Origin: a virus
Length of the DNA: 47,746 bases
Virus record (IMG/VR): IMGVR_UViG_3300015371_000067
Coordinates: 1-47,746 of that record
Direction: 5' to 3' (one strand)
Program-made: the position numbers and the translations under genes
Shown: in pieces, positions 1 through 47,746 of the stretch
Position numbering within the stretch: position 1 is the first letter of the stretch
Layout of the letters: every line of letters starts with the position of its first letter
Notes under the pieces: generated by a model
The model's input: only the letters and a program-made list of their open reading frames with translations
Database searches by the model: none
Told to the model about the DNA's origin: nothing

Positions 1-174
1 CTTGCCGAGGAGCTCGGCATCGACCCGAAGCGCCTGCGCGGCTGGCTCCGCTCGTCCGACTTCGCACGCCCCGCCGAGGCGAAGAACACGACCTGGGCCC
101 TGACGCCCGACGTCGCCGACGCGGCCCGCGCCCGCTTCGCCCGCGCCGACGAGGAGGTGAAGGCCGAGGCGTAA
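1..174 (+). CDS. Small putative DNA-binding protein, 3' fragment
   Basis: The reading frame is open from the first base and stops at TAA 172-174, so only the last 57 codons are seen. The peptide begins LAEELGIDPKRLRGWLR and continues through RPAEAKNTTWAL to a charged tail. It is clearly a paralogue of the 85-residue protein at 1210-1467: LAEEL..D.KR.R..LR, then ARP.EAKNT.W.L, then AD..R.RF are shared. The first half reads like a helix-turn-helix-type domain, so DNA binding is an inference from fold-like pattern, not from a recognised family. It is followed after 21 bp by a strong intrinsic terminator, so it ends a rightward transcription unit that enters from outside the window. Its third codon positions are almost all G or C, more so than in its paralogue. 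Confidence 0.75.
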   Translation, partial: LAEELGIDPKRLRGWLRSSDFARPAEAKNTTWALTPDVADAARARFARADEEVKAEA

Positions 175-195
175 CCCGCCTCACCCGACCGAAGG

Positions 196-215
196 GCCCC
201 CGAAAGGGGGCTTTT
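196..215 (+). terminator. Rho-independent terminator
   Basis: A perfect 6-bp GC stem (GCCCCC / GGGGGC) with a GAAA tetraloop is followed directly by TTTT. It lies 21 bp after the stop of the truncated + gene, which it should terminate. Confidence 0.85.
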
Positions 216-239
216 CGGCGGACGGCCGAGCGGCAAGCT

Positions 240-267
240 GGCTGGGCCAAGCCTATCTTTCGACGGC
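240..267 (+). repeat. Dispersed 24-bp element, copy 1 (tandem)
   Basis: This copy has the shared core GGGCC, five variable bases, then TATCTTTCGACGGC (244-267). It and copy 2 also share the upstream extension GGCTGGGCCAA, making a 28-bp tandem direct repeat with a 31-bp period. It lies in the non-coding gap between a + strand terminator and the 3' end of the - strand small-terminase gene. Function unknown; a protein-binding site is the simplest idea. Confidence 0.85.
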
Positions 268-270
268 CGT

Positions 271-298
271 GGCTGGGCCAAAGTTGTCTTTCGACGGC
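271..298 (+). repeat. Dispersed 24-bp element, copy 2 (tandem)
   Basis: Second unit of the tandem pair. The core is GGGCC (275-279), five variable bases, then TGTCTTTCGACGGC (285-298). It ends at the base before the stop codon of the - strand gene at 299. Three further copies lie at 3511, 8308 and 21875. Confidence 0.85.
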
Positions 299-805
299 TC
301 ACTCCTCCACTATCTCCGCGTCCTCGATCTGCACAGGCTCCTGAGGCCTAGGAATGCCATCAATGGCAATCACCACTGTGGGTGCAGCCTGCTCACCCTT
401 AGGATTATGGCGCCCAGTGAGCTCCAAAGCCAATCGGGCAGCGTCTACACGGCCTCTCTTGGCTGTCCTGGTCACTCCTGCAAGGATCTCTGGGATGGCC
501 ATGTCCACGCCAGTAAGGGCCGTGTTGTAGACCTCATCCCTGAACTTCTGGTTGAACTCCCAGCGCTTGAGCTTTTTCCTGGCCGACTTGAGCCTCTCTG
601 CCATCGGCCGTCCCACAGAGGTTGGTGTGAGGTGCTCTAGGAGGGCCTTAGCGAGCTGATTCCGGGTGTACCCAGAGCCATATGCCCTTGCTGCCGCCAA
701 CTGGAGCTCGCTGAGCTCTTTGGTAGGCCTAGTCCGGCCTAAAAGTGCTGCATTCATGGCTCTTTTAGCGTCAAGGTCGGGCCGTGCCACCAAGGATTCA
801 GACAT
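299..805 (-). CDS. terS: Probable terminase small subunit
   Basis: 168 residues starting at ATG 805. An N-terminal helical section (LQLAAARAYGSGYTRNQLAK, about residues 35-55) resembles a helix-turn-helix. The C-terminal half, with RDEVYNTALTGVDMAIPEIL followed by AARLALELTGRHNPKGEQ, matches the usual layout of small-terminase proteins, where a helical oligomerisation region ends in an ELTGR..PKG-like segment. The small subunit would recognise packaging sites and bring DNA to the large subunit. It is on the same strand as the late genes but is separated from the large terminase, which enters from the right edge, by + strand early genes and by sequence outside the window. No good ribosome-binding site is visible upstream of the ATG. 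It could instead be another HTH protein, but the C-terminal pattern argues for terS. Confidence 0.6.
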   Translation of the reverse strand: MSESLVARPDLDAKRAMNAALLGRTRPTKELSELQLAAARAYGSGYTRNQLAKALLEHLTPTSVGRPMAERLKSARKKLKRWEFNQKFRDEVYNTALTGVDMAIPEILAGVTRTAKRGRVDAARLALELTGRHNPKGEQAAPTVVIAIDGIPRPQEPVQIEDAEIVEE

Positions 806-950
806 GAGTCCCAGGATAACACCCGCAGCGGACAGGTGCGAAGTTGGCTGCCTATTAGGGATGCCACGTCATGATCCACCGGTATGTAAAGGGTTAGTAA
901 AACGGTGACTAGTGGATGCCTCCCAACAACACGGCTGGCAGCCATCGTGA

Positions 951-965
951 TATTATAGAACTGCA
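951..965 (+). promoter_or_regulatory. Extended -10 promoter, probably leaderless
   Basis: TGATATTAT occurs at 948-956, with TATTAT as the -10. The start codon of the next gene is only 8 nt further on at 965, so transcription should begin at or next to the ATG. The -35 region is weak. It would drive the first early + strand block. Confidence 0.55.
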
Positions 966-1204
966 TGACGCGCACGCCCGAAGAGATCCGTCGCATCCAC
1001 AACGACTTCGACCTTGCGTCCGCCGGAGGCCAAATGAAGGCCGTTGTTAGGCTCTGTGCCGAATACTCTGAGGTTGTGCACGAAGCCCTCTCGGTCGACC
1101 GTCCGCATATCGCGTGGGAAAAGCTCCATGCTGTGTGCCCACGACTCCGACCTTACATCGACGAGGCCATGACGCTCGTCCGACGCGCCAACGAAGGGAG
1201 GTGA
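965..1204 (+). CDS. Hypothetical early protein
   Basis: 79 residues from ATG 965. The protein is mostly helical and charged, with no signal peptide, membrane segment or recognised motif; two Cys (C31, C57) are far apart. It is the first gene after a -10 element placed 8 nt upstream, so it is probably translated from a leaderless mRNA; no Shine-Dalgarno sequence precedes it. Its stop is 5 nt upstream of the next start, whose ribosome-binding site GGGAGGTG lies in its last codons, so the two are an operon. Function unknown. Confidence 0.7.
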   Translation: MTRTPEEIRRIHNDFDLASAGGQMKAVVRLCAEYSEVVHEALSVDRPHIAWEKLHAVCPRLRPYIDEAMTLVRRANEGR

Positions 1205-1209
1205 CCCAC

Positions 1210-1467
1210 ATGGCAAAGGCAACCGAGAAGCCGACCTTCACGACTCCGAAGCAGCTCGCCGAGGAGCTCCAGGTCGACGCCAAGCGCATCCGCGCTTTCC
1301 TTCGCGGTACCGAGAACACGGCTCGCCCCATCGAGGCCAAGAACACCTCTTGGCAGCTCGACGAGGAGACCGCTGACCTCGTCCGCGAGCGCTTCACGCC
1401 GTCCGACGACACCGACTCCGACGAGGAGCTCGAGGAGCTCGAGGACGACGACTCCGACGAGGAGTGA
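1210..1467 (+). CDS. Acidic-tailed putative DNA-binding protein (paralogue family)
   Basis: 85 residues. ATG 1210 is chosen because GGGAGGTG precedes it at proper spacing. Residues about 9-55 contain the module LAEELQVDAKRIRAFLRG...RPIEAKNTSWQL, which is shared with the truncated protein at 1-174 and more distantly with residues about 75-120 of the protein at 4905. The last about 20 residues are almost all Asp, Glu and Ser, a tail that often controls nucleic-acid binding. It may be a small nucleoid-like or transcriptional protein, with DNA binding inferred only from the HTH-like spacing. A 69-bp gap with no obvious terminator separates it from the next gene. Confidence 0.75.
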   Translation: MAKATEKPTFTTPKQLAEELQVDAKRIRAFLRGTENTARPIEAKNTSWQLDEETADLVRERFTPSDDTDSDEELEELEDDDSDEE

Positions 1468-1535
1468 GGCGTCAGGTGGGGGGCTTGACCCCCTGCCTTG
1501 TGTCTCAGGACTCAAACCCAACCGAAAGGAGCCTG

Positions 1536-1886
1536 ATGCTCACCGACGAACAGGTCCTTGACGGCATAAGGCAGCTGACATCCCACTGCCGATTGCTCGT
1601 CGAGGGCTACGAGGCAGGTGTGAGGGAGTATACCTCCATCTCCGCCCGCGAAGGGCTGTACACCCTCGGGTTTACGGCTGACGATACCGACCAGATCATC
1701 GAGGAGATCGCCAATCGAGGCTTCAAGTACTGCCTCGACCCTCAGATCGCGGCCACCCACTTCGACCCGAACAACCCGAAGGCCGTCAACGACATGGTCA
1801 CTGACCATCCCGACGCGATGGCTTGCTACTGGGGCTGTGATCAGCTCCTGTCCCGCCTCCAGTCCCTCTACCCGTCCGTCCGATAA
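1536..1886 (+). CDS. Hypothetical early protein
   Basis: 116 residues. ATG 1536 follows GAAAGGAGCC, a good ribosome-binding site. The sequence is acidic, with ordered-looking helices and four Cys/His-containing stretches that do not form a standard zinc motif. The stop TAA overlaps the next ATG (TAATG), so translation is coupled. No family recognised. Confidence 0.75.
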   Translation: MLTDEQVLDGIRQLTSHCRLLVEGYEAGVREYTSISAREGLYTLGFTADDTDQIIEEIANRGFKYCLDPQIAATHFDPNNPKAVNDMVTDHPDAMACYWGCDQLLSRLQSLYPSVR

Positions 1887-2056
1887 TGCCGCTCATCTCC
1901 TACAAGCTCGTCCTGATCTCCCTTGACCTGCAAAGGCTGAGGGAGATCGCTCAGCGCCTTGAGGACGACAACCACACCGACGACGCTGACTTCCTGCGCC
2001 GACTCACCATGCTCGCCGAACAGATCCACTGGCGAGACGACGAGGAGCTCTCATGA
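1886..2056 (+). CDS. Small hypothetical protein
   Basis: 56 residues from ATG 1886, overlapping the previous stop as TAATG and the next start as ATGA. The peptide begins MPLISYKLVLISLDLQRLRE and is helical and charged (LEDDNHTDDADFLRRL). Overlaps at both ends and the reading frame support a real gene. Function unknown. Confidence 0.65.
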   Translation: MPLISYKLVLISLDLQRLREIAQRLEDDNHTDDADFLRRLTMLAEQIHWRDDEELS

Positions 2057-2121
2057 GCCTAATCACCATCATCTGCCTCGTCGGGCTGTTCTTCGCCCTG
2101 ACCAACCTGGAGGAAAAATGA
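2053..2121 (+). CDS. Tiny single-span membrane peptide
   Basis: 22 residues, from MSLITIICLVGLFF to EEK. About 15 hydrophobic residues form one possible membrane span with a short charged end. The start overlaps the previous stop (ATGA), and the stop overlaps the next ATG (AAATGA). A GGAGG for the following gene lies inside it, so it could be partly a coupling leader; expression is unproven. Confidence 0.45.
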   Translation: MSLITIICLVGLFFALTNLEEK

Positions 2122-2270
2122 GCCTCGAGCCCGAGAAGCTGGGCCGTATCATATGGGCTCTGATCTTTGCCGTGGGACTAATCATCCTCGCGGCTTTGTT
2201 CGGTTCGTTCGCCGTGCTACCCACAGTGCTGATCTTCGTCCTGTACTTCACCCTGACCAAGAAGGCATAA
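2118..2270 (+). CDS. Small membrane protein, two spans
   Basis: 50 residues. ATG 2118 is preceded by GGAGG at 2109-2113. Two hydrophobic segments (IIWALIFAVGLIILAALFG and VLPTVLIFVLYFTL) are separated by a short turn, with Lys at the C-terminus. It is probably an inner-membrane protein. It sits in an early block rather than beside the lysis genes, so a holin role is unlikely; superinfection exclusion is only a guess. Coupled to the next gene by TAATG. Confidence 0.65.
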   Translation: MSLEPEKLGRIIWALIFAVGLIILAALFGSFAVLPTVLIFVLYFTLTKKA

Positions 2271-2542
2271 TGGCTGACGACCGATACCCTTGGGCCAATG
2301 CACCAGACCTCGGCAACCTGCTCCACATGCTTGAGGCTTCGTGCACCGATCCAGACTGTGAGCTCCACAACATCGAGGTTGCCATCGAGGAGGAGGTCAT
2401 CTCACCCACAGACATGGCGTACTGGCTATCCGGCGTATTCGCCTTCGCCAAGCTGATCGAGCCCCACGTCGATCCCATCGAGTTCGGCACGGCAATCGCC
2501 AAGCTCACCGTAATGATCCCAACACCCGGGAGGGACCAATGA
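2270..2542 (+). CDS. Hypothetical acidic early protein
   Basis: 90 residues from ATG 2270, which overlaps the previous stop. A CTDPDCELH segment (about residues 25-33) has two Cys and a His but no second pair. The rest is acidic and helical. The end overlaps the next start in ATGATG. No family recognised. Confidence 0.7.
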   Translation: MADDRYPWANAPDLGNLLHMLEASCTDPDCELHNIEVAIEEEVISPTDMAYWLSGVFAFAKLIEPHVDPIEFGTAIAKLTVMIPTPGRDQ

Positions 2543-2796
2543 TGTCCGAGAAGCTAATGACCCAACCACGTACCAAAGCCGAAGAGGTCGTGGTCAACGA
2601 GTGCGGAGGGTTGAACACCCTCGCCCTGTCCCTGATCCTTCTCATGCGCTCAACCAACATGCCTATGTACCGTGCTGTGGGCATCGCTCGCGCCGTCAAG
2701 TTCGCTGCCGTGTATGGCAACATGCCAGCCAACGAGCTCGGCGAGATGTACCGCTCTGACCTCCGCGATATGCTCAACGAGACCGAGGGCATCTGA
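2539..2796 (+). CDS. Hypothetical early protein
   Basis: 85 residues; two ATG codons in a row (2539 and 2542) are possible starts, both overlapping or abutting the previous stop. The protein is helical with a Met-rich middle (LILLMRSTNMPMYRAVGIAR). Its stop overlaps the next ATG (TGATGA). No recognised domain. Confidence 0.7.
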   Translation: MMSEKLMTQPRTKAEEVVVNECGGLNTLALSLILLMRSTNMPMYRAVGIARAVKFAAVYGNMPANELGEMYRSDLRDMLNETEGI

Positions 2797-2978
2797 TGAA
2801 GACCCTAGATGAACTGCAAGCACGGTACGACCGGCTGATTAAGATCCGCAGCCGATGGGTAGCACGGTACGATGCTGCACCTGATGGATCCCACGACAAG
2901 CACGTGGCGATTCAGCAACTCGACGAGGTTGGTGCCCAGATCCAAAAGGTCGAAGACGAGATGGAGAAGCTGGCATGA
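2796..2978 (+). CDS. Small coiled-coil protein
   Basis: 60 residues from MKTLDELQARYDRLIK to KVEDEMEKLA. Two heptad-like helical stretches joined by a PDGSHD turn suggest a helical hairpin or coiled-coil dimer. Both ends overlap neighbouring genes by 1-4 nt. Function unknown; it may be an assembly partner of a neighbour. Confidence 0.7.
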   Translation: MKTLDELQARYDRLIKIRSRWVARYDAAPDGSHDKHVAIQQLDEVGAQIQKVEDEMEKLA

Positions 2979-3511
2979 TCCTCGACAACTCACTCGAGGC
3001 CCACGGCTACGCACGGATAATCCTCTGTGATTACCACAAGGAGTATCCCATCCCTCACCCCAAGCTCCGAGGTCACACGGTCGTGGACCTAATCTACAAC
3101 GCCGACGAGGTTCAGGAGGTACAGACCTTTCTCGGCATGCCCAAGCCTGATGAGCTTGAGCCGTTCGACGGCCTCGACATCCGCTACAACGGCTACTACG
3201 GTCCGGGCATGTCCATCTGGCTCATACAGGGCAGCCTCGAGAACCTGATCGCCATCTTCTACGACTTCGCCAGGACCCTCAAGGAAGGACCCATCGGCGG
3301 GGACGACGACTCCTACGACTATTGGCCCAACGCGATGGAGATGCTGCTCACCTTCGCTATGGACCTCGAGGAGCTGACCGACGACAAGGGCCCATGGGCC
3401 GATGAGCTCGTCACCATCATGCACCGCACCATCCACAACCGCGAGGACGATCCCGAGTGGTCTCACCTCTGGGATTCCATCAACGCCTTCGCCAACCGGG
3501 AGCAAGAATAG
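2975..3511 (+). CDS. Hypothetical early protein
   Basis: 178 residues from ATG 2975 (ATGA overlap). The protein is strongly acidic with many aromatic residues (IRYNGYYGPGMSIWLIQG near residues 69-86) and looks like a compact alpha/beta fold. No membrane segment or catalytic motif is recognised. It is the last gene of this early unit, and its stop TAG shares its final base with the start of copy 3 of the dispersed 24-bp element. Confidence 0.7.
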   Translation: MILDNSLEAHGYARIILCDYHKEYPIPHPKLRGHTVVDLIYNADEVQEVQTFLGMPKPDELEPFDGLDIRYNGYYGPGMSIWLIQGSLENLIAIFYDFARTLKEGPIGGDDDSYDYWPNAMEMLLTFAMDLEELTDDKGPWADELVTIMHRTIHNREDDPEWSHLWDSINAFANREQE

Positions 3512-3534
3512 GGCCCTATATGTCTTTCGACGGC
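3511..3534 (+). repeat. Dispersed 24-bp element, copy 3
   Basis: GGGCC, then CTATA, then TGTCTTTCGACGGC. It begins at the last base of a stop codon and ends 18 bp upstream of the TTGACA of the strongest promoter in the window (3553-3582). That placement fits an operator or activator site. Confidence 0.85.
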
Positions 3535-3552
3535 AAAGCCCTAGTAGCAAAG

Positions 3553-3582
3553 TTGACAGAGAGTACCTCCCCAGTGTATAAT
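3553..3582 (+). promoter_or_regulatory. Consensus sigma-70-type promoter
   Basis: A perfect TTGACA (3553-3558), an 18-bp spacer and a perfect TATAAT (3577-3582, preceded by GTG). This is the best housekeeping promoter in the window and should drive the second early block from 3631. Copy 3 of the dispersed element lies just upstream. Confidence 0.85.
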
Positions 3583-3630
3583 GGGGTAATGACGCAATCG
3601 ACGGGACCGTGAGAGGAGGTGAGACCAACA

Positions 3631-3834
3631 ATGACCTTCGAGGAAGCGAAGAGAATCCATCGCCGTGAGGTTCGCGAGATAGCTCAGGGTAGGCATTACC
3701 GGGGCAAGTCAGCAAAGGCGATGGGCATGCCGTACCTCGACGAAGTAATCGAGGCCGAAGACGTACTGTCCGCACACTGGGACCCAACAACCATGTCGTG
3801 GAAGCGCACGACGGAGGAGACGAAGGCATCATGA
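3631..3834 (+). CDS. Hypothetical early protein
   Basis: 67 residues. ATG 3631 is preferred; AGGAGGTGAG lies 11 nt upstream. A GTG at 3619 overlaps that ribosome-binding site and is less likely. The protein is basic at the N-terminus (RIHRREVREIAQGRHYRGK) and acidic in the middle. First gene after the consensus promoter. Function unknown. Confidence 0.65.
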   Translation: MTFEEAKRIHRREVREIAQGRHYRGKSAKAMGMPYLDEVIEAEDVLSAHWDPTTMSWKRTTEETKAS

Positions 3835-4025
3835 AGGTAGTTCTTGTGTACCGCCCCGAGCTGATCGACGACACCGACGGTGACGTTCAGCCCTTCGAGG
3901 GCATCGAGATCCTCGGAGTCGCCTCCAACGAGGACGACGCCAACGAGCTGATCGACAAGGTCCGCGACGAGCACATGGCAGACCCGCCTGCGAAACCGTG
4001 GTCGTTCCACATCGACTCCGTCTAG
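3831..4025 (+). CDS. Hypothetical small protein
   Basis: 64 residues from MKVVLVYRPELIDDTDG, with ATG 3831 overlapping the previous stop (ATGA). Alternating hydrophobic strands and an acidic helix (ASNEDDANELIDKVRDE) suggest a small alpha/beta fold. No recognised family. Confidence 0.7.
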   Translation: MKVVLVYRPELIDDTDGDVQPFEGIEILGVASNEDDANELIDKVRDEHMADPPAKPWSFHIDSV

Positions 4026-4026
4026 C

Positions 4027-4197
4027 ATGAAGCCCACCACCCGTCAATCGGCAACAGCTCCCTGGAGGTGCCCCAATTGTGGGGCGCTTCCGGGCAGCAA
4101 GTGCCTTACCAATACCTGGCGCCGCAGACCGAAAACCCAATTCCTCGGGAAGATGCACATCGCCAGATGGAATGCGAGGCCCACAGATGATGCGTAG
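4027..4197 (+). CDS. Small zinc-finger protein
   Basis: 56 residues from ATG 4027, one base after the previous stop. It contains WRCPNCGALPGSKC (residues 13-26), followed after about 20 residues by MHIARW, giving a C-x2-C-x7-C...H arrangement. This is the short zinc-binding motif seen in many actinophage proteins, where C..C.A..G..C is followed by H..R. A role in nucleic-acid binding is inferred. Confidence 0.7.
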   Translation: MKPTTRQSATAPWRCPNCGALPGSKCLTNTWRRRPKTQFLGKMHIARWNARPTDDA

Positions 4198-4240
4198 AGT
4201 GACCCTACCACCAATGCGCGAGACCGCGCTAGGAGAGATC

Positions 4241-4582
4241 ATGTCCGAGGTACCAGGGGCGACAACGCCCAACAGATGGCCTGAATCGCTAAAGGCCGTC
4301 GAGAACGAGGAGCCTGACCCACAGAAGGTGTTCGCTTGCCCTGACTGCGACAGGACCTTCCGTAACGCTCAGGGACTGGGGGCACACCGATCCCGCACAC
4401 ACGGCTACCGCAAGGCAGGGCCTGCTTACCAGGCTGCACCTGCACCCACTACTACGGTCGAAGCCACCATCGCGGCGATCTTCCCCCAGGGCATTCCTGT
4501 CAACCGCGAGGTGCTGGCCGCAGTGCTCAACTTCATGGAGGCACACGACCATCTCGTCGAGATGTCCCGCAATGGCAGTTGA
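4241..4582 (+). CDS. C2H2 zinc finger protein
   Basis: 113 residues. ATG 4241 is preceded by AGGAGAG; an in-frame ATG at 4187 is possible but lacks a better site. Residues about 31-53 form a classic C2H2 finger: CPDCDRTF (C-x2-C and the aromatic), RNAQGLGAH (the Leu and first His), then RSRTH with H-x4-H spacing. Such fingers are typical of eukaryotic regulators but are also known singly in bacterial and phage proteins. The C-terminal helix resembles an oligomerisation segment. Likely a DNA-binding regulator; target unknown. It overlaps the next gene by 11 bp. Confidence 0.8.
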   Translation: MSEVPGATTPNRWPESLKAVENEEPDPQKVFACPDCDRTFRNAQGLGAHRSRTHGYRKAGPAYQAAPAPTTTVEATIAAIFPQGIPVNREVLAAVLNFMEAHDHLVEMSRNGS

Positions 4583-4784
4583 GAACGAGCTTGTGACCCA
4601 CAGCTCCAGCTGTGTGTTCTGCGGCAAGGAGCACTTGACTACGGTCGACAAGGTCAAGTACCAGCGCTGGCTCGGTGGCGAACGCATCCAGCTCGTATGG
4701 CCCGAGATGAGCGACGACGACCGAGAGATCCTCATCTCCGGGACGTGTCCCGACTGCTGGTCAAACTACATGGGCGAGGTGTGA
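4572..4784 (+). CDS. Zinc-ribbon hypothetical protein
   Basis: 70 residues from ATG 4572, inside the end of the previous gene. Two CxxC pairs, CVFC (about residues 14-17) and CPDC (about 59-62), should bind one zinc across a 40-residue insertion. Small proteins of this type are common in actinophages but have no known role. It ends about 25 bp before the next promoter. Confidence 0.75.
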   Translation: MAVENELVTHSSSCVFCGKEHLTTVDKVKYQRWLGGERIQLVWPEMSDDDREILISGTCPDCWSNYMGEV

Positions 4785-4809
4785 CCCACAGAAGGTGTGA
4801 GGGCAGCGG

Positions 4810-4838
4810 TTGACCCCGAGCACCAACTATGATACAAT
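4810..4838 (+). promoter_or_regulatory. Promoter with extended -10
   Basis: TTGACC (4810-4815), a 17-bp spacer and TATGATACAAT ending at 4838. The leader to the next ATG is about 60 nt and contains GAAGGAGGC. It drives the third early unit. The TATGATACAAT form recurs at several other promoters in the window. Confidence 0.8.
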
Positions 4839-4904
4839 GAGTCTTGTCAGCGAAACACTCACCCACGCTGACGCCCAACCCCATCCGGGTGAGAAGGAGG
4901 CAAT

Positions 4905-5465
4905 ATGGCCCGCAAGAAGGCAGTCGAAGTCGAGGTCGAGGAGGACGAGGTCGACGAGCTCGACGAGCTGGACGATCTGGAGGACCTCGCAGACGAGGCA
5001 GAGGACGAGGACGAGGACGTCGAGGACGAAGACGAGGACGACGAGGAGGAGACCCCTCGCCGCTCGAAGAAGTCCAAGGCGGGCAAGGCGAAGGCGGGGA
5101 AGTCGAAGAAGCCCGCGAAGGAAGGCATCGGGTCCTCAGACCTCGCCGAAGCACTCGGCACCACCGGGCGTGAGCTGCGCGTCATGCTCCGCCAGAAGAA
5201 GGTCAAGAAGAACGAGAACAACCGCTACGAGTGGGATTCGGTCGACGATGCACTCGAGGCACTCGGCTTCGACGACCTGGACGACGCGAAGGAAGCTCTC
5301 GCTGAGTCACGCACCCAGCGCCTCGAGGAGCTGAAGGAGCGCGTCGGTGCGAAGGACAAGAAGTCCAAGAAGTCGAAGGCCGCCGTCGAGGAGGACGAAG
5401 ACGACGAGGCCGACGACGACGAGGACGAGGCTCCGCCGAAGAGGACCAGGCGCAAGAAGAAGTAG
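4905..5465 (+). CDS. Highly charged DNA-binding-like protein
   Basis: 186 residues; ATG 4905 follows AAGGAGGC. The N-terminus (residues 5-50) is nearly all Asp, Glu and Val, followed by a Lys-rich linker. A folded core at about 75-120 (DLAEALGTTGRELRVMLR, then NENNRYEW) matches the module of the proteins at 1-174 and 1210-1467. The tail is again acidic and then ends in RTRRKKK. Alternating acidic and basic runs around a small HTH-like module suggest a nucleoid-like or histone-mimic protein. This is inference; no family was matched. Its low-complexity DNA creates long false frames on both strands. Confidence 0.75.
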   Translation: MARKKAVEVEVEEDEVDELDELDDLEDLADEAEDEDEDVEDEDEDDEEETPRRSKKSKAGKAKAGKSKKPAKEGIGSSDLAEALGTTGRELRVMLRQKKVKKNENNRYEWDSVDDALEALGFDDLDDAKEALAESRTQRLEELKERVGAKDKKSKKSKAAVEEDEDDEADDDEDEAPPKRTRRKKK

Positions 5466-5545
5466 CGCCGTCCTCCGACGTGGTGGGCAGGGGAGTCGTC
5501 TGTGTTGGGCAGGCGGCTCCCCATTACTTTGAGAGGAGGAGTACC

Positions 5546-5746
5546 GTGCCAGGTAGGAGGCGATTGAAGATGGGGTACGGCATTCAGACTTGGTGTAATC
5601 GAGTCGATGAGCTGCTGGTGGAGTTGGGACGATACGAGGCTGAGGGTGAAATCAAGCCGTCCACAGCTAGGCTGGTGAAGGTTCACCTGGAGGAAGCTAG
5701 GGCCATCATGCGACGGCGCTACAACAAGAGTCGGGTAAATCTTTGA
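5546..5746 (+). CDS. Small hypothetical protein
   Basis: 66 residues. GTG 5546 is chosen because GAGGAGGAG ends a few bases upstream. The ends are basic and the middle helical (VDELLVELGRYEAEGEIKPS). Its TGA overlaps the next ATG (TGATG). The 80-bp gap before it holds a weak GC hairpin without a clear T tract. Function unknown. Confidence 0.65.
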   Translation: MPGRRRLKMGYGIQTWCNRVDELLVELGRYEAEGEIKPSTARLVKVHLEEARAIMRRRYNKSRVNL

Positions 5747-6123
5747 TGGGCAAGTTGACCAAGTTCATCCGTAAGCACGGCAGGCCCTACGAGCTAAGCG
5801 CGAAGAACGGTGAGGGCACCGTACGGCTACAATTCTACGAGGGTTACGTCGTACTCGTCAGTCGTCAGCCAGGTGTCCGATTTCGCCAGGAGGTTGCTCT
5901 GACGCGCTCGGCGTGGTGGGCTCTGATGAAGCAGGTCTCGAAACCCACAGTCCTGATGCAGGGTCCGGACTTTGATCGGAACCAGGCAGAGCGGGAATCT
6001 TACCAAGCGGAGCTGGTCCGCCTGAGCGAGAAGCGGCTGCGGAAGCGTGAGGAGGTTGTGGCAGCAAAGAAAGCTGCTCAGAAGCGCCGCTACGCGGCTG
6101 CGAAGGCTCGGGGACGAAGGTAG
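5746..6123 (+). CDS. Basic hypothetical protein
   Basis: 125 residues. ATG 5746 overlaps the previous stop; a TTG immediately before is also possible. The first 70 residues look like a small beta-rich fold (GEGTVRLQFYEGYVVLVS), and the rest is one long basic helix (KRLRKREEVVAAKKAAQKRR). Nucleic-acid binding is plausible from charge. The last 266 bp overlap the 3' part of a convergent - strand frame, which is unusual; this strand has the more protein-like composition there. Confidence 0.65.
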   Translation: MGKLTKFIRKHGRPYELSAKNGEGTVRLQFYEGYVVLVSRQPGVRFRQEVALTRSAWWALMKQVSKPTVLMQGPDFDRNQAERESYQAELVRLSEKRLRKREEVVAAKKAAQKRRYAAAKARGRR

Positions 6124-6400
6124 GGCGGCGCCAGTCACTGACCCGCTCGTACCACAGGGTGGCCTGCTCAGTTAGGCTTAGCCCGTTCAGTAGGGTATAC
6201 AGCACACTCACCACTTCGGCGGGGATGGCCTCGTCTTCGTATGGCAGTACCTCGACAGTCTTTGCCACAGTGATGAGTTCGAGGGCCATAGCCATCACAC
6301 CAGCCTCGTAGCCACGATGAAAGTCGTGCGACCGGTGGTCGTATCCGAGAAACGCCCTGAAGACGACACTGGGGTCACGCATAAAGTGGACCTCAGTCAT
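5858..6400 (-). CDS. Hypothetical protein with antisense-overlapping tail
   Basis: 180 residues if read from ATG 6400, which overlaps the previous stop (ATGACTGA). Residues 1-95 look like a normal folded protein, including GYEAGVMAMALELITVAKTV. From about residue 95 the sequence becomes Pro/Ser/Ala-rich low complexity, exactly where it runs antisense to the + strand gene at 5746-6123. The N-terminal part is likely real. The C-terminal tail may be translated only because no stop occurs; no terminator was seen between the two converging genes. Confidence 0.5.
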   Translation of the reverse strand: MTEVHFMRDPSVVFRAFLGYDHRSHDFHRGYEAGVMAMALELITVAKTVEVLPYEDEAIPAEVVSVLYTLLNGLSLTEQATLWYERVSDWRRPTFVPEPSQPRSGASEQLSLLPQPPHASAAASRSGGPAPLGKIPALPGSDQSPDPASGLWVSRPASSEPTTPSASEQPPGEIGHLADD

Positions 6401-6590
6401 GGGGCACACCAACTGTTTCCCAATCGACGTGTCCGTGGAGTACATCCCCGTGTTCATCCACCTGGTTGACGACCACAGTACACCCAAACTCGGTAGCTAT
6501 CTCACCGGCGAACTCGATCATGCCTACCTTATCGCCCGAGTATGGTATGATCAGCTCGTAGTTCTCCAGTTCCTGTTGGGGTTCGGGCAT
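6393..6590 (-). CDS. Small hypothetical protein
   Basis: 65 residues from ATG 6590, with AGGAGG just upstream on this strand. The peptide contains GDKVGMIEFAGEIATEFG and ends in HGHVDWETVGVPHD. It looks like a compact alpha/beta protein; the metal-like HGDVLHGH cluster (about residues 47-54) is suggestive but not a known motif. Overlaps the next start by 8 nt. A 140-bp AT-rich region with a long palindrome lies upstream. Confidence 0.65.
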   Translation of the reverse strand: MPEPQQELENYELIIPYSGDKVGMIEFAGEIATEFGCTVVVNQVDEHGDVLHGHVDWETVGVPHD

Positions 6591-6628
6591 GATCCTCCTA
6601 TATATTCAAGATCTTACCTACAACTCAA

Positions 6629-6672
6629 TATACCTATATGACAACCCAAAGGGTTGTTATCATATAGGTATA
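6629..6672. repeat. AT-rich 44-bp inverted repeat
   Basis: The outer arms TATACCTATATG (6629-6640) and CATATAGGTATA (6661-6672) are perfect 12-bp complements. Inside, ACAACCC and GGGTTGT pair around an AAA loop, leaving a 3-nt TAT bulge on the right. It sits in the only long gap (6591-6730) of the primase-helicase operon, in a strikingly AT-rich patch of a GC-rich genome. There is no T tract, so it is not a standard terminator. It could be a replication origin element, an operator, or an mRNA processing or attenuation structure. Confidence 0.85.
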
Positions 6673-6730
6673 ATACAAGTGTAGGCCGCGCGGGCGCGAA
6701 CGATGGATGTTCATTTTATGGGATGGTTGC

Positions 6731-7210
6731 TTACGGTGCGAGTAGTTCTTTGAAGAACCGCTTGTACTCCAGACGCTGCTTGCGCTTCTTTGCCCTCCTT
6801 CGTTTGGCAGCCTTGCGACGCATCGCCAATTCCCGCTGGTAAGGGCTTTGCTGTTCAGCCACCCAGACGCGGCCTTTGTAATATCTCTTCTTGCCTGAGA
6901 CGTACATCGGCTCCTTCCAGACCCCGAGCTTAATGAGGTCTGTGGGTGTGAACCACAACCACTCTGACAGGGAGCCCATATCAGCACCTATGATGATCCT
7001 GTCCATCAGGCTCATCGAGACGCAGGTCGTCTCCCGATTCCGCAGGCGTCGCATGACTCGCAGCTTGATCCCGCCTCGCTCACAGATCAATCGCCATGTC
7101 CCTACTTCGGTGTGCGCCTGTTCGAGGAACGAAATGAGCTCGTCTGTAACGGGCGTGAAGAGCTCTGAGCTTAACGGGTGTGTACGAGTCGGGTCGTTCA
7201 GTCGCGTCAA
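6731..7210 (-). CDS. HTH-like basic protein
   Basis: 159 residues. TTG 7210 is chosen because AAGGAGG precedes it at 4 nt spacing. The middle (ICERGGIKLRVMRRLRN, then VSMSLMDRIIIGADMG, about residues 43-80) resembles a helix-turn-helix arrangement found in actinophage proteins of unknown role. The C-terminus is strongly basic (RRKAAKRRRAKKRKQR). Likely nucleic-acid binding. It lies 13 nt downstream of the primase-helicase gene, so the two are co-transcribed. Confidence 0.65.
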   Translation of the reverse strand: MTRLNDPTRTHPLSSELFTPVTDELISFLEQAHTEVGTWRLICERGGIKLRVMRRLRNRETTCVSMSLMDRIIIGADMGSLSEWLWFTPTDLIKLGVWKEPMYVSGKKRYYKGRVWVAEQQSPYQRELAMRRKAAKRRRAKKRKQRLEYKRFFKELLAP

Positions 7211-7223
7211 CTTTCCTCCTTCC

Positions 7224-9197
7224 CTAAGTCGCGTACAGTTTGTGGGAATAACCGCGCCCCTTGCGTCCAGACTCTATCCTCACTCGATGGTGCTCATCGC
7301 CGCGGATGCGGCTAATCAGGGTCCGCTTGTCCATCTCGAGTTCGGCTGCGAGGGTGTTCACGGTAATGCCTGGCTCGGCACGAACGCGAGCTACGATCAG
7401 GCCTGCCAGGTCAAAGGTGGTGACATTGGCCTTCATCTCGAGGGTACCTGGCTCACCCATCGAGATGTCGATTTCCACCGGCCTCTGTGGGGCCATGCTG
7501 CGGAACTCACGCTCAACTAGGATCGACTTCCATCCCCGCTTGTCTATTTCACGGTCGGTCAGGTAGAGTGCGGAGTCGACCCAGCCGTGTAGAATTGCAC
7601 TGCCGAGTAGGTTCTGCCCTGCACGTGCCTGGACTTGCGCATTTAGGTTCCGTTTCCGCATGTGATGGACTAATACAACCGAACAGCCGAACTCCATTCG
7701 TAGTCTCAACAACCACTTGAGGAAAGGTCGGAGATGGACTACACGGTCACTGTCTGCGTCGCCGAGGATGAGGTAGAGGGGATCGAGGATCACGAGTTTC
7801 GGGCGGAACTCTTCGCAGGCCTTCCAAAGGCCGTCGGTGTGTTCGTCTTCCGCGAGGTCGAAGCCGTGGTTGTTCAGAATGCGGAGGGGTATGTCATCTG
7901 GAAAGTCCAGGCCTACTACGACCGAGCCCTTACGGGCTAGATCTCCCGAAGCTCTGGCTCTCACGTGCGCCTCACTCTTGCGGATCAGGCCTGCATGCCA
8001 TGCCAGTTTCCTCAGTCGATCCTGTACCATCCACGGGGCGTTCTCTTCCTGCACGAACAATACAGGCCCCGGTGACGGCACAGAGTACTTCCCCAAGAAC
8101 GGCTTGCCGGAAGCAACCGACAATGCCAGGGCCATAGCGACGGTCGTCTTCGCGGTCTTCGGCTCCCCACCAATGATCCCGTGCGAATCGGCAGCCCAGA
8201 TGTCCTCCACCAGCCATTTCGGTTCCTCCATCACCTGAGACATAACGGAGGCGTAGCTCATGAAAGGCAGGCCACCCTCCTTGGGCAGTTCTGGCTTGGC
8301 CTTAGTCGGGCCCTCTATATCTTTCGACGGCTTCCGCAGTGCGACCTGTCGGCCGACGTGCTTGATCGCCTTCCGTATCTCCCGTTCCAGCCGTGACCGA
8401 CCTGAGTGCACAGCCCGCCACTTATTCCAGGCCGTGTTCCAGACCAGCTCGTAGATTTCATCTACGCCCAACCCTGCTTCGGCTAGCAGACACTCGAGCT
8501 CCCACAGACGAGACGAACGCTCGCCCGCTACCACATCTTCGGACTTGGCCCTCAGTAGTACCTTGGCCCGACCCGAGATGCCTTTCTTCGGGATGACCAC
8601 CGAGACTGCAGCCTTGAACTCGTCGGGCGGCAACGCAGCCTTAAGCTTGGCCCACATCGAGTGCGGGTCGTACACGAGCTCGGGCTTGTACCACATGAGC
8701 TCTACCATCGGCGCGTCGGCGTACTTGAAGTTTCGAGTGCCAGGAAGCCTTAGAACTTGCGTAAGATCCCACCCACCCCTATCAGCATCGAGCGCATACG
8801 AGAGGGCTCGGTTCAGCTTCTCTAGAGATTTCGGCGGGAGTTCCTTCTGCAGGCGCCACAGTGCTTGGTAGCGGCCGGGCGATGACTGAATGGCCACTGT
8901 GGGCAGGTAACCAAGCTTCGCCGCATCTGTGGGGTGTACTTCGTCGAGGTCGGCCCACAGCCAGGATGAGCCCTGTACGTCCTCAATTCGCCTCCCCTTC
9001 TTCTGGAATTGTGCTACGGAGTAGTACAGGTCCTCACGGTCACGCAGGCAGGTGTCGATCCTGCGGGTAATCACTCCATCGCCTGGCCATTCCGTCGAGA
9101 ACTCTACCCAGTACTTGCCGACCTTCGCGGGGAGCCCTACCCAGCCTGGCCGTTCGCCGTACACGATCTCCAGGAAATCCTCGGCCTCTAACTCCAT
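7224..9197 (-). CDS. Primase-helicase: AEP primase fused to RepA-like ATPase
   Basis: 657 residues. ATG 9197 is chosen because AAAGGAGGC lies just upstream; a longer frame to 9266 would cross the promoter. The N-terminal half is an archaeo-eukaryotic primase of the RepB type: WLWADLDEV (catalytic D83 and D85), SSPGRYQALWRL, and DLTQVLRLPGTRNFK. The C-terminal half is a RecA-fold hexameric helicase related to RepA: Walker A GGEPKTAKT, Walker B KLVILDPLYLI, then VVLVHHMRK, with GQNLLGSAILHGWVDS downstream. The last about 60 residues look like a winged helix (ITVNTLAAELEMDKRTLISR). It should unwind and prime phage DNA in the cytoplasm. Copy 4 of the dispersed element lies inside its coding sequence. 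Confidence 0.9.
   Translation of the reverse strand: MELEAEDFLEIVYGERPGWVGLPAKVGKYWVEFSTEWPGDGVITRRIDTCLRDREDLYYSVAQFQKKGRRIEDVQGSSWLWADLDEVHPTDAAKLGYLPTVAIQSSPGRYQALWRLQKELPPKSLEKLNRALSYALDADRGGWDLTQVLRLPGTRNFKYADAPMVELMWYKPELVYDPHSMWAKLKAALPPDEFKAAVSVVIPKKGISGRAKVLLRAKSEDVVAGERSSRLWELECLLAEAGLGVDEIYELVWNTAWNKWRAVHSGRSRLEREIRKAIKHVGRQVALRKPSKDIEGPTKAKPELPKEGGLPFMSYASVMSQVMEEPKWLVEDIWAADSHGIIGGEPKTAKTTVAMALALSVASGKPFLGKYSVPSPGPVLFVQEENAPWMVQDRLRKLAWHAGLIRKSEAHVRARASGDLARKGSVVVGLDFPDDIPLRILNNHGFDLAEDEHTDGLWKACEEFRPKLVILDPLYLILGDADSDRVVHLRPFLKWLLRLRMEFGCSVVLVHHMRKRNLNAQVQARAGQNLLGSAILHGWVDSALYLTDREIDKRGWKSILVEREFRSMAPQRPVEIDISMGEPGTLEMKANVTTFDLAGLIVARVRAEPGITVNTLAAELEMDKRTLISRIRGDEHHRVRIESGRKGRGYSHKLYAT
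8308..8331 (+). repeat. Dispersed 24-bp element, copy 4 (inside primase-helicase gene)
   Basis: GGGCC, CTCTA, then TATCTTTCGACGGC on the + strand. On the coding (-) strand it is read as KPSKDIEGP, in the linker between the primase and ATPase halves. Conservation of the exact 14-bp core within coding sequence implies selection on the DNA itself. Confidence 0.85.
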
Positions 9198-9228
9198 TCC
9201 GCCTCCTTTCGTCGGTGTGGTAACATCC

Positions 9229-9257
9229 ATTGTATCATCCAGGAGAACGGCCTGCAA
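9229..9257 (-). promoter_or_regulatory. Leftward promoter of the primase operon
   Basis: On the - strand, TGATACAAT (with the -10 TACAAT at 9234-9229) is preceded after 17 bp by TTGCAG (9257-9252). The expected start is about 25 nt before the ATG at 9197, leaving room for the AAAGGAGGC ribosome-binding site. It is divergent from the + promoter at 9289. Confidence 0.65.
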
Positions 9258-9288
9258 GTATGCCACTGTATGGTTACCGTTGGCAGAC

Positions 9289-9317
9289 TTGAAAGTCGGA
9301 TTCGGTTATGATATGAT
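9289..9317 (+). promoter_or_regulatory. Rightward promoter of the replication operon
   Basis: TTGAAA (9289-9294), a 17-bp spacer, and TATGATATGAT with the -10 at 9312-9317. The next ATG is 19 nt downstream. Together with the leftward promoter at 9229-9257 this makes a compact divergent control region of about 140 bp. Confidence 0.75.
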
Positions 9318-9335
9318 CGAGGTATCACGCGAACA

Positions 9336-9584
9336 ATGAGGCCTTCAATACACCGAGAGGAGGTGACCAGCCTGCCTGACGACGACTATCAGGAAGAACT
9401 GTTCAAGGATGTGTGCAGTACCGCGATGGAGCTCTGTGTGAACATGGGGCTCTTTTCTGCGGTCAGTTCACACTGGCCGGAGCACGTGCAGCGTAACTGG
9501 GAGGAGCGTCTGAAGTCCACTAATGAGTGGCTTCATTCGCAGATTGAGGAGGTACAATCGTTTGCCGAGGCTTTTGACGTCTAG
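9336..9584 (+). CDS. Hypothetical small protein
   Basis: 82 residues from ATG 9336, soon after the promoter. A strong GAGAGGAGG sequence lies inside codons 7-10, so translation may really start at the in-frame CTG 9372 with a short leader instead. The body is acidic and helical (HVQRNWEERLKSTNEWLHSQ). It overlaps the next gene by 23 bp. Function unknown. Confidence 0.6.
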   Translation: MRPSIHREEVTSLPDDDYQEELFKDVCSTAMELCVNMGLFSAVSSHWPEHVQRNWEERLKSTNEWLHSQIEEVQSFAEAFDV

Positions 9585-10311
9585 GGACAAGCCTCGCCCC
9601 CAGAAGTTGGAGGATCTCTACGGTGGAGGCGAGAAAGGTAACTTGCTCAAAGGGTACCATGCTAGTGATCCGCGCGTCTATTCATGGCTCCAAAACCGTC
9701 ACAGCAAGGGAAGCGGTATCATCGTCTCGCGCATACGCGGAGGGGTATATCGCTCAGGTGACCACGAGTGGAAGGTGCCACTAGGCGTCAGGTATGCCCT
9801 CAAGACCCCCCTCAACCACTCACAGATTGTCAGTCGCTATCCATGGTACGTCACATGGAGGTCGCCCACCACGAATCGTCGGCTGAAGAAGTACTTCAAT
9901 ACCCTGTACGAAGCCATCCAGTTCACTGCTGAGCGGGCACAGTATGTGGACAAGGGGACAACAATCGTCTGCAGGATCGGTATGGAGATTCCCACGTCCC
10001 TCGTCGGCAAGTTGCCGAAACCGTGGAAGTGGTGCCCATGCTGTATGAAGGCACGTAAGTTCTACCGATCATACCCTGAGCAGACATTCGGCTTCCTGAT
10101 GCGGGACCCCGAAACTTGGGAGGAAAAGGAACGCACCGTACCCCTCCTCCATTGCCGGGTCTGTGGCCTCACGAACCGAGACTCAAAGTACCAACGGAGC
10201 AACTTCTGGCTTGTATCACGTCCGATCAAGCGGGGAGTTCGCCGTGTCAAGCCGCTCACAGAGGTGCAGCGGGAAAAGAAGCGCGCTAGAGCAAGACGAA
10301 GGAGGCACTAA
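9562..10311 (+). CDS. Zinc-ribbon basic protein
   Basis: 249 residues. TTG 9562 is inferred because AGGAGGT ends 8 nt upstream; no ATG fits. Residues about 160-215 carry two CxxC pairs (WCPCC and HCRVC) about 48 residues apart, forming one zinc ribbon. The N- and C-termini are Arg/Lys-rich (EKKRARARRRRH). Such proteins are common next to actinophage helicases and may bind nucleic acid. The end overlaps the next ATG (TAATGG). No enzymatic motif seen. Confidence 0.7.
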   Translation: MPRLLTSRDKPRPQKLEDLYGGGEKGNLLKGYHASDPRVYSWLQNRHSKGSGIIVSRIRGGVYRSGDHEWKVPLGVRYALKTPLNHSQIVSRYPWYVTWRSPTTNRRLKKYFNTLYEAIQFTAERAQYVDKGTTIVCRIGMEIPTSLVGKLPKPWKWCPCCMKARKFYRSYPEQTFGFLMRDPETWEEKERTVPLLHCRVCGLTNRDSKYQRSNFWLVSRPIKRGVRRVKPLTEVQREKKRARARRRRH

Positions 10312-10523
10312 TGGCTGGTTTCAAGCCAGCAACGCTGAAGATCCGTATCGAGAGCCTCGAGGAGGGGCAGAACTTCCTCAACGGGCTCATCGTCGCCCAG
10401 TCCAACAACAGCTGTGAGCTGTTCCCCGAGCTCATCGAGGGCGTCAATGCCGTGCTGGCAGGGGCTCGTAAGGCAGAGCTCGAGGAGCAGATGGAGGCGA
10501 GGCGCGCGGCAGGCATGCCGTGA
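10311..10523 (+). CDS. Small hypothetical protein
   Basis: 70 residues from ATG 10311 (overlaps the previous stop). Helical and acidic, including IRIESLEEGQNFLNGLIVAQ. Its TGA overlaps the next GTG start (GTGA). It resembles a small accessory subunit but no family is recognised. Confidence 0.65.
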   Translation: MAGFKPATLKIRIESLEEGQNFLNGLIVAQSNNSCELFPELIEGVNAVLAGARKAELEEQMEARRAAGMP

Positions 10524-10720
10524 GGGCACAGATCGGCAGTAAGTATCGTCGGTCGCCGTTCAAGCTGCAGGTCAACCTCACAGACCGTGGCGTGTTCTTC
10601 GACCGCATCATCCAGGACAACCCACAGCACAAAGAGAAGTTGATGGTGCTGCACACGTCCAATAACAGCGCTCGCGCGCTGGCGAAGTGGATCCTTGACA
10701 ACATACCGCCCCAAGACTAA
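10520..10720 (+). CDS. Small hypothetical protein
   Basis: 66 residues from GTG 10520, overlapping the previous stop. A beta-rich start (YRRSPFKLQVNLTDRGVFFD) is followed by a helix (NNSARALAKWILDNI). It overlaps the 5' end of the helicase gene by 26 bp. Function unknown. Confidence 0.6.
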   Translation: MRAQIGSKYRRSPFKLQVNLTDRGVFFDRIIQDNPQHKEKLMVLHTSNNSARALAKWILDNIPPQD

Positions 10721-12122
10721 GAGCTTCCCGCACCAGGCGCGGGCAACGCTTGCAGCGGTAAGGCACCGTAACTACGCGCTGTTCATGGAGCCTCGCCTGG
10801 GGAAGACCAAGGTCGCTATCGACGTGGCTAACATATGGGCCCTGAAGAGCAGAGAGGAGGATAATGCTCTCAGGGTCCTTGTGTTGGCCCCAAAGATCGC
10901 CCTGTCCGTGTGGGAGGAAGAGATTGACCGCCATTGTACCCTCGACTACTCTGTGGAGAACTTCCAGGAGTACTGGGGGGATGGTGAGACGCTGCAGTTC
11001 TTCCTCGCCGGGCGCGAAGAGACCATGCGGGCCCAGAGGGTCAAGAAGCGGCTGGTAAGGCCGAAGCAGGCCATCGTCGAGAAGTTCGACCCGGACCTTA
11101 TCTTCATCGACGAGAGCCATGAGTACAAGCGGCCAGGGGGTCGTGGTGCGCAGGATGCGTGGAAGATGGTGCGACGGCTCCGTAAAGCGCGTGGGAATGG
11201 TCGGCCCTATGTCGTACTCATGTCAGGTACGCCCAACCCCAAAGGCTGGCGTGACATCTTCGCTCAATTCCGTATCATGGATGAGACCATCCTGGGCTCT
11301 AGCGTGGCTAAGTTCGACGCCAAGCACTGTCTCTATGGCCATGGGCCGCGCCGCTTCCAGGTGGTGCAGTACCAGAACACCAGGCCGCTGATGAAGAAGA
11401 TACGCCAGCACAGTATTACCATGTCCGCGGAAGAGGCAGGCCTTGCAGGCCAGCAATTCTGGAACTCGGTGCGTGTCTCGCTACCTAACGAGGCAGCAAA
11501 ACTCTACCGTAATTTTTTGGACCAAATGATAGTGGAGTTTGAAGGGGGCTACATAAGTGCGAAGAATTCCGGCGTTAGGCGACTGCGACTACTACAGATC
11601 GCCGGTGGTTTTCTCACCGACGGGCGGCAGATCCATGATGCGAAGATACAGGCTACGGCGGCGTGGCTCCGAGTACTGCTGGATCAGCAAGAAAACGCCA
11701 TCGTATACGCTCGTTTCCTACCGGAGGTCAAAGCCCTTGGGGAAGTTGCTGAGCTGGTGGGGTATAGAGTGGGGGTCATACAAGGATCCACCAGTAAGAT
11801 GGATCGCGCTCGGTATATCAAGGCACTCCGACAGAGCAAGAAGCCTACAGCCCTGGTATTTCAGATCCAAACTGGAAAGCAAGCGATCGACCTCAGCTCG
11901 GCAGCTGAAGTGGTCTATTACTCGACACCGGATGGGTGGGTTGATTACTGGCAGTCACTCAATCGAGTACGCGGCCCGAACCAGAAGAGGCCCGTTCGGT
12001 ATACGCATATCCTTGCCACTGGTACGGTTGACGTCTCAGCAATGGCAGGACTTAGGAATAAGGAGGACGCGCACCAAACCTTGATGAGGAATCCCCGTAG
12101 GTATCTTCAGGGTATGATATAA
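10695..12122 (+). CDS. SF2 (Snf2-like) DNA helicase
   Basis: 475 residues. No ATG occurs before the catalytic region, so TTG 10695 is the likely start. The motifs are in order: Q-like FPHQARAT (about residue 12), Walker A EPRLGKTKVA (about 33-42), motif II IFIDESHEYK (about 136-145), motif III LMSGTPNPKG, then a C-terminal RecA lobe with AIVYARFLPEV, TGKQAIDLSSA and motif VI SLNRVRGPNQ. This is the layout of compact phage Snf2/SF2 translocases, used in replication or recombination. The -10 of the next promoter overlaps its stop codon, and TTACAG-like recoding signals are absent. Confidence 0.88.
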   Translation: MTTYRPKTKSFPHQARATLAAVRHRNYALFMEPRLGKTKVAIDVANIWALKSREEDNALRVLVLAPKIALSVWEEEIDRHCTLDYSVENFQEYWGDGETLQFFLAGREETMRAQRVKKRLVRPKQAIVEKFDPDLIFIDESHEYKRPGGRGAQDAWKMVRRLRKARGNGRPYVVLMSGTPNPKGWRDIFAQFRIMDETILGSSVAKFDAKHCLYGHGPRRFQVVQYQNTRPLMKKIRQHSITMSAEEAGLAGQQFWNSVRVSLPNEAAKLYRNFLDQMIVEFEGGYISAKNSGVRRLRLLQIAGGFLTDGRQIHDAKIQATAAWLRVLLDQQENAIVYARFLPEVKALGEVAELVGYRVGVIQGSTSKMDRARYIKALRQSKKPTALVFQIQTGKQAIDLSSAAEVVYYSTPDGWVDYWQSLNRVRGPNQKRPVRYTHILATGTVDVSAMAGLRNKEDAHQTLMRNPRRYLQGMI

Positions 12123-12123
12123 T
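12113..12123 (+). promoter_or_regulatory. Extended -10 promoter
   Basis: TATGATATAAT overlaps the stop codon of the helicase gene. No convincing -35 lies 16-19 bp upstream, but the extended -10 is near-perfect. It would boost transcription of the nucleotide genes from 12148. Confidence 0.6.
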
Positions 12124-12147
12124 GGTAATACAAGAAGGAGGCGAGAA

Positions 12148-12327
12148 GTGGCAGTAGAGTGGATGCTACGCACGGAGCGCGTGGGGGATGAGGATGCGAT
12201 AGTCGACGCGCTTCAGGGAGGGTGGGAACCCTTCACGGTCGCAGAGGATGAAGACACGGAGCTCGCCGTGTACTTCAAGAAGCAGGTCGTGGTCGAGCGA
12301 GGCGACAAGGCAACGGACCGGGCATGA
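12148..12327 (+). CDS. Small acidic hypothetical protein
   Basis: 59 residues from GTG 12148, which follows AAGGAGGCGAG. The peptide begins MAVEWMLRTERVGDEDAIVD and has an acidic middle. It ends in ATGA, overlapping the kinase start. The good ribosome-binding site and the overlap support a real gene. Function unknown. Confidence 0.65.
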   Translation: MAVEWMLRTERVGDEDAIVDALQGGWEPFTVAEDEDTELAVYFKKQVVVERGDKATDRA

Positions 12328-12860
12328 TTATCTGCGAAGGTCCCGACGGGTCAGGCAAGACACAGCTGGCCAAGCTCATCGCCGAGAGGTATGGGCTAGA
12401 GTACCGCAGGTATCCAGGGCTCAGTTCAAAGTCGGGCCCCGATGGGGTAGGCATAGTAGAGTGGTGGGATGACCAGCTTGCACGCGATGAGCAGGCTGTG
12501 TACGACCGCTGCTTCTACATCTCCGAGCCTATCTACCAGCTCGCGACGGCCCACAGGTCGTTGCTGGTCGAGGGTAAGAAGATGGCCCTCGCTACGATGG
12601 CACTGTGTAACTTCCAGCCCCTCGTCATCTTCTGCCTCCCGCCTTGGGAGGTGGCCATCGCCAACATCGGTCAGCGTGACAGGCTGGAGGGGGTCGACGA
12701 CAAGGCACTTGAGAAGATCCACTTCGCGTACTGGGCAGCCTATGGCATATGGGCCAACGCACTGTGGGACAGCGTCGTGGACTGGGACTACACGAGACAC
12801 CCCCAGGACGATTTCCTGTCCATCGTCAGTGACTATATCGAGAGGTCAGCCCGTGTCTAG
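12324..12860 (+). CDS. dNMP (thymidylate-like) kinase
   Basis: 178 residues from ATG 12324. Walker A is CEGPDGSGKTQLAKLIAERY at the N-terminus, as in thymidylate kinases. YDRCFYISEPIY carries the Asp-Arg pair that contacts the nucleotide, and VIFCLPPWEVAI with QRDRLEG looks like the following strand and lid. It would phosphorylate a deoxynucleoside monophosphate to the diphosphate in the cytoplasm. The substrate base cannot be read from sequence. Neighbouring TS-fold genes suggest a modified pyrimidine monophosphate, but a polynucleotide-kinase-like role on DNA cannot be excluded. Confidence 0.75.
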   Translation: MIICEGPDGSGKTQLAKLIAERYGLEYRRYPGLSSKSGPDGVGIVEWWDDQLARDEQAVYDRCFYISEPIYQLATAHRSLLVEGKKMALATMALCNFQPLVIFCLPPWEVAIANIGQRDRLEGVDDKALEKIHFAYWAAYGIWANALWDSVVDWDYTRHPQDDFLSIVSDYIERSARV

Positions 12861-13188
12861 CCTGAACATCCGTGAGTTCCAGCGACAGCAGAAGGTCTGG
12901 CTGTACGAGAACTTCCCAAACGTCGAGCCGTGGGAAGCACTGGCTGGCATGACAGAGGAGGTAGGGGAGCTTGCTCACGCACATCTGAAGGGCCACAACA
13001 AGATCCGTGGGCAGGACGATACGGAGATGAACAGGCACTACAAGGCCGACAGCTTGGGCGACCTGTTTATCTACATGGCCTCGTACTGTAACACCAACGG
13101 CCTCGACCTCGAGGACTGTATCATGGATGCGTGGAAGGAAGTTCAGCAGCGTAACTGGCGGCTCAACCCGAAGGATGGCACAACATGA
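12853..13188 (+). CDS. MazG-like nucleotide pyrophosphohydrolase
   Basis: 111 residues from GTG 12853 (GAGAGG upstream; 8-bp overlap with the kinase). TEEVGELAHAHLKG holds the first metal-binding Glu pair (EExxE-like), and KADSLGDLFIYMASYCN holds the second acidic cluster in the usual SLGDxxxY position. The helical length fits single-domain all-alpha NTP pyrophosphatases. These enzymes hydrolyse dNTPs to dNMPs. In a phage with altered bases they can remove the normal nucleotide; this is inference. Confidence 0.7.
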   Translation: MSSLNIREFQRQQKVWLYENFPNVEPWEALAGMTEEVGELAHAHLKGHNKIRGQDDTEMNRHYKADSLGDLFIYMASYCNTNGLDLEDCIMDAWKEVQQRNWRLNPKDGTT

Positions 13189-13727
13189 GCATGGAGCTAC
13201 GTAAGATCAAGGAAGACGCGACGACCATCACCCTCGGATGGGACCCCGTCCCGGGGTGCGACGGCTACGTGTTTTACTCGGCGGGTGTCCGTCGCAGCAA
13301 GACGATGGACCCGACCCGTCGCTCAGTCAGAATGAGCAAGGGACAGCAACCCTACCGTGTCGAGGCCGTACGACTGTCGACCATCAACTACGGTGAGTAT
13401 CCTTCACCAACTCAGCCCCCTCCCCAGACGTACAAGAAGGTCGCCCCTCGCGTTGCCTACAAGACCGACCGAGCTGACGCCCGGTACTGTATGTTCAACC
13501 CGGATGGCTCACTCCGACCTGGCATCGTCCGTCTGTCTAGTGGTGTTTACCAAGACGAGGTAGCTCAGTACTCAGCTGACGGCGATGGCCTTGAGTTGTC
13601 AGGTGTACGCTCGGGCGGGTCACCTGCTGATTGTCCCACAGGTTCGGATTCTATCGACGGCCGGTCCTACTGCTCGCTGCCGATGCAGGGCGACCCGACT
13701 AAGAACACCGGAAGCTGGCTGATCTAG
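13185..13727 (+). CDS. Fibronectin type III-like protein
   Basis: 180 residues from ATG 13185 (ATGA overlap). Residues about 5-68 follow the FN3 pattern: TTITLGWDPVPGCDGYVFYS for the first strands and PYRVEAVRL for the later strand. The remainder is unlike any family I know; it has four Cys in the C-terminal part and a Pro-rich linker (YPSPTQPPPQ). There is no signal peptide. FN3 domains are usual on virion surfaces, so finding one between MazG and a TS-fold gene is odd. It may be a minor structural protein or a scaffold for the neighbouring enzymes. Confidence 0.6.
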   Translation: MSMELRKIKEDATTITLGWDPVPGCDGYVFYSAGVRRSKTMDPTRRSVRMSKGQQPYRVEAVRLSTINYGEYPSPTQPPPQTYKKVAPRVAYKTDRADARYCMFNPDGSLRPGIVRLSSGVYQDEVAQYSADGDGLELSGVRSGGSPADCPTGSDSIDGRSYCSLPMQGDPTKNTGSWLI

Positions 13728-14545
13728 TGGTCAAGAACCATCACACCCTCAGCCAGCTCTGGCGCGACAGCATCTGGCGCATGTGGCGAGGGACCCTCGA
13801 CAACGGCGGCCTGTCTATCGTCGGCAGTGCTGACACCATCGCCTACGACAACCTGCTTGCTTGCGAGTCGATGGAGTTCGACATAGACATGGGCCGTGAC
13901 CTGTGGCTCAACAAGCAAAGGTGGAATCGACTTGTCCGACAGTACCTTGACCCTGTGGAAACTGAACGATTCCTATTTAAGGCGGGAGAACTGGGCAGAG
14001 GTCAAGGTGCGAAAGGCGCAGTCACCACGATGTTCTGCCACAATGTGGCTCGTGAGGCTAAGAAGCACAGATGGGGCAACTGCATGCTGGGCTTTACGTA
14101 CCGAGGAGACGCACGCAAAGGAACTCCGACGCTTAGCCTCCACAGTCGCGTCAGTTACATCGCCTACATTGGAGGGCTTGATCTGGCGCTCGCTCACGTA
14201 CTTGCTCGGCGAATCGGAGAGGACATTGGAATTGCACCTGAGGATTTCGCGTTCCGTTGGCACGTAGATGCCCTCCAATTCCATGGGTTCAAGAGCCTGC
14301 CCATGCTGTTCAAGACGGAGTTCGTTGACGATTTAGACAACACCGCTCTCCGCAAAAAATTTCCTACCATCAACTTGGTCGGCAAGTGGTACGACAAGAT
14401 CGTGGACTTCACCGAGCAGGGCATCACGGACAACAAGTACGGCCCGCTGAAGCGGGTCATGCGGAGGTACCGCGAGTACATAGCCGGGGACTTCCTGCCT
14501 ACCGTGACCACTGAGGACATGGAGTTGCAGGCCATCGGGTTGTAG
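13727..14545 (+). CDS. Thymidylate-synthase-superfamily-like protein
   Basis: 272 residues from GTG 13727, sharing one base with the previous stop. Residues 117-190 align with the thymidylate synthase core: C119 at the nucleophile position, R141 (SLHSRVSYIAYIGGLD) at the phosphate-binding Arg, and D152 eleven residues later, where dUMP enzymes have Asn. FRWHVDALQFHGF lies where TS has its His/Tyr pair. The N-terminal half and the last 70 residues differ from standard TS. It may be a diverged base-modifying member. The assignment rests on pattern alignment by eye, so it is tentative. Confidence 0.45.
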   Translation: MVKNHHTLSQLWRDSIWRMWRGTLDNGGLSIVGSADTIAYDNLLACESMEFDIDMGRDLWLNKQRWNRLVRQYLDPVETERFLFKAGELGRGQGAKGAVTTMFCHNVAREAKKHRWGNCMLGFTYRGDARKGTPTLSLHSRVSYIAYIGGLDLALAHVLARRIGEDIGIAPEDFAFRWHVDALQFHGFKSLPMLFKTEFVDDLDNTALRKKFPTINLVGKWYDKIVDFTEQGITDNKYGPLKRVMRRYREYIAGDFLPTVTTEDMELQAIGL

Positions 14546-14563
14546 TACAGGACAGCACCTCCG

Positions 14564-14574
14564 TGTGATACAAT
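14564..14574 (+). promoter_or_regulatory. Extended -10 promoter
   Basis: TGTGATACAAT ends at 14574, in the 63-bp gap between two genes. The predicted start is about 25 nt before ATG 14609, which has GGGAGGTC upstream. The -35 region is poor. Confidence 0.6.
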
Positions 14575-14608
14575 ACGTCTACGCACACACGACGACCGGG
14601 AGGTCACC

Positions 14609-15046
14609 ATGAGGTATGTCCAAATCCAGCATCGCTACGTAGTACCTGTTCCTGACGCAGCACCGAGTGATCCCGAGTGGGATTCGCTGTGCAACTCCGC
14701 CGTCACTATCATGGAACAGCACATGAAGAAGCTCAACCCGAACATGCAGGACCTCGCGACCGCATGGGAAACGATGCCCAACGAGTTCGCCCCCATCCAG
14801 AGCACAGCACAGACTGGCACCGCCCACAGAGGGCGTAACATCTCACCCGAGGAAGCCGAGGCGAGGGGAGGCCAGGTCAGCTTCGTGGACGACGTGATGG
14901 GAGGGGTCGGAGGCGTCACCCACCCGCACGATGTGGGGCAGAGGTTCTTCCCACCCGATCATCCCCTCTACGATGCTGAGACCGAGGTCATCGAGGGCGA
15001 GGTCGTGAGGGACGAGGATGACAAGCCGAAGGAACTCGACAGCTGA
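14609..15046 (+). CDS. Hypothetical protein
   Basis: 145 residues; ATG 14609 with GGGAGGTCACC before it. It has a helical N-terminal half (SAVTIMEQHMKKLNPNMQDL) and a Gly/Val/Asp-rich second half, including FVDDVMGGVGG and an acidic EVIEGEVVRDEDDKPKE end. No family recognised. It overlaps the TS-fold gene by one base (TGATG), so it may act with it. Confidence 0.65.
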   Translation: MRYVQIQHRYVVPVPDAAPSDPEWDSLCNSAVTIMEQHMKKLNPNMQDLATAWETMPNEFAPIQSTAQTGTAHRGRNISPEEAEARGGQVSFVDDVMGGVGGVTHPHDVGQRFFPPDHPLYDAETEVIEGEVVRDEDDKPKELDS

Positions 15047-15885
15047 TGTTCCACACCAACTTCTCGCAGGCAATCAACTATTCCCGAGACCAGCTCATGG
15101 CCTACGGGGCAGACGTTGACACGGGCAAGTGGCAAGGGGTCTCGACGAAGGGGCACCCCGATCTGAGAACGAAGGAGCTCATCAACCTGCAGATCGAGGT
15201 CCCCGTTGATCGGGCGGGCGTTACCTTCTATGAGGGCTACACTCTACCCAACAGGTTGGCTGACGAGATTCAACCCAACCTGCCCTGGGCTGACGATCAC
15301 TTCGAGGAGCGTGTCGGTCGCGAGCCCACTAACCCAGGCGAGCAGTACATGAACTGGCCCTGGTGGCGAGGACAGGATGCGTCAGCGATGGACGCGAGGC
15401 AAACCGACAAGTTCTCTCACACATACCAGGAAAGGTTCTGGCCCAAGAAGGCTAACATGGGGCTTCGACCCCACGCGCACAACAGGATCCCTATCTGGGG
15501 GATACGCTACCAATGGGGTGACCTCGACGACGTGGTAGACCTGCTCGCGAGGGAGCCGCTGACGCGGCAAGCAACGTTTCCGATCTTCTTCCCCGAGGAC
15601 ACTGGCGTTGTGCACCGAGGGCGTGTGCCGTGTACCCTCCACTACCACTTCATGCAGCGCAACCAGATGCTGCACATGTGGTACCCCATCCGCAGCTGTG
15701 ACCTGATCCGTCACTTCCGCGACGACCTCTACATGGCCTGCCTACTCATGCTCTGGGTACTGAACGAGCTGCAGACTCGTGACCTCGACCCAGCCTCTGA
15801 GTCGTGGGCACAGATCAGACCAGGCCACCTGTACTTCACCGCGTACTCGTTCCACGTACACCACGGGGACCTAAGGTATGTCTAG
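15046..15885 (+). CDS. Thymidylate synthase / dCMP hydroxymethylase family enzyme
   Basis: 279 residues from ATG 15046. The TS core is clear: KFSHTYQERF, then LTRQATFPIFFPED, the nucleophile C196 in RVPCTLHYHF, R216 exactly 20 residues later in IRSCDL, and PGHLYFTAYSFHVHH near the end. D227 lies 11 residues after R216, where E. coli TS has N177. In T4 dCMP hydroxymethylase the same position is Asp and selects cytosine. I infer a dCMP-directed enzyme, probably adding a hydroxymethyl group at C5 from methylene-tetrahydrofolate. A plain TS with altered specificity is the alternative. The dCMP deaminase gene overlaps its end. Confidence 0.72.
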   Translation: MFHTNFSQAINYSRDQLMAYGADVDTGKWQGVSTKGHPDLRTKELINLQIEVPVDRAGVTFYEGYTLPNRLADEIQPNLPWADDHFEERVGREPTNPGEQYMNWPWWRGQDASAMDARQTDKFSHTYQERFWPKKANMGLRPHAHNRIPIWGIRYQWGDLDDVVDLLAREPLTRQATFPIFFPEDTGVVHRGRVPCTLHYHFMQRNQMLHMWYPIRSCDLIRHFRDDLYMACLLMLWVLNELQTRDLDPASESWAQIRPGHLYFTAYSFHVHHGDLRYV

Positions 15886-16324
15886 CGTAGACAAGCGACG
15901 GGTCTTTATGTCCATCGCGTTCGACCTCGCCAAGCTGGGTACGTGTGACCGTAAGCAGGTGGGTGCTCTGATCGTCAGGGATGGTCGGTGTATCAGCTGG
16001 GGGTACAACGGCGCACCGCCGGGAGCACCGCACTGCTCGTACAACAACCACGGCTACCCGCGGGAGGAGAAGGTCTACGCGGAGGGGTGTCTGAACGCGA
16101 CTCATGCAGAAGCGAATGCCCTTGCGTTCGCGGCTCGACAGGGCATCTCTACAGACAAGGCTACGCTCTACGTGACCGTATCACCGTGCCCTGTATGCTC
16201 ACGTCTGCTGATCGCTGCGGGCATTAGGGCTGTAGGATTCACCGAGGAATATCGTGACCCCACGGGGCTGGACATCCTACTAAACGCGGGTATCTTATGC
16301 GCCGCTATACTGCCATCTGCGTAG
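15878..16324 (+). CDS. dCMP deaminase
   Basis: 148 residues from ATG 15878 (8-bp overlap with the TS-fold gene). The zinc site is complete: HAEANALAFA provides His and the proton-shuttling Glu, and SPCPVCSRLL provides both Cys. WGYNGAPPGAPHC is the substrate-side motif of dCMP deaminases. It converts dCMP to dUMP. With a possible dCMP hydroxymethylase next door, the phage would draw on the same dCMP pool for two fates. Confidence 0.9.
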   Translation: MSSVDKRRVFMSIAFDLAKLGTCDRKQVGALIVRDGRCISWGYNGAPPGAPHCSYNNHGYPREEKVYAEGCLNATHAEANALAFAARQGISTDKATLYVTVSPCPVCSRLLIAAGIRAVGFTEEYRDPTGLDILLNAGILCAAILPSA

Positions 16325-16491
16325 TCGGGGTGCTAGCCGTCGAGGAACAGGACCTAGTCGACTTCTCCCATCTGTGGGTCAAGGCCTGCCACGACGCGGC
16401 TAAGGCCCTCGAGGAGAATCCACGGTTTGATGGTCGAATCGCTACCTTCGAAGTCGAGGAACATGACATCCCTCCTGGATCATCTAGCTAA
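16297..16491 (+). CDS. Small hypothetical protein
   Basis: 64 residues from ATG 16297, lying across the end of the deaminase gene and the start of the polymerase gene (28- and 29-bp overlaps). The peptide starts MRRYTAICVVGVLAVEEQDL and contains a helix rich in Ala and Glu. Overlap at both ends in an operon is typical here, but the frame could be chance. Confidence 0.5.
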   Translation: MRRYTAICVVGVLAVEEQDLVDFSHLWVKACHDAAKALEENPRFDGRIATFEVEEHDIPPGSSS

Positions 16492-18904
16492 CCACGACTG
16501 CACACGTTGCGAGCTCCACGAGTACACGGATCGTGTCTGTGTGATGGGCCGGGGTGACCCGGCTGGCCGTCTTATGCTGATAGGGGAGGCACCGGGCGCT
16601 AATGAAGAGGAAACAGGGAAAGTATTTAGTGGTCGAGCGGGGCAACTTCTCGACCGAAAGCTTCGAGATGCTGGCCTTGAGCCAGATCTATGCTACATTA
16701 CTAACGTGGTCAAGTGCCGACCTCCGAATAATCGTACGCCAGAGCGAGACGAGTGGGAGTCCTGCCGTCTCTATCTGGAACGAGAAGTCGAAGCAGTTGA
16801 CCCAACTCACGTTCTCCTCCTGGGAAACGTTGCTCTCCGAACTGTTGCGAGAACTTCAGGAATCACCAAGCCTGACAAGCGCGGAGTACAGCTCAGCGTC
16901 AAAGACCCTGTCTTTGCCAAAAGGTTCGTCATGGCTACGATTCATCCTGCATACGTTCTCCGAAACCCCGGACAAGATACAGTTTTCTCCGAAGATATTA
17001 GACGTTTTGCCCGTGCTACTCGAGGCGAGCTGCAAGCTGTCGCGGTCCGCCGAAAGCTGGTTACCACAGGTCGAGGACTCCGAGCTCTGATCAATGCCAT
17101 CAACAAGCTACCCTCAGGTACGGTCGTCGCTTACGACGTGGAGAATCGGTACTCTCCATGGCATAAGGACTGGTCGATCCAGGTACTGGGGGTAAGCTGG
17201 GATGGTGAAACCGCATACGTTGTTCCCCTCTACCACCCAGAGTCACCGTTCAAGAAGAAGTGGAAGCAGGTTCTACTCCATCTGAAGGCAGCCCTTGAGC
17301 GTGACGACCTGAAGCTGGTGGGGCAGAACGCCAAGCACGACAATGTCCAACTCGCAGGAGGCCGAGTATTCCTAGAGCACAGCTTCGATATCATGTTGGC
17401 CGCTCACGTCGTAGACGAGAACAGACCGAAGAACCTTGGGTACCTCAGCCAAGCATACCTCGGCGCGGACAACTACAAGGGGCTGGACCTGAAGCCCGAG
17501 AAGATCCTGAAAATACCACTGCGAGAGCTGTCGATCTACAATGGCGCGGACGTCGGGTACACCCACCAACTACGGCCGAAGTTGCTCGACGAGTTGAAGG
17601 CCAACCCCCGATCCCTGCGCCTCTTCGCGAAGCTCTTGATGCCTGCCTCCCACGTCATCCAGCAGGTCGAGATGAAGGGCATGTGGGTCGACCGTGACAA
17701 ACTGTGGGACAGAATAGGCGAGCTCCAGGGTCACATCACCAAGCGCACGGACCTGATGAAGGAGCACATGCCAGCTCGATGGCGTGACGACTTCAACTTC
17801 AACAGCACTCAGCAGGTAGCCAAGTGGCTGTACTCACCACCGAAGAAGGGTGGGCTTGGGCTAGACATTGTCCAGTTCACGAAGTCCGGCAATCCCAGCA
17901 CCAACGAGGACTCGGTCATCGAGTACATCGACCACCCGGTAGTCAAGGCACTGCTCGAGTACCGCACCCTCCAGCTCAAGTGGATGAACACGTACCTCGC
18001 TGCGTGGGCTACGAAGCTGGACCTGAACAGCAGGATGCACACCACCTACAAACTGTACGGTGCGGTGACTGGTAGGCTGTCAGGTGACCTGCAACAGGTC
18101 CCACGTGATACCTTCGTGCGATCTGTGATCGGTGCCCCACAGGGTTGGAGGTTCGTCAGCGCAGACTACTCCCAGATCGAGTTGAGGATCGCAGCCCACG
18201 TGTCAGGTGAGCGACGTATGCGGCGAGCGTACATCCTCGGAGAGGATCTTCATCTGCTCACTGCGTCGATGGTCACGGGCAAGCACCCCAGCGAGATTGG
18301 CAAGGAGGAACGTAAGCAGGCGAAGGCCGTCAACTTCGGTTTCCTCTACGGCATGTACCCCAAGAAGTTCCAGAACTATGCAGCGAAGAGCTATCAGATT
18401 GCCGTGTCGTTGGGCGAGGCTGAGTTGTTCCGCGCCAAGTACTTCGAGTTGTACCCCGATCTGCTCAAGTGGCACGAGCGAGTCAAGCGCAGGGTGAATG
18501 AGGTGCAGTATGTAACCTCACCCCTCGGACGCACACGGCATCTGCCGGACGTGCTTTCAGGTGACCGCTCGGTGCGCATGGAGGCTGAGCGTCAGGCGAT
18601 CAACTCACCCGTGCAGGGCTGCGCGTCGGACATGATGCTCTTCACGATGGTAAAGCTGCAACCGCACATGAACCCACATGAGGCTGCGATGGTCATGACG
18701 AACCACGACCAGATCGGCTTCGAGATTAGAGAGGATAAGGTGGACTACTACATGCCAATCATCAAGGAGGTGATGGAGAATCTCCCACTCAAGAAGACGT
18801 TCGGCCTCGACTTCTCCGTACCTGTCGTGGCTGACGTTGAAGAGGGACAGTACTGGCAGGGCATCGACGACGCTGCTGGCCTGGGCTTCACTGGGTACTC
18901 CTGA
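16463..18904 (+). CDS. polA: Uracil-DNA glycosylase (family 4) fused to family-A DNA polymerase
   Basis: 813 residues; ATG 16463 follows GAGGA. Residues 1-190 are a family-4 UDG: iron-sulfur ligands C13, C16, C85 and C101, motif GEAPG (41-45), NVVKCRPPNNRTP, and IHPAYVLRNPG. Residues about 210-390 form a 3'-5' exonuclease with DVEN, GQNAKHD and YNGAD carrying the four acidic residues. The polymerase has motif A SADYSQIELR, motif B RKQAKAVNFGFLYG (Lys, Phe and Tyr conserved) and motif C NHDQIGFE, where the usual HDE reads HDQ. The enzyme replicates phage DNA while its N-terminus can remove uracil. A UDG-like region is also known in the SPO1 polymerase, from memory. Confidence 0.92.
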   Translation: MTSLLDHLANHDCTRCELHEYTDRVCVMGRGDPAGRLMLIGEAPGANEEETGKVFSGRAGQLLDRKLRDAGLEPDLCYITNVVKCRPPNNRTPERDEWESCRLYLEREVEAVDPTHVLLLGNVALRTVARTSGITKPDKRGVQLSVKDPVFAKRFVMATIHPAYVLRNPGQDTVFSEDIRRFARATRGELQAVAVRRKLVTTGRGLRALINAINKLPSGTVVAYDVENRYSPWHKDWSIQVLGVSWDGETAYVVPLYHPESPFKKKWKQVLLHLKAALERDDLKLVGQNAKHDNVQLAGGRVFLEHSFDIMLAAHVVDENRPKNLGYLSQAYLGADNYKGLDLKPEKILKIPLRELSIYNGADVGYTHQLRPKLLDELKANPRSLRLFAKLLMPASHVIQQVEMKGMWVDRDKLWDRIGELQGHITKRTDLMKEHMPARWRDDFNFNSTQQVAKWLYSPPKKGGLGLDIVQFTKSGNPSTNEDSVIEYIDHPVVKALLEYRTLQLKWMNTYLAAWATKLDLNSRMHTTYKLYGAVTGRLSGDLQQVPRDTFVRSVIGAPQGWRFVSADYSQIELRIAAHVSGERRMRRAYILGEDLHLLTASMVTGKHPSEIGKEERKQAKAVNFGFLYGMYPKKFQNYAAKSYQIAVSLGEAELFRAKYFELYPDLLKWHERVKRRVNEVQYVTSPLGRTRHLPDVLSGDRSVRMEAERQAINSPVQGCASDMMLFTMVKLQPHMNPHEAAMVMTNHDQIGFEIREDKVDYYMPIIKEVMENLPLKKTFGLDFSVPVVADVEEGQYWQGIDDAAGLGFTGYS

Positions 18905-18910
18905 GCATGA

Positions 18911-18924
18911 TACAATGAACGGTA
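18911..18924 (+). promoter_or_regulatory. Extended -10 promoter, leaderless
   Basis: CATGATACAAT ends at 18916, and ATG 18924 follows after 7 nt, so the transcript should start at the initiation codon. TTCACT 18 bp upstream is a fair -35. Confidence 0.6.
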
Positions 18925-19037
18925 TGGGGAGAGTCACTGCGAGGGATGTGCTGGGTTGCCTAGTCGCGCTGGGAATACTGGCAGTGATCTGGGGGTTCGT
19001 AGGCCTCATAGTGTGGGTGCTGCTATGGCTGTCATAA
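18924..19037 (+). CDS. Small single-span membrane protein
   Basis: 37 residues from ATG 18924, seven bases after a -10 element. After MGRVTARDVLG, the rest is almost wholly hydrophobic (LVALGILAVIWGFVGLIVWV). One membrane span, N-terminus probably inside. It overlaps the nuclease gene by 13 bp. Its place in the recombination genes gives no clue to function. Confidence 0.6.
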   Translation: MGRVTARDVLGCLVALGILAVIWGFVGLIVWVLLWLS

Positions 19038-20146
19038 ACTACAATCAGTCCCGAGTCAAGCAGTTCCGTCGTTGCCAGAAGCAGTACAGTTTCAGGTACG
19101 ACTACGCTGCTCGGTACGGTGGTCGTCCGCGACAGGAGATGGTGCCTCGTAGGAAGAAGCTCCCTCTCTATCGTGGGTCGTGGATGCACGCACTCCAGCA
19201 AGCACTGCACTACCAGTGGGCAGGGGTGCCCGAGTTCTCTATCAAGTTCGGGCCCAACACCTACGACGTGTCCTCCTGGAAGGAACTGCAGGAAGACCTG
19301 GCAGCTGAGTTTGAGGCCCTCTTCGACGAGGAGAAGGAAGACCTAGGAGACCTGGACGACGAGTGCGAGAGGTTGTTCAAGTCATACCTCAGGTTCTGGA
19401 AGAACGACCGCGACCGCTACAACGTGGTCATCATAGACAAGAAGCCAGTGATCGAGCAGATCATCAGCGCTGACATACCCGGTCTTCGGGGTGCACGGTT
19501 CAAGGGCATGATCGACCTGCTCGTCGAGGACCTAGAGTACGGTGGGTTATGGATCTGGGATGCGAAGTGGGTCCGGCAGATCCCAGCACCCGACGAGCGA
19601 ATGATGTCCCCACAGGCCCTGATGTATGTGTGGGCCCTGCGACGCAAGGGGCTTGACATTCGTGGCTTCGTCTTCAACTACGGTCGAACGAAAGCTCCAA
19701 CGATACCGTACACCCTCCAGCGTAACAGCTCACGAGGGCCAGCCGGCTCAGTCACGCGGCGCAAGAAGTTGGACACGGACCTCTACACTTACCTGCAAGC
19801 TATCAAGGAGGCACACGGCGACGAATGGAAGTTGTGGGTCGACTTCTACCGTGAGAAGATCGACGATCTGAAGGGTCGCGAGCAGTTGTGGTTCCGTCGT
19901 GAGAGGATTCCCGTCGAGGATTCCCGCATCGACCGGGGGCTGAAGGAGTACATCTCGACCATCCAAGACATACAGAGCAGGTCGAAGGTGCCGCCGAGGT
20001 CCTACTTCTACAACTGCAAGTTCAGCTGTGACTACCACGACCTCTGCTGTGCAGAGTTCCAAGGGCTGGACGTGACCCCACTCATCCAAGCTAACTACGA
20101 GTTTGAAGGCGAGAGGTATGGCAAAGAGGACCTCCTCGACGCGTAG
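19025..20146 (+). CDS. PD-(D/E)XK nuclease, RecB/Cas4-like
   Basis: 373 residues. ATG 19025 lies inside the previous gene. The catalytic core is seen as WMHALQQALHYQ (early His), FKGMIDLLVED (Asp) and GLWIWDAKWV (D-x-K), followed by a Gln/Tyr helix (PQALMYVWALR). Near the C-terminus CKFSCDYHDLCC supplies Cys that, with an upstream Cys, could hold an iron-sulfur cluster as in Cas4/AddB-type nucleases. It should process DNA ends during recombination. It is followed by the RecA-like ATPase with a 29-bp overlap. Confidence 0.82.
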   Translation: MAVINYNQSRVKQFRRCQKQYSFRYDYAARYGGRPRQEMVPRRKKLPLYRGSWMHALQQALHYQWAGVPEFSIKFGPNTYDVSSWKELQEDLAAEFEALFDEEKEDLGDLDDECERLFKSYLRFWKNDRDRYNVVIIDKKPVIEQIISADIPGLRGARFKGMIDLLVEDLEYGGLWIWDAKWVRQIPAPDERMMSPQALMYVWALRRKGLDIRGFVFNYGRTKAPTIPYTLQRNSSRGPAGSVTRRKKLDTDLYTYLQAIKEAHGDEWKLWVDFYREKIDDLKGREQLWFRRERIPVEDSRIDRGLKEYISTIQDIQSRSKVPPRSYFYNCKFSCDYHDLCCAEFQGLDVTPLIQANYEFEGERYGKEDLLDA

Positions 20147-20954
20147 GTCTACAACTGCTAGGCCCGCGTCGCAGTCGGAGATCAACAAGCGGGTAGAAGC
20201 CCGCATCAAAAACGCCAGCGAGTTCGAGGACTGGGAGCGCATCCTGATCTACGGGCGATCTGGTGCAGGCAAGACACGACTCGCTGCCACAGCTCCTGAT
20301 GTACTGCTGATGGACATTGACGAGAAGGGGACGAAGTCTACCAAGAAGGATATCGACCCGAAGGCCATCCGCATCGCGAGCATCGACGAGTTCGTGGAGA
20401 CGTACTGGTACCTGCAATCAGGACAGCACCCGTACAGGTCTGTCGCTGTGGACGGGTGTACTGGGCTACAGACCATGTTCCTCAACTTCGTGCTAGGCGA
20501 GGCAGCAACGCTCGATGCTAGCCGTGATCCTGACATGCCATCGAGGCAGATTTACGGTAAGGTGTCCAAGCTCATGAAGAACTGGATCACCAACTACCGT
20601 AACCTGGACATGCATGTAGTCTTCACGGCACTCACCCGCGTCAACCGCGAGGGTGGTGGCGAGGAGGAAGACGAGGATCTTGGGGCCGTCACTGTGGGGC
20701 CTGCTGTATCACCTGCCATCGGCGGACATCTCGAGGCGGCGTGTGATACAATAGGCTATCTGCACACACGCCAGGTGGTCGTCAGAAAGGGGGATAAGAG
20801 GAGGAAGGTGACACGCCGCCGTCTACTCACGGGGCCGAACGAACGGTACGACACGAAGGACCGTAACAATGCCTTCGGGGCATGGGTAGATGCGCCCGAT
20901 ATCAGCAAGATGATAGATACCATCAACGGAGTGAGTCAGGAGGAGGCGACGTAG
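20118..20954 (+). CDS. RecA-like phage ATPase (AAA_24 type)
   Basis: 278 residues. ATG 20118 is preferred over an upstream in-frame ATG since GCGAGAGG precedes it. A basic, Ser/Thr-rich N-terminus leads to Walker A IYGRSGAGKTRLA (about residues 39-51), Walker B-like SVAVDGCTGLQ, and MHVVFTALTRV. This is the phage nucleotide-binding family usually found beside DUF669 and RecB-like genes, as here. It probably acts in annealing or recombination. A TGTGATACAAT at 20742-20752 lies inside it and might give internal transcription. Confidence 0.82.
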   Translation: MAKRTSSTRRSTTARPASQSEINKRVEARIKNASEFEDWERILIYGRSGAGKTRLAATAPDVLLMDIDEKGTKSTKKDIDPKAIRIASIDEFVETYWYLQSGQHPYRSVAVDGCTGLQTMFLNFVLGEAATLDASRDPDMPSRQIYGKVSKLMKNWITNYRNLDMHVVFTALTRVNREGGGEEEDEDLGAVTVGPAVSPAIGGHLEAACDTIGYLHTRQVVVRKGDKRRKVTRRRLLTGPNERYDTKDRNNAFGAWVDAPDISKMIDTINGVSQEEAT

Positions 20955-21466
20955 TGGCGAAGAAGATGAAGATCGACTTCGGTGGAGTCGACAAGGAGAT
21001 CCGTCGCGGAGGCGGACGGGTGCGAGTGCCCGAGGGTGATTACATCCTCAAGATCGTCGACTGCACCGAGGAGACAGGCGAGAGGTCCGGGGCGAAGTAC
21101 CTGCGCTGGACGTTTCAGATCCACGAGGGTGAGCACAAGGGGAAGAAGCTGAGGATGAACACCTCGCTCAAGCCCGATGCTCTGTGGAATCTGAGGAACC
21201 TGATCCATGCTGCGCTCGGCAAGAACGTCGCTGGGAAGGCGGTCAACTTCGACCCCGAAACACTGTACGGTAAGGTCGTGGGAGGAGCCGTCGAGGACAA
21301 TGAGTTCAACGACCGCATCACCTCTCAGGTTGCCTCGGTCTTCCCGCGTGACGAGGCCAACCCCGTCGAGTCCGACGACTCCGAGGAAGAGGAGGAGGAA
21401 GACGAAGACGAGGAGGAAGAAGAAGACGACGAGGACCTCGAGGACGTGGATGTCGAAGACCTCTAG
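20954..21466 (+). CDS. Probable single-stranded DNA-binding protein (DUF669-like)
   Basis: 170 residues; GTG 20954 shares a base with the previous stop and follows AGGAGGCGAC. Residues 20-130 match the DUF669 layout: VPEGDYILKIVDCTEETGE, KYLRWTFQIHEGEHKGKKL, then a helix and a conserved VGGAVEDNEFNDR end, consistent with an OB fold. The last 40 residues are nearly all Asp and Glu, like the tails by which SSB proteins recruit partners. It should coat single-stranded DNA for replication and recombination. Strong hairpins follow its stop codon. Confidence 0.75.
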   Translation: MAKKMKIDFGGVDKEIRRGGGRVRVPEGDYILKIVDCTEETGERSGAKYLRWTFQIHEGEHKGKKLRMNTSLKPDALWNLRNLIHAALGKNVAGKAVNFDPETLYGKVVGGAVEDNEFNDRITSQVASVFPRDEANPVESDDSEEEEEEDEDEEEEEDDEDLEDVDVEDL

Positions 21467-21470
21467 GATC

Positions 21471-21548
21471 GAGCGGGCTGTCGCCTCTTAGTGCCCGCTC
21501 GTAGGGGACTCCCTGCCTGCTATCTCCCCCTGCGGGTGGGGGGTCCCC
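21471..21548 (+). terminator. Hairpin cluster ending the replication operon
   Basis: There are two structures. GAGCGGGC (21471-21478) pairs perfectly with GCCCGCTC (21493-21500). A second has outer arms GGGGAC (21504-21509) and GTCCCC (21543-21548) and an inner CCCCC/GGGGG hairpin (21526-21542). No T tract follows, so it is a probable but non-standard terminator. It lies directly before a leaderless promoter. Confidence 0.6.
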
Positions 21549-21552
21549 GTCT

Positions 21553-21570
21553 TATGGTACAATCCCTCGA
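21553..21570 (+). promoter_or_regulatory. Extended -10 promoter, leaderless
   Basis: TATGGTACAAT ends at 21563 and ATG 21570 follows after 6 nt, the spacing expected if transcription starts on the initiation codon. No -35 is visible; the upstream bases are in the GC hairpin. Confidence 0.6.
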
Positions 21571-21863
21571 TGCAACCTGAAAGGAAACTAGTCCAAAAGA
21601 TCCAGCGATACCTGGAGGCTCAAGGAGCGCGAAGCTTCAAGATCCACGGGGACGACTCCTATCAGGAAGCTGGCATACCCGACCTTCTTGTCTGCTACAG
21701 GGGTCGGTTTATTGGGCTAGAAGTCAAGCTACCAGGCGGGAAGCCTTCCCTCATTCAAGAGGTGGTGCTCTCAGATATCAAACGGTCCGGAGGGATAGCC
21801 GCGGTCGTTGAGTCTGTGGATCAGGTACGCCAACTTCTAGCGAAACTGGAGAGGAAGAGGTGA
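21570..21863 (+). CDS. VRR-NUC nuclease
   Basis: 97 residues, starting at a probably leaderless ATG. The VRR-NUC core is complete: an N-terminal Glu-containing helix (ERKLVQKIQRYLE), AGIPDLLVCYRG (catalytic Asp), GLEVKLPGGKPSLIQ (E-x-K and the Gln), and a final helix. These small nucleases cut branched DNA and may resolve recombination or replication junctions before packaging. It has its own promoter after a hairpin cluster, so it is expressed separately from the replication operon. Confidence 0.88.
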   Translation: MQPERKLVQKIQRYLEAQGARSFKIHGDDSYQEAGIPDLLVCYRGRFIGLEVKLPGGKPSLIQEVVLSDIKRSGGIAAVVESVDQVRQLLAKLERKR

Positions 21864-21866
21864 TGG

Positions 21867-22202
21867 ATGCGGTTTGGCCCTCTATGTCTTGCGACGGCTC
21901 TCGTCCTAGTGATGCTAGCCTTCGCACCAACAGCAGAGGCAGGGTACAAAGAACGTAACTCCGCAGTAATCTGTAAGGTGTTCGGCCCGCACTGTCAGCA
22001 AGCGATCCGCGTTGCTCGATGTGAATCCGGCTTGACCATCGGAGCGACGAACGGTCAGTACCTCGGACTGTTCCAGATGGGCTACTATGCCCGATCAAAG
22101 TACGGTCATGGCTGGAACCCATGGGTCCAGGCCCGTGCAGCATACCGTTACTTCGTCGACTCAGGTAGAGATTGGTCACCTTGGTCTTGCAAACCTTGGT
22201 GA
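21867..22202 (+). CDS. Secreted lysozyme-like transglycosylase (endolysin candidate)
   Basis: 111 residues from ATG 21867. Residues 1-25 are a Sec signal peptide (MRFG, then LATALVLVMLAFAPTAEA). The mature part has RVARCESGLTIGA with the catalytic-type Glu, NGQYLGLFQMG, QARAAYRYF and WSPWSCKPW, the pattern of short SLT/Rpf-like lysozymes. Cys pairs suggest a disulfide outside the cell. It probably cleaves the glycan strands of peptidoglycan. Since it carries its own signal peptide it could be exported without a holin. The first codons carry copy 5 of the dispersed 24-bp element. Confidence 0.82.
   Translation: MRFGPLCLATALVLVMLAFAPTAEAGYKERNSAVICKVFGPHCQQAIRVARCESGLTIGATNGQYLGLFQMGYYARSKYGHGWNPWVQARAAYRYFVDSGRDWSPWSCKPW
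21875..21898 (+). repeat. Dispersed 24-bp element, copy 5 (inside lysozyme gene start)
   Basis: TGGCC, CTCTA, then TGTCTTGCGACGGC. It differs from the others at one core base (CTTG for CTTT) and at the first base. It encodes part of the signal peptide and lies 9 bp inside the gene, where a bound protein could block transcription or translation. Confidence 0.75.
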
Positions 22203-22225
22203 TCTAGAGCGACTCTAAAGTTCGG

Positions 22226-22262
22226 CACTGTTCGGTTGACGTATTCAATCAGCCGAACAGTG
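22226..22262. terminator. Bidirectional hairpin between converging operons
   Basis: CACTGTTCGG (22226-22235) and CCGAACAGTG (22253-22262) are perfect 10-bp complements; TTGA and TCAA can pair within the loop. It lies 24 bp after the last + gene and 160 bp beyond the end of the late - operon. No T tract, so the terminator role is inferred from position. Confidence 0.55.
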
Positions 22263-22423
22263 TCGAGCGCTGTAAGCATGCTCTAAAGCGCGCTCCGCGC
22301 GTGCCCCGATCTGCGACTCGACGATGCGAATATCAGCGGGCACCCGATCAGGAGGCGTAGACCGGGCACCCGCTGCAGGGGCGAGGAGGCGACCCCCGGC
22401 CGGGGCGAGTGGGACCCCGACAG
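22263..22423. other. Structured non-coding GC-rich region
   Basis: No gene is seen on either strand. It holds two copies of CGGGCACCCG (22337-22346 and 22363-22372), whose flanks CAGCGGG (22334-22340) and CCCGCTG (22369-22375) are complementary, and a perfect 12-bp palindrome CCCCGGCCGGGG (22394-22405). CTCTAAAG occurs at 22213 and again at 22280. It could be a terminator zone, a small RNA or a recognition site. Confidence 0.5.
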
Positions 22424-22621
22424 CTAAGGCTTGTTCGTATCCTGCATCTTCAGGACGATAGCCACAATCCCACCCACAGCGCCTGTTGCGATGGCGACAA
22501 TGGCGCCTGTTGCCCCATGAAAGAAGCCGGCAACGATTCCCCCGATGATTGCCACGAGAGAGATGATCGCCAGGGCCATGATCGCTCGACTCGCGAGCTG
22601 GTTGCCGTTGCCGTTCGTCAA
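22424..22621 (-). CDS. Membrane protein, second holin candidate
   Basis: 65 residues from TTG 22621, which overlaps the previous stop as TTGA. There are two hydrophobic spans (AIMALAIISLVAIIGGIVAG and GAIVAIATGAVGGIVAIVL) around a short FFHGAT loop, with a charged MQDTNKP end. Two adjacent small two-span membrane genes at the end of a lysis cluster fit a holin/antiholin pair. It is the last gene of the late operon. Confidence 0.6.
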   Translation of the reverse strand: MTNGNGNQLASRAIMALAIISLVAIIGGIVAGFFHGATGAIVAIATGAVGGIVAIVLKMQDTNKP

Positions 22622-22884
22622 CTGGACTTGACCGGCACTCGCTGAGTCGACGACTGGCTCACGACGGGGGGCTGTGCGTTCGGGATCGCATAGGTACCAC
22701 CGAACCCACCGAGGAAGGCGATAGCTACGGCGATCCACGAAGCCGCGGAGATGTCGTCGAAGGTCATATCGTCTACGAACAGTGCAGCCAGCGTCACCAG
22801 CCCAGCGAACAGGCCGGCGTAGATAGCCTTCGCGACCCGCCGTACCTCGTACCCAGCGTCGAGCTGCTCTGCAGTGGTGCTCAT
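22618..22884 (-). CDS. Holin candidate
   Basis: 88 residues; ATG 22884 is preceded by AGGAGGC. After VRRVAKAIYAGLFAG come two membrane spans (GLFAGLVTLAALFV and SWIAVAIAFLGGFGGTYAI), then a polar tail. This matches small actinophage holins that begin in the cytoplasm and end with PN..P after the second span. It would form membrane lesions at the end of infection. The overlap with the next gene suggests they work together. Confidence 0.72.
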   Translation of the reverse strand: MSTTAEQLDAGYEVRRVAKAIYAGLFAGLVTLAALFVDDMTFDDISAASWIAVAIAFLGGFGGTYAIPNAQPPVVSQSSTQRVPVKSS

Positions 22885-22892
22885 GATGCCTC

Positions 22893-23483
22893 CTAGGTCT
22901 TGATCTTGTCGATCCCCGCGAACTCCATGTGCCAGGGCTGTTGCTGGCTAGGAAACACGAGGCCGAAGTGAGGACCCAGCTTGTGTGCGAGGTGCAGGTC
23001 TCCTCGGATGTCAGCACCCAGTGCGCCAGGCCCCATGCCAAGCGGGACGCCGTACTCGGGGTCGTGTGTTGACTTGCCCGGTGGCTTGACCCGCTTCATC
23101 GCCTCCTTCATATCCCCGTACTTACCCGCAGTCTCCTGTAGGAGCTGTTGCTGTTGCTCCTTGTTACGCGGGCCGGAGTAGATGTAGAGATCACCTCCCT
23201 GTTCGCGGACGGCATTGCGGAGAGCAACGAACCGCTCCTCGAACGCTGGGTTCAGCCCCGACTCAGGTACCTCAGGGCGATCTCCAGGCGAAGGCATGGT
23301 CTGAGGGCCACCACCCTCGGGGGCACCCATCGGAGGAGGCCCACCAACCTCGGGCATCGTCTGTGGGCCAGGTGAACCGGGTACCATCTGACCACCAGAG
23401 ATGGGGCCAGGGCCCGGAGGGCCACCCTGTTGTAGCATGGCGGGATCGAGACCAGGCGGTAGGATATCCTGCAGGTTGGGCAT
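22893..23483 (-). CDS. M15-family peptidoglycan peptidase
   Basis: 196 residues from ATG 23483 (TAATG overlap). Residues 1-90 are a Pro/Gly/Met-rich linker. The C-terminal domain is an LAS/M15 peptidase: SGPRNKEQQQQLL, GKSTHDPE (zinc His), ALGADIRGD (zinc Asp) and PWHMEFAG (final His). It should cut the peptide stems of the wall, as VanY-type or L-Ala-D-Glu enzymes do. The linker and the place after the virion lysozyme suggest that it is an endolysin or a virion-bound enzyme; the sequence does not decide. Confidence 0.8.
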   Translation of the reverse strand: MPNLQDILPPGLDPAMLQQGGPPGPGPISGGQMVPGSPGPQTMPEVGGPPPMGAPEGGGPQTMPSPGDRPEVPESGLNPAFEERFVALRNAVREQGGDLYIYSGPRNKEQQQQLLQETAGKYGDMKEAMKRVKPPGKSTHDPEYGVPLGMGPGALGADIRGDLHLAHKLGPHFGLVFPSQQQPWHMEFAGIDKIKT

Positions 23484-24676
23484 TACACGAACCTCCTCAC
23501 GTCCACAATGTCACCCTTGAAGCGGGACAAGTCCTGGTACTGGACGCGCTCACCGGTGTGGGGAGCTGCGATGACCTTACCCTTACCGACGTACATCACT
23601 ACGTGCTTGCCTCCGTTGGTGATAACCCAGTCGCCGGGACGGTATTGGTCGTTCTTGACCGACTTGCCCAGCTTGGCCATACTGTATGTGGTAAGGCGGC
23701 CTGGGGTCGGGATACCAGCCTTCTCGTAGGCGTACTCGATAAGACCTGAGCAATCGAACCCACCCTTCGGATCTGCTTTGCCCCACACGTATGGGACCCC
23801 GATCTGATCGTGAGCTATCGCCAGCACCCGCTGAATGGCCTTGGGTGTCTTCGGGTCAGCGACGCCTGGCACATTCCCCGTCTTGCTACTGATGGGAGGC
23901 TTGAGTGTCCCACCGTACTGAGCCTGCGTAGCGGCCTCCTCCACCGGGTGAGGTTCCTTGGGAGTGTAGAGGAAGGACGGGAACTCGGGTAGTGGCAATG
24001 GCCTGTCTGCTGCACGTTCAGCGATACTCGCACTCGACCCTCCCAATCGCCCTAGAAGGCCGCGAGTCGTTTCCGACGGTGCAGCCTCACGAATACGTTG
24101 GTTGACCTGAGCCTGCATGCTCATGTAGGAAGCAACTTCGTTGGCGATCTCTTCCTGCCCGGCGTACATCTGGGAGATGTGGGACGACATGGCCCCGATG
24201 TAGGTGGGGTCCTTGATCTCCTTCTGGGCACTGATCTGATTGCGGGCTGCCTGCTGTGCCATGGCATTGACCTTGGGGCTGTGCTGAGCAGCAAGGATCT
24301 TCGGGAACTGGTCGTAGTACTTCTTGATCGTCTCCATGCCAGCCCCGGAGCGATAGGCATTCGGTCCGATGCCCCAAGCACCGAAGTCCTTGCCACCGTT
24401 GGACATGCGGTACGCAGCCTTGGCATTGGTCATGGGGTCAAATAGCTCGTCATCACTCTTGAGCCCGAACTGCTGGCGTCGCGCTGGCCCCAGATTGCCA
24501 AGCATATTGATCTGGAAGAGGCCATAGCTGCGGTCGCCTGTCGAGGCGTCGGGGTTGAAGGCGTCAGGCCGACCTCCACTCTCACGCATGGCGATGCCGA
24601 ACGCGGTGCGGAGGCCCTCGTCCTTGAAGCCAGCCTTCTGCAGGGTGCCGATGAGCTGCAGCGGGTTACGGGGCAT
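23483..24676 (-). CDS. Virion peptidoglycan hydrolase: transglycosylase plus NlpC/P60
   Basis: 397 residues; ATG 24676 overlaps the end of the 1786-residue protein gene by 11 bp. The N-terminal SLT lysozyme domain shows IAMRESGGRP (catalytic Glu about 29), SYGLFQINMLG, NAKAAYRMS and GAWGIGPNAY. A helical linker (about 130-250) is followed by an NlpC/P60 domain: VPYVWGKADPKGGFDCSGL (nucleophile Cys), HVVMYVGKG and APHTGE with the His. It cleaves glycan strands and peptide stems, probably to let the ejection machinery cross the wall. Such two-enzyme proteins usually sit in the virion. Confidence 0.85.
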   Translation of the reverse strand: MPRNPLQLIGTLQKAGFKDEGLRTAFGIAMRESGGRPDAFNPDASTGDRSYGLFQINMLGNLGPARRQQFGLKSDDELFDPMTNAKAAYRMSNGGKDFGAWGIGPNAYRSGAGMETIKKYYDQFPKILAAQHSPKVNAMAQQAARNQISAQKEIKDPTYIGAMSSHISQMYAGQEEIANEVASYMSMQAQVNQRIREAAPSETTRGLLGRLGGSSASIAERAADRPLPLPEFPSFLYTPKEPHPVEEAATQAQYGGTLKPPISSKTGNVPGVADPKTPKAIQRVLAIAHDQIGVPYVWGKADPKGGFDCSGLIEYAYEKAGIPTPGRLTTYSMAKLGKSVKNDQYRPGDWVITNGGKHVVMYVGKGKVIAAPHTGERVQYQDLSRFKGDIVDVRRFV

Positions 24677-27600
24677 TCTTCGCCTCCTCCTCGTCCATCT
24701 CCCTCATGTCCCACAGTGCCTCAATGCCCTTTAGGTCAGCGCGGACCATCGCCAGCAGTTCGAGGTCCTGCTCACTCATGGTCTTGCCCTGCGTATCGAG
24801 CCTATCCTGCTTGGCCTCGAGTGCGTTGAGCAGCGTGTAGGCAGAGTTCCTGTTCAGCCTCAGTACGTCAGCGGGCATTAGGCGTACACCGGTGAGCCAT
24901 GACACCAGGTCAGCACGCTGCCTCGAGATGTCATCCTCGGTGCCGCCCTGCATCGGCACTGAACTACCGAGGTTGTTGATGAAGGGAGTGGTCATCTGCT
25001 CCACGATGTACTTGCCAGTCTGGCTTATCATCAGCTTGCCGGACGTGGGGTCCTTGAACATGCCGAAGTACTTGTTGAGCTGGTCGGGGAGGTACTTCAT
25101 GAAGGTCGGTGCTTCGGTGTAGGCCTCCTGCGTATCACCAGACTCGACTCGGCGCCAGTCGATGGGACGATTCAGCCCCAGATTGTACCCCGTACCAGCC
25201 TCCAGCATGATCTTGCTGCCTGGAATACCGAAGGGGAAGGGTGAGAAGGGCCCCCATGCGCCTGCCACAGGTGCGACGAGTTCTCTCAACTGCTGCGGCG
25301 TAGTCTTCGAGGGGTCTCTCAGAATGTCCCACACATTCGGGATCAGGTTGATGGAGAGGAAGGGCATCTTCGGGTTCAGGAACAGCGGCATGTTCTCTGG
25401 CAGGCCCAGCTGCCCACGAACCGAGTTCGGCACGGGGATCTGGAAGGCCTGCAGGTTCTGGAAGTAGTTCGGCAGGATTTCCTCCCACGGTCCCAGCGCG
25501 TAGTTCTGGCCGTTGTCGTTGATGTAGTTCATGGTCTTCAGCGCCACACCGAAGAGGCGAGGCTGCTTGACCAGCTGCTGTACCTGGAGTGCGAGGTTGT
25601 TCTTGTAGTACGTCCAGAACGGAAAGATGGTCTTGGCGACGTACCGCTCGAAGTTGGTGAGGTTGCTGTAGTCGAACTGGAACTGGCGTGAGATGTTGGC
25701 CCCAATGTCGTACATGATCTGCTGGTCAGCCTTCGTGAAGCCCTCGTACTCGATCTGCATGGCAGAGTTGATAGGCCCAAACTCGCGGAGAACGCCAGCG
25801 ATCTGAGGGTTCTTGGAATACTTCAGGAAGGGTGCCAGTCGCACCATATCTTCGATGGTCCCTGACAGTCTGCGGCCCGCTTGGGCGAGCTCAGGCATGA
25901 ACGCCACGAACCCAATCGGGTTACCTGTCGCAAGGAGCGCTGTGCCTGCGACCTTACGAGGAACTGTAACACCGTACTGCCTAGCGATGGCCTTCTTACG
26001 AAGCTTGCCCTTGACCACGAGCTGTTCGGGCACCACCTGTGGGACGACCTTAGCACCCGTCTCACCATAGAGCTCACGTGCTGCGGTCAGTGCGCGCTCG
26101 CTAAGCTCCTGCGTGTTGTCGGGAATGAGTGGGGCCTTCTCCCAGTCGTCGTTGCCTTCACGGACGATGCTGACGTTGGCGATCTTGCCGGTGTCGGGGT
26201 CGAAGACGCCCGTGCCCTGATACCAGTCCTTGACCTGCTCGGGGTTCAGGCCCAGCTCGTCTACCACCTCGTAGTGATCGTCGCCCGGAGCGCCAGCGAT
26301 CACGAAGTCTGGGTTCTTCGGGTCCTGGTATACGCGGAAGTATGAGAGGTAGGGCTTGTCACCCGCGAGGTCGCGGACCGAAGGTGCTATCCGAGCAACA
26401 CGCTTGTCCGACACGCGAGCGTAGATCTCATTGGCCTTGTCGAGAGCAGCCTTCTGCAGCTTCTCACCTTCGGGACCCCCCATGAGGCGGGTGGGATCAT
26501 CCCATGCGGGGGCACCCTCGACGAAGTGCTGAGGGATATCGTAGTCGCTATCCGCGAAGATGTTGATCTTAGCAATGGAGCCGTCATCATTGAAGACGCC
26601 TGTACCCTGGATGTACTGAGCCCACTCTTCGGGGTCGCTTGGCTCAGGGACGCCCCACCTCGCAAGGATATCGTCGTGAGTATCCTCGGGACTACCGATG
26701 AAGATCTTAGAGCTATCACGCTTATCGACCAGCACCGGGAAGTAGCGCATGTACGGACTATCTTCCATCTGCTGAGGTGTAGGACGGAAGATGGGTGGGA
26801 ATGTGTGTCCGCTAGCAGCAGCATCCGATGCAATCTCACCGGGCGTGCGGAATGGGGCGTCGGGGAAGCTAGGCTTGATGTACTGAACCTTCTGCTCCTT
26901 CGTGAGGCGCTCGAGGTCAGCGATCACCGCATCGTGGAACTCGTCCCAGTTGCGGGGCTTCGGCGAGGAGTACTGCCTAGCCAGTGAGCCCTCCGGGAAG
27001 TCCTCAGGACCGCGCCAGTTCTTATTGGCCTTGAGGTAAGTGAGCAGCTCATCGAGGTTATCGTAGACGGGCGCATTGGACTCAGCACCCACGAGGCCAG
27101 CTTCCACATCGAGTTCACTAGACCCCAGGCGGTTCAGTTGCTCCTCGACTTCACGGCCGAAGGCGTGGGCCTGCTCGACGGTATCGAACTCTACCTCGAT
27201 ATCTTGCCTACCGAAGCCAGCACCCGAGTGCTCGAGCCTACCACCGTACTTCTCGAGTGCCTCATTGACGCCTGGAAGGTCCGTCAGATCATTGATGGTG
27301 ATCTGGCTAAGGTCGAGGCCCTCAGCAGGTGCCCATGCAACCTTCACCTGAGGCACTGCCTTGCTTGTATCAAGCATATCCTTGAGCTCACGGACATACT
27401 CCATGTTGAACTCGTTGGGGTCGAGCGCTGTGCCATGACCGTGAGTATGCCTCGAGATGACAGCCTGGATTGTCTCCCGCTGAGTTTCAGTTAGAGGCTC
27501 AGCAGGATTCGGGATCATCGCAGGATGGACTAGCTCGATGGGGGCTGGAATCTGCGTGTGCTCAGCAGCCTGCCTGACCTGTGTATGCACCACAGAGGGT

Positions 27601-30026
27601 TCACGGAATCCGCCGGGAGGTGTGAGCTGCCGTGCAGCCAAGCCCTTGCCAGACTCGAGGGCCTGGCCTGCCATCTCGTGGAACATTGGGGAAGTTTCAC
27701 TGACAGGCTGGTCACTCATCGCCAATTGGCCTGGTGTGAAGTGGCCTCGTGTCACGTCGCCGAAGAGGAACGACGACCGACCCAGTCCCGAACGTGCCTC
27801 CGCCTCGGAGAGGATGGCCTGTGCTTGCTTACCCTCAGGTGTGCTCTGGGGTACTCTGCGGAGAGGACCGAACCTCGCACCGACCTTAGCAGCTTCCTCC
27901 TTACGCCCGCGATACAGGTACTGCATGGCGTCGAAGTAATCCCCTGGGTTGTAGACGTGAGCCAGCGCATTGTTCCAGGTAGCCCCGATCATGTTCATCA
28001 CATGGAAGGCGGGGTTCGGTGACGTAGCGTACAGCTTCCACCAGTCCTGGACGATGTTCATCCTACGGAAGCCGCGCTGCAGTGCACCATCGAGGCGCGT
28101 CGGATTGGTGAGGTCACGCAGCCCGTCGATCATGGAGTCAGACACAGCCCACCGCTGCTTACCCATGGTGAACTCGACGAAGCCAGCGGGCACCTCGTCA
28201 AGGATGTCAGCGCTGACCTTACCTGCAGCAGCAGCCTTTGCTGCCTTCTCAGCAGCAGCATCGCTCAGGATGGGCTTCATAGGCAGAGCAAACCGACGGT
28301 CGTTGAGAATCTCCTTGACGAAGGTCTTGCCCAGAGCTCGTGCGCTAGCCTTGAACTTGAACTCAGCCAGTGCCCTAAGCGGATCGTCGTAGTGACCAGC
28401 CAGATCGTCCCACAGCTTGGTGACGGACGAGCGAGTGACGCCAGCCTTCACTGCCTGCTCGATCTGGTCATCCACCGCAGCCCTGATGTTGGTCTTCAGA
28501 GTACGCTGGGCCATATCGAGGGTATCGTCACCCATAGCCATGATACCCCTACGTGCCTCAGGCTTCACCAACACTCGAGGGGGCTCGACTCCACTGAATG
28601 CCTTCTTCACTCCCGGTGCGAGGGTGTGCAGCAACTCGTCGGGGTCCATGTCGTCAGCAATCTCCAGGAAGGGGCGCTGAAGGTCACGGACGTTGGCACC
28701 AATGTCGGTCTGAATCTTCTGGATAGAGCTCTTGTATCGGGCCATCTCGACGAGGGCGCTGGCACGACGACCATCCTCGATGACGTGGCGAGCACCCCAG
28801 TCTGGGATCAGGGCCTCGCCGGTACCCTCAGCCAAGCGAGCAGCGAAGCTCTCACCCGCAGCCATACCACGACCCGCACCAGCCAACTTCGCACCCAACT
28901 GTGGCGTACCCGGAATCTCCTTACCAGCGAAGCGAATGCCTCGACCGCCGAGCACATTCTGAGGCATGAGTGTAGCACCCAGCCGCTGTCGTGCAGTAGC
29001 CTTGGCAGTGATGCCAGTCATGGGGTCAGTGAAGTTCTTGGTGCGGCGAATCTGGTCCTTCTGATTCAGGCCCACAGCCTTGAGCTGGTCGAGCGCATCC
29101 CCCAGCGTCCAGGGGGAGCCGCTCTGGTATCGGACGTGAGCCTGAATCTCATCGAAGTTCTTCCAGTTCGCCTTGACAGCACCATGGACGGTGTCGATGT
29201 TCTTACCGAAGTTGTCCATGATGAGCTTGGTGGCAGCCTTCGACGACTGCTTGTCAGCCTCTGCGAGGATGTGATACGCTGCGGTCTTCGAGGCGCTGGT
29301 GGCACCGAACGACAGGTAAGTCGTTGGATCGAAGAAGATGGACATACCGAGGCCGATAGGCATAGCCCACTTGTGAGTCAGTGAGTTCTTGTCGGTAGTC
29401 TCCCTCAGCAGGTCACCGTAAGTCTTCCCAGTGCGAACCGAGTGAGGCACTTCACTGAACCCAGCCCCCAGCTCCTTGTAGATGCGGGAGGGGTGAGAGA
29501 CGTAGTCGAGTAGCTTGCCCTGGTAATGATGCTTGCGCTGGTATTCCTCCGTGCCTGAGAAGAACCCCGCACCTGTCGCCTCGATAGCGCCCAGCCCACG
29601 ACTGACAGCAGTAAGCGTCGAGCGGTGAGTAGCATGACCCTGGCCAAACTGACGCTTACCCCTCACCACGTCCTGCAGCAAGGGGATCATGTCCTTGTCT
29701 ACACCCATCCTACGAAGGTCAGCGATCTCCTTGTCGGACAGGCTCAGTTCCTCTTCACTGGGCCAGTTCTGACTGCGAGCAGCCTGCACCTTCTTGCCGA
29801 TCAGCTCAGCCACCATCGGGCGCGGGTACGACTTGAACCTCTCCCACTTATCCTCCAGCGCCTGCTGCGGGCGACGTGCGGCATTCATCGACGAGGCCGG
29901 ATTCAGTGGGTTGATGAGGCTAGGCTGCAGCCGTCGAATGCCGCCAGGCACACCCTGACCCAGCCTCGGAGGACCAAGACTACCAGCGGGGTTCAGGGGA
30001 TCTATCGGTCTGCGGGGGAGTGGCAT
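24666..30026 (-). CDS. Giant internal virion protein
   Basis: 1786 residues from ATG 30026 (TAATG). The start is Pro/Gly-rich (RPIDPLNPAGSLG), followed by long helical regions. Near residues 1090-1165 and 1225-1300 there is an internal duplication: each unit has an aromatic strand (YMRYFPVLVD or LSYFRVYQD), a GxPxDxH turn, and a QGTGVF...D.G.I..... end. The last 400 residues include hydrophobic helices such as FVAFMPELAQAGRRL. Size, helix content, linkage to a lysozyme gene and position at the end of the late operon fit DNA-ejection proteins of podoviruses. No enzymatic motif found. Its antisense frames are shadows. Confidence 0.75.
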   Translation of the reverse strand: MPLPRRPIDPLNPAGSLGPPRLGQGVPGGIRRLQPSLINPLNPASSMNAARRPQQALEDKWERFKSYPRPMVAELIGKKVQAARSQNWPSEEELSLSDKEIADLRRMGVDKDMIPLLQDVVRGKRQFGQGHATHRSTLTAVSRGLGAIEATGAGFFSGTEEYQRKHHYQGKLLDYVSHPSRIYKELGAGFSEVPHSVRTGKTYGDLLRETTDKNSLTHKWAMPIGLGMSIFFDPTTYLSFGATSASKTAAYHILAEADKQSSKAATKLIMDNFGKNIDTVHGAVKANWKNFDEIQAHVRYQSGSPWTLGDALDQLKAVGLNQKDQIRRTKNFTDPMTGITAKATARQRLGATLMPQNVLGGRGIRFAGKEIPGTPQLGAKLAGAGRGMAAGESFAARLAEGTGEALIPDWGARHVIEDGRRASALVEMARYKSSIQKIQTDIGANVRDLQRPFLEIADDMDPDELLHTLAPGVKKAFSGVEPPRVLVKPEARRGIMAMGDDTLDMAQRTLKTNIRAAVDDQIEQAVKAGVTRSSVTKLWDDLAGHYDDPLRALAEFKFKASARALGKTFVKEILNDRRFALPMKPILSDAAAEKAAKAAAAGKVSADILDEVPAGFVEFTMGKQRWAVSDSMIDGLRDLTNPTRLDGALQRGFRRMNIVQDWWKLYATSPNPAFHVMNMIGATWNNALAHVYNPGDYFDAMQYLYRGRKEEAAKVGARFGPLRRVPQSTPEGKQAQAILSEAEARSGLGRSSFLFGDVTRGHFTPGQLAMSDQPVSETSPMFHEMAGQALESGKGLAARQLTPPGGFREPSVVHTQVRQAAEHTQIPAPIELVHPAMIPNPAEPLTETQRETIQAVISRHTHGHGTALDPNEFNMEYVRELKDMLDTSKAVPQVKVAWAPAEGLDLSQITINDLTDLPGVNEALEKYGGRLEHSGAGFGRQDIEVEFDTVEQAHAFGREVEEQLNRLGSSELDVEAGLVGAESNAPVYDNLDELLTYLKANKNWRGPEDFPEGSLARQYSSPKPRNWDEFHDAVIADLERLTKEQKVQYIKPSFPDAPFRTPGEIASDAAASGHTFPPIFRPTPQQMEDSPYMRYFPVLVDKRDSSKIFIGSPEDTHDDILARWGVPEPSDPEEWAQYIQGTGVFNDDGSIAKINIFADSDYDIPQHFVEGAPAWDDPTRLMGGPEGEKLQKAALDKANEIYARVSDKRVARIAPSVRDLAGDKPYLSYFRVYQDPKNPDFVIAGAPGDDHYEVVDELGLNPEQVKDWYQGTGVFDPDTGKIANVSIVREGNDDWEKAPLIPDNTQELSERALTAARELYGETGAKVVPQVVPEQLVVKGKLRKKAIARQYGVTVPRKVAGTALLATGNPIGFVAFMPELAQAGRRLSGTIEDMVRLAPFLKYSKNPQIAGVLREFGPINSAMQIEYEGFTKADQQIMYDIGANISRQFQFDYSNLTNFERYVAKTIFPFWTYYKNNLALQVQQLVKQPRLFGVALKTMNYINDNGQNYALGPWEEILPNYFQNLQAFQIPVPNSVRGQLGLPENMPLFLNPKMPFLSINLIPNVWDILRDPSKTTPQQLRELVAPVAGAWGPFSPFPFGIPGSKIMLEAGTGYNLGLNRPIDWRRVESGDTQEAYTEAPTFMKYLPDQLNKYFGMFKDPTSGKLMISQTGKYIVEQMTTPFINNLGSSVPMQGGTEDDISRQRADLVSWLTGVRLMPADVLRLNRNSAYTLLNALEAKQDRLDTQGKTMSEQDLELLAMVRADLKGIEALWDMREMDEEEAKNAP

Positions 30027-31480
30027 TACTTCTTCTTGTTGACCCTGCTAGCGACGTAGGCCATCAGCTTGTTGCGGGTAGCGTTACCCTTCGGCTGGTA
30101 GCCCAGCTGCATCGCTACGCCTCGGAGCTGACTGAACGGCATGGTCTTCATCTCCGACTTGGTGTACTTCACCTTGCCAGGCTCGAACGTCGGAGCACTG
30201 AGCTTGGACTCGACGATGCCCTCCGCCATCTGTGGCGGGATCTGATAACCGACGAGGATTTCGTACAGCTTCTGGGGATCCTTGACACCCGGAACACTCG
30301 AGCCAGGCAGTGTGACCGTACGGTCGAGGTAGTAGTGCATCTCGCCCGTAGTCGGGTCCTTGATGCCGTAAGCCTTCTTGTTCGTGAGCGCAGTCATGCG
30401 GTCGACCTCGGTGGTGACGGTCTGAGAGATCTTCTTGCCCTGCTCAGGTGAGATAGCCTGGTCGACGATCTCCATAGCCAGCTGGCGCTGATTGTTGCCG
30501 AGCTCGACAGCCTTGAGCTTGGCAGTGTTCTGCATGTCCCATTCCTTCGCAGCCAGCTCACGTGCCGTCAGCCCCAGCCGCTGTGCCTCAAGCTTCTGGT
30601 TGGTCGTCATGTTCTGGATGCTGGCGTTGATCTCCTTCTCGCGGAGTGCCGCATCCTTCTTGCCCTGAGCGATGGTCGCTGCCTGACTGATTGCAGCCTG
30701 CGTGGGCTTGTTCTTGTACTTGCCCGTGAGCACGGACTCGGCCCGCTTCGACTCGGCCTGTGCCAGCTTCAGGCGAGCATTGTCCTGTGCCAGAGACTTG
30801 AGTGTAGCCTTCCAGTCACGGTCCTGCGCGATCTTCTTGAGCTGCATTTCCTGCTTGCTGAGCTCGTACTCGCGCTCGGCCTTCTGCCTCTCGAAGAACC
30901 GCGAGTTGATCGCTGAAGTCTTTTGTGCCTGCAGGTCTGAGAGTTGTCCTCTCAACTCTGCGATGCGCTTGCCGAACGTGGACCTGACGTCAGCCTCCTG
31001 CTCAGTACGCAGCAGTGGGAAGACCTGGCCTGAGAACGCAGCCGCTTCCTGCTTACCAGCCTGCGCCAACGCCAGACTGTGGAGCAGCTGGCCCCCTCCC
31101 GACTGCGCGTAGTACTGCTGTGAGGGCTCGACGCCAGCGGTGAACTCACTCACAGCGACAGGCCCACCGATCATCTGAGCCATGCGCTGTGCGTCCGAGG
31201 CACGAGCCTCACGCATCTGGGCAAGCCGCTGATTGGCTGCGTTGTAGATGCCCTGCTCAGCACCCATAGCCTGGTCGTACTGCTCACCCACCCACCTGGT
31301 GGCATTCTCGACGCTCGGCTGCAGACCGCTGAACAGGTTGCCGATGGACTGTAGTGCGCCAGCCTGATCCTGCTGTGCGCCTGAGATAGCCCTCTCGATG
31401 GGAGCAGACGCGGCCGCCATCTCAGCAGCGACCTCAGCTGCGGTGCGCTGGTAAATTGGGTCGTTCGCGTAGCTGCTCAT
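30026..31480 (-). CDS. Internal virion protein with coiled coils and SAP-like end
   Basis: 484 residues from ATG 31480 (ATGA overlap). The central 150-300 region is almost continuous coiled coil (KAEREYELSKQEMQLKKIAQ). The C-terminus (about 440-480), with KYTKSEMKTMPFSQLRGVAM then QLGYQPKGNATRNKLMAYV, resembles a SAP/Rho-N-type helix-extended-loop DNA-binding fold. Likely an ejection protein that contacts DNA in the capsid. No signal peptide. Confidence 0.6.
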   Translation of the reverse strand: MSSYANDPIYQRTAAEVAAEMAAASAPIERAISGAQQDQAGALQSIGNLFSGLQPSVENATRWVGEQYDQAMGAEQGIYNAANQRLAQMREARASDAQRMAQMIGGPVAVSEFTAGVEPSQQYYAQSGGGQLLHSLALAQAGKQEAAAFSGQVFPLLRTEQEADVRSTFGKRIAELRGQLSDLQAQKTSAINSRFFERQKAEREYELSKQEMQLKKIAQDRDWKATLKSLAQDNARLKLAQAESKRAESVLTGKYKNKPTQAAISQAATIAQGKKDAALREKEINASIQNMTTNQKLEAQRLGLTARELAAKEWDMQNTAKLKAVELGNNQRQLAMEIVDQAISPEQGKKISQTVTTEVDRMTALTNKKAYGIKDPTTGEMHYYLDRTVTLPGSSVPGVKDPQKLYEILVGYQIPPQMAEGIVESKLSAPTFEPGKVKYTKSEMKTMPFSQLRGVAMQLGYQPKGNATRNKLMAYVASRVNKKK

Positions 31481-32244
31481 CCTCTACTCGGCCTCTTCGT
31501 TGGTAGGATTACCTTCGGTGGGGGCTTCTGGGGAATGGGCTTCACTGGTAGGGGATTCCGCATTGGAGGCGGATGACCCACAGACTGGGGTCTGGGTGCG
31601 GGCTTTGGCAGTATCACCGCCGGCTGCTTCGTCTGGGGCTGGATCGTCCTAGGCGCTACCGCCTTGGGTGCGACGACTGGCGTTACGGGGCGAGGCTTGT
31701 AGAGGTTGGGATTGCCTGCCATGATGGCATCGACGTCCTTGGTAAAGTCCGCCGTGTTCGTGTAGAGCCCCGGGTTGTTCTTCCGGATCAAGGGCAGTAG
31801 GGCCTCGATCATGCTTCGGTACTGCACCTTGTTCTGTGCCCCGTAGTTAGGATCGCTCCAAGAGCTAGGACCAACGTCGATGAACTGCAGGCTCGGGTCC
31901 ATCTGCTGGCCCATCTTGAGCTTGGGCATAGAGACGAACTCACGCTGTGGGGGTGGGGGAGGTAGTGACGGGCCGCCTCCTGTACCCACACCCTGACCTG
32001 GGCGCAGGGACTGGCTGTACCGCATGACCGAGTCAGTATCATCGGCTGGCGGGATATTGCCTGCGTTCACGGACGGGCGGTCGAGGGACAGCATGGAGTC
32101 TGGCCCGTTCTCGTCCATGCGGTATGTGTACTGACCATCGGTAACGATCCCACCTCCAAGATCGACCATGAAGGTGGGATCGAACTTGTACCTGGAGTCC
32201 TGACCTCGGGAGCCAGGGTTTGCGACTTGTGGTGCGAGCGGCAT
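31477..32244 (-). CDS. Proline-rich virion protein
   Basis: 255 residues from ATG 32244. After an ordered start (YKFDPTFMVDLGGGIVTDGQ) and a helical centre (YRSMIEALLPLIRKNNPGL), the last 80 residues are Pro/Lys/Val-rich and disordered (PRPVTPVVAPKAVAPRTIQP). It lies between tail-fibre and ejection-protein genes, so a structural role is likely, but no family is recognised. Confidence 0.6.
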   Translation of the reverse strand: MPLAPQVANPGSRGQDSRYKFDPTFMVDLGGGIVTDGQYTYRMDENGPDSMLSLDRPSVNAGNIPPADDTDSVMRYSQSLRPGQGVGTGGGPSLPPPPPQREFVSMPKLKMGQQMDPSLQFIDVGPSSWSDPNYGAQNKVQYRSMIEALLPLIRKNNPGLYTNTADFTKDVDAIMAGNPNLYKPRPVTPVVAPKAVAPRTIQPQTKQPAVILPKPAPRPQSVGHPPPMRNPLPVKPIPQKPPPKVILPTKRPSRG

Positions 32245-32246
32245 GA

Positions 32247-32930
32247 TCAGTTACCTGACTGGAACCGGTTCTGCCTTTGAGCAGCCAGCATCTGCTGGTT
32301 GATCCAGTCGTCGACGGTGTTGAGGCCCGAGTTCTCGGGGAGTTGCATGCCGAGGTTGAACGCGGGAACACCCTGCTGAACCCCACCATCACCGCCGCCT
32401 CCGCCGTAGTCGTACCCGCCGCCGCCCCCACCATACGAAGCGGCAGCAGCACGTGCACTGGCACGCGCAGCAGCGTCCGCAAGCAACAGGTTGTTCTGAA
32501 TGGTGTAATCCTGCAAGGTGCGGCCTGCCTCCTCGTACAGACGATTGAGCTGCTTCGGCACGTCCACGTCGAGGTCGGCGAGAGCCTGGACGAAGGGGTG
32601 CTGGGCCCGCGCGGTGTTCTCGGCACGAAGTCCTGAGAAGAGTGTACCTTCCCTCTGGGACTGTTTCGTGACGTCCTCCTCCGCGAACTGCTTGTTGCGC
32701 TGGATCTCCGGGCGCTGTCGTGCGGCCTGCGCCTCGACCTCGCCAGGGATGAACTCACCCTTGTCGTTCTGGTAGCCCAGATTCTGAAGGATATCAGCGT
32801 AACGGCGGTTGATGTCCGCTCTCAGTTGTGCCTCTGCGGCAGTATACTGAGAGTCCTGACCCTTTGCTGCGCCCGGTAGGTTCACATCCCTACCCAGAGG
32901 CTTGGCCTGGGGGAAGAACATTGTGGACAT
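32247..32930 (-). CDS. Hypothetical virion protein
   Basis: 227 residues; ATG 32930 shares a base with the previous stop. Residues 35-155 are helical and charged, and about 160-185 are glycine-rich (GGGGGYDYGGGGGDGG), followed by a folded end with LNTVDDWINQQMLAAQ. The gene order suggests an internal or connector component. Function unknown. Confidence 0.6.
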   Translation of the reverse strand: MSTMFFPQAKPLGRDVNLPGAAKGQDSQYTAAEAQLRADINRRYADILQNLGYQNDKGEFIPGEVEAQAARQRPEIQRNKQFAEEDVTKQSQREGTLFSGLRAENTARAQHPFVQALADLDVDVPKQLNRLYEEAGRTLQDYTIQNNLLLADAAARASARAAAASYGGGGGGYDYGGGGGDGGVQQGVPAFNLGMQLPENSGLNTVDDWINQQMLAAQRQNRFQSGN

Positions 32931-33259
32931 TAGACTCCTTTCACCACCCAATCGAAGGTTGCTGTACCACCGGGGGTTGTCTGGACCCTGATCGTGAACT
33001 GGTTAGTAGTCTTATTCTCGATCCACCACCTACTACCCACGTCACCATTGGTAGGAGTGGCTGTCACTGAGTAGTTTGCTTGCCCCAGACCATGAGTGAT
33101 CACCACAGTGGTGGCTGGATTGGAGATGGATGCGACTCCCTGCCTGAACTTGGCGAGTAGCTTATCGACCTCATCCCTAAGAAACTCGAGGTTCTGCTGC
33201 ACGACCATGTGCCCATTCGGGTCATCTCGGCGCGCGCGTGTAGGGAAGGTGATAGCCAT
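32930..33259 (-). CDS. Small tail-fibre-associated protein
   Basis: 109 residues from ATG 33259. A helical N-terminus (VVQQNLEFLRDEVDKLLAKF), likely a trimeric coiled coil, leads to a beta-rich domain (VVITHGLGQANYSVTATPTN, then TIRVQTTPGGTATFDWVVKG). This is a common small fibre-tip design. It follows three related fibre genes. Confidence 0.6.
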   Translation of the reverse strand: MAITFPTRARRDDPNGHMVVQQNLEFLRDEVDKLLAKFRQGVASISNPATTVVITHGLGQANYSVTATPTNGDVGSRWWIENKTTNQFTIRVQTTPGGTATFDWVVKGV

Positions 33260-33945
33260 TAGACTGCCTTGATGATGTAGTTGACCACCTGGTAAGCGGG
33301 CGCATCGAGGGAATCGGTAGCGACACCCGAGCCGCCGTCGTTAGCACTAGACGTGACGGGAGTGTTAGCATCTCTTAGGTTCACGATGGCCGGGACAGAT
33401 GACCCCGCAGCAGAACCCCAGTATGTGTGGGCGTGGGGTGTGTGCCTATGCTTCGGTCGGCGGTTGGCCTCTGCCACACCATCGTTATTGCCCAGAGTAC
33501 TAACTAGGGCATTGGATCCTCTACCCACAGGCACGCGGCCACGAAGGTCTGGGAGGGTGAAGTGTGTGCCATCGACCGCGCCGTATGTGGCCCCAATCAC
33601 CGCAAAGAGTGCTGCGTAGGTCGTGCGATCCAAAGAGGCACCGTCACACAGCAACCAGTCTGTGGGTGCAGTGAGGGTAGGCCACATCATCAGAGCTCCC
33701 AGGGGAATGCTCGAGGGGACGCTGACTGTAGCCCATGACCCATCGCCACGAAGTACCTTCGATGCGTCTGCGGGGTACCCGGCGAGTTTCGATGCTACGA
33801 CGGCAGCGGCGGGGCTAAGGTTGGCGTTGTCAATCTGGCCGTTGATTACCGCAGCGATAGCTTGGAGATTCGCAAGGATGACCGACACGTCCTCGGGCTG
33901 ACCTGCGGCCAGTGATGTAGCACCAATGACGTTGTAGGCAGTCAT
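33259..33945 (-). CDS. Tail fibre with phage tail-collar domain
   Basis: 228 residues; ATG 33945 overlaps the previous gene's stop. Residues 1-70 are the shared module (MTAYNVIGATSLAAGQPEDV, SKLAGYPADASKVLRGDGSW) found in the next two genes. Residues 80-160 are a phage tail collar domain: GALMMWPTLTAPTDWLLCDG, TYAALFAVIGATYG, FTLPDLRGRVPVG. The C-terminus is His/Gly-rich (RRPKHRHTPHAHTYWG). Receptor binding is likely. Confidence 0.82.
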   Translation of the reverse strand: MTAYNVIGATSLAAGQPEDVSVILANLQAIAAVINGQIDNANLSPAAAVVASKLAGYPADASKVLRGDGSWATVSVPSSIPLGALMMWPTLTAPTDWLLCDGASLDRTTYAALFAVIGATYGAVDGTHFTLPDLRGRVPVGRGSNALVSTLGNNDGVAEANRRPKHRHTPHAHTYWGSAAGSSVPAIVNLRDANTPVTSSANDGGSGVATDSLDAPAYQVVNYIIKAV

Positions 33946-34709
33946 GCCAGTGCCACCGGTGAGATACGCAGGACACGAGACTGCACGGTTACGGCAGTTG
34001 CGGCCTGCCTGAAGTACCTTGCCTGTAGTACCTGACCTGCCGTTAGGTTTGCAATGGTAGAGCCACTGACCGACTGGTAGACACCTGTGGTTGCGGGGAA
34101 GTTCGTGAGGAGCTGGAAGAAGGGGGTAGACCAACCCGCGTTATAGCCAAGCCCCATCTGCACATACGCCTGAGCAGCAGCGGCATTATTCAAGAAGAGG
34201 CACTCAGCCACTGCCTTGTAGGCACCGGCACGGGGAGCAGTAAACGTAGGGCCAACCGTAGCAGTATCTCCCCAAGCACCAGCACCCGACGTTATAGCCT
34301 CAGCAGTCGTGTTCAGTAGCAAGAGATCTGTGCCCCCAATGAACTCCCACTTGTTGGGCCCGGTAGCGCCCGCATTGTAGCGGAGGTGCCACATGTAAGT
34401 GGGGGCGGTGAGGGAATCGACAAGGACGTGCTCGCGTCCGTCGGCGGGTGACCCCGGAAGCGCAGTGCCGTAGCTCATCGACGCGGGCGGTGTACCCCAA
34501 GACCCATCACCCCTGAGCACCTTCAAGGGATCTGTGGGATATCCCGCAAGCTTCGACGCAGCAATAGCAGCAGCCGCGTTGAGGTTGGTGTCATCGAGGT
34601 TCCCATTTACCACGGCTGCGATAGCCTGCAGATTCGCGAGGACGACAGAGATATCCTCAGGCTGGCCCGCAACCAGACTAGGGGCATTGACGATGTTATA
34701 GGCTGTCAC
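33942..34709 (-). CDS. Tail fibre paralogue 2
   Basis: 255 residues from GTG 34709, which overlaps the previous gene. The N-terminal module (VNAPSLVAGQPEDISVVLAN, then SKLAGYPTDPLKVLRGDGSW) matches the other two fibres. The middle has the shared strand pattern SPADGREHVLVDSLTAPTY, and the end is a beta-rich domain (FTAPRAGAYKAVAECLFLNN) like a C1q/TNF jelly roll. It is probably part of a mixed trimer or an alternative fibre. Confidence 0.78.
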   Translation of the reverse strand: MTAYNIVNAPSLVAGQPEDISVVLANLQAIAAVVNGNLDDTNLNAAAAIAASKLAGYPTDPLKVLRGDGSWGTPPASMSYGTALPGSPADGREHVLVDSLTAPTYMWHLRYNAGATGPNKWEFIGGTDLLLLNTTAEAITSGAGAWGDTATVGPTFTAPRAGAYKAVAECLFLNNAAAAQAYVQMGLGYNAGWSTPFFQLLTNFPATTGVYQSVSGSTIANLTAGQVLQARYFRQAATAVTVQSRVLRISPVALA

Positions 34710-35440
34710 GAGACCCTCACCGGTACAACGTCGAGCCATCGAGCTTGGGCGTGTGCAGTACCTGCCGCCCCGTGCTGATGCCGCAGGCGAATGTCTGTTG
34801 CTGCCGCCAAACCTTTCCCGACAGCTGACATTACCAATGCCGACCAAGTGTTAGCTGCAGTTGCAGCTATCGTATACATCCCAAGCTGAGTTATAGTCCC
34901 GTTGAAGAGTCCCATGTAGTGGGTATCCTGGACATTGGTCATCTGGATACTACCACCAGTTGCATGGTAGTCACCAGCTCGCGGTAGGACGATGCGAGGT
35001 CCAGTTGTGTCCGTCCACGCTGAGGTAGGTGTCCAAGTCTCATCGGCAAAAACGTCCGCGTGTAAGGGAGCACCACCAATGAACTCCCACTTGTACGGCG
35101 ACGACGATCCAGCATTGTATCGGAAGCGCCACTGGTAGGTGGGATTCGTGAGCGAGTCGACGAGGATTGCCTCCTGCCCATCGGCGGGAGAGGCAGGGAG
35201 TGTCGTCCCGTAACTTGCTGTTGGGTTCCAGGTGCCGTCACCCCTCAGGAACTTAGTAGCGTCTGCAGGGTACAACGCGAGCTTAGAGGCAACGATGCTA
35301 GCAGCGGGGTTCAGGTTTGAGTCGTCCAAGCCACCATTGATGACCGCTGCAATGGCTTGGAGATTGGCAAGGATGACCGAGATATCCTCCGGCTCGCCCG
35401 CGACGAGACTGCCCGCATTGACCACGTTGTAGGCAGTCAT
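34706..35440 (-). CDS. Tail fibre paralogue 1
   Basis: 244 residues; ATG 35440 shares one base with the previous stop (TGATG). It has the same N-terminal module as the two downstream genes (VNAGSLVAGEPEDISVILAN, KFLRGDGTW) and the SPADGQEAILVDSLTNPTYQ segment of paralogue 2. The C-terminal domain differs (RIVLPRAGDYHATGGSIQMT) and looks like a jelly-roll receptor-binding head. It overlaps the next gene by 4 bp. Confidence 0.78.
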   Translation of the reverse strand: MTAYNVVNAGSLVAGEPEDISVILANLQAIAAVINGGLDDSNLNPAASIVASKLALYPADATKFLRGDGTWNPTASYGTTLPASPADGQEAILVDSLTNPTYQWRFRYNAGSSSPYKWEFIGGAPLHADVFADETWTPTSAWTDTTGPRIVLPRAGDYHATGGSIQMTNVQDTHYMGLFNGTITQLGMYTIAATAANTWSALVMSAVGKGLAAATDIRLRHQHGAAGTAHAQARWLDVVPVRVS

Positions 35441-37002
35441 CAGTCTCGCACCCCAAGCACTATAGCGTCCATGTTGTAGCCGTAAACACCCCACTCACCA
35501 GCAGTAATGCGGTAATCACGAGAACCCACAGGGATGGGCTTAGTGCCTGTGTCGGGGTCTGAGTCCGTGAACCTCAGCGTAAGGAACCTCACATAGGCAT
35601 CGGGGTGAAGCTTTGCCTCCTGCAACAGAGCCTGAGGTCCCCAAGTATCAGTGCCCCAGATATCACTCGGAGCCCAAAGGTCACCCACAGAGGCCATGTC
35701 GATCACGAAGGTCTTGTAGATGTCCACGCGGAAGTTACGAAGCATGAGGAGGTTGAACTGGCCACGACCCAGCAGTCTCATGCGACGCAGGTACTTGTAC
35801 ACCGTGGGGCGGTCGAAGTCCAACGCGCCTGTCTCAGCGATTGAAGCGAAGCTATCACCATCGTCCGTACCCACGGGACCGAAGGCCTGTAGTACCTTGT
35901 TGGCCTTGTTACTCGCTGCGAAGAGGCGGTCGATTGTACCATACCGCCACCGCGTGAAGCACTGTGCAGGCATCCGCTGAAACGCGAACGGCCCCGCGCT
36001 CTCACCCTCACCCATCAGCCGCGGGTAATACTCGAGCTGCAGGGTAGCAGCTGTTTCACCCACCTCAGCGAACGTCCAACCGATGCGGTTTTCGTAGGTG
36101 TACGCCGTGGAGATCTTTAGAGCGTCGAGGTTCAGAATCGTAGGGTCGAACAACGGGTCGACTTTGCCACTAATGATCCGTGACGGGGTATCACCCAACC
36201 ACAGACAGATTCCGCGCCTCGAAAGGTAGTAAATGGCGCCCTCGAACTGTGCCACAGAGAAGTGGCTTTCGAAGCCCTTCTCGAAGTCCACGACGCGGTT
36301 AGCGAACGTCACGGGGTCCGACATTGACATGGCGCGGTTACGCTTGCCGATGATGAGGAACATGCCGTCCGTCGCGAGCGCGAAGACCTGATCGCCATCT
36401 CCCTTGGCAATATCGATCCACCCGGACACAGCGAAGGTCTCTGCGTCACCGGGATTGCTAGAGTAGACACGGTCGGGCAGGCCAGTTACGCCGGCTACCC
36501 ACATCGTATCCTTCCACAAGCGGAGGTACTTACCCTTGGGCGCAGAGGGAAAGGTAGTCCGGGTCGTACCATCCCACGCAGCGTAGGGGTCAACACCGTT
36601 GCTCATGTAGAGCTTGTTCGCAAAGGTCTCGAAGCTATAGGGCTCCGTCGTAGACTGGCCCGTAGCGATGGTACCCCAGGTAATCGTTGCCGCCTCGGGG
36701 TTGTTGGTGTAGAGCACGTCGCCGTTGGTGGTGTGGATAATCACCTGCGGCGCAGAGCCCACACGATAGAAGGTGTAAATGCTCAGCACCCTATGGGCAG
36801 CAGACCCGAACGGCCCCTTACCCACCATACCGAGCCGCTTCGCAAAGCCGCCACGCTCGTCGAGGACCCCGTTTTCCAGCTTACGACACTCGTTGGCCTT
36901 CAGCTGAGTCACAGCGTCGCGGATGTTGACTCCGCCATCGAAGCCCTGACCGCGTGAAACGATCCCAGTGCCCGGTGTGCCTGTGGTTGCAGCCTTAGCC
37001 AT
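35440..37002 (-). CDS. Tail hub or stabilisation protein
   Basis: 520 residues; ATG 37002 is inside the previous gene's last codons. Repeated beta-strand blocks with YSFETFANKLYMSNGVDPYA, KYLRLWKDTMWVAGVTG, DGMFLIIGKRNRAMSM and GAIYYLSRRGICLWLGD suggest a beta-propeller, as in P22 gp10-like stabilisation proteins and podovirus tail hubs. Located between the adaptors and the fibres, as expected for the short-tail plug. Confidence 0.6.
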   Translation of the reverse strand: MAKAATTGTPGTGIVSRGQGFDGGVNIRDAVTQLKANECRKLENGVLDERGGFAKRLGMVGKGPFGSAAHRVLSIYTFYRVGSAPQVIIHTTNGDVLYTNNPEAATITWGTIATGQSTTEPYSFETFANKLYMSNGVDPYAAWDGTTRTTFPSAPKGKYLRLWKDTMWVAGVTGLPDRVYSSNPGDAETFAVSGWIDIAKGDGDQVFALATDGMFLIIGKRNRAMSMSDPVTFANRVVDFEKGFESHFSVAQFEGAIYYLSRRGICLWLGDTPSRIISGKVDPLFDPTILNLDALKISTAYTYENRIGWTFAEVGETAATLQLEYYPRLMGEGESAGPFAFQRMPAQCFTRWRYGTIDRLFAASNKANKVLQAFGPVGTDDGDSFASIAETGALDFDRPTVYKYLRRMRLLGRGQFNLLMLRNFRVDIYKTFVIDMASVGDLWAPSDIWGTDTWGPQALLQEAKLHPDAYVRFLTLRFTDSDPDTGTKPIPVGSRDYRITAGEWGVYGYNMDAIVLGVRD

Positions 37003-37228
37003 AGCTCTCAATGTCGAGGAGGATTACGTCCGCCAGCGCAGTTTCGGCCTCGAGGCTATCATTCGATGCGGTGTCCACCATCTGCTCGGGGTCGATCTCT
37101 GCTTCCTCGAGCTTCTCCACGATGAACTCCCTCATCTTCTTGGTCCCCCTTATCTGGCCCTCGTACTCCTGCAGCCAGTCGTAGACCTGCTCACGAGTAA
37201 CAGGAATATCGCGAGGTCCTAGAGCCAT
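36995..37228 (-). CDS. Small head-tail region protein
   Basis: 77 residues from ATG 37228, overlapping both neighbours by 8-10 nt. Helical and acidic (REQVYDWLQEYEGQIRGTKK, then EKLEEAEIDPEQM). Its place between adaptor and hub genes suggests a connector accessory role. No family recognised. Confidence 0.6.
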   Translation of the reverse strand: MALGPRDIPVTREQVYDWLQEYEGQIRGTKKMREFIVEKLEEAEIDPEQMVDTASNDSLEAETALADVILLDIESYG

Positions 37229-37890
37229 CCGTTGTCGGGTACAACCCGCTCCTGCTGATCCTGCATCCGAGTCTGCTCGAGGACGTGGATATCCTCGAAA
37301 GCGTCGTCAAGGTCAGATTGGACAACGATGGCCAGCTGCATCTCGTTCGCTCGCTTGTGCGCGCGGATCAATGCTGATAGGAGGATGACCTCATCGTAGT
37401 CGATGGGCGTGACGGGGACTTGAGCATCAGTGAGGAGGGGCGCAGGACGGCTGTTGTACCTCAGCTCGATGGTCGCACCCGTCACTGACCTCACCTTCGG
37501 CAGGGCCCACAGTGTGGTGCCGTCGATGTAGTAGGCAGTCGGTATATCAGCACTACCGCCTCGCTGGTACTCCGGGAAGTAGGTCTCACGGAACACCGAG
37601 TCGTCGATGGCGTCCAGTCGCTGGTAGATGTCGCCCCGCTTGAAGTAGACTGCCTCTACAGTCTTGAACCCAGTTACAGACCCCGTCTCACCTACAGAGA
37701 GCTGACCGTCGGCGGGCATCGCACCCGAGTAGTCCTTCTTGTCCCAGTAGGTCTGAGTCTTGCGATGGACGTAGAAGTAACCTCGGTTGATGAGCTGGTT
37801 CAGGTCGTCGTTGGAGAAGCCATCGAACCCGCGGTTCTTCAGCTCGTTGCGGAAGTCGATGAGCTGCATCTGTCCGTTGGCATCAGGCAT
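37219..37890 (-). CDS. Head-tail adaptor / tail accessory protein
   Basis: 223 residues; ATG 37890 overlaps the previous gene by 8 bp. MQLIDFRNELKNRGFDGFSN starts a helical fold, then comes a beta-rich centre (KTVEAVYFKRGDIYQRLDAI, TAYYIDGTTLWALPKV) and helices carrying YDEVILLSALIRAHKRANEM. The pattern is that of P22 gp4-like or T7 gp11-like ring proteins. Homology is not proven. Confidence 0.65.
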   Translation of the reverse strand: MPDANGQMQLIDFRNELKNRGFDGFSNDDLNQLINRGYFYVHRKTQTYWDKKDYSGAMPADGQLSVGETGSVTGFKTVEAVYFKRGDIYQRLDAIDDSVFRETYFPEYQRGGSADIPTAYYIDGTTLWALPKVRSVTGATIELRYNSRPAPLLTDAQVPVTPIDYDEVILLSALIRAHKRANEMQLAIVVQSDLDDAFEDIHVLEQTRMQDQQERVVPDNGWL

Positions 37891-38299
37891 TCTCACCCCT
37901 GGGGACGAAGATCCGGGACTCCTTGTTGAGGACCCAGTGTAGCATCTCACCCGCCTCGCGGACACCTTCCAAGTGCTGCTTGTCACGCTCAGCCTGAGCC
38001 TGGTCCTGCGCTCGCTCTAGTTTGTCGTAGGCGTCCTCATAGCCTCGCGCACGACTATCTGATGCGATCAGTCGGTCGAGTGCTCGACCATCCAGGTCTG
38101 GCGTGGTGAAGATCAACTTCTCAGTACCGTCCCCGCCGTTCTCTACGAAGACGTACTGCTCGGTCGTGGGCTCCCAGTGCACCTTCACACGGTCGCCGTA
38201 CAGCTCGCGAACCTGACGGACGATGGAGAGCACGTCGTCCTCTAGCTCCACCATGCCTTCGCGGTCAGTATAGAAGCACTTGACAGCGTGCAGCTCCAT
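37883..38299 (-). CDS. Hypothetical head-region protein
   Basis: 138 residues from ATG 38299 with a GAGAGGA upstream. It has a beta-strand start (VKCFYTDREGMVELEDDVLS), TTPDLDGRALDRLIASDSRA, then a helical coiled coil (DKLERAQDQAQAERDKQHLE). It lies directly after the major capsid gene in the reading order. Function unknown. Confidence 0.65.
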   Translation of the reverse strand: MELHAVKCFYTDREGMVELEDDVLSIVRQVRELYGDRVKVHWEPTTEQYVFVENGGDGTEKLIFTTPDLDGRALDRLIASDSRARGYEDAYDKLERAQDQAQAERDKQHLEGVREAGEMLHWVLNKESRIFVPRGENA

Positions 38300-38314
38300 C
38301 GTCCGTCGTCCTCT

Positions 38315-39601
38315 CTACGGAATGTCGTCCGCGAGGTTGTAGATGACGCCCTGCGAGCCCCGCCGAGTAACCCCGAGGTCGGAGTACTTGTAGAGGGTCG
38401 CCTTGTAGGCGTCGAGGTCCGGGTTCTCCACCTTACGGAGGATCGCCCCGTCCCTCTGCATCCACCGGAAGTCGTTCCCGTTCAGGTTGATCCACAGGAA
38501 GTCGTCGGGGCGGATGAAGAACATGTGCTGCTTCGGGCAGTCGTCGTCGAAGAGGAGCGGGACGCCGTTGTAGTCGATGTAGGTGAAGCCACCGTGCAGC
38601 TTCAGCGACTGGCCGTCGTTGAACCTCTTCGCTGCCTTGAGCGTGTTGACGTACCGACGCCGGACACCGCGGGTGGTCAGGATCATCTCCGTGTCCCACC
38701 CCTTGGCGCCGATGTTGTCCATCAGCAACTGTCCGACGTCCTCGTCGAAGACGGCGTTGTTGCCGTTCACCTGCGAGGCCTGCCAGTACTCGTTCCCTGC
38801 CGTCGAGGCGTTGATCCCGTGGAGGGTGTAGTTCTGGGACAGGTCGGAGCGGGTGATCTTCCGGAGGCCGTTGATCTCCAGCTTCCAGTTGCCCTGAACT
38901 ACGGGCACATGGGTACCGGCGACCACGGTCACGTCGGCTCCGTCGTAGGTCACGACGCGGGTGGAGGTGTTGATCGCCGTGATGGTCCTGTCGGACGCGA
39001 GGACCGCGTCAGTCGAGGCGTTCACCACGTCGATCTTCATCCCGACCCGCAGGTACTGCAGGTTGTCCACCGTGAACGTATTGGAACCGTCCGCGGTGAT
39101 CTGGCAGAGCGTGCCGGTCTGATCGCCGTACGCCTGGCGGTTCATGTCCTTGCGCAGATCGTTGACGGCCCCCACAGTCTCGGCCTCGAGCAGCCGAACG
39201 TAGGAGCCGATCGACCTCTCCGACACCTCGAGAGCAAACCCGGTGATCTGGATCTGCTTGTAGAGCTTCTTGATGGTGTCGATCAGGTCGGCCCAGCCCT
39301 GGATGCCCGGCGCCGGCAGTGTGCCACCCTCGGCACGTGCCGTTCCGGACTCGTTGCGGCTGGTGTGGAGTGCAACGACCCACTGGCGACCCGCGAACTG
39401 GATCTGATCGGCGTCGCGGGAGATACCACGATAGTCCATGGTCTCGCCCTTGATGGCGTTTGCCTTGCCCATGCCGGCATCGAGCTCCGACGGGGTGTAG
39501 CCGAACAGAAGAACAGCCCGCTGATTGACCATCTCCCGAACTACAGGCAGGTAGTAGTTCTGGAGGATAGCGTCGGCAGCGGTAGTGGTCTGCTGTGCCA
39601 T
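38315..39601 (-). CDS. Major capsid protein
   Basis: 428 residues; ATG 39601 follows GGGAGGAAG. Starts MAQQTTTAADAILQNYYLP, and contains ARAEGGTLPAPGIQGWADL, QITGFALEVSERSIGSYVRL and GLRKITRSDLSQNYTL; the end is FRWMQRDGAILRKVENPDLD. This is the P22/HK97-fold layout with a long extended arm, an E-loop region and a beta-sandwich insertion (VDNLQYLRVGMKIDVVNAST). It forms the icosahedral shell. The scaffold gene two places upstream supports the assignment. Confidence 0.85.
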   Translation of the reverse strand: MAQQTTTAADAILQNYYLPVVREMVNQRAVLLFGYTPSELDAGMGKANAIKGETMDYRGISRDADQIQFAGRQWVVALHTSRNESGTARAEGGTLPAPGIQGWADLIDTIKKLYKQIQITGFALEVSERSIGSYVRLLEAETVGAVNDLRKDMNRQAYGDQTGTLCQITADGSNTFTVDNLQYLRVGMKIDVVNASTDAVLASDRTITAINTSTRVVTYDGADVTVVAGTHVPVVQGNWKLEINGLRKITRSDLSQNYTLHGINASTAGNEYWQASQVNGNNAVFDEDVGQLLMDNIGAKGWDTEMILTTRGVRRRYVNTLKAAKRFNDGQSLKLHGGFTYIDYNGVPLLFDDDCPKQHMFFIRPDDFLWINLNGNDFRWMQRDGAILRKVENPDLDAYKATLYKYSDLGVTRRGSQGVIYNLADDIP

Positions 39602-39620
39602 TTAGCTCTTCCTCCCTCCC

Positions 39621-39950
39621 TTATCCGTGGCCGTCGCCGAACGCGAGGACTCGCGTGACGAGACCGCTGAGTGCTGCGGCGTTGTTGGGGACTTCCGGAG
39701 CAACTGCCCCTGCGGCACCAGAATGGTCCCGGACGAACAACTTGCTCGTGGCAGGCGCGTACTCGAGCACGAACCCACTCACGGGCGAGCAGATCGCCAC
39801 ATGGACCCGACCGTTGAGGCCGAAGCCCAACTTCTGGGGATCGAGCGTATACCCTCCCGCCGCGTAGGCGTTGTCGAGGGTCACGTCGACCACCCGGAAC
39901 ATCAGGTCCCCAGCAGAGCCACGGCGTACAACGCTGTATCCTAGTGCCAT
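39621..39950 (-). CDS. Probable capsid decoration protein
   Basis: 109 residues; ATG 39950 follows AAAGGAG. Beta-rich (YSVVRRGSAGDLMFRVVDVT, then LGFGLNGRVHVAICSPVSGF and FVLEYAPATSKLFVRDHS), with no coiled coil. Located between scaffold and capsid genes, like decoration or cement proteins. Confidence 0.6.
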   Translation of the reverse strand: MALGYSVVRRGSAGDLMFRVVDVTLDNAYAAGGYTLDPQKLGFGLNGRVHVAICSPVSGFVLEYAPATSKLFVRDHSGAAGAVAPEVPNNAAALSGLVTRVLAFGDGHG

Positions 39951-39963
39951 GCCGTCAGCTCCT

Positions 39964-40824
39964 TTACGTTGGGAGTCTACCTGCCTGGATGTCGGCGAGG
40001 GCCTGCTTGCTTGCGTCCCGAATGTCCGCGAACTGCGGCAGTGACGGGGCAGCAGGTCCACCACCGGGCAGCGCAGGTGCGCCTCCCGCTCGACCGCTTC
40101 CGACAACCGCTCCCAGAGTCGAGTCCCGGTACGCCATCAGCTGTCCCCTCGCCATCTCCGCGAGCTGCTGGGTGTTGGTGAAACCTCCACCTGCTGCTGC
40201 GGCACTGACGAAAGCGAGCTGGACGTGCTTCGGAGTCTCGAGATTCGCCTCTCTGTCCAGGTTGTCCCAGTGGCTGAGTACCGAATCGAGAACGGCTTCG
40301 TTGGCCTGCTGGGCCTCCTCTGCCTGCTTCTGATCGATCCAGCGAAGCTTCTCCTGTACGTCGGGTGGCAAGTGGCTCGTGTCGGTTGCGGGTGGCTCAG
40401 GGGTCCCTCCGCCCTCAGGAGTCTGCGAAGGAGTCGATGAGCCTGCGGGCTTGCCTGCAAGCGAAGTCAACTGGTCCTTCAACTCCTGTGGCACGTCGAG
40501 GTCTTCCACCATCCGCGCGACCGTAGCCACGGGATCCGTCATGTACTGAGCTTCGAACGCAGCCAAGCGACCCAAGGAGTCAGGGTCATAACCGTACTGT
40601 GCCAGCTCTTCGTCCCCCTTGAGCTCGGCAAGCCGGTCGTTTACCTCCTTGAAGCGGGCGTACGGAATCGCCTCCGGGGGTCCCTGCTGACCAGGCGTCT
40701 CGGTTGTTGACGGCCCCGCGGCCGGTGCCTGCTCAGCGGGCGGAGTTTCCCCGCTGCCCGGTGCTAGACCCGCACCACCATCTTGGTCGATCTGGCGCTG
40801 GATCTCTTCTGCCATTCCACTCAT
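39964..40824 (-). CDS. Scaffolding protein
   Basis: 286 residues from ATG 40824. Acidic, Pro/Gly/Ala-rich ends, and a helical centre (AIPYARFKEVNDRLAELKGD, then LGRLAAFEAQYMTDP and QKQAEEAQQANEAVLDSVLS). PYxRFKEVNDRL is a frequent phage scaffold motif. It would guide capsid assembly and be removed before DNA packaging. It lies directly upstream of the capsid genes in reading order. Confidence 0.75.
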   Translation of the reverse strand: MSGMAEEIQRQIDQDGGAGLAPGSGETPPAEQAPAAGPSTTETPGQQGPPEAIPYARFKEVNDRLAELKGDEELAQYGYDPDSLGRLAAFEAQYMTDPVATVARMVEDLDVPQELKDQLTSLAGKPAGSSTPSQTPEGGGTPEPPATDTSHLPPDVQEKLRWIDQKQAEEAQQANEAVLDSVLSHWDNLDREANLETPKHVQLAFVSAAAAGGGFTNTQQLAEMARGQLMAYRDSTLGAVVGSGRAGGAPALPGGGPAAPSLPQFADIRDASKQALADIQAGRLPT

Positions 40825-40849
40825 TGCTTATCCTCTCTAGCCCTACGCT

Positions 40850-41140
40850 TTACGTCCTCGACGACGGTTGGGGCTCGTTGGCCGGAATCGACTTGCCAGG
40901 CTCCCGAGGGGTAGTCGGGAAGTCCTTCAAGAGATCCTCGTCCTTCTTGATGCGGGCTCGCGCCTGTTCGACGGTCATCCGCTCGGGTATGTCGGACTTC
41001 TTCTGTTCCTCTGCTTCCTTCTTCTGTTCGTCGAGCAGCCTCCTTACGTCCTCCAACTTCACGAAGCTGCCTTCCTTCGTGCGGATGGCCTTCTCCTCGA
41101 TCTTGGCCATCACCTCGTTGATGTTGGAGGGACTTGCCAT
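40850..41140 (-). CDS. Small charged head-region protein
   Basis: 96 residues from ATG 41140 (TGATG overlap). Mostly one coiled coil (VKLEDVRRLLDEQKKEAEEQ, then ARARIKKDEDLLKDF). It may be an extra scaffold component. Function unknown. Confidence 0.65.
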   Translation of the reverse strand: MASPSNINEVMAKIEEKAIRTKEGSFVKLEDVRRLLDEQKKEAEEQKKSDIPERMTVEQARARIKKDEDLLKDFPTTPREPGKSIPANEPQPSSRT

Positions 41141-41781
41141 CAGGCGTAGTTGAGGATGTTCGGTCGGTCCTGTGCGGCCTCGACGATGCTCTCGGCCGGC
41201 ACCTCGATGAGCGCCTCGGACGCACCACGGAGCTTGACGAGGTACTTCTTGTCCTCGTCGAAGCGGTAGCCCGTAATCTCCTCCTCGGAGTCATGGGCGA
41301 ACGGCACGGGAGTCCAGGGGGACTCGACGACCGCAGCGATGGCGCCCCAGAATTCCTCGGGCACGTCATCGTCGGAGCCGAGCTTCACCCAGTACCCGGC
41401 AAGCACGAGCGCAGGCTTCTCACCCTCATACTCGGCCTCCGGGATGTCCTCCCGATCCAGCTCGCCGTCGGCGAACGCGGGCGGGACCTTTTCGCTGGGC
41501 TTCGGACCCGTCGAGTCGTACTCCTCGAGAGCCGTGTCGGTCTCCGGGTTCGGCTCGGAAGCCTCGCCGTCGTCCCCACTGTCGGCCTCGTCTCGCATGG
41601 AGTCGATGGTCTCCTGGTCGACCGGCACCAGGTCTTCCCCACTGTCCTCGACGTAGGAGCGGACATCGTCGACCGTGACACGGCCGTCTGTGCCCGTCCC
41701 CTCGACGTCTTCGAGGTCCACCTGGTTGGCAGCTGCCAGCTCGACAGCAGCCGGAGTCGCATTGACCTCTGGAGTGCTCAT
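41140..41781 (-). CDS. Head-region protein with PSBD-like module
   Basis: 213 residues; ATG 41781 overlaps the previous stop. Residues about 8-46 read TPAAVELAAANQVDLEDVEG then GTDGRVTVDDVRSYV, the pattern of the E3-binding (peripheral subunit-binding) domain of acyltransferase complexes. Then comes a long acidic linker and a C-terminal beta-rich domain (LVLAGYWVKLGSDDDVPEEF). In 2-oxoacid dehydrogenases this domain docks partners; here it may bind a capsid or packaging protein. This is pattern recognition and needs a profile test. Confidence 0.65.
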   Translation of the reverse strand: MSTPEVNATPAAVELAAANQVDLEDVEGTGTDGRVTVDDVRSYVEDSGEDLVPVDQETIDSMRDEADSGDDGEASEPNPETDTALEEYDSTGPKPSEKVPPAFADGELDREDIPEAEYEGEKPALVLAGYWVKLGSDDDVPEEFWGAIAAVVESPWTPVPFAHDSEEEITGYRFDEDKKYLVKLRGASEALIEVPAESIVEAAQDRPNILNYA

Positions 41782-41951
41782 TACCCTCCCTTCTTCTTCA
41801 TTCGCTTCTTAGCGGCGTCAGCAACGCCAGAACCCACCACAGAGGCGTAACAGATGGCGTATGGATCCTTCTTGCCTCCCTTCTTCTTGACCTCAGCCAC
41901 GCACCTCTCCATCTTGGGCCACAGTGCTTTGGGTACGTTGGCGTACGGCAT
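41781..41951 (-). CDS. Small conserved phage protein (head region)
   Basis: 56 residues from ATG 41951, one base after the portal stop. MPYANVPKALWPKMERCVAE and the KDPYAICYASVV stretch match a short protein widely found near phage portal and scaffold genes, with a basic Lys-rich end. Its role is unknown. Confidence 0.7.
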   Translation of the reverse strand: MPYANVPKALWPKMERCVAEVKKKGGKKDPYAICYASVVGSGVADAAKKRMKKKGG

Positions 41952-41952
41952 G

Positions 41953-44172
41953 TTACGTCGGCCCAGGTCTCATGGTCATAGCGCTCAACTCGCCAGCGCC
42001 ACCACCTGTGGGTACGTCGGTGATCTGACGGAACGAGGTAGGCTGACCCGCAGCAGCCTCATTACCATTGCCCCCAGGCATTGCGGGTGGTCCTGCTGCC
42101 TGTTGACCTGCGGGCATGCCTTCGGGAGCGCCCTTCGCGGCCAACTGAGCTTGCATCTGCTTCTGCATGGCCTCTTCGAGGAACTTTTGGTGTTGAGCTA
42201 TATGTTCGTCGAAGAGCCGGAGAATCTCAGGACTGGAGATGGCCAGCTCGTCATAATCCTCCTCCAGCAGTTCGTCCGTGTGGATCTGCATGTGGAGCTC
42301 GTGGTTGTGGTACCGCTTGACAGGGACCGCCACAGTGACCTTCTGGGTCTGCTCGTCCATGTCCTCATTGGGCTTGTAGAGCGCATCCGGCAGTCCATGG
42401 CGCATGTAGGCATTCTCACGTTCGGCCTGTGCTATCGCCTTCTCCTCAGACGTCTTCTCGCCCATGCCGATCTCCAGCATCTCCTCAATTTTCTTACGGT
42501 CAGTGAGGATGCCAAGGCCCACGAGCTCGAGAGTGTACTGCTGGCGCGCAGCCTTCGACTTCGGCATCGCCGAGCCAGACTGCGTTACCACGTCGGTGTT
42601 GTTCTTGAGGTCCGCACCCTTGAACTTCAGGACGTCGAAGACCCCATCGTGACGGTAGTACCGCAGAGTACGTTCCACAGAGTAGAACTGTGAGAAGCGC
42701 GAGAGCGTGAGGCTCCCCATAAGCGCAATCGCTTCCTCCATGTTCTCCACCGTCGGCGCGATCTTGCTATCGTCCTCCTCCTGGAGGTAGGCGACGGCAA
42801 CGCCACTGCGGACCCCGCTTGGAACACGGCCACGTGCCACCTCCGACTGGCCTGAGATATCTAGGATCTGCGCTCTGAGACCCTGTAGCAGGTTCTCCAC
42901 CTGCGTCGGCATCTGCAGGCCTGGCATCGGCTCCGGAGGTGGCACATTAGGCACATGGCGGTACCTCACGATGCCACCCGCCACGTTCTTGATCTCTCCG
43001 CGGATACGGTGCTGAGTCGCCACCCGCCACATGGGGTTGGCCATGTAGTCCTTATTGTCGATCAGCTGACTGATGGTCTTGTCGACCTCGAGGTTGGGGC
43101 CACGGATGTGGGTCATGATGGAGTCAGGCCAGATCGTTGTGGCGCTCGGGACGTGCTGGAAGAAGACGAACGGCATGCGCCCGTCAGCATACGGGAAGGC
43201 CTCCGACGCGTCCAGCAGCACGTTGGAGTTACACCACCGGATGTAGATGCCCTTCTCGAGGTACTTGTTGCCACGGTAGGTGTTAGGCAGCAGGAAATAG
43301 GTGTGAACCTTCACCCCGTTCTCCACCGTGGCAGTACCACCGGCATTACCGCCTGCGATGCCCGACCGAGCCAGCATGCGCTGCTCCATCACCCCAAGCG
43401 CAGCATGCGAGTCGGGCTTGATGTTCTTCGCAGCCTTGCCGTAGATGGACCTGAGCACGTCCACATCGACGACCTCGGTGCAGATAAGGTCCTTGATCTC
43501 ATCGAAGTCCAACGCCGTCTCGTCCGGCAGCAACTGGAACGGCGAGTAGACCTTGAACTCGCACTCACCAAGCGGGTACGTCTCCTTTGACGGCTCCGCA
43601 CCCTCCCCACGGTCATAGGCCTCCATCAGAGCCTTCTGACGGATGGGGTCGAAGGTAGGATCACCTGTGGCGGGGTCGATCACGTACTCCAGGTTGCCTG
43701 CCTCGTCGTCCAAGTAGTCCCAGCCGACGTAGATAGCACCCAACCCACACTGGATCATCCACCACAGAGCCTGCTTACGGCGCTTACGCAGCTTGAAACG
43801 CCACTCACAGGCGTCCAGAGCGCTTTTAGCGACCTTCGCTGCCGCAATGTCCTCCTGCTCGTCGGAATTAGCAACAACGTCCATGACCGGGTGAGCCTTC
43901 GTGAGCTTCGCCAGCTCCGTACGACCAATCGAGAGGGCGTGGTTGATGACCAACTTCGGCTTCTTAGCGTCCACATCACTGTCGAAGGTCGTGTCACGGT
44001 CCTCGTACTTGCCCGTCGTCGGACTCCATGAGGCGTTATGGTCACCCGCGACCAGCGCGATGTTGTTCCACCACTGGACCTCAAAGCCCTTGCGAGCATC
44101 CTCACGTCGGCTACGCGCATCCTCCAGCGCCTGAACAAGGTCGGAGGACTTGTGAGCCTCACCTATTCTCAT
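41953..44172 (-). CDS. Portal protein
   Basis: 739 residues from ATG 44172 (ATGA overlap). Large P22-like portal: EVQWWNNIALVAGDHNASW and KPKLVINHALSIGRTELAKL at the N-terminus, ALWWMIQCGLGAIYVGWDYL at the clip/stem side, VARGRVPSGVRSGVAVAYLQ in the middle, and a long helical C-terminus with Gln-rich sequence (EEAMQKQMQAQLAAKGAPEG). It forms the dodecameric ring for packaging and tail attachment. Length fits podovirus portals. Confidence 0.88.
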   Translation of the reverse strand: MRIGEAHKSSDLVQALEDARSRREDARKGFEVQWWNNIALVAGDHNASWSPTTGKYEDRDTTFDSDVDAKKPKLVINHALSIGRTELAKLTKAHPVMDVVANSDEQEDIAAAKVAKSALDACEWRFKLRKRRKQALWWMIQCGLGAIYVGWDYLDDEAGNLEYVIDPATGDPTFDPIRQKALMEAYDRGEGAEPSKETYPLGECEFKVYSPFQLLPDETALDFDEIKDLICTEVVDVDVLRSIYGKAAKNIKPDSHAALGVMEQRMLARSGIAGGNAGGTATVENGVKVHTYFLLPNTYRGNKYLEKGIYIRWCNSNVLLDASEAFPYADGRMPFVFFQHVPSATTIWPDSIMTHIRGPNLEVDKTISQLIDNKDYMANPMWRVATQHRIRGEIKNVAGGIVRYRHVPNVPPPEPMPGLQMPTQVENLLQGLRAQILDISGQSEVARGRVPSGVRSGVAVAYLQEEDDSKIAPTVENMEEAIALMGSLTLSRFSQFYSVERTLRYYRHDGVFDVLKFKGADLKNNTDVVTQSGSAMPKSKAARQQYTLELVGLGILTDRKKIEEMLEIGMGEKTSEEKAIAQAERENAYMRHGLPDALYKPNEDMDEQTQKVTVAVPVKRYHNHELHMQIHTDELLEEDYDELAISSPEILRLFDEHIAQHQKFLEEAMQKQMQAQLAAKGAPEGMPAGQQAAGPPAMPGGNGNEAAAGQPTSFRQITDVPTGGGAGELSAMTMRPGPT

Positions 44173-44531
44173 ACAAAGTCCTCCCTAAGCAGTCGTTCCT
44201 CATGGTCAGCTTCCTCGTCAGGGTCACGCAGAGGCCGCATGGTGCCCAGGAAGGAGGGGACTTCGACGCCACCCTCCTCCTGTTCACCTGGTGCAAAGAA
44301 CCCGCCCTCTTCGTCGGACTCCTCGATCTCTCGCACCGAGACAAAGTCCTCCCAGCGAATGGTCATCAGGCGGTCCAGAGTCTTGTCCATGTGCTCCTGA
44401 TACGCCCTCTGCATCAAGTCGAGCGTACGGAATGCGCGTAGCACGGCCTCAGAGAGCTTTAGGGCGATGAAGACGCACAGGCCGATGACACAGACGAAGG
44501 CGACGATGCCAAATATCAGGAGCGCTGTCAT
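44169..44531 (-). CDS. Membrane-anchored acidic protein
   Basis: 120 residues from ATG 44531. One N-terminal membrane span (TALLIFGIVAFVCVIGLCVF), then a helix (SEAVLRAFRTLDLMQRAYQE) and an acidic tail. Topology would leave most of it in the cytoplasm. It sits between a secreted protein and the portal. Function unknown. Confidence 0.65.
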   Translation of the reverse strand: MTALLIFGIVAFVCVIGLCVFIALKLSEAVLRAFRTLDLMQRAYQEHMDKTLDRLMTIRWEDFVSVREIEESDEEGGFFAPGEQEEGGVEVPSFLGTMRPLRDPDEEADHEERLLREDFV

Positions 44532-44535
44532 TGTC

Positions 44536-45525
44536 CTATCCTGTCAGCTTAGAAGGTATAGGAGACAGGGGGGTCTTACAACCCTTCCCCGGCACCCAGT
44601 ACCGCGTTTTACCGTTAAGTGGCTTACAGATGTGCTTCCTAGGCTTCTTCGGCTTGGGCTTCGGCTTAGCCTTAGGAGCCGGCTTCGGCTTCGGCTTCAC
44701 GGTGGGCTTAGGCTTAGGTGTCACAGCCGCAGGAGGCGGTGGCGTCACCGGCACAGTCACCGAGACGGGTGGAGGCGCCACAGTGGTTGGTGGCGCACAG
44801 TCCCCGTTAAGCGTCACGCTGGTGCGGAAGCTAGTGTCACCGCGCTGCACGATCACCTCGACGGTGCCCTTCGTCGTACCCGGGAATGTACTCGGCGTCA
44901 CCAGGTCAGCTGCCTGCCCGTCAATCGTACCGCTCAGGCGGTAGAGCTGGGCGCCGAGGTCACAGATCACCCTCGCCGTACCCGTCGTCTGCGTGGGTGG
45001 CGGAGGCGGTGGAGGAGGCGGAGTCACCGTACAATCGCCGGCGGTGGTAACAGTCACGTCAGCAGAGAGCTCACCCAGCGTCACGGTCACGACCGTGTCA
45101 CCCTCGAAGTTACCTGCGATATGCAGGATAGCCACGAGTGCGAGCAACCCATCGACCCGACCCTCCACGTCGTACTCACCCGTAGTGGTGTTACATGTAG
45201 CCTGCGCCGCGAACAAGTGCGGAGGCGGAGGCGTAGGTGGCGGACAGTCCGTAACAGGCGGCTCGGGTTGGCCCGTATCCTGTGCGAGCACGTAGCTGCG
45301 GCCCTGCGCGTCTGCGAAGAACGAACCAACCACCACGGGGTCCTCACCGATGGCGCTGGCATCGACACTGATCGGATTGTCCCCCGTCTGCAGCACCTCA
45401 TCGACACCAGGAGTGCCTACGTACTTACAGACGAAGTACTTCTCCACGTCCGTGCCGGTAGCTGTCGTTGCAAACACCGCTAGGAGTAGCAGCAAGAGTG
45501 CAACGCCCCCCAGAAGCTTCCTCAT
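44536..45525 (-). CDS. Secreted proline-rich two-domain protein
   Basis: 329 residues; ATG 45525 overlaps the previous stop (TGATG). Signal peptide LLGGVALLLLLLAVFATTAT. The first domain has YFVCKYVGTPGVDEVLQTG and GSFFADAQGRSYVLA, which I recall from uncharacterised actinobacterial extracellular proteins. Two related beta-rich units follow (EYDVEGRVDGLLALVAI... and QLYRLSGTIDGQAADLV...), separated by PPPP linkers, then a PKPKPTVKPKPKP repeat. Cys are spaced for disulfides. It should be exported to the host surface, an unusual cargo for a late phage operon; a moron gene affecting the host or adsorption is likely. Confidence 0.75.
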   Translation of the reverse strand: MRKLLGGVALLLLLLAVFATTATGTDVEKYFVCKYVGTPGVDEVLQTGDNPISVDASAIGEDPVVVGSFFADAQGRSYVLAQDTGQPEPPVTDCPPPTPPPPHLFAAQATCNTTTGEYDVEGRVDGLLALVAILHIAGNFEGDTVVTVTLGELSADVTVTTAGDCTVTPPPPPPPPPTQTTGTARVICDLGAQLYRLSGTIDGQAADLVTPSTFPGTTKGTVEVIVQRGDTSFRTSVTLNGDCAPPTTVAPPPVSVTVPVTPPPPAAVTPKPKPTVKPKPKPAPKAKPKPKPKKPRKHICKPLNGKTRYWVPGKGCKTPLSPIPSKLTG

Positions 45526-45884
45526 CAGATGACCCCTTCCCGGATGGCCATTGCCACCGCGTGGGTAGTATTGTTAGCGCCCAACTTAGCGCGGGCGTTC
45601 CTCGCCGTTCTCTTGACCGTCTCCAATGCTACGCCCCGCTCCTCCGCAGCAGATTCGTAGCTATGGCCCTGAGCAAACAGAGAAAGCACGTAAGCCTCAT
45701 TCGCAGTAAGATCGAGGGTGAAGTGGGACGGGATTCTAGCCATGTCGTCGAGCAGTCGTGCGGTCCCCCTGGGCGGCATTGACCTCGGGGGCCTCCAGCC
45801 TCGCAGTATCAACTGGCGGATCAGTTTCCCAATAAAGACCTTATGAGGATCTACTGGGCGCTGTTGTTCGACGGCGTCTCGCAT
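45525..45884 (-). CDS. LuxR-type HTH regulator
   Basis: 119 residues; ATG 45884 lies inside the previous gene (44-bp overlap) and has no clear ribosome-binding site. The C-terminal 60 residues are a LuxR/GerE helix-turn-helix: LTANEAYVLSLFAQGHSYES, AAEERGVALETVKRTARNAR, then AKLGANNTTHAVAMAIREG. No sensor domain precedes it, so it is a stand-alone DNA-binding module. It may regulate late genes or a host promoter. Confidence 0.75.
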   Translation of the reverse strand: MRDAVEQQRPVDPHKVFIGKLIRQLILRGWRPPRSMPPRGTARLLDDMARIPSHFTLDLTANEAYVLSLFAQGHSYESAAEERGVALETVKRTARNARAKLGANNTTHAVAMAIREGVI

Positions 45885-46161
45885 AACGGCGGTGTAGGGA
45901 GTCGACCTCCGTCTTAAGTCGGTGGATTTCCTTGTCCTTGGCCTCGACCACACGGTCGTGGTCCCGCTTGTCGTCCGGCGTCAGCATGCCGATCATCGTG
46001 CCGACCTTAAGCGAGCAGTCCTCACAGAGGATGGCCGGATCGTTCCAGTTAACGTCCCGCTCCAGGTCCACGAACCTCGGACGGGAGTGGTCATCGCCGT
46101 TCGGCGTGTTACCCCGCCCACAGATCAGGCATGGCGCGGGTGTTACCTCCACTAGGTGCAC
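45841..46161 (-). CDS. Zinc-binding coiled-coil protein
   Basis: 106 residues from GTG 46161 (AAGGAGGG upstream). CLICGRG (residues 11-17) and CEDC (about 46-49) make two CxxC pairs for one zinc. The second half is a coiled coil (EAKDKEIHRLKTEVDSLHRR) with a basic end. The gene overlaps the LuxR-like one, suggesting that the two proteins act together. Confidence 0.65.
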   Translation of the reverse strand: MHLVEVTPAPCLICGRGNTPNGDDHSRPRFVDLERDVNWNDPAILCEDCSLKVGTMIGMLTPDDKRDHDRVVEAKDKEIHRLKTEVDSLHRRYARRRRTTAPSRSS

Positions 46162-46171
46162 AGTACCCTCC

Positions 46172-46669
46172 TTACGCGAGCGACTCAGCCCGCACGACGA
46201 CTAGCAGGTCCCGTCGATACTGCAGGCGGGTTGGTATAGGGCCAGCCTCAGAGCCATGACTCGTCCAAACCGAGTCCATCGTACCGCCTCCTCTGCGGCA
46301 GATGGTCACATGCGTAGTGCGGCCGAAGTGCGGACCGAACAACGCCATGTCCCCGATGAAGAACTTATGGTCGAGCGGCACCCTACGACTCCGGTTGGTC
46401 TCCAAGATGCTGCCTGTGTAGCCCCAGCCCGAGTACGCATACCCGCCGGGGTCCTTGATCTTGATAGGCATCTCCCGGTCCGCCTGATAGAACGCGGAGA
46501 TCACCAGGCCCGAGCAGTCGGTAGTAAAGCCCCGCTGGGGCAAATCCCCCAGACTGGTGATAGGACGGAACTGGGAGTAGTGAATCCTGGACCTGTTACG
46601 CTCGCACGACTCAAGGTAGAGACGAATGATGGTACGGCATCGCTTACGCTGGTCAGCTGTCAGCGCCAT
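46172..46669 (-). CDS. NlpC/P60-like peptidase
   Basis: 165 residues; ATG 46669 overlaps the previous gene. GFTTDCSGLVISAFYQADRE has the Cys of the NlpC/P60 fold, and GRTTHVTICRRGGGTMDSVW supplies the His. FIGDMALFGPHFG lies between them. There is no signal peptide. In many actinophages a similar short protein sits near the terminase, and its role is unclear. It could be a second lysin or an enzyme that acts on an intracellular amide. Confidence 0.7.
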   Translation of the reverse strand: MALTADQRKRCRTIIRLYLESCERNRSRIHYSQFRPITSLGDLPQRGFTTDCSGLVISAFYQADREMPIKIKDPGGYAYSGWGYTGSILETNRSRRVPLDHKFFIGDMALFGPHFGRTTHVTICRRGGGTMDSVWTSHGSEAGPIPTRLQYRRDLLVVVRAESLA

Positions 46670-46829
46670 CGCCGTCCTCCTCGTCCTCCTCCAGCTGGTC
46701 CGCGTCCTCGAGGTCTTCCTCATCGACGGGATACGCCGGCCGACCACCCGCAGCCTGCGTATTGTCGCCCTCCTCACCCGGCGGCTCTGTGAGCGGCTCG
46801 TCCAGTGGTGTATCAGGGTCAGGATGCAT
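46653..46829 (-). CDS. Small acidic protein
   Basis: 58 residues from ATG 46829, with AGGAGG just upstream. MHPDPDTPLDEPLTEPPGEE and a Glu/Asp-rich end; almost no hydrophobic core. Overlaps the next gene by 17 bp. Possibly a packaging-region adaptor; function unknown. Confidence 0.6.
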   Translation of the reverse strand: MHPDPDTPLDEPLTEPPGEEGDNTQAAGGRPAYPVDEEDLEDADQLEEDEEDGDGADS

Positions 46830-46843
46830 ACTGCTCGACCTCC

Positions 46844-47746
46844 TCAGCCGACGGTTGTAAGATCGCGGTGGGATCCGGCACGGTAGCCACGAACACTGGC
46901 ACGCTCGGTAGCGAGGGCCAACTCGGCCTCAAAATGCTCGTCCAGCTCTCGTTGCTCGGCAGTAAGAGGCTTTGAATTGTCCGGTACCTCAGGAGTGCTA
47001 TCACCCACAGCGACGAGAATGTGGCCGAGGTTGTCGATATTGTGGTCGTCCTTCTTGCGAGGCGCCTCCGGCGCGTCTTCCTCCGTGAAGTTCGTTCGCT
47101 GGGGCCGCCAACGGTACTGTGGGAGGTAGTCGATGAGCTTTTCACAGTCGCTAAACACATAGAGGGAGGGAGCCGCCTCTCGGCGAGACTCATCCACATA
47201 CCCGAGTGGATGAACACGTCCAGGCTGAAGTCGAAGTCGCTGGGTAATGCGGCTGATTCTGGCGTTTGGATCTCTGTCGGCGATCTCGAGCCCATCCGTG
47301 CCCTCCTCCTCGAACACTCCCTTCACTGTGCGGCCGTCAGTTTGGCTACGCTGCTGTGCCTCAGGGCCGATCAGACGGTAGATGTCCAGCTCGCTTTCGT
47401 CTCCACCCCAGTCAGAGCGCGACTCATAGTGCTCGATCAGCTCAGACCACCACGCCACAGGCTGGTTGGCCTCCAAGTGCTCGCGGTAGTAGTAGATGTT
47501 GTCCTCGTAGTCGCGCGCGCACCAACTAACTGCACCCTCGTGGCGAATGCCGGGGTCAATGCACATCCACCGCTCCCACTCAGCAGGGATGTAGAAGGGA
47601 TCGATGACGTGGATATCCGGGTTCCAGTCCACGAAGATCTGTCCCACGAAGACGTCATGCGAGCCAAGCACGAAGCGGTCGTACCAGTGCTTCGGCAGGC
47701 CGTCGAACTGCTCCAGGTAGTCTTCAGGGAGGTTCGGGTTGTCGAA
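46844..47746 (-). CDS. terL: Terminase large subunit, C-terminal part (cut by window edge)
   Basis: The frame is open to the last base, so only the final 300 residues are seen; the ATPase domain with Walker motifs lies outside. DRFVLGSHDVFVGQIF and RWMCIDPGIRHEGAVSW (first acidic residue of the RNase-H-like nuclease) are followed by VFSDCEKLIDYLPQYRW and DDHNIDNLGHILVAVG with the last acidic residue. It cuts concatemeric DNA and pumps it into the procapsid. It starts the late operon, which continues leftward to 22424. Confidence 0.85.
   Translation of the reverse strand, partial: FDNPNLPEDYLEQFDGLPKHWYDRFVLGSHDVFVGQIFVDWNPDIHVIDPFYIPAEWERWMCIDPGIRHEGAVSWCARDYEDNIYYYREHLEANQPVAWWSELIEHYESRSDWGGDESELDIYRLIGPEAQQRSQTDGRTVKGVFEEEGTDGLEIADRDPNARISRITQRLRLQPGRVHPLGYVDESRREAAPSLYVFSDCEKLIDYLPQYRWRPQRTNFTEEDAPEAPRKKDDHNIDNLGHILVAVGDSTPEVPDNSKPLTAEQRELDEHFEAELALATERASVRGYRAGSHRDLTTVG

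Follow-up and report, generated by a model that had tools for sequence, protein, structure and literature searches.

A short asymmetric DNA element recurs five times, always in one orientation, in the genome of an uncultured soil virus; what reads it, and to what effect? The window analysed here is the whole of the virus record IMGVR_UViG_3300015371_000067 (47,746 nt), which encodes PolA, an exonuclease, Sak4, a primase/helicase, a portal and a terminase. The nearest portals to its own are those of actinobacterial phages (~25–30% identity), its first 12 kb have no DNA-level match to any cultured phage, and no tRNA or Rfam element was found. Syntenic uncultured relatives were recovered through portal, polymerase and TerS searches of viral contigs; neither the 1786-aa late protein nor the primase, used as queries there, recovered any. 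The relatives are metagenomic contigs, several of them incomplete, and a simple gene caller was used.

The five copies lie on the + strand where the initial annotation had placed them, with the consensus that it gave, (G/T)GGCC-N5-T(A/G)TCTT(T/G)CGACGGC. Copies 1 (244..267) and 2 (275..298) stand in tandem, the first between the terminator of a small winged-helix (wHTH) gene and the 3′ end of a presumed small-terminase-like (TerS-like) gene, the second touching the stop codon of the latter. The small gene is MerR/Xis-like and is represented by its 3′ part (1..174, + strand), being cut by the contig end; its unit ends at copies 1 and 2, just before which lies an intrinsic terminator-like hairpin, GCCCCC-GAAA-GGGGGC-TTTT (196..215, + strand), read from the sequence, with only 4 T and so under the scanner limit. 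The TerS-like gene (299..805, − strand) encodes an HTH protein that is kept in the relatives, some of which give weak HTH/Terminase_5 Pfam matches; its structure model was poor and yielded no useful match. The window lacks the DNA that separates the large-terminase gene from position 1, which in G002 measures about 3 kb and in which one more site is predicted. Copy 3 (3511..3534) follows immediately on the stop codon of the final gene in a rightward operon, 18 nt before the −35 hexamer of a perfect sigma70-type promoter, TTGACA-N18-TATAAT (3553..3582, + strand). Copy 4 (8308..8331) is antisense within the primase/helicase gene (7224..9266, − strand; RepB_primase and AAA_25), in the hypervariable linker between its domains, and copy 5 (21875..21898), the TCTTGCGACGGC variant, occupies signal-peptide codons of a gene for a small secreted lysozyme-like protein (21867..22202, + strand; SLT_3, weak). 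Two copies are thus within genes, one is just upstream of the best promoter and the late − operon is free of them, all as described before. The 14-base core, once described as exactly conserved, is present in all five copies; exact it is not, since position 2 may be A or G and position 7 T or G.

With up to 3 mismatches, the pattern GGCCNNNNNTNTCTTNCGACGGC has six matches in the window (five perfect, and one background match with 3 mismatches), where 0.59 are expected and the maximum in 100 dinucleotide shuffles was 3. A tighter IUPAC pattern gave five window matches at each of 0, 1, 2 and 3 mismatches. When codons were shuffled synonymously, the 14-nt core of copy 4 or of copy 5 survived in ~1% of cases each, so the encoded protein does not explain these two copies. 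Considered as an RNA element, the window copies might form a GNRA mini-hairpin, which is not kept across lineages. Neither RNA nor DNA gave a fold signal at the sites, where folding energies equal those of shuffles (z near 0). The lack of a conserved fold, together with the use of a single strand, points to directional recognition of double-stranded DNA.

The exact sequence of the window element is absent from other viruses. One near-match occurs in the closest relative, L008, at the counterpart place of copy 5, where 15 of 16 specified bases are kept; conservation of the peptide GPLCLAT may be part of the cause. A viral scan with the window motif gave two matches, both unrelated. A host origin of the motif was rejected: 11 stretches were found in 257 Gb, with no multi-copy host motif seen; two of the 11 are near-identical copies of one gene in the same MAG, and the scattered single matches among bacterial genomes appear fortuitous. 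Jasmine, Shocker, DS1 and ctEqG8, distant relatives that have been cultured, carry different repeats and not the window element.

What is kept among the related phages is the position of the sites and not their sequence, each lineage having its own version in matching places; the expectation of conservation in relatives was correct in the first respect only. The gap housing copies 1 and 2 contains elements beginning with GGCC, or a close variant, in every relative, and two types can be distinguished. Type A, GGCC(A/T)TATAGC(C/T), is near-universal, with 28 intergenic copies on the + strand and 3 on the − strand (at most 1 mismatch); its copies within the TerS-like gene may reflect protein conservation. 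Type B differs from lineage to lineage and recurs within each genome, as do GGCCNACTGACTGAGAACCCAC, RGCYCTRWATCTGGTCCGARTC, GGCCCNNNNGTCTGTTAGANGGCC and AGCCCTNNGTCTGAGCGGAGTCT, and the five window copies are the type B of the window. When aligned, type B sites consist of GGCC, a spacer of 5, 6 or 7 nt according to lineage, TCT (or ACT/CCT) and a lineage-specific tail, and cross-scans of the lineage motifs gave almost no match beyond their own clade. In G014 and G016 variable linkers of the primase gene contain the motif of the respective lineage, antisense as copy 4 is. Counterparts of copy 3 precede TTGACA-like promoters in G006, G009 and G023, and at copy 3, G006 12049 and G023 23955 the site is the sole recognisable element in the stretch from stop codon to promoter. 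In most relatives elements stand on both sides of small MerR/Xis-like genes, an arrangement that L100 has twice in tandem. G009 and G016 each have one site in a thymidylate-synthase-like gene, where conservation of the protein may account for it.

We catalogued 42 sites in 12 genomes, using thresholds at least 2 above the mean maxima of Markov-resampled genomes. All 42 lie on the early strand; the opposite strand has none. Copy number is low, with 5 in the window and 2–7 in the relatives (some of these contigs being incomplete). In 11 of the 12 genomes a site is found 17–77 nt from the stop codon of the TerS-like gene; the twelfth, G022, has a weaker one, and G002 also has one. On the left, other sites precede the small wHTH gene at 380–530 nt; on the right, they occur at ~1 kb and, ahead of promoters as with copy 3, at 2.2–3.4 kb. 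Every lineage has clusters of sites flanking the TerS-like gene, commonly a pair 400–500 nt apart. Because the search motifs were seeded from the TerS region, part of this syntenic placement arises by construction, a bias from which the orientation and primase results are free. Among occupied gaps, 24 of 25 lie behind a + gene (of 119 such gaps) and one behind a − gene (of 59; Fisher p=4e-4), the single exception, in G019, following a probable + terminator and likely due to a gene-calling error. None of the 32 divergent −/+ gaps is occupied, though rightward units start there too, and the two results together indicate that the sites mark the ends of + units rather than promoters as such. Two caveats attach to the catalogue: the simple gene caller labelled copy 5 intergenic, and one in-gene site in G021 sits at threshold.

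Conserved placement with lineage-specific sequence, the single orientation of 42/42 sites and the absence of RNA structure give good support to the proposal of the initial annotation that a protein reads the DNA. The copies are real and fixed in orientation, their sequence is bipartite and particular to the lineage, and they recur at the downstream ends of rightward units, by the TerS-like gene and within linkers of the primase. Agreement among the sites of one genome, with divergence from lineage to lineage, suggests a co-evolving reader. We tentatively favour, while holding it to be far from certain, the reading that these are directional double-stranded DNA sites recognised by a phage DNA-binding protein that changes with lineage, and that they act as a polar, stoperator-like roadblock or insulator for rightward RNA polymerase. 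Reader and sites would change specificity together between lineages; the bound protein would form a one-way barrier to rightward RNA polymerase, closing each rightward unit ahead of the next promoter, and would do likewise ahead of the oppositely oriented TerS-like gene and within the leftward primase gene. As many copies come behind an ordinary hairpin terminator, a second stop there looks redundant.

Three further observations speak against this reading. The primase copies have no known rightward unit end anywhere near them, copy 5 lies where a + gene begins and not where it ends, and the clustering near the TerS-like gene exceeds what a general operon-end role would need.

Several proteins are candidate readers. 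The search for a regulator by divergence singled none out, motif distance following general phylogeny. Small wHTH proteins (MerR/HTH_17/IF2_N-like) are encoded beside the sites, 2–3 per genome in most genomes; in the window a second one, a candidate DNA binder with an IF2_N Pfam match, is encoded at 1210..1467 (+ strand). Their core, PKxLRxxLR...KNTSW, is near invariant, the putative DNA-contact helix included, while the sites vary, so these proteins suit type A better than the variable type B. For the small wHTH protein, a structure model found MerR/Xis/IF2 matches, none of them significant. The TerS-like protein is another candidate, as is a divergent HTH-like protein adjoining the primase (6731..7210, − strand), kept in most relatives, in which an apparent HTH was noted by eye and for which Pfam and PHROG gave no match.

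Among the closest known systems are the stoperators of cluster A mycobacteriophages (L5, Bxb1, TipsytheTRex), characterised lineage-specific asymmetric sites that stop elongation (PMC6550527, PMC9283540). These too are short, in one orientation and mostly intergenic, with a lineage-specific cognate consensus at syntenic places, and their reader, a two-domain monomer, is of a kind that would suit a bipartite site (PMC6550527, PMC9283540). The stoperator analogy drawn at the outset is therefore apt as to function; membership does not follow. Cluster A genomes have ~20–30 stoperators against 2–7 sites here, and the bipartite layout with a spacer of 5–7 nt by lineage is unlike theirs. Stoperator orientation tracks transcription, whereas the primase copies of three lineages (the window, G014 and G016) are antisense to a − gene. 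Cluster A phages are temperate with an immunity repressor; here searches of 11 genomes, some incomplete, for integrase, serine recombinase and ParA (PF00589, PF00239, PF13614) gave no match. The proteins scanned gave no repressor match in a comparison that ran without the reference L5 records, and an L5-type homologue may yet be present. The anti-terminator (nut) analogy, offered as an alternative, finds no support, since the sites come behind terminators and before promoters and have no fold.

Other phage repeats share fewer features. The 13-bp repeats of cluster CA Rhodococcus phages are likewise asymmetric, intergenic and mainly in one orientation, in genomes of similar size and GC (PMC5721134), but differ in sequence, reach 20 copies and belong to cluster A-like temperate phages. 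The 17-bp repeats of cluster O phages (Corndog) also occur without integrase or parAB, in intergenic and coding DNA, and are of unknown function (PMC4351075), but are palindromic, unoriented and present in 34 copies. The start-associated sequences of cluster K are again a repeated intergenic phage element, but adjoin translation starts, whereas the occupied gaps here follow gene ends. The MerR-like BldC and Xis proteins are small wHTH proteins that bind head-to-tail on asymmetric tandem sites (PMC5859096); the small wHTH proteins of the window resemble this fold and by analogy might bind these sites in the same fashion, against which stands a near-invariant putative DNA-contact helix facing variable sites.

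Owing to the clustering at the TerS-like gene, the strongest rival is packaging initiation, with the TerS-like protein binding the tandem sites by its own gene and the distant copies being secondary or vestigial. Small terminases are HTH proteins with pac sites as their targets (PMC4737164), and site clusters beside the gene in all lineages would be pac/cosB-like were it a true TerS; orientation set by the genome and not by local genes also fits. We consider packaging unlikely, given the weakly supported TerS identity, the conserved sites that lie far away, ahead of early promoters and within linkers of the primase, and a TerS-like divergence that ranks low as a correlate of motif divergence (rho 0.62, where the large terminase reaches 0.88). 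The elements are not confined to the packaging locus, as the sites at +2 to +21 kb and those in the primase show.

The flanked wHTH cassettes (promoter-gene-terminator) make recombination the next rival: the repeats would be boundaries at which homologous or site-specific exchange transfers cassettes and makes the repeats of one genome uniform. Besides the flanking of small MerR/Xis-like genes in most relatives, there is a precedent in Corndog gene 14 (Xis-like, cluster O), which is flanked by a 17-bp direct repeat (PMC4351075). We find this quite unlikely: it leaves unexplained the copies in primase linkers, in the signal peptide and by unrelated promoters, homologous recombination could hardly homogenise repeats of 14–24 nt over 20 kb without wider flanking similarity, and no tyrosine or serine recombinase was found in the 11 genomes, some incomplete.

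Copy 3 and its counterparts, 11–67 nt upstream of −35 hexamers, might instead be operators or activator sites of early promoters, a role made very unlikely by the empty divergent gaps, where rightward units begin, and by the most constant site having no promoter downstream. The RepB_primase domain, the copies in the primase gene and the genome-relative orientation would accord with a replication function, as strand-specific primase loading sites or polar fork-arrest sites (Tus/Ter-like); in the RepB_primase family, a relative from RSF1010 uses strand-specific initiation sites. Such a function is nonetheless very unlikely, there being no conserved hairpin and the strong preference for 3′ ends of + genes being unexpected. 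Chance or codon-usage coincidence, suggested by the two of five copies in coding DNA, is refuted for practical purposes by the shuffle and synonymous-shuffle controls and by the parallel sites in relatives.

Returning to the polar barrier, we think it somewhat doubtful, though conceivable, that the sites form a system of their own, with polarity fixed to the genome and not to the local gene, a near-universal GGCC head joined to a lineage tail, and the whole site set of a genome rewritten along with its reader, amounting to a directional barrier outside lysogenic immunity in apparently non-integrating phages.

The pattern suggests a tag that is read by a fast-changing phage protein and that possibly stops transcription or marks operon ends. 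With 42 sites in 12 genomes and their placement known, the reader should be easy to seek by pull-down. Lineage-specific one-way sites have so far been tied to temperate-phage immunity, where changes of specificity are explained as a way to evade resident repressors; such sites in phages without sign of integration would call for another cause of change, such as escape from co-infecting relatives or from a host factor.

A second GGCC-headed element, type A (GGCC(A/T)TATAGC(C/T) or a close variant), lies beside the TerS-like gene in the syntenic uncultured relatives and is near-universal among them, with carriers G002, G014, G019, G020, G021, G022, G023, G010 and L100. It usually stands immediately ahead of a type B site, the relatives' counterpart of the window's 24-bp element. 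Type A was absent from the window's right strand in a scan allowing at most one mismatch.

Sites of the clade type also occur inside thymidylate-synthase-like genes of two relatives, G009 (44530) and G016 (9917), where they encode (H/L)LSENP, so conservation of the protein may account for them. The cultured distant relative Microbacterium phage Shocker carries CCTTTACAGG 23 times, on both strands, which is a repeat system separate from that of the window.

An AT-rich, near-perfect inverted repeat (6629-6672; TATACCTATATGACAACCC-AAA-GGGTTGTTATCATATAGGTATA; -24 kcal/mol) occupies the noncoding gap between two leftward genes, left of the primase/helicase gene and its HTH-like neighbor; it may serve as a terminator or as part of an origin. 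Among the late genes, three diverged copies of a 225-nt segment (67–70% identity) fall in successive genes at 33733-35452, probably duplicated structural genes.

Small MerR/Xis-like winged-helix proteins number two or three per genome in most genomes. The family is represented in the window at 1-174 and 1210-1467, and a similar segment is found in a larger acidic/basic conserved protein (4905-5465). The contig break (positions 1 and 47746) separates the terminase large gene from a small wHTH gene. G002 has ~3 kb at this place; from this comparison of sequences, at least one further site copy is probably missing from the window at the break.
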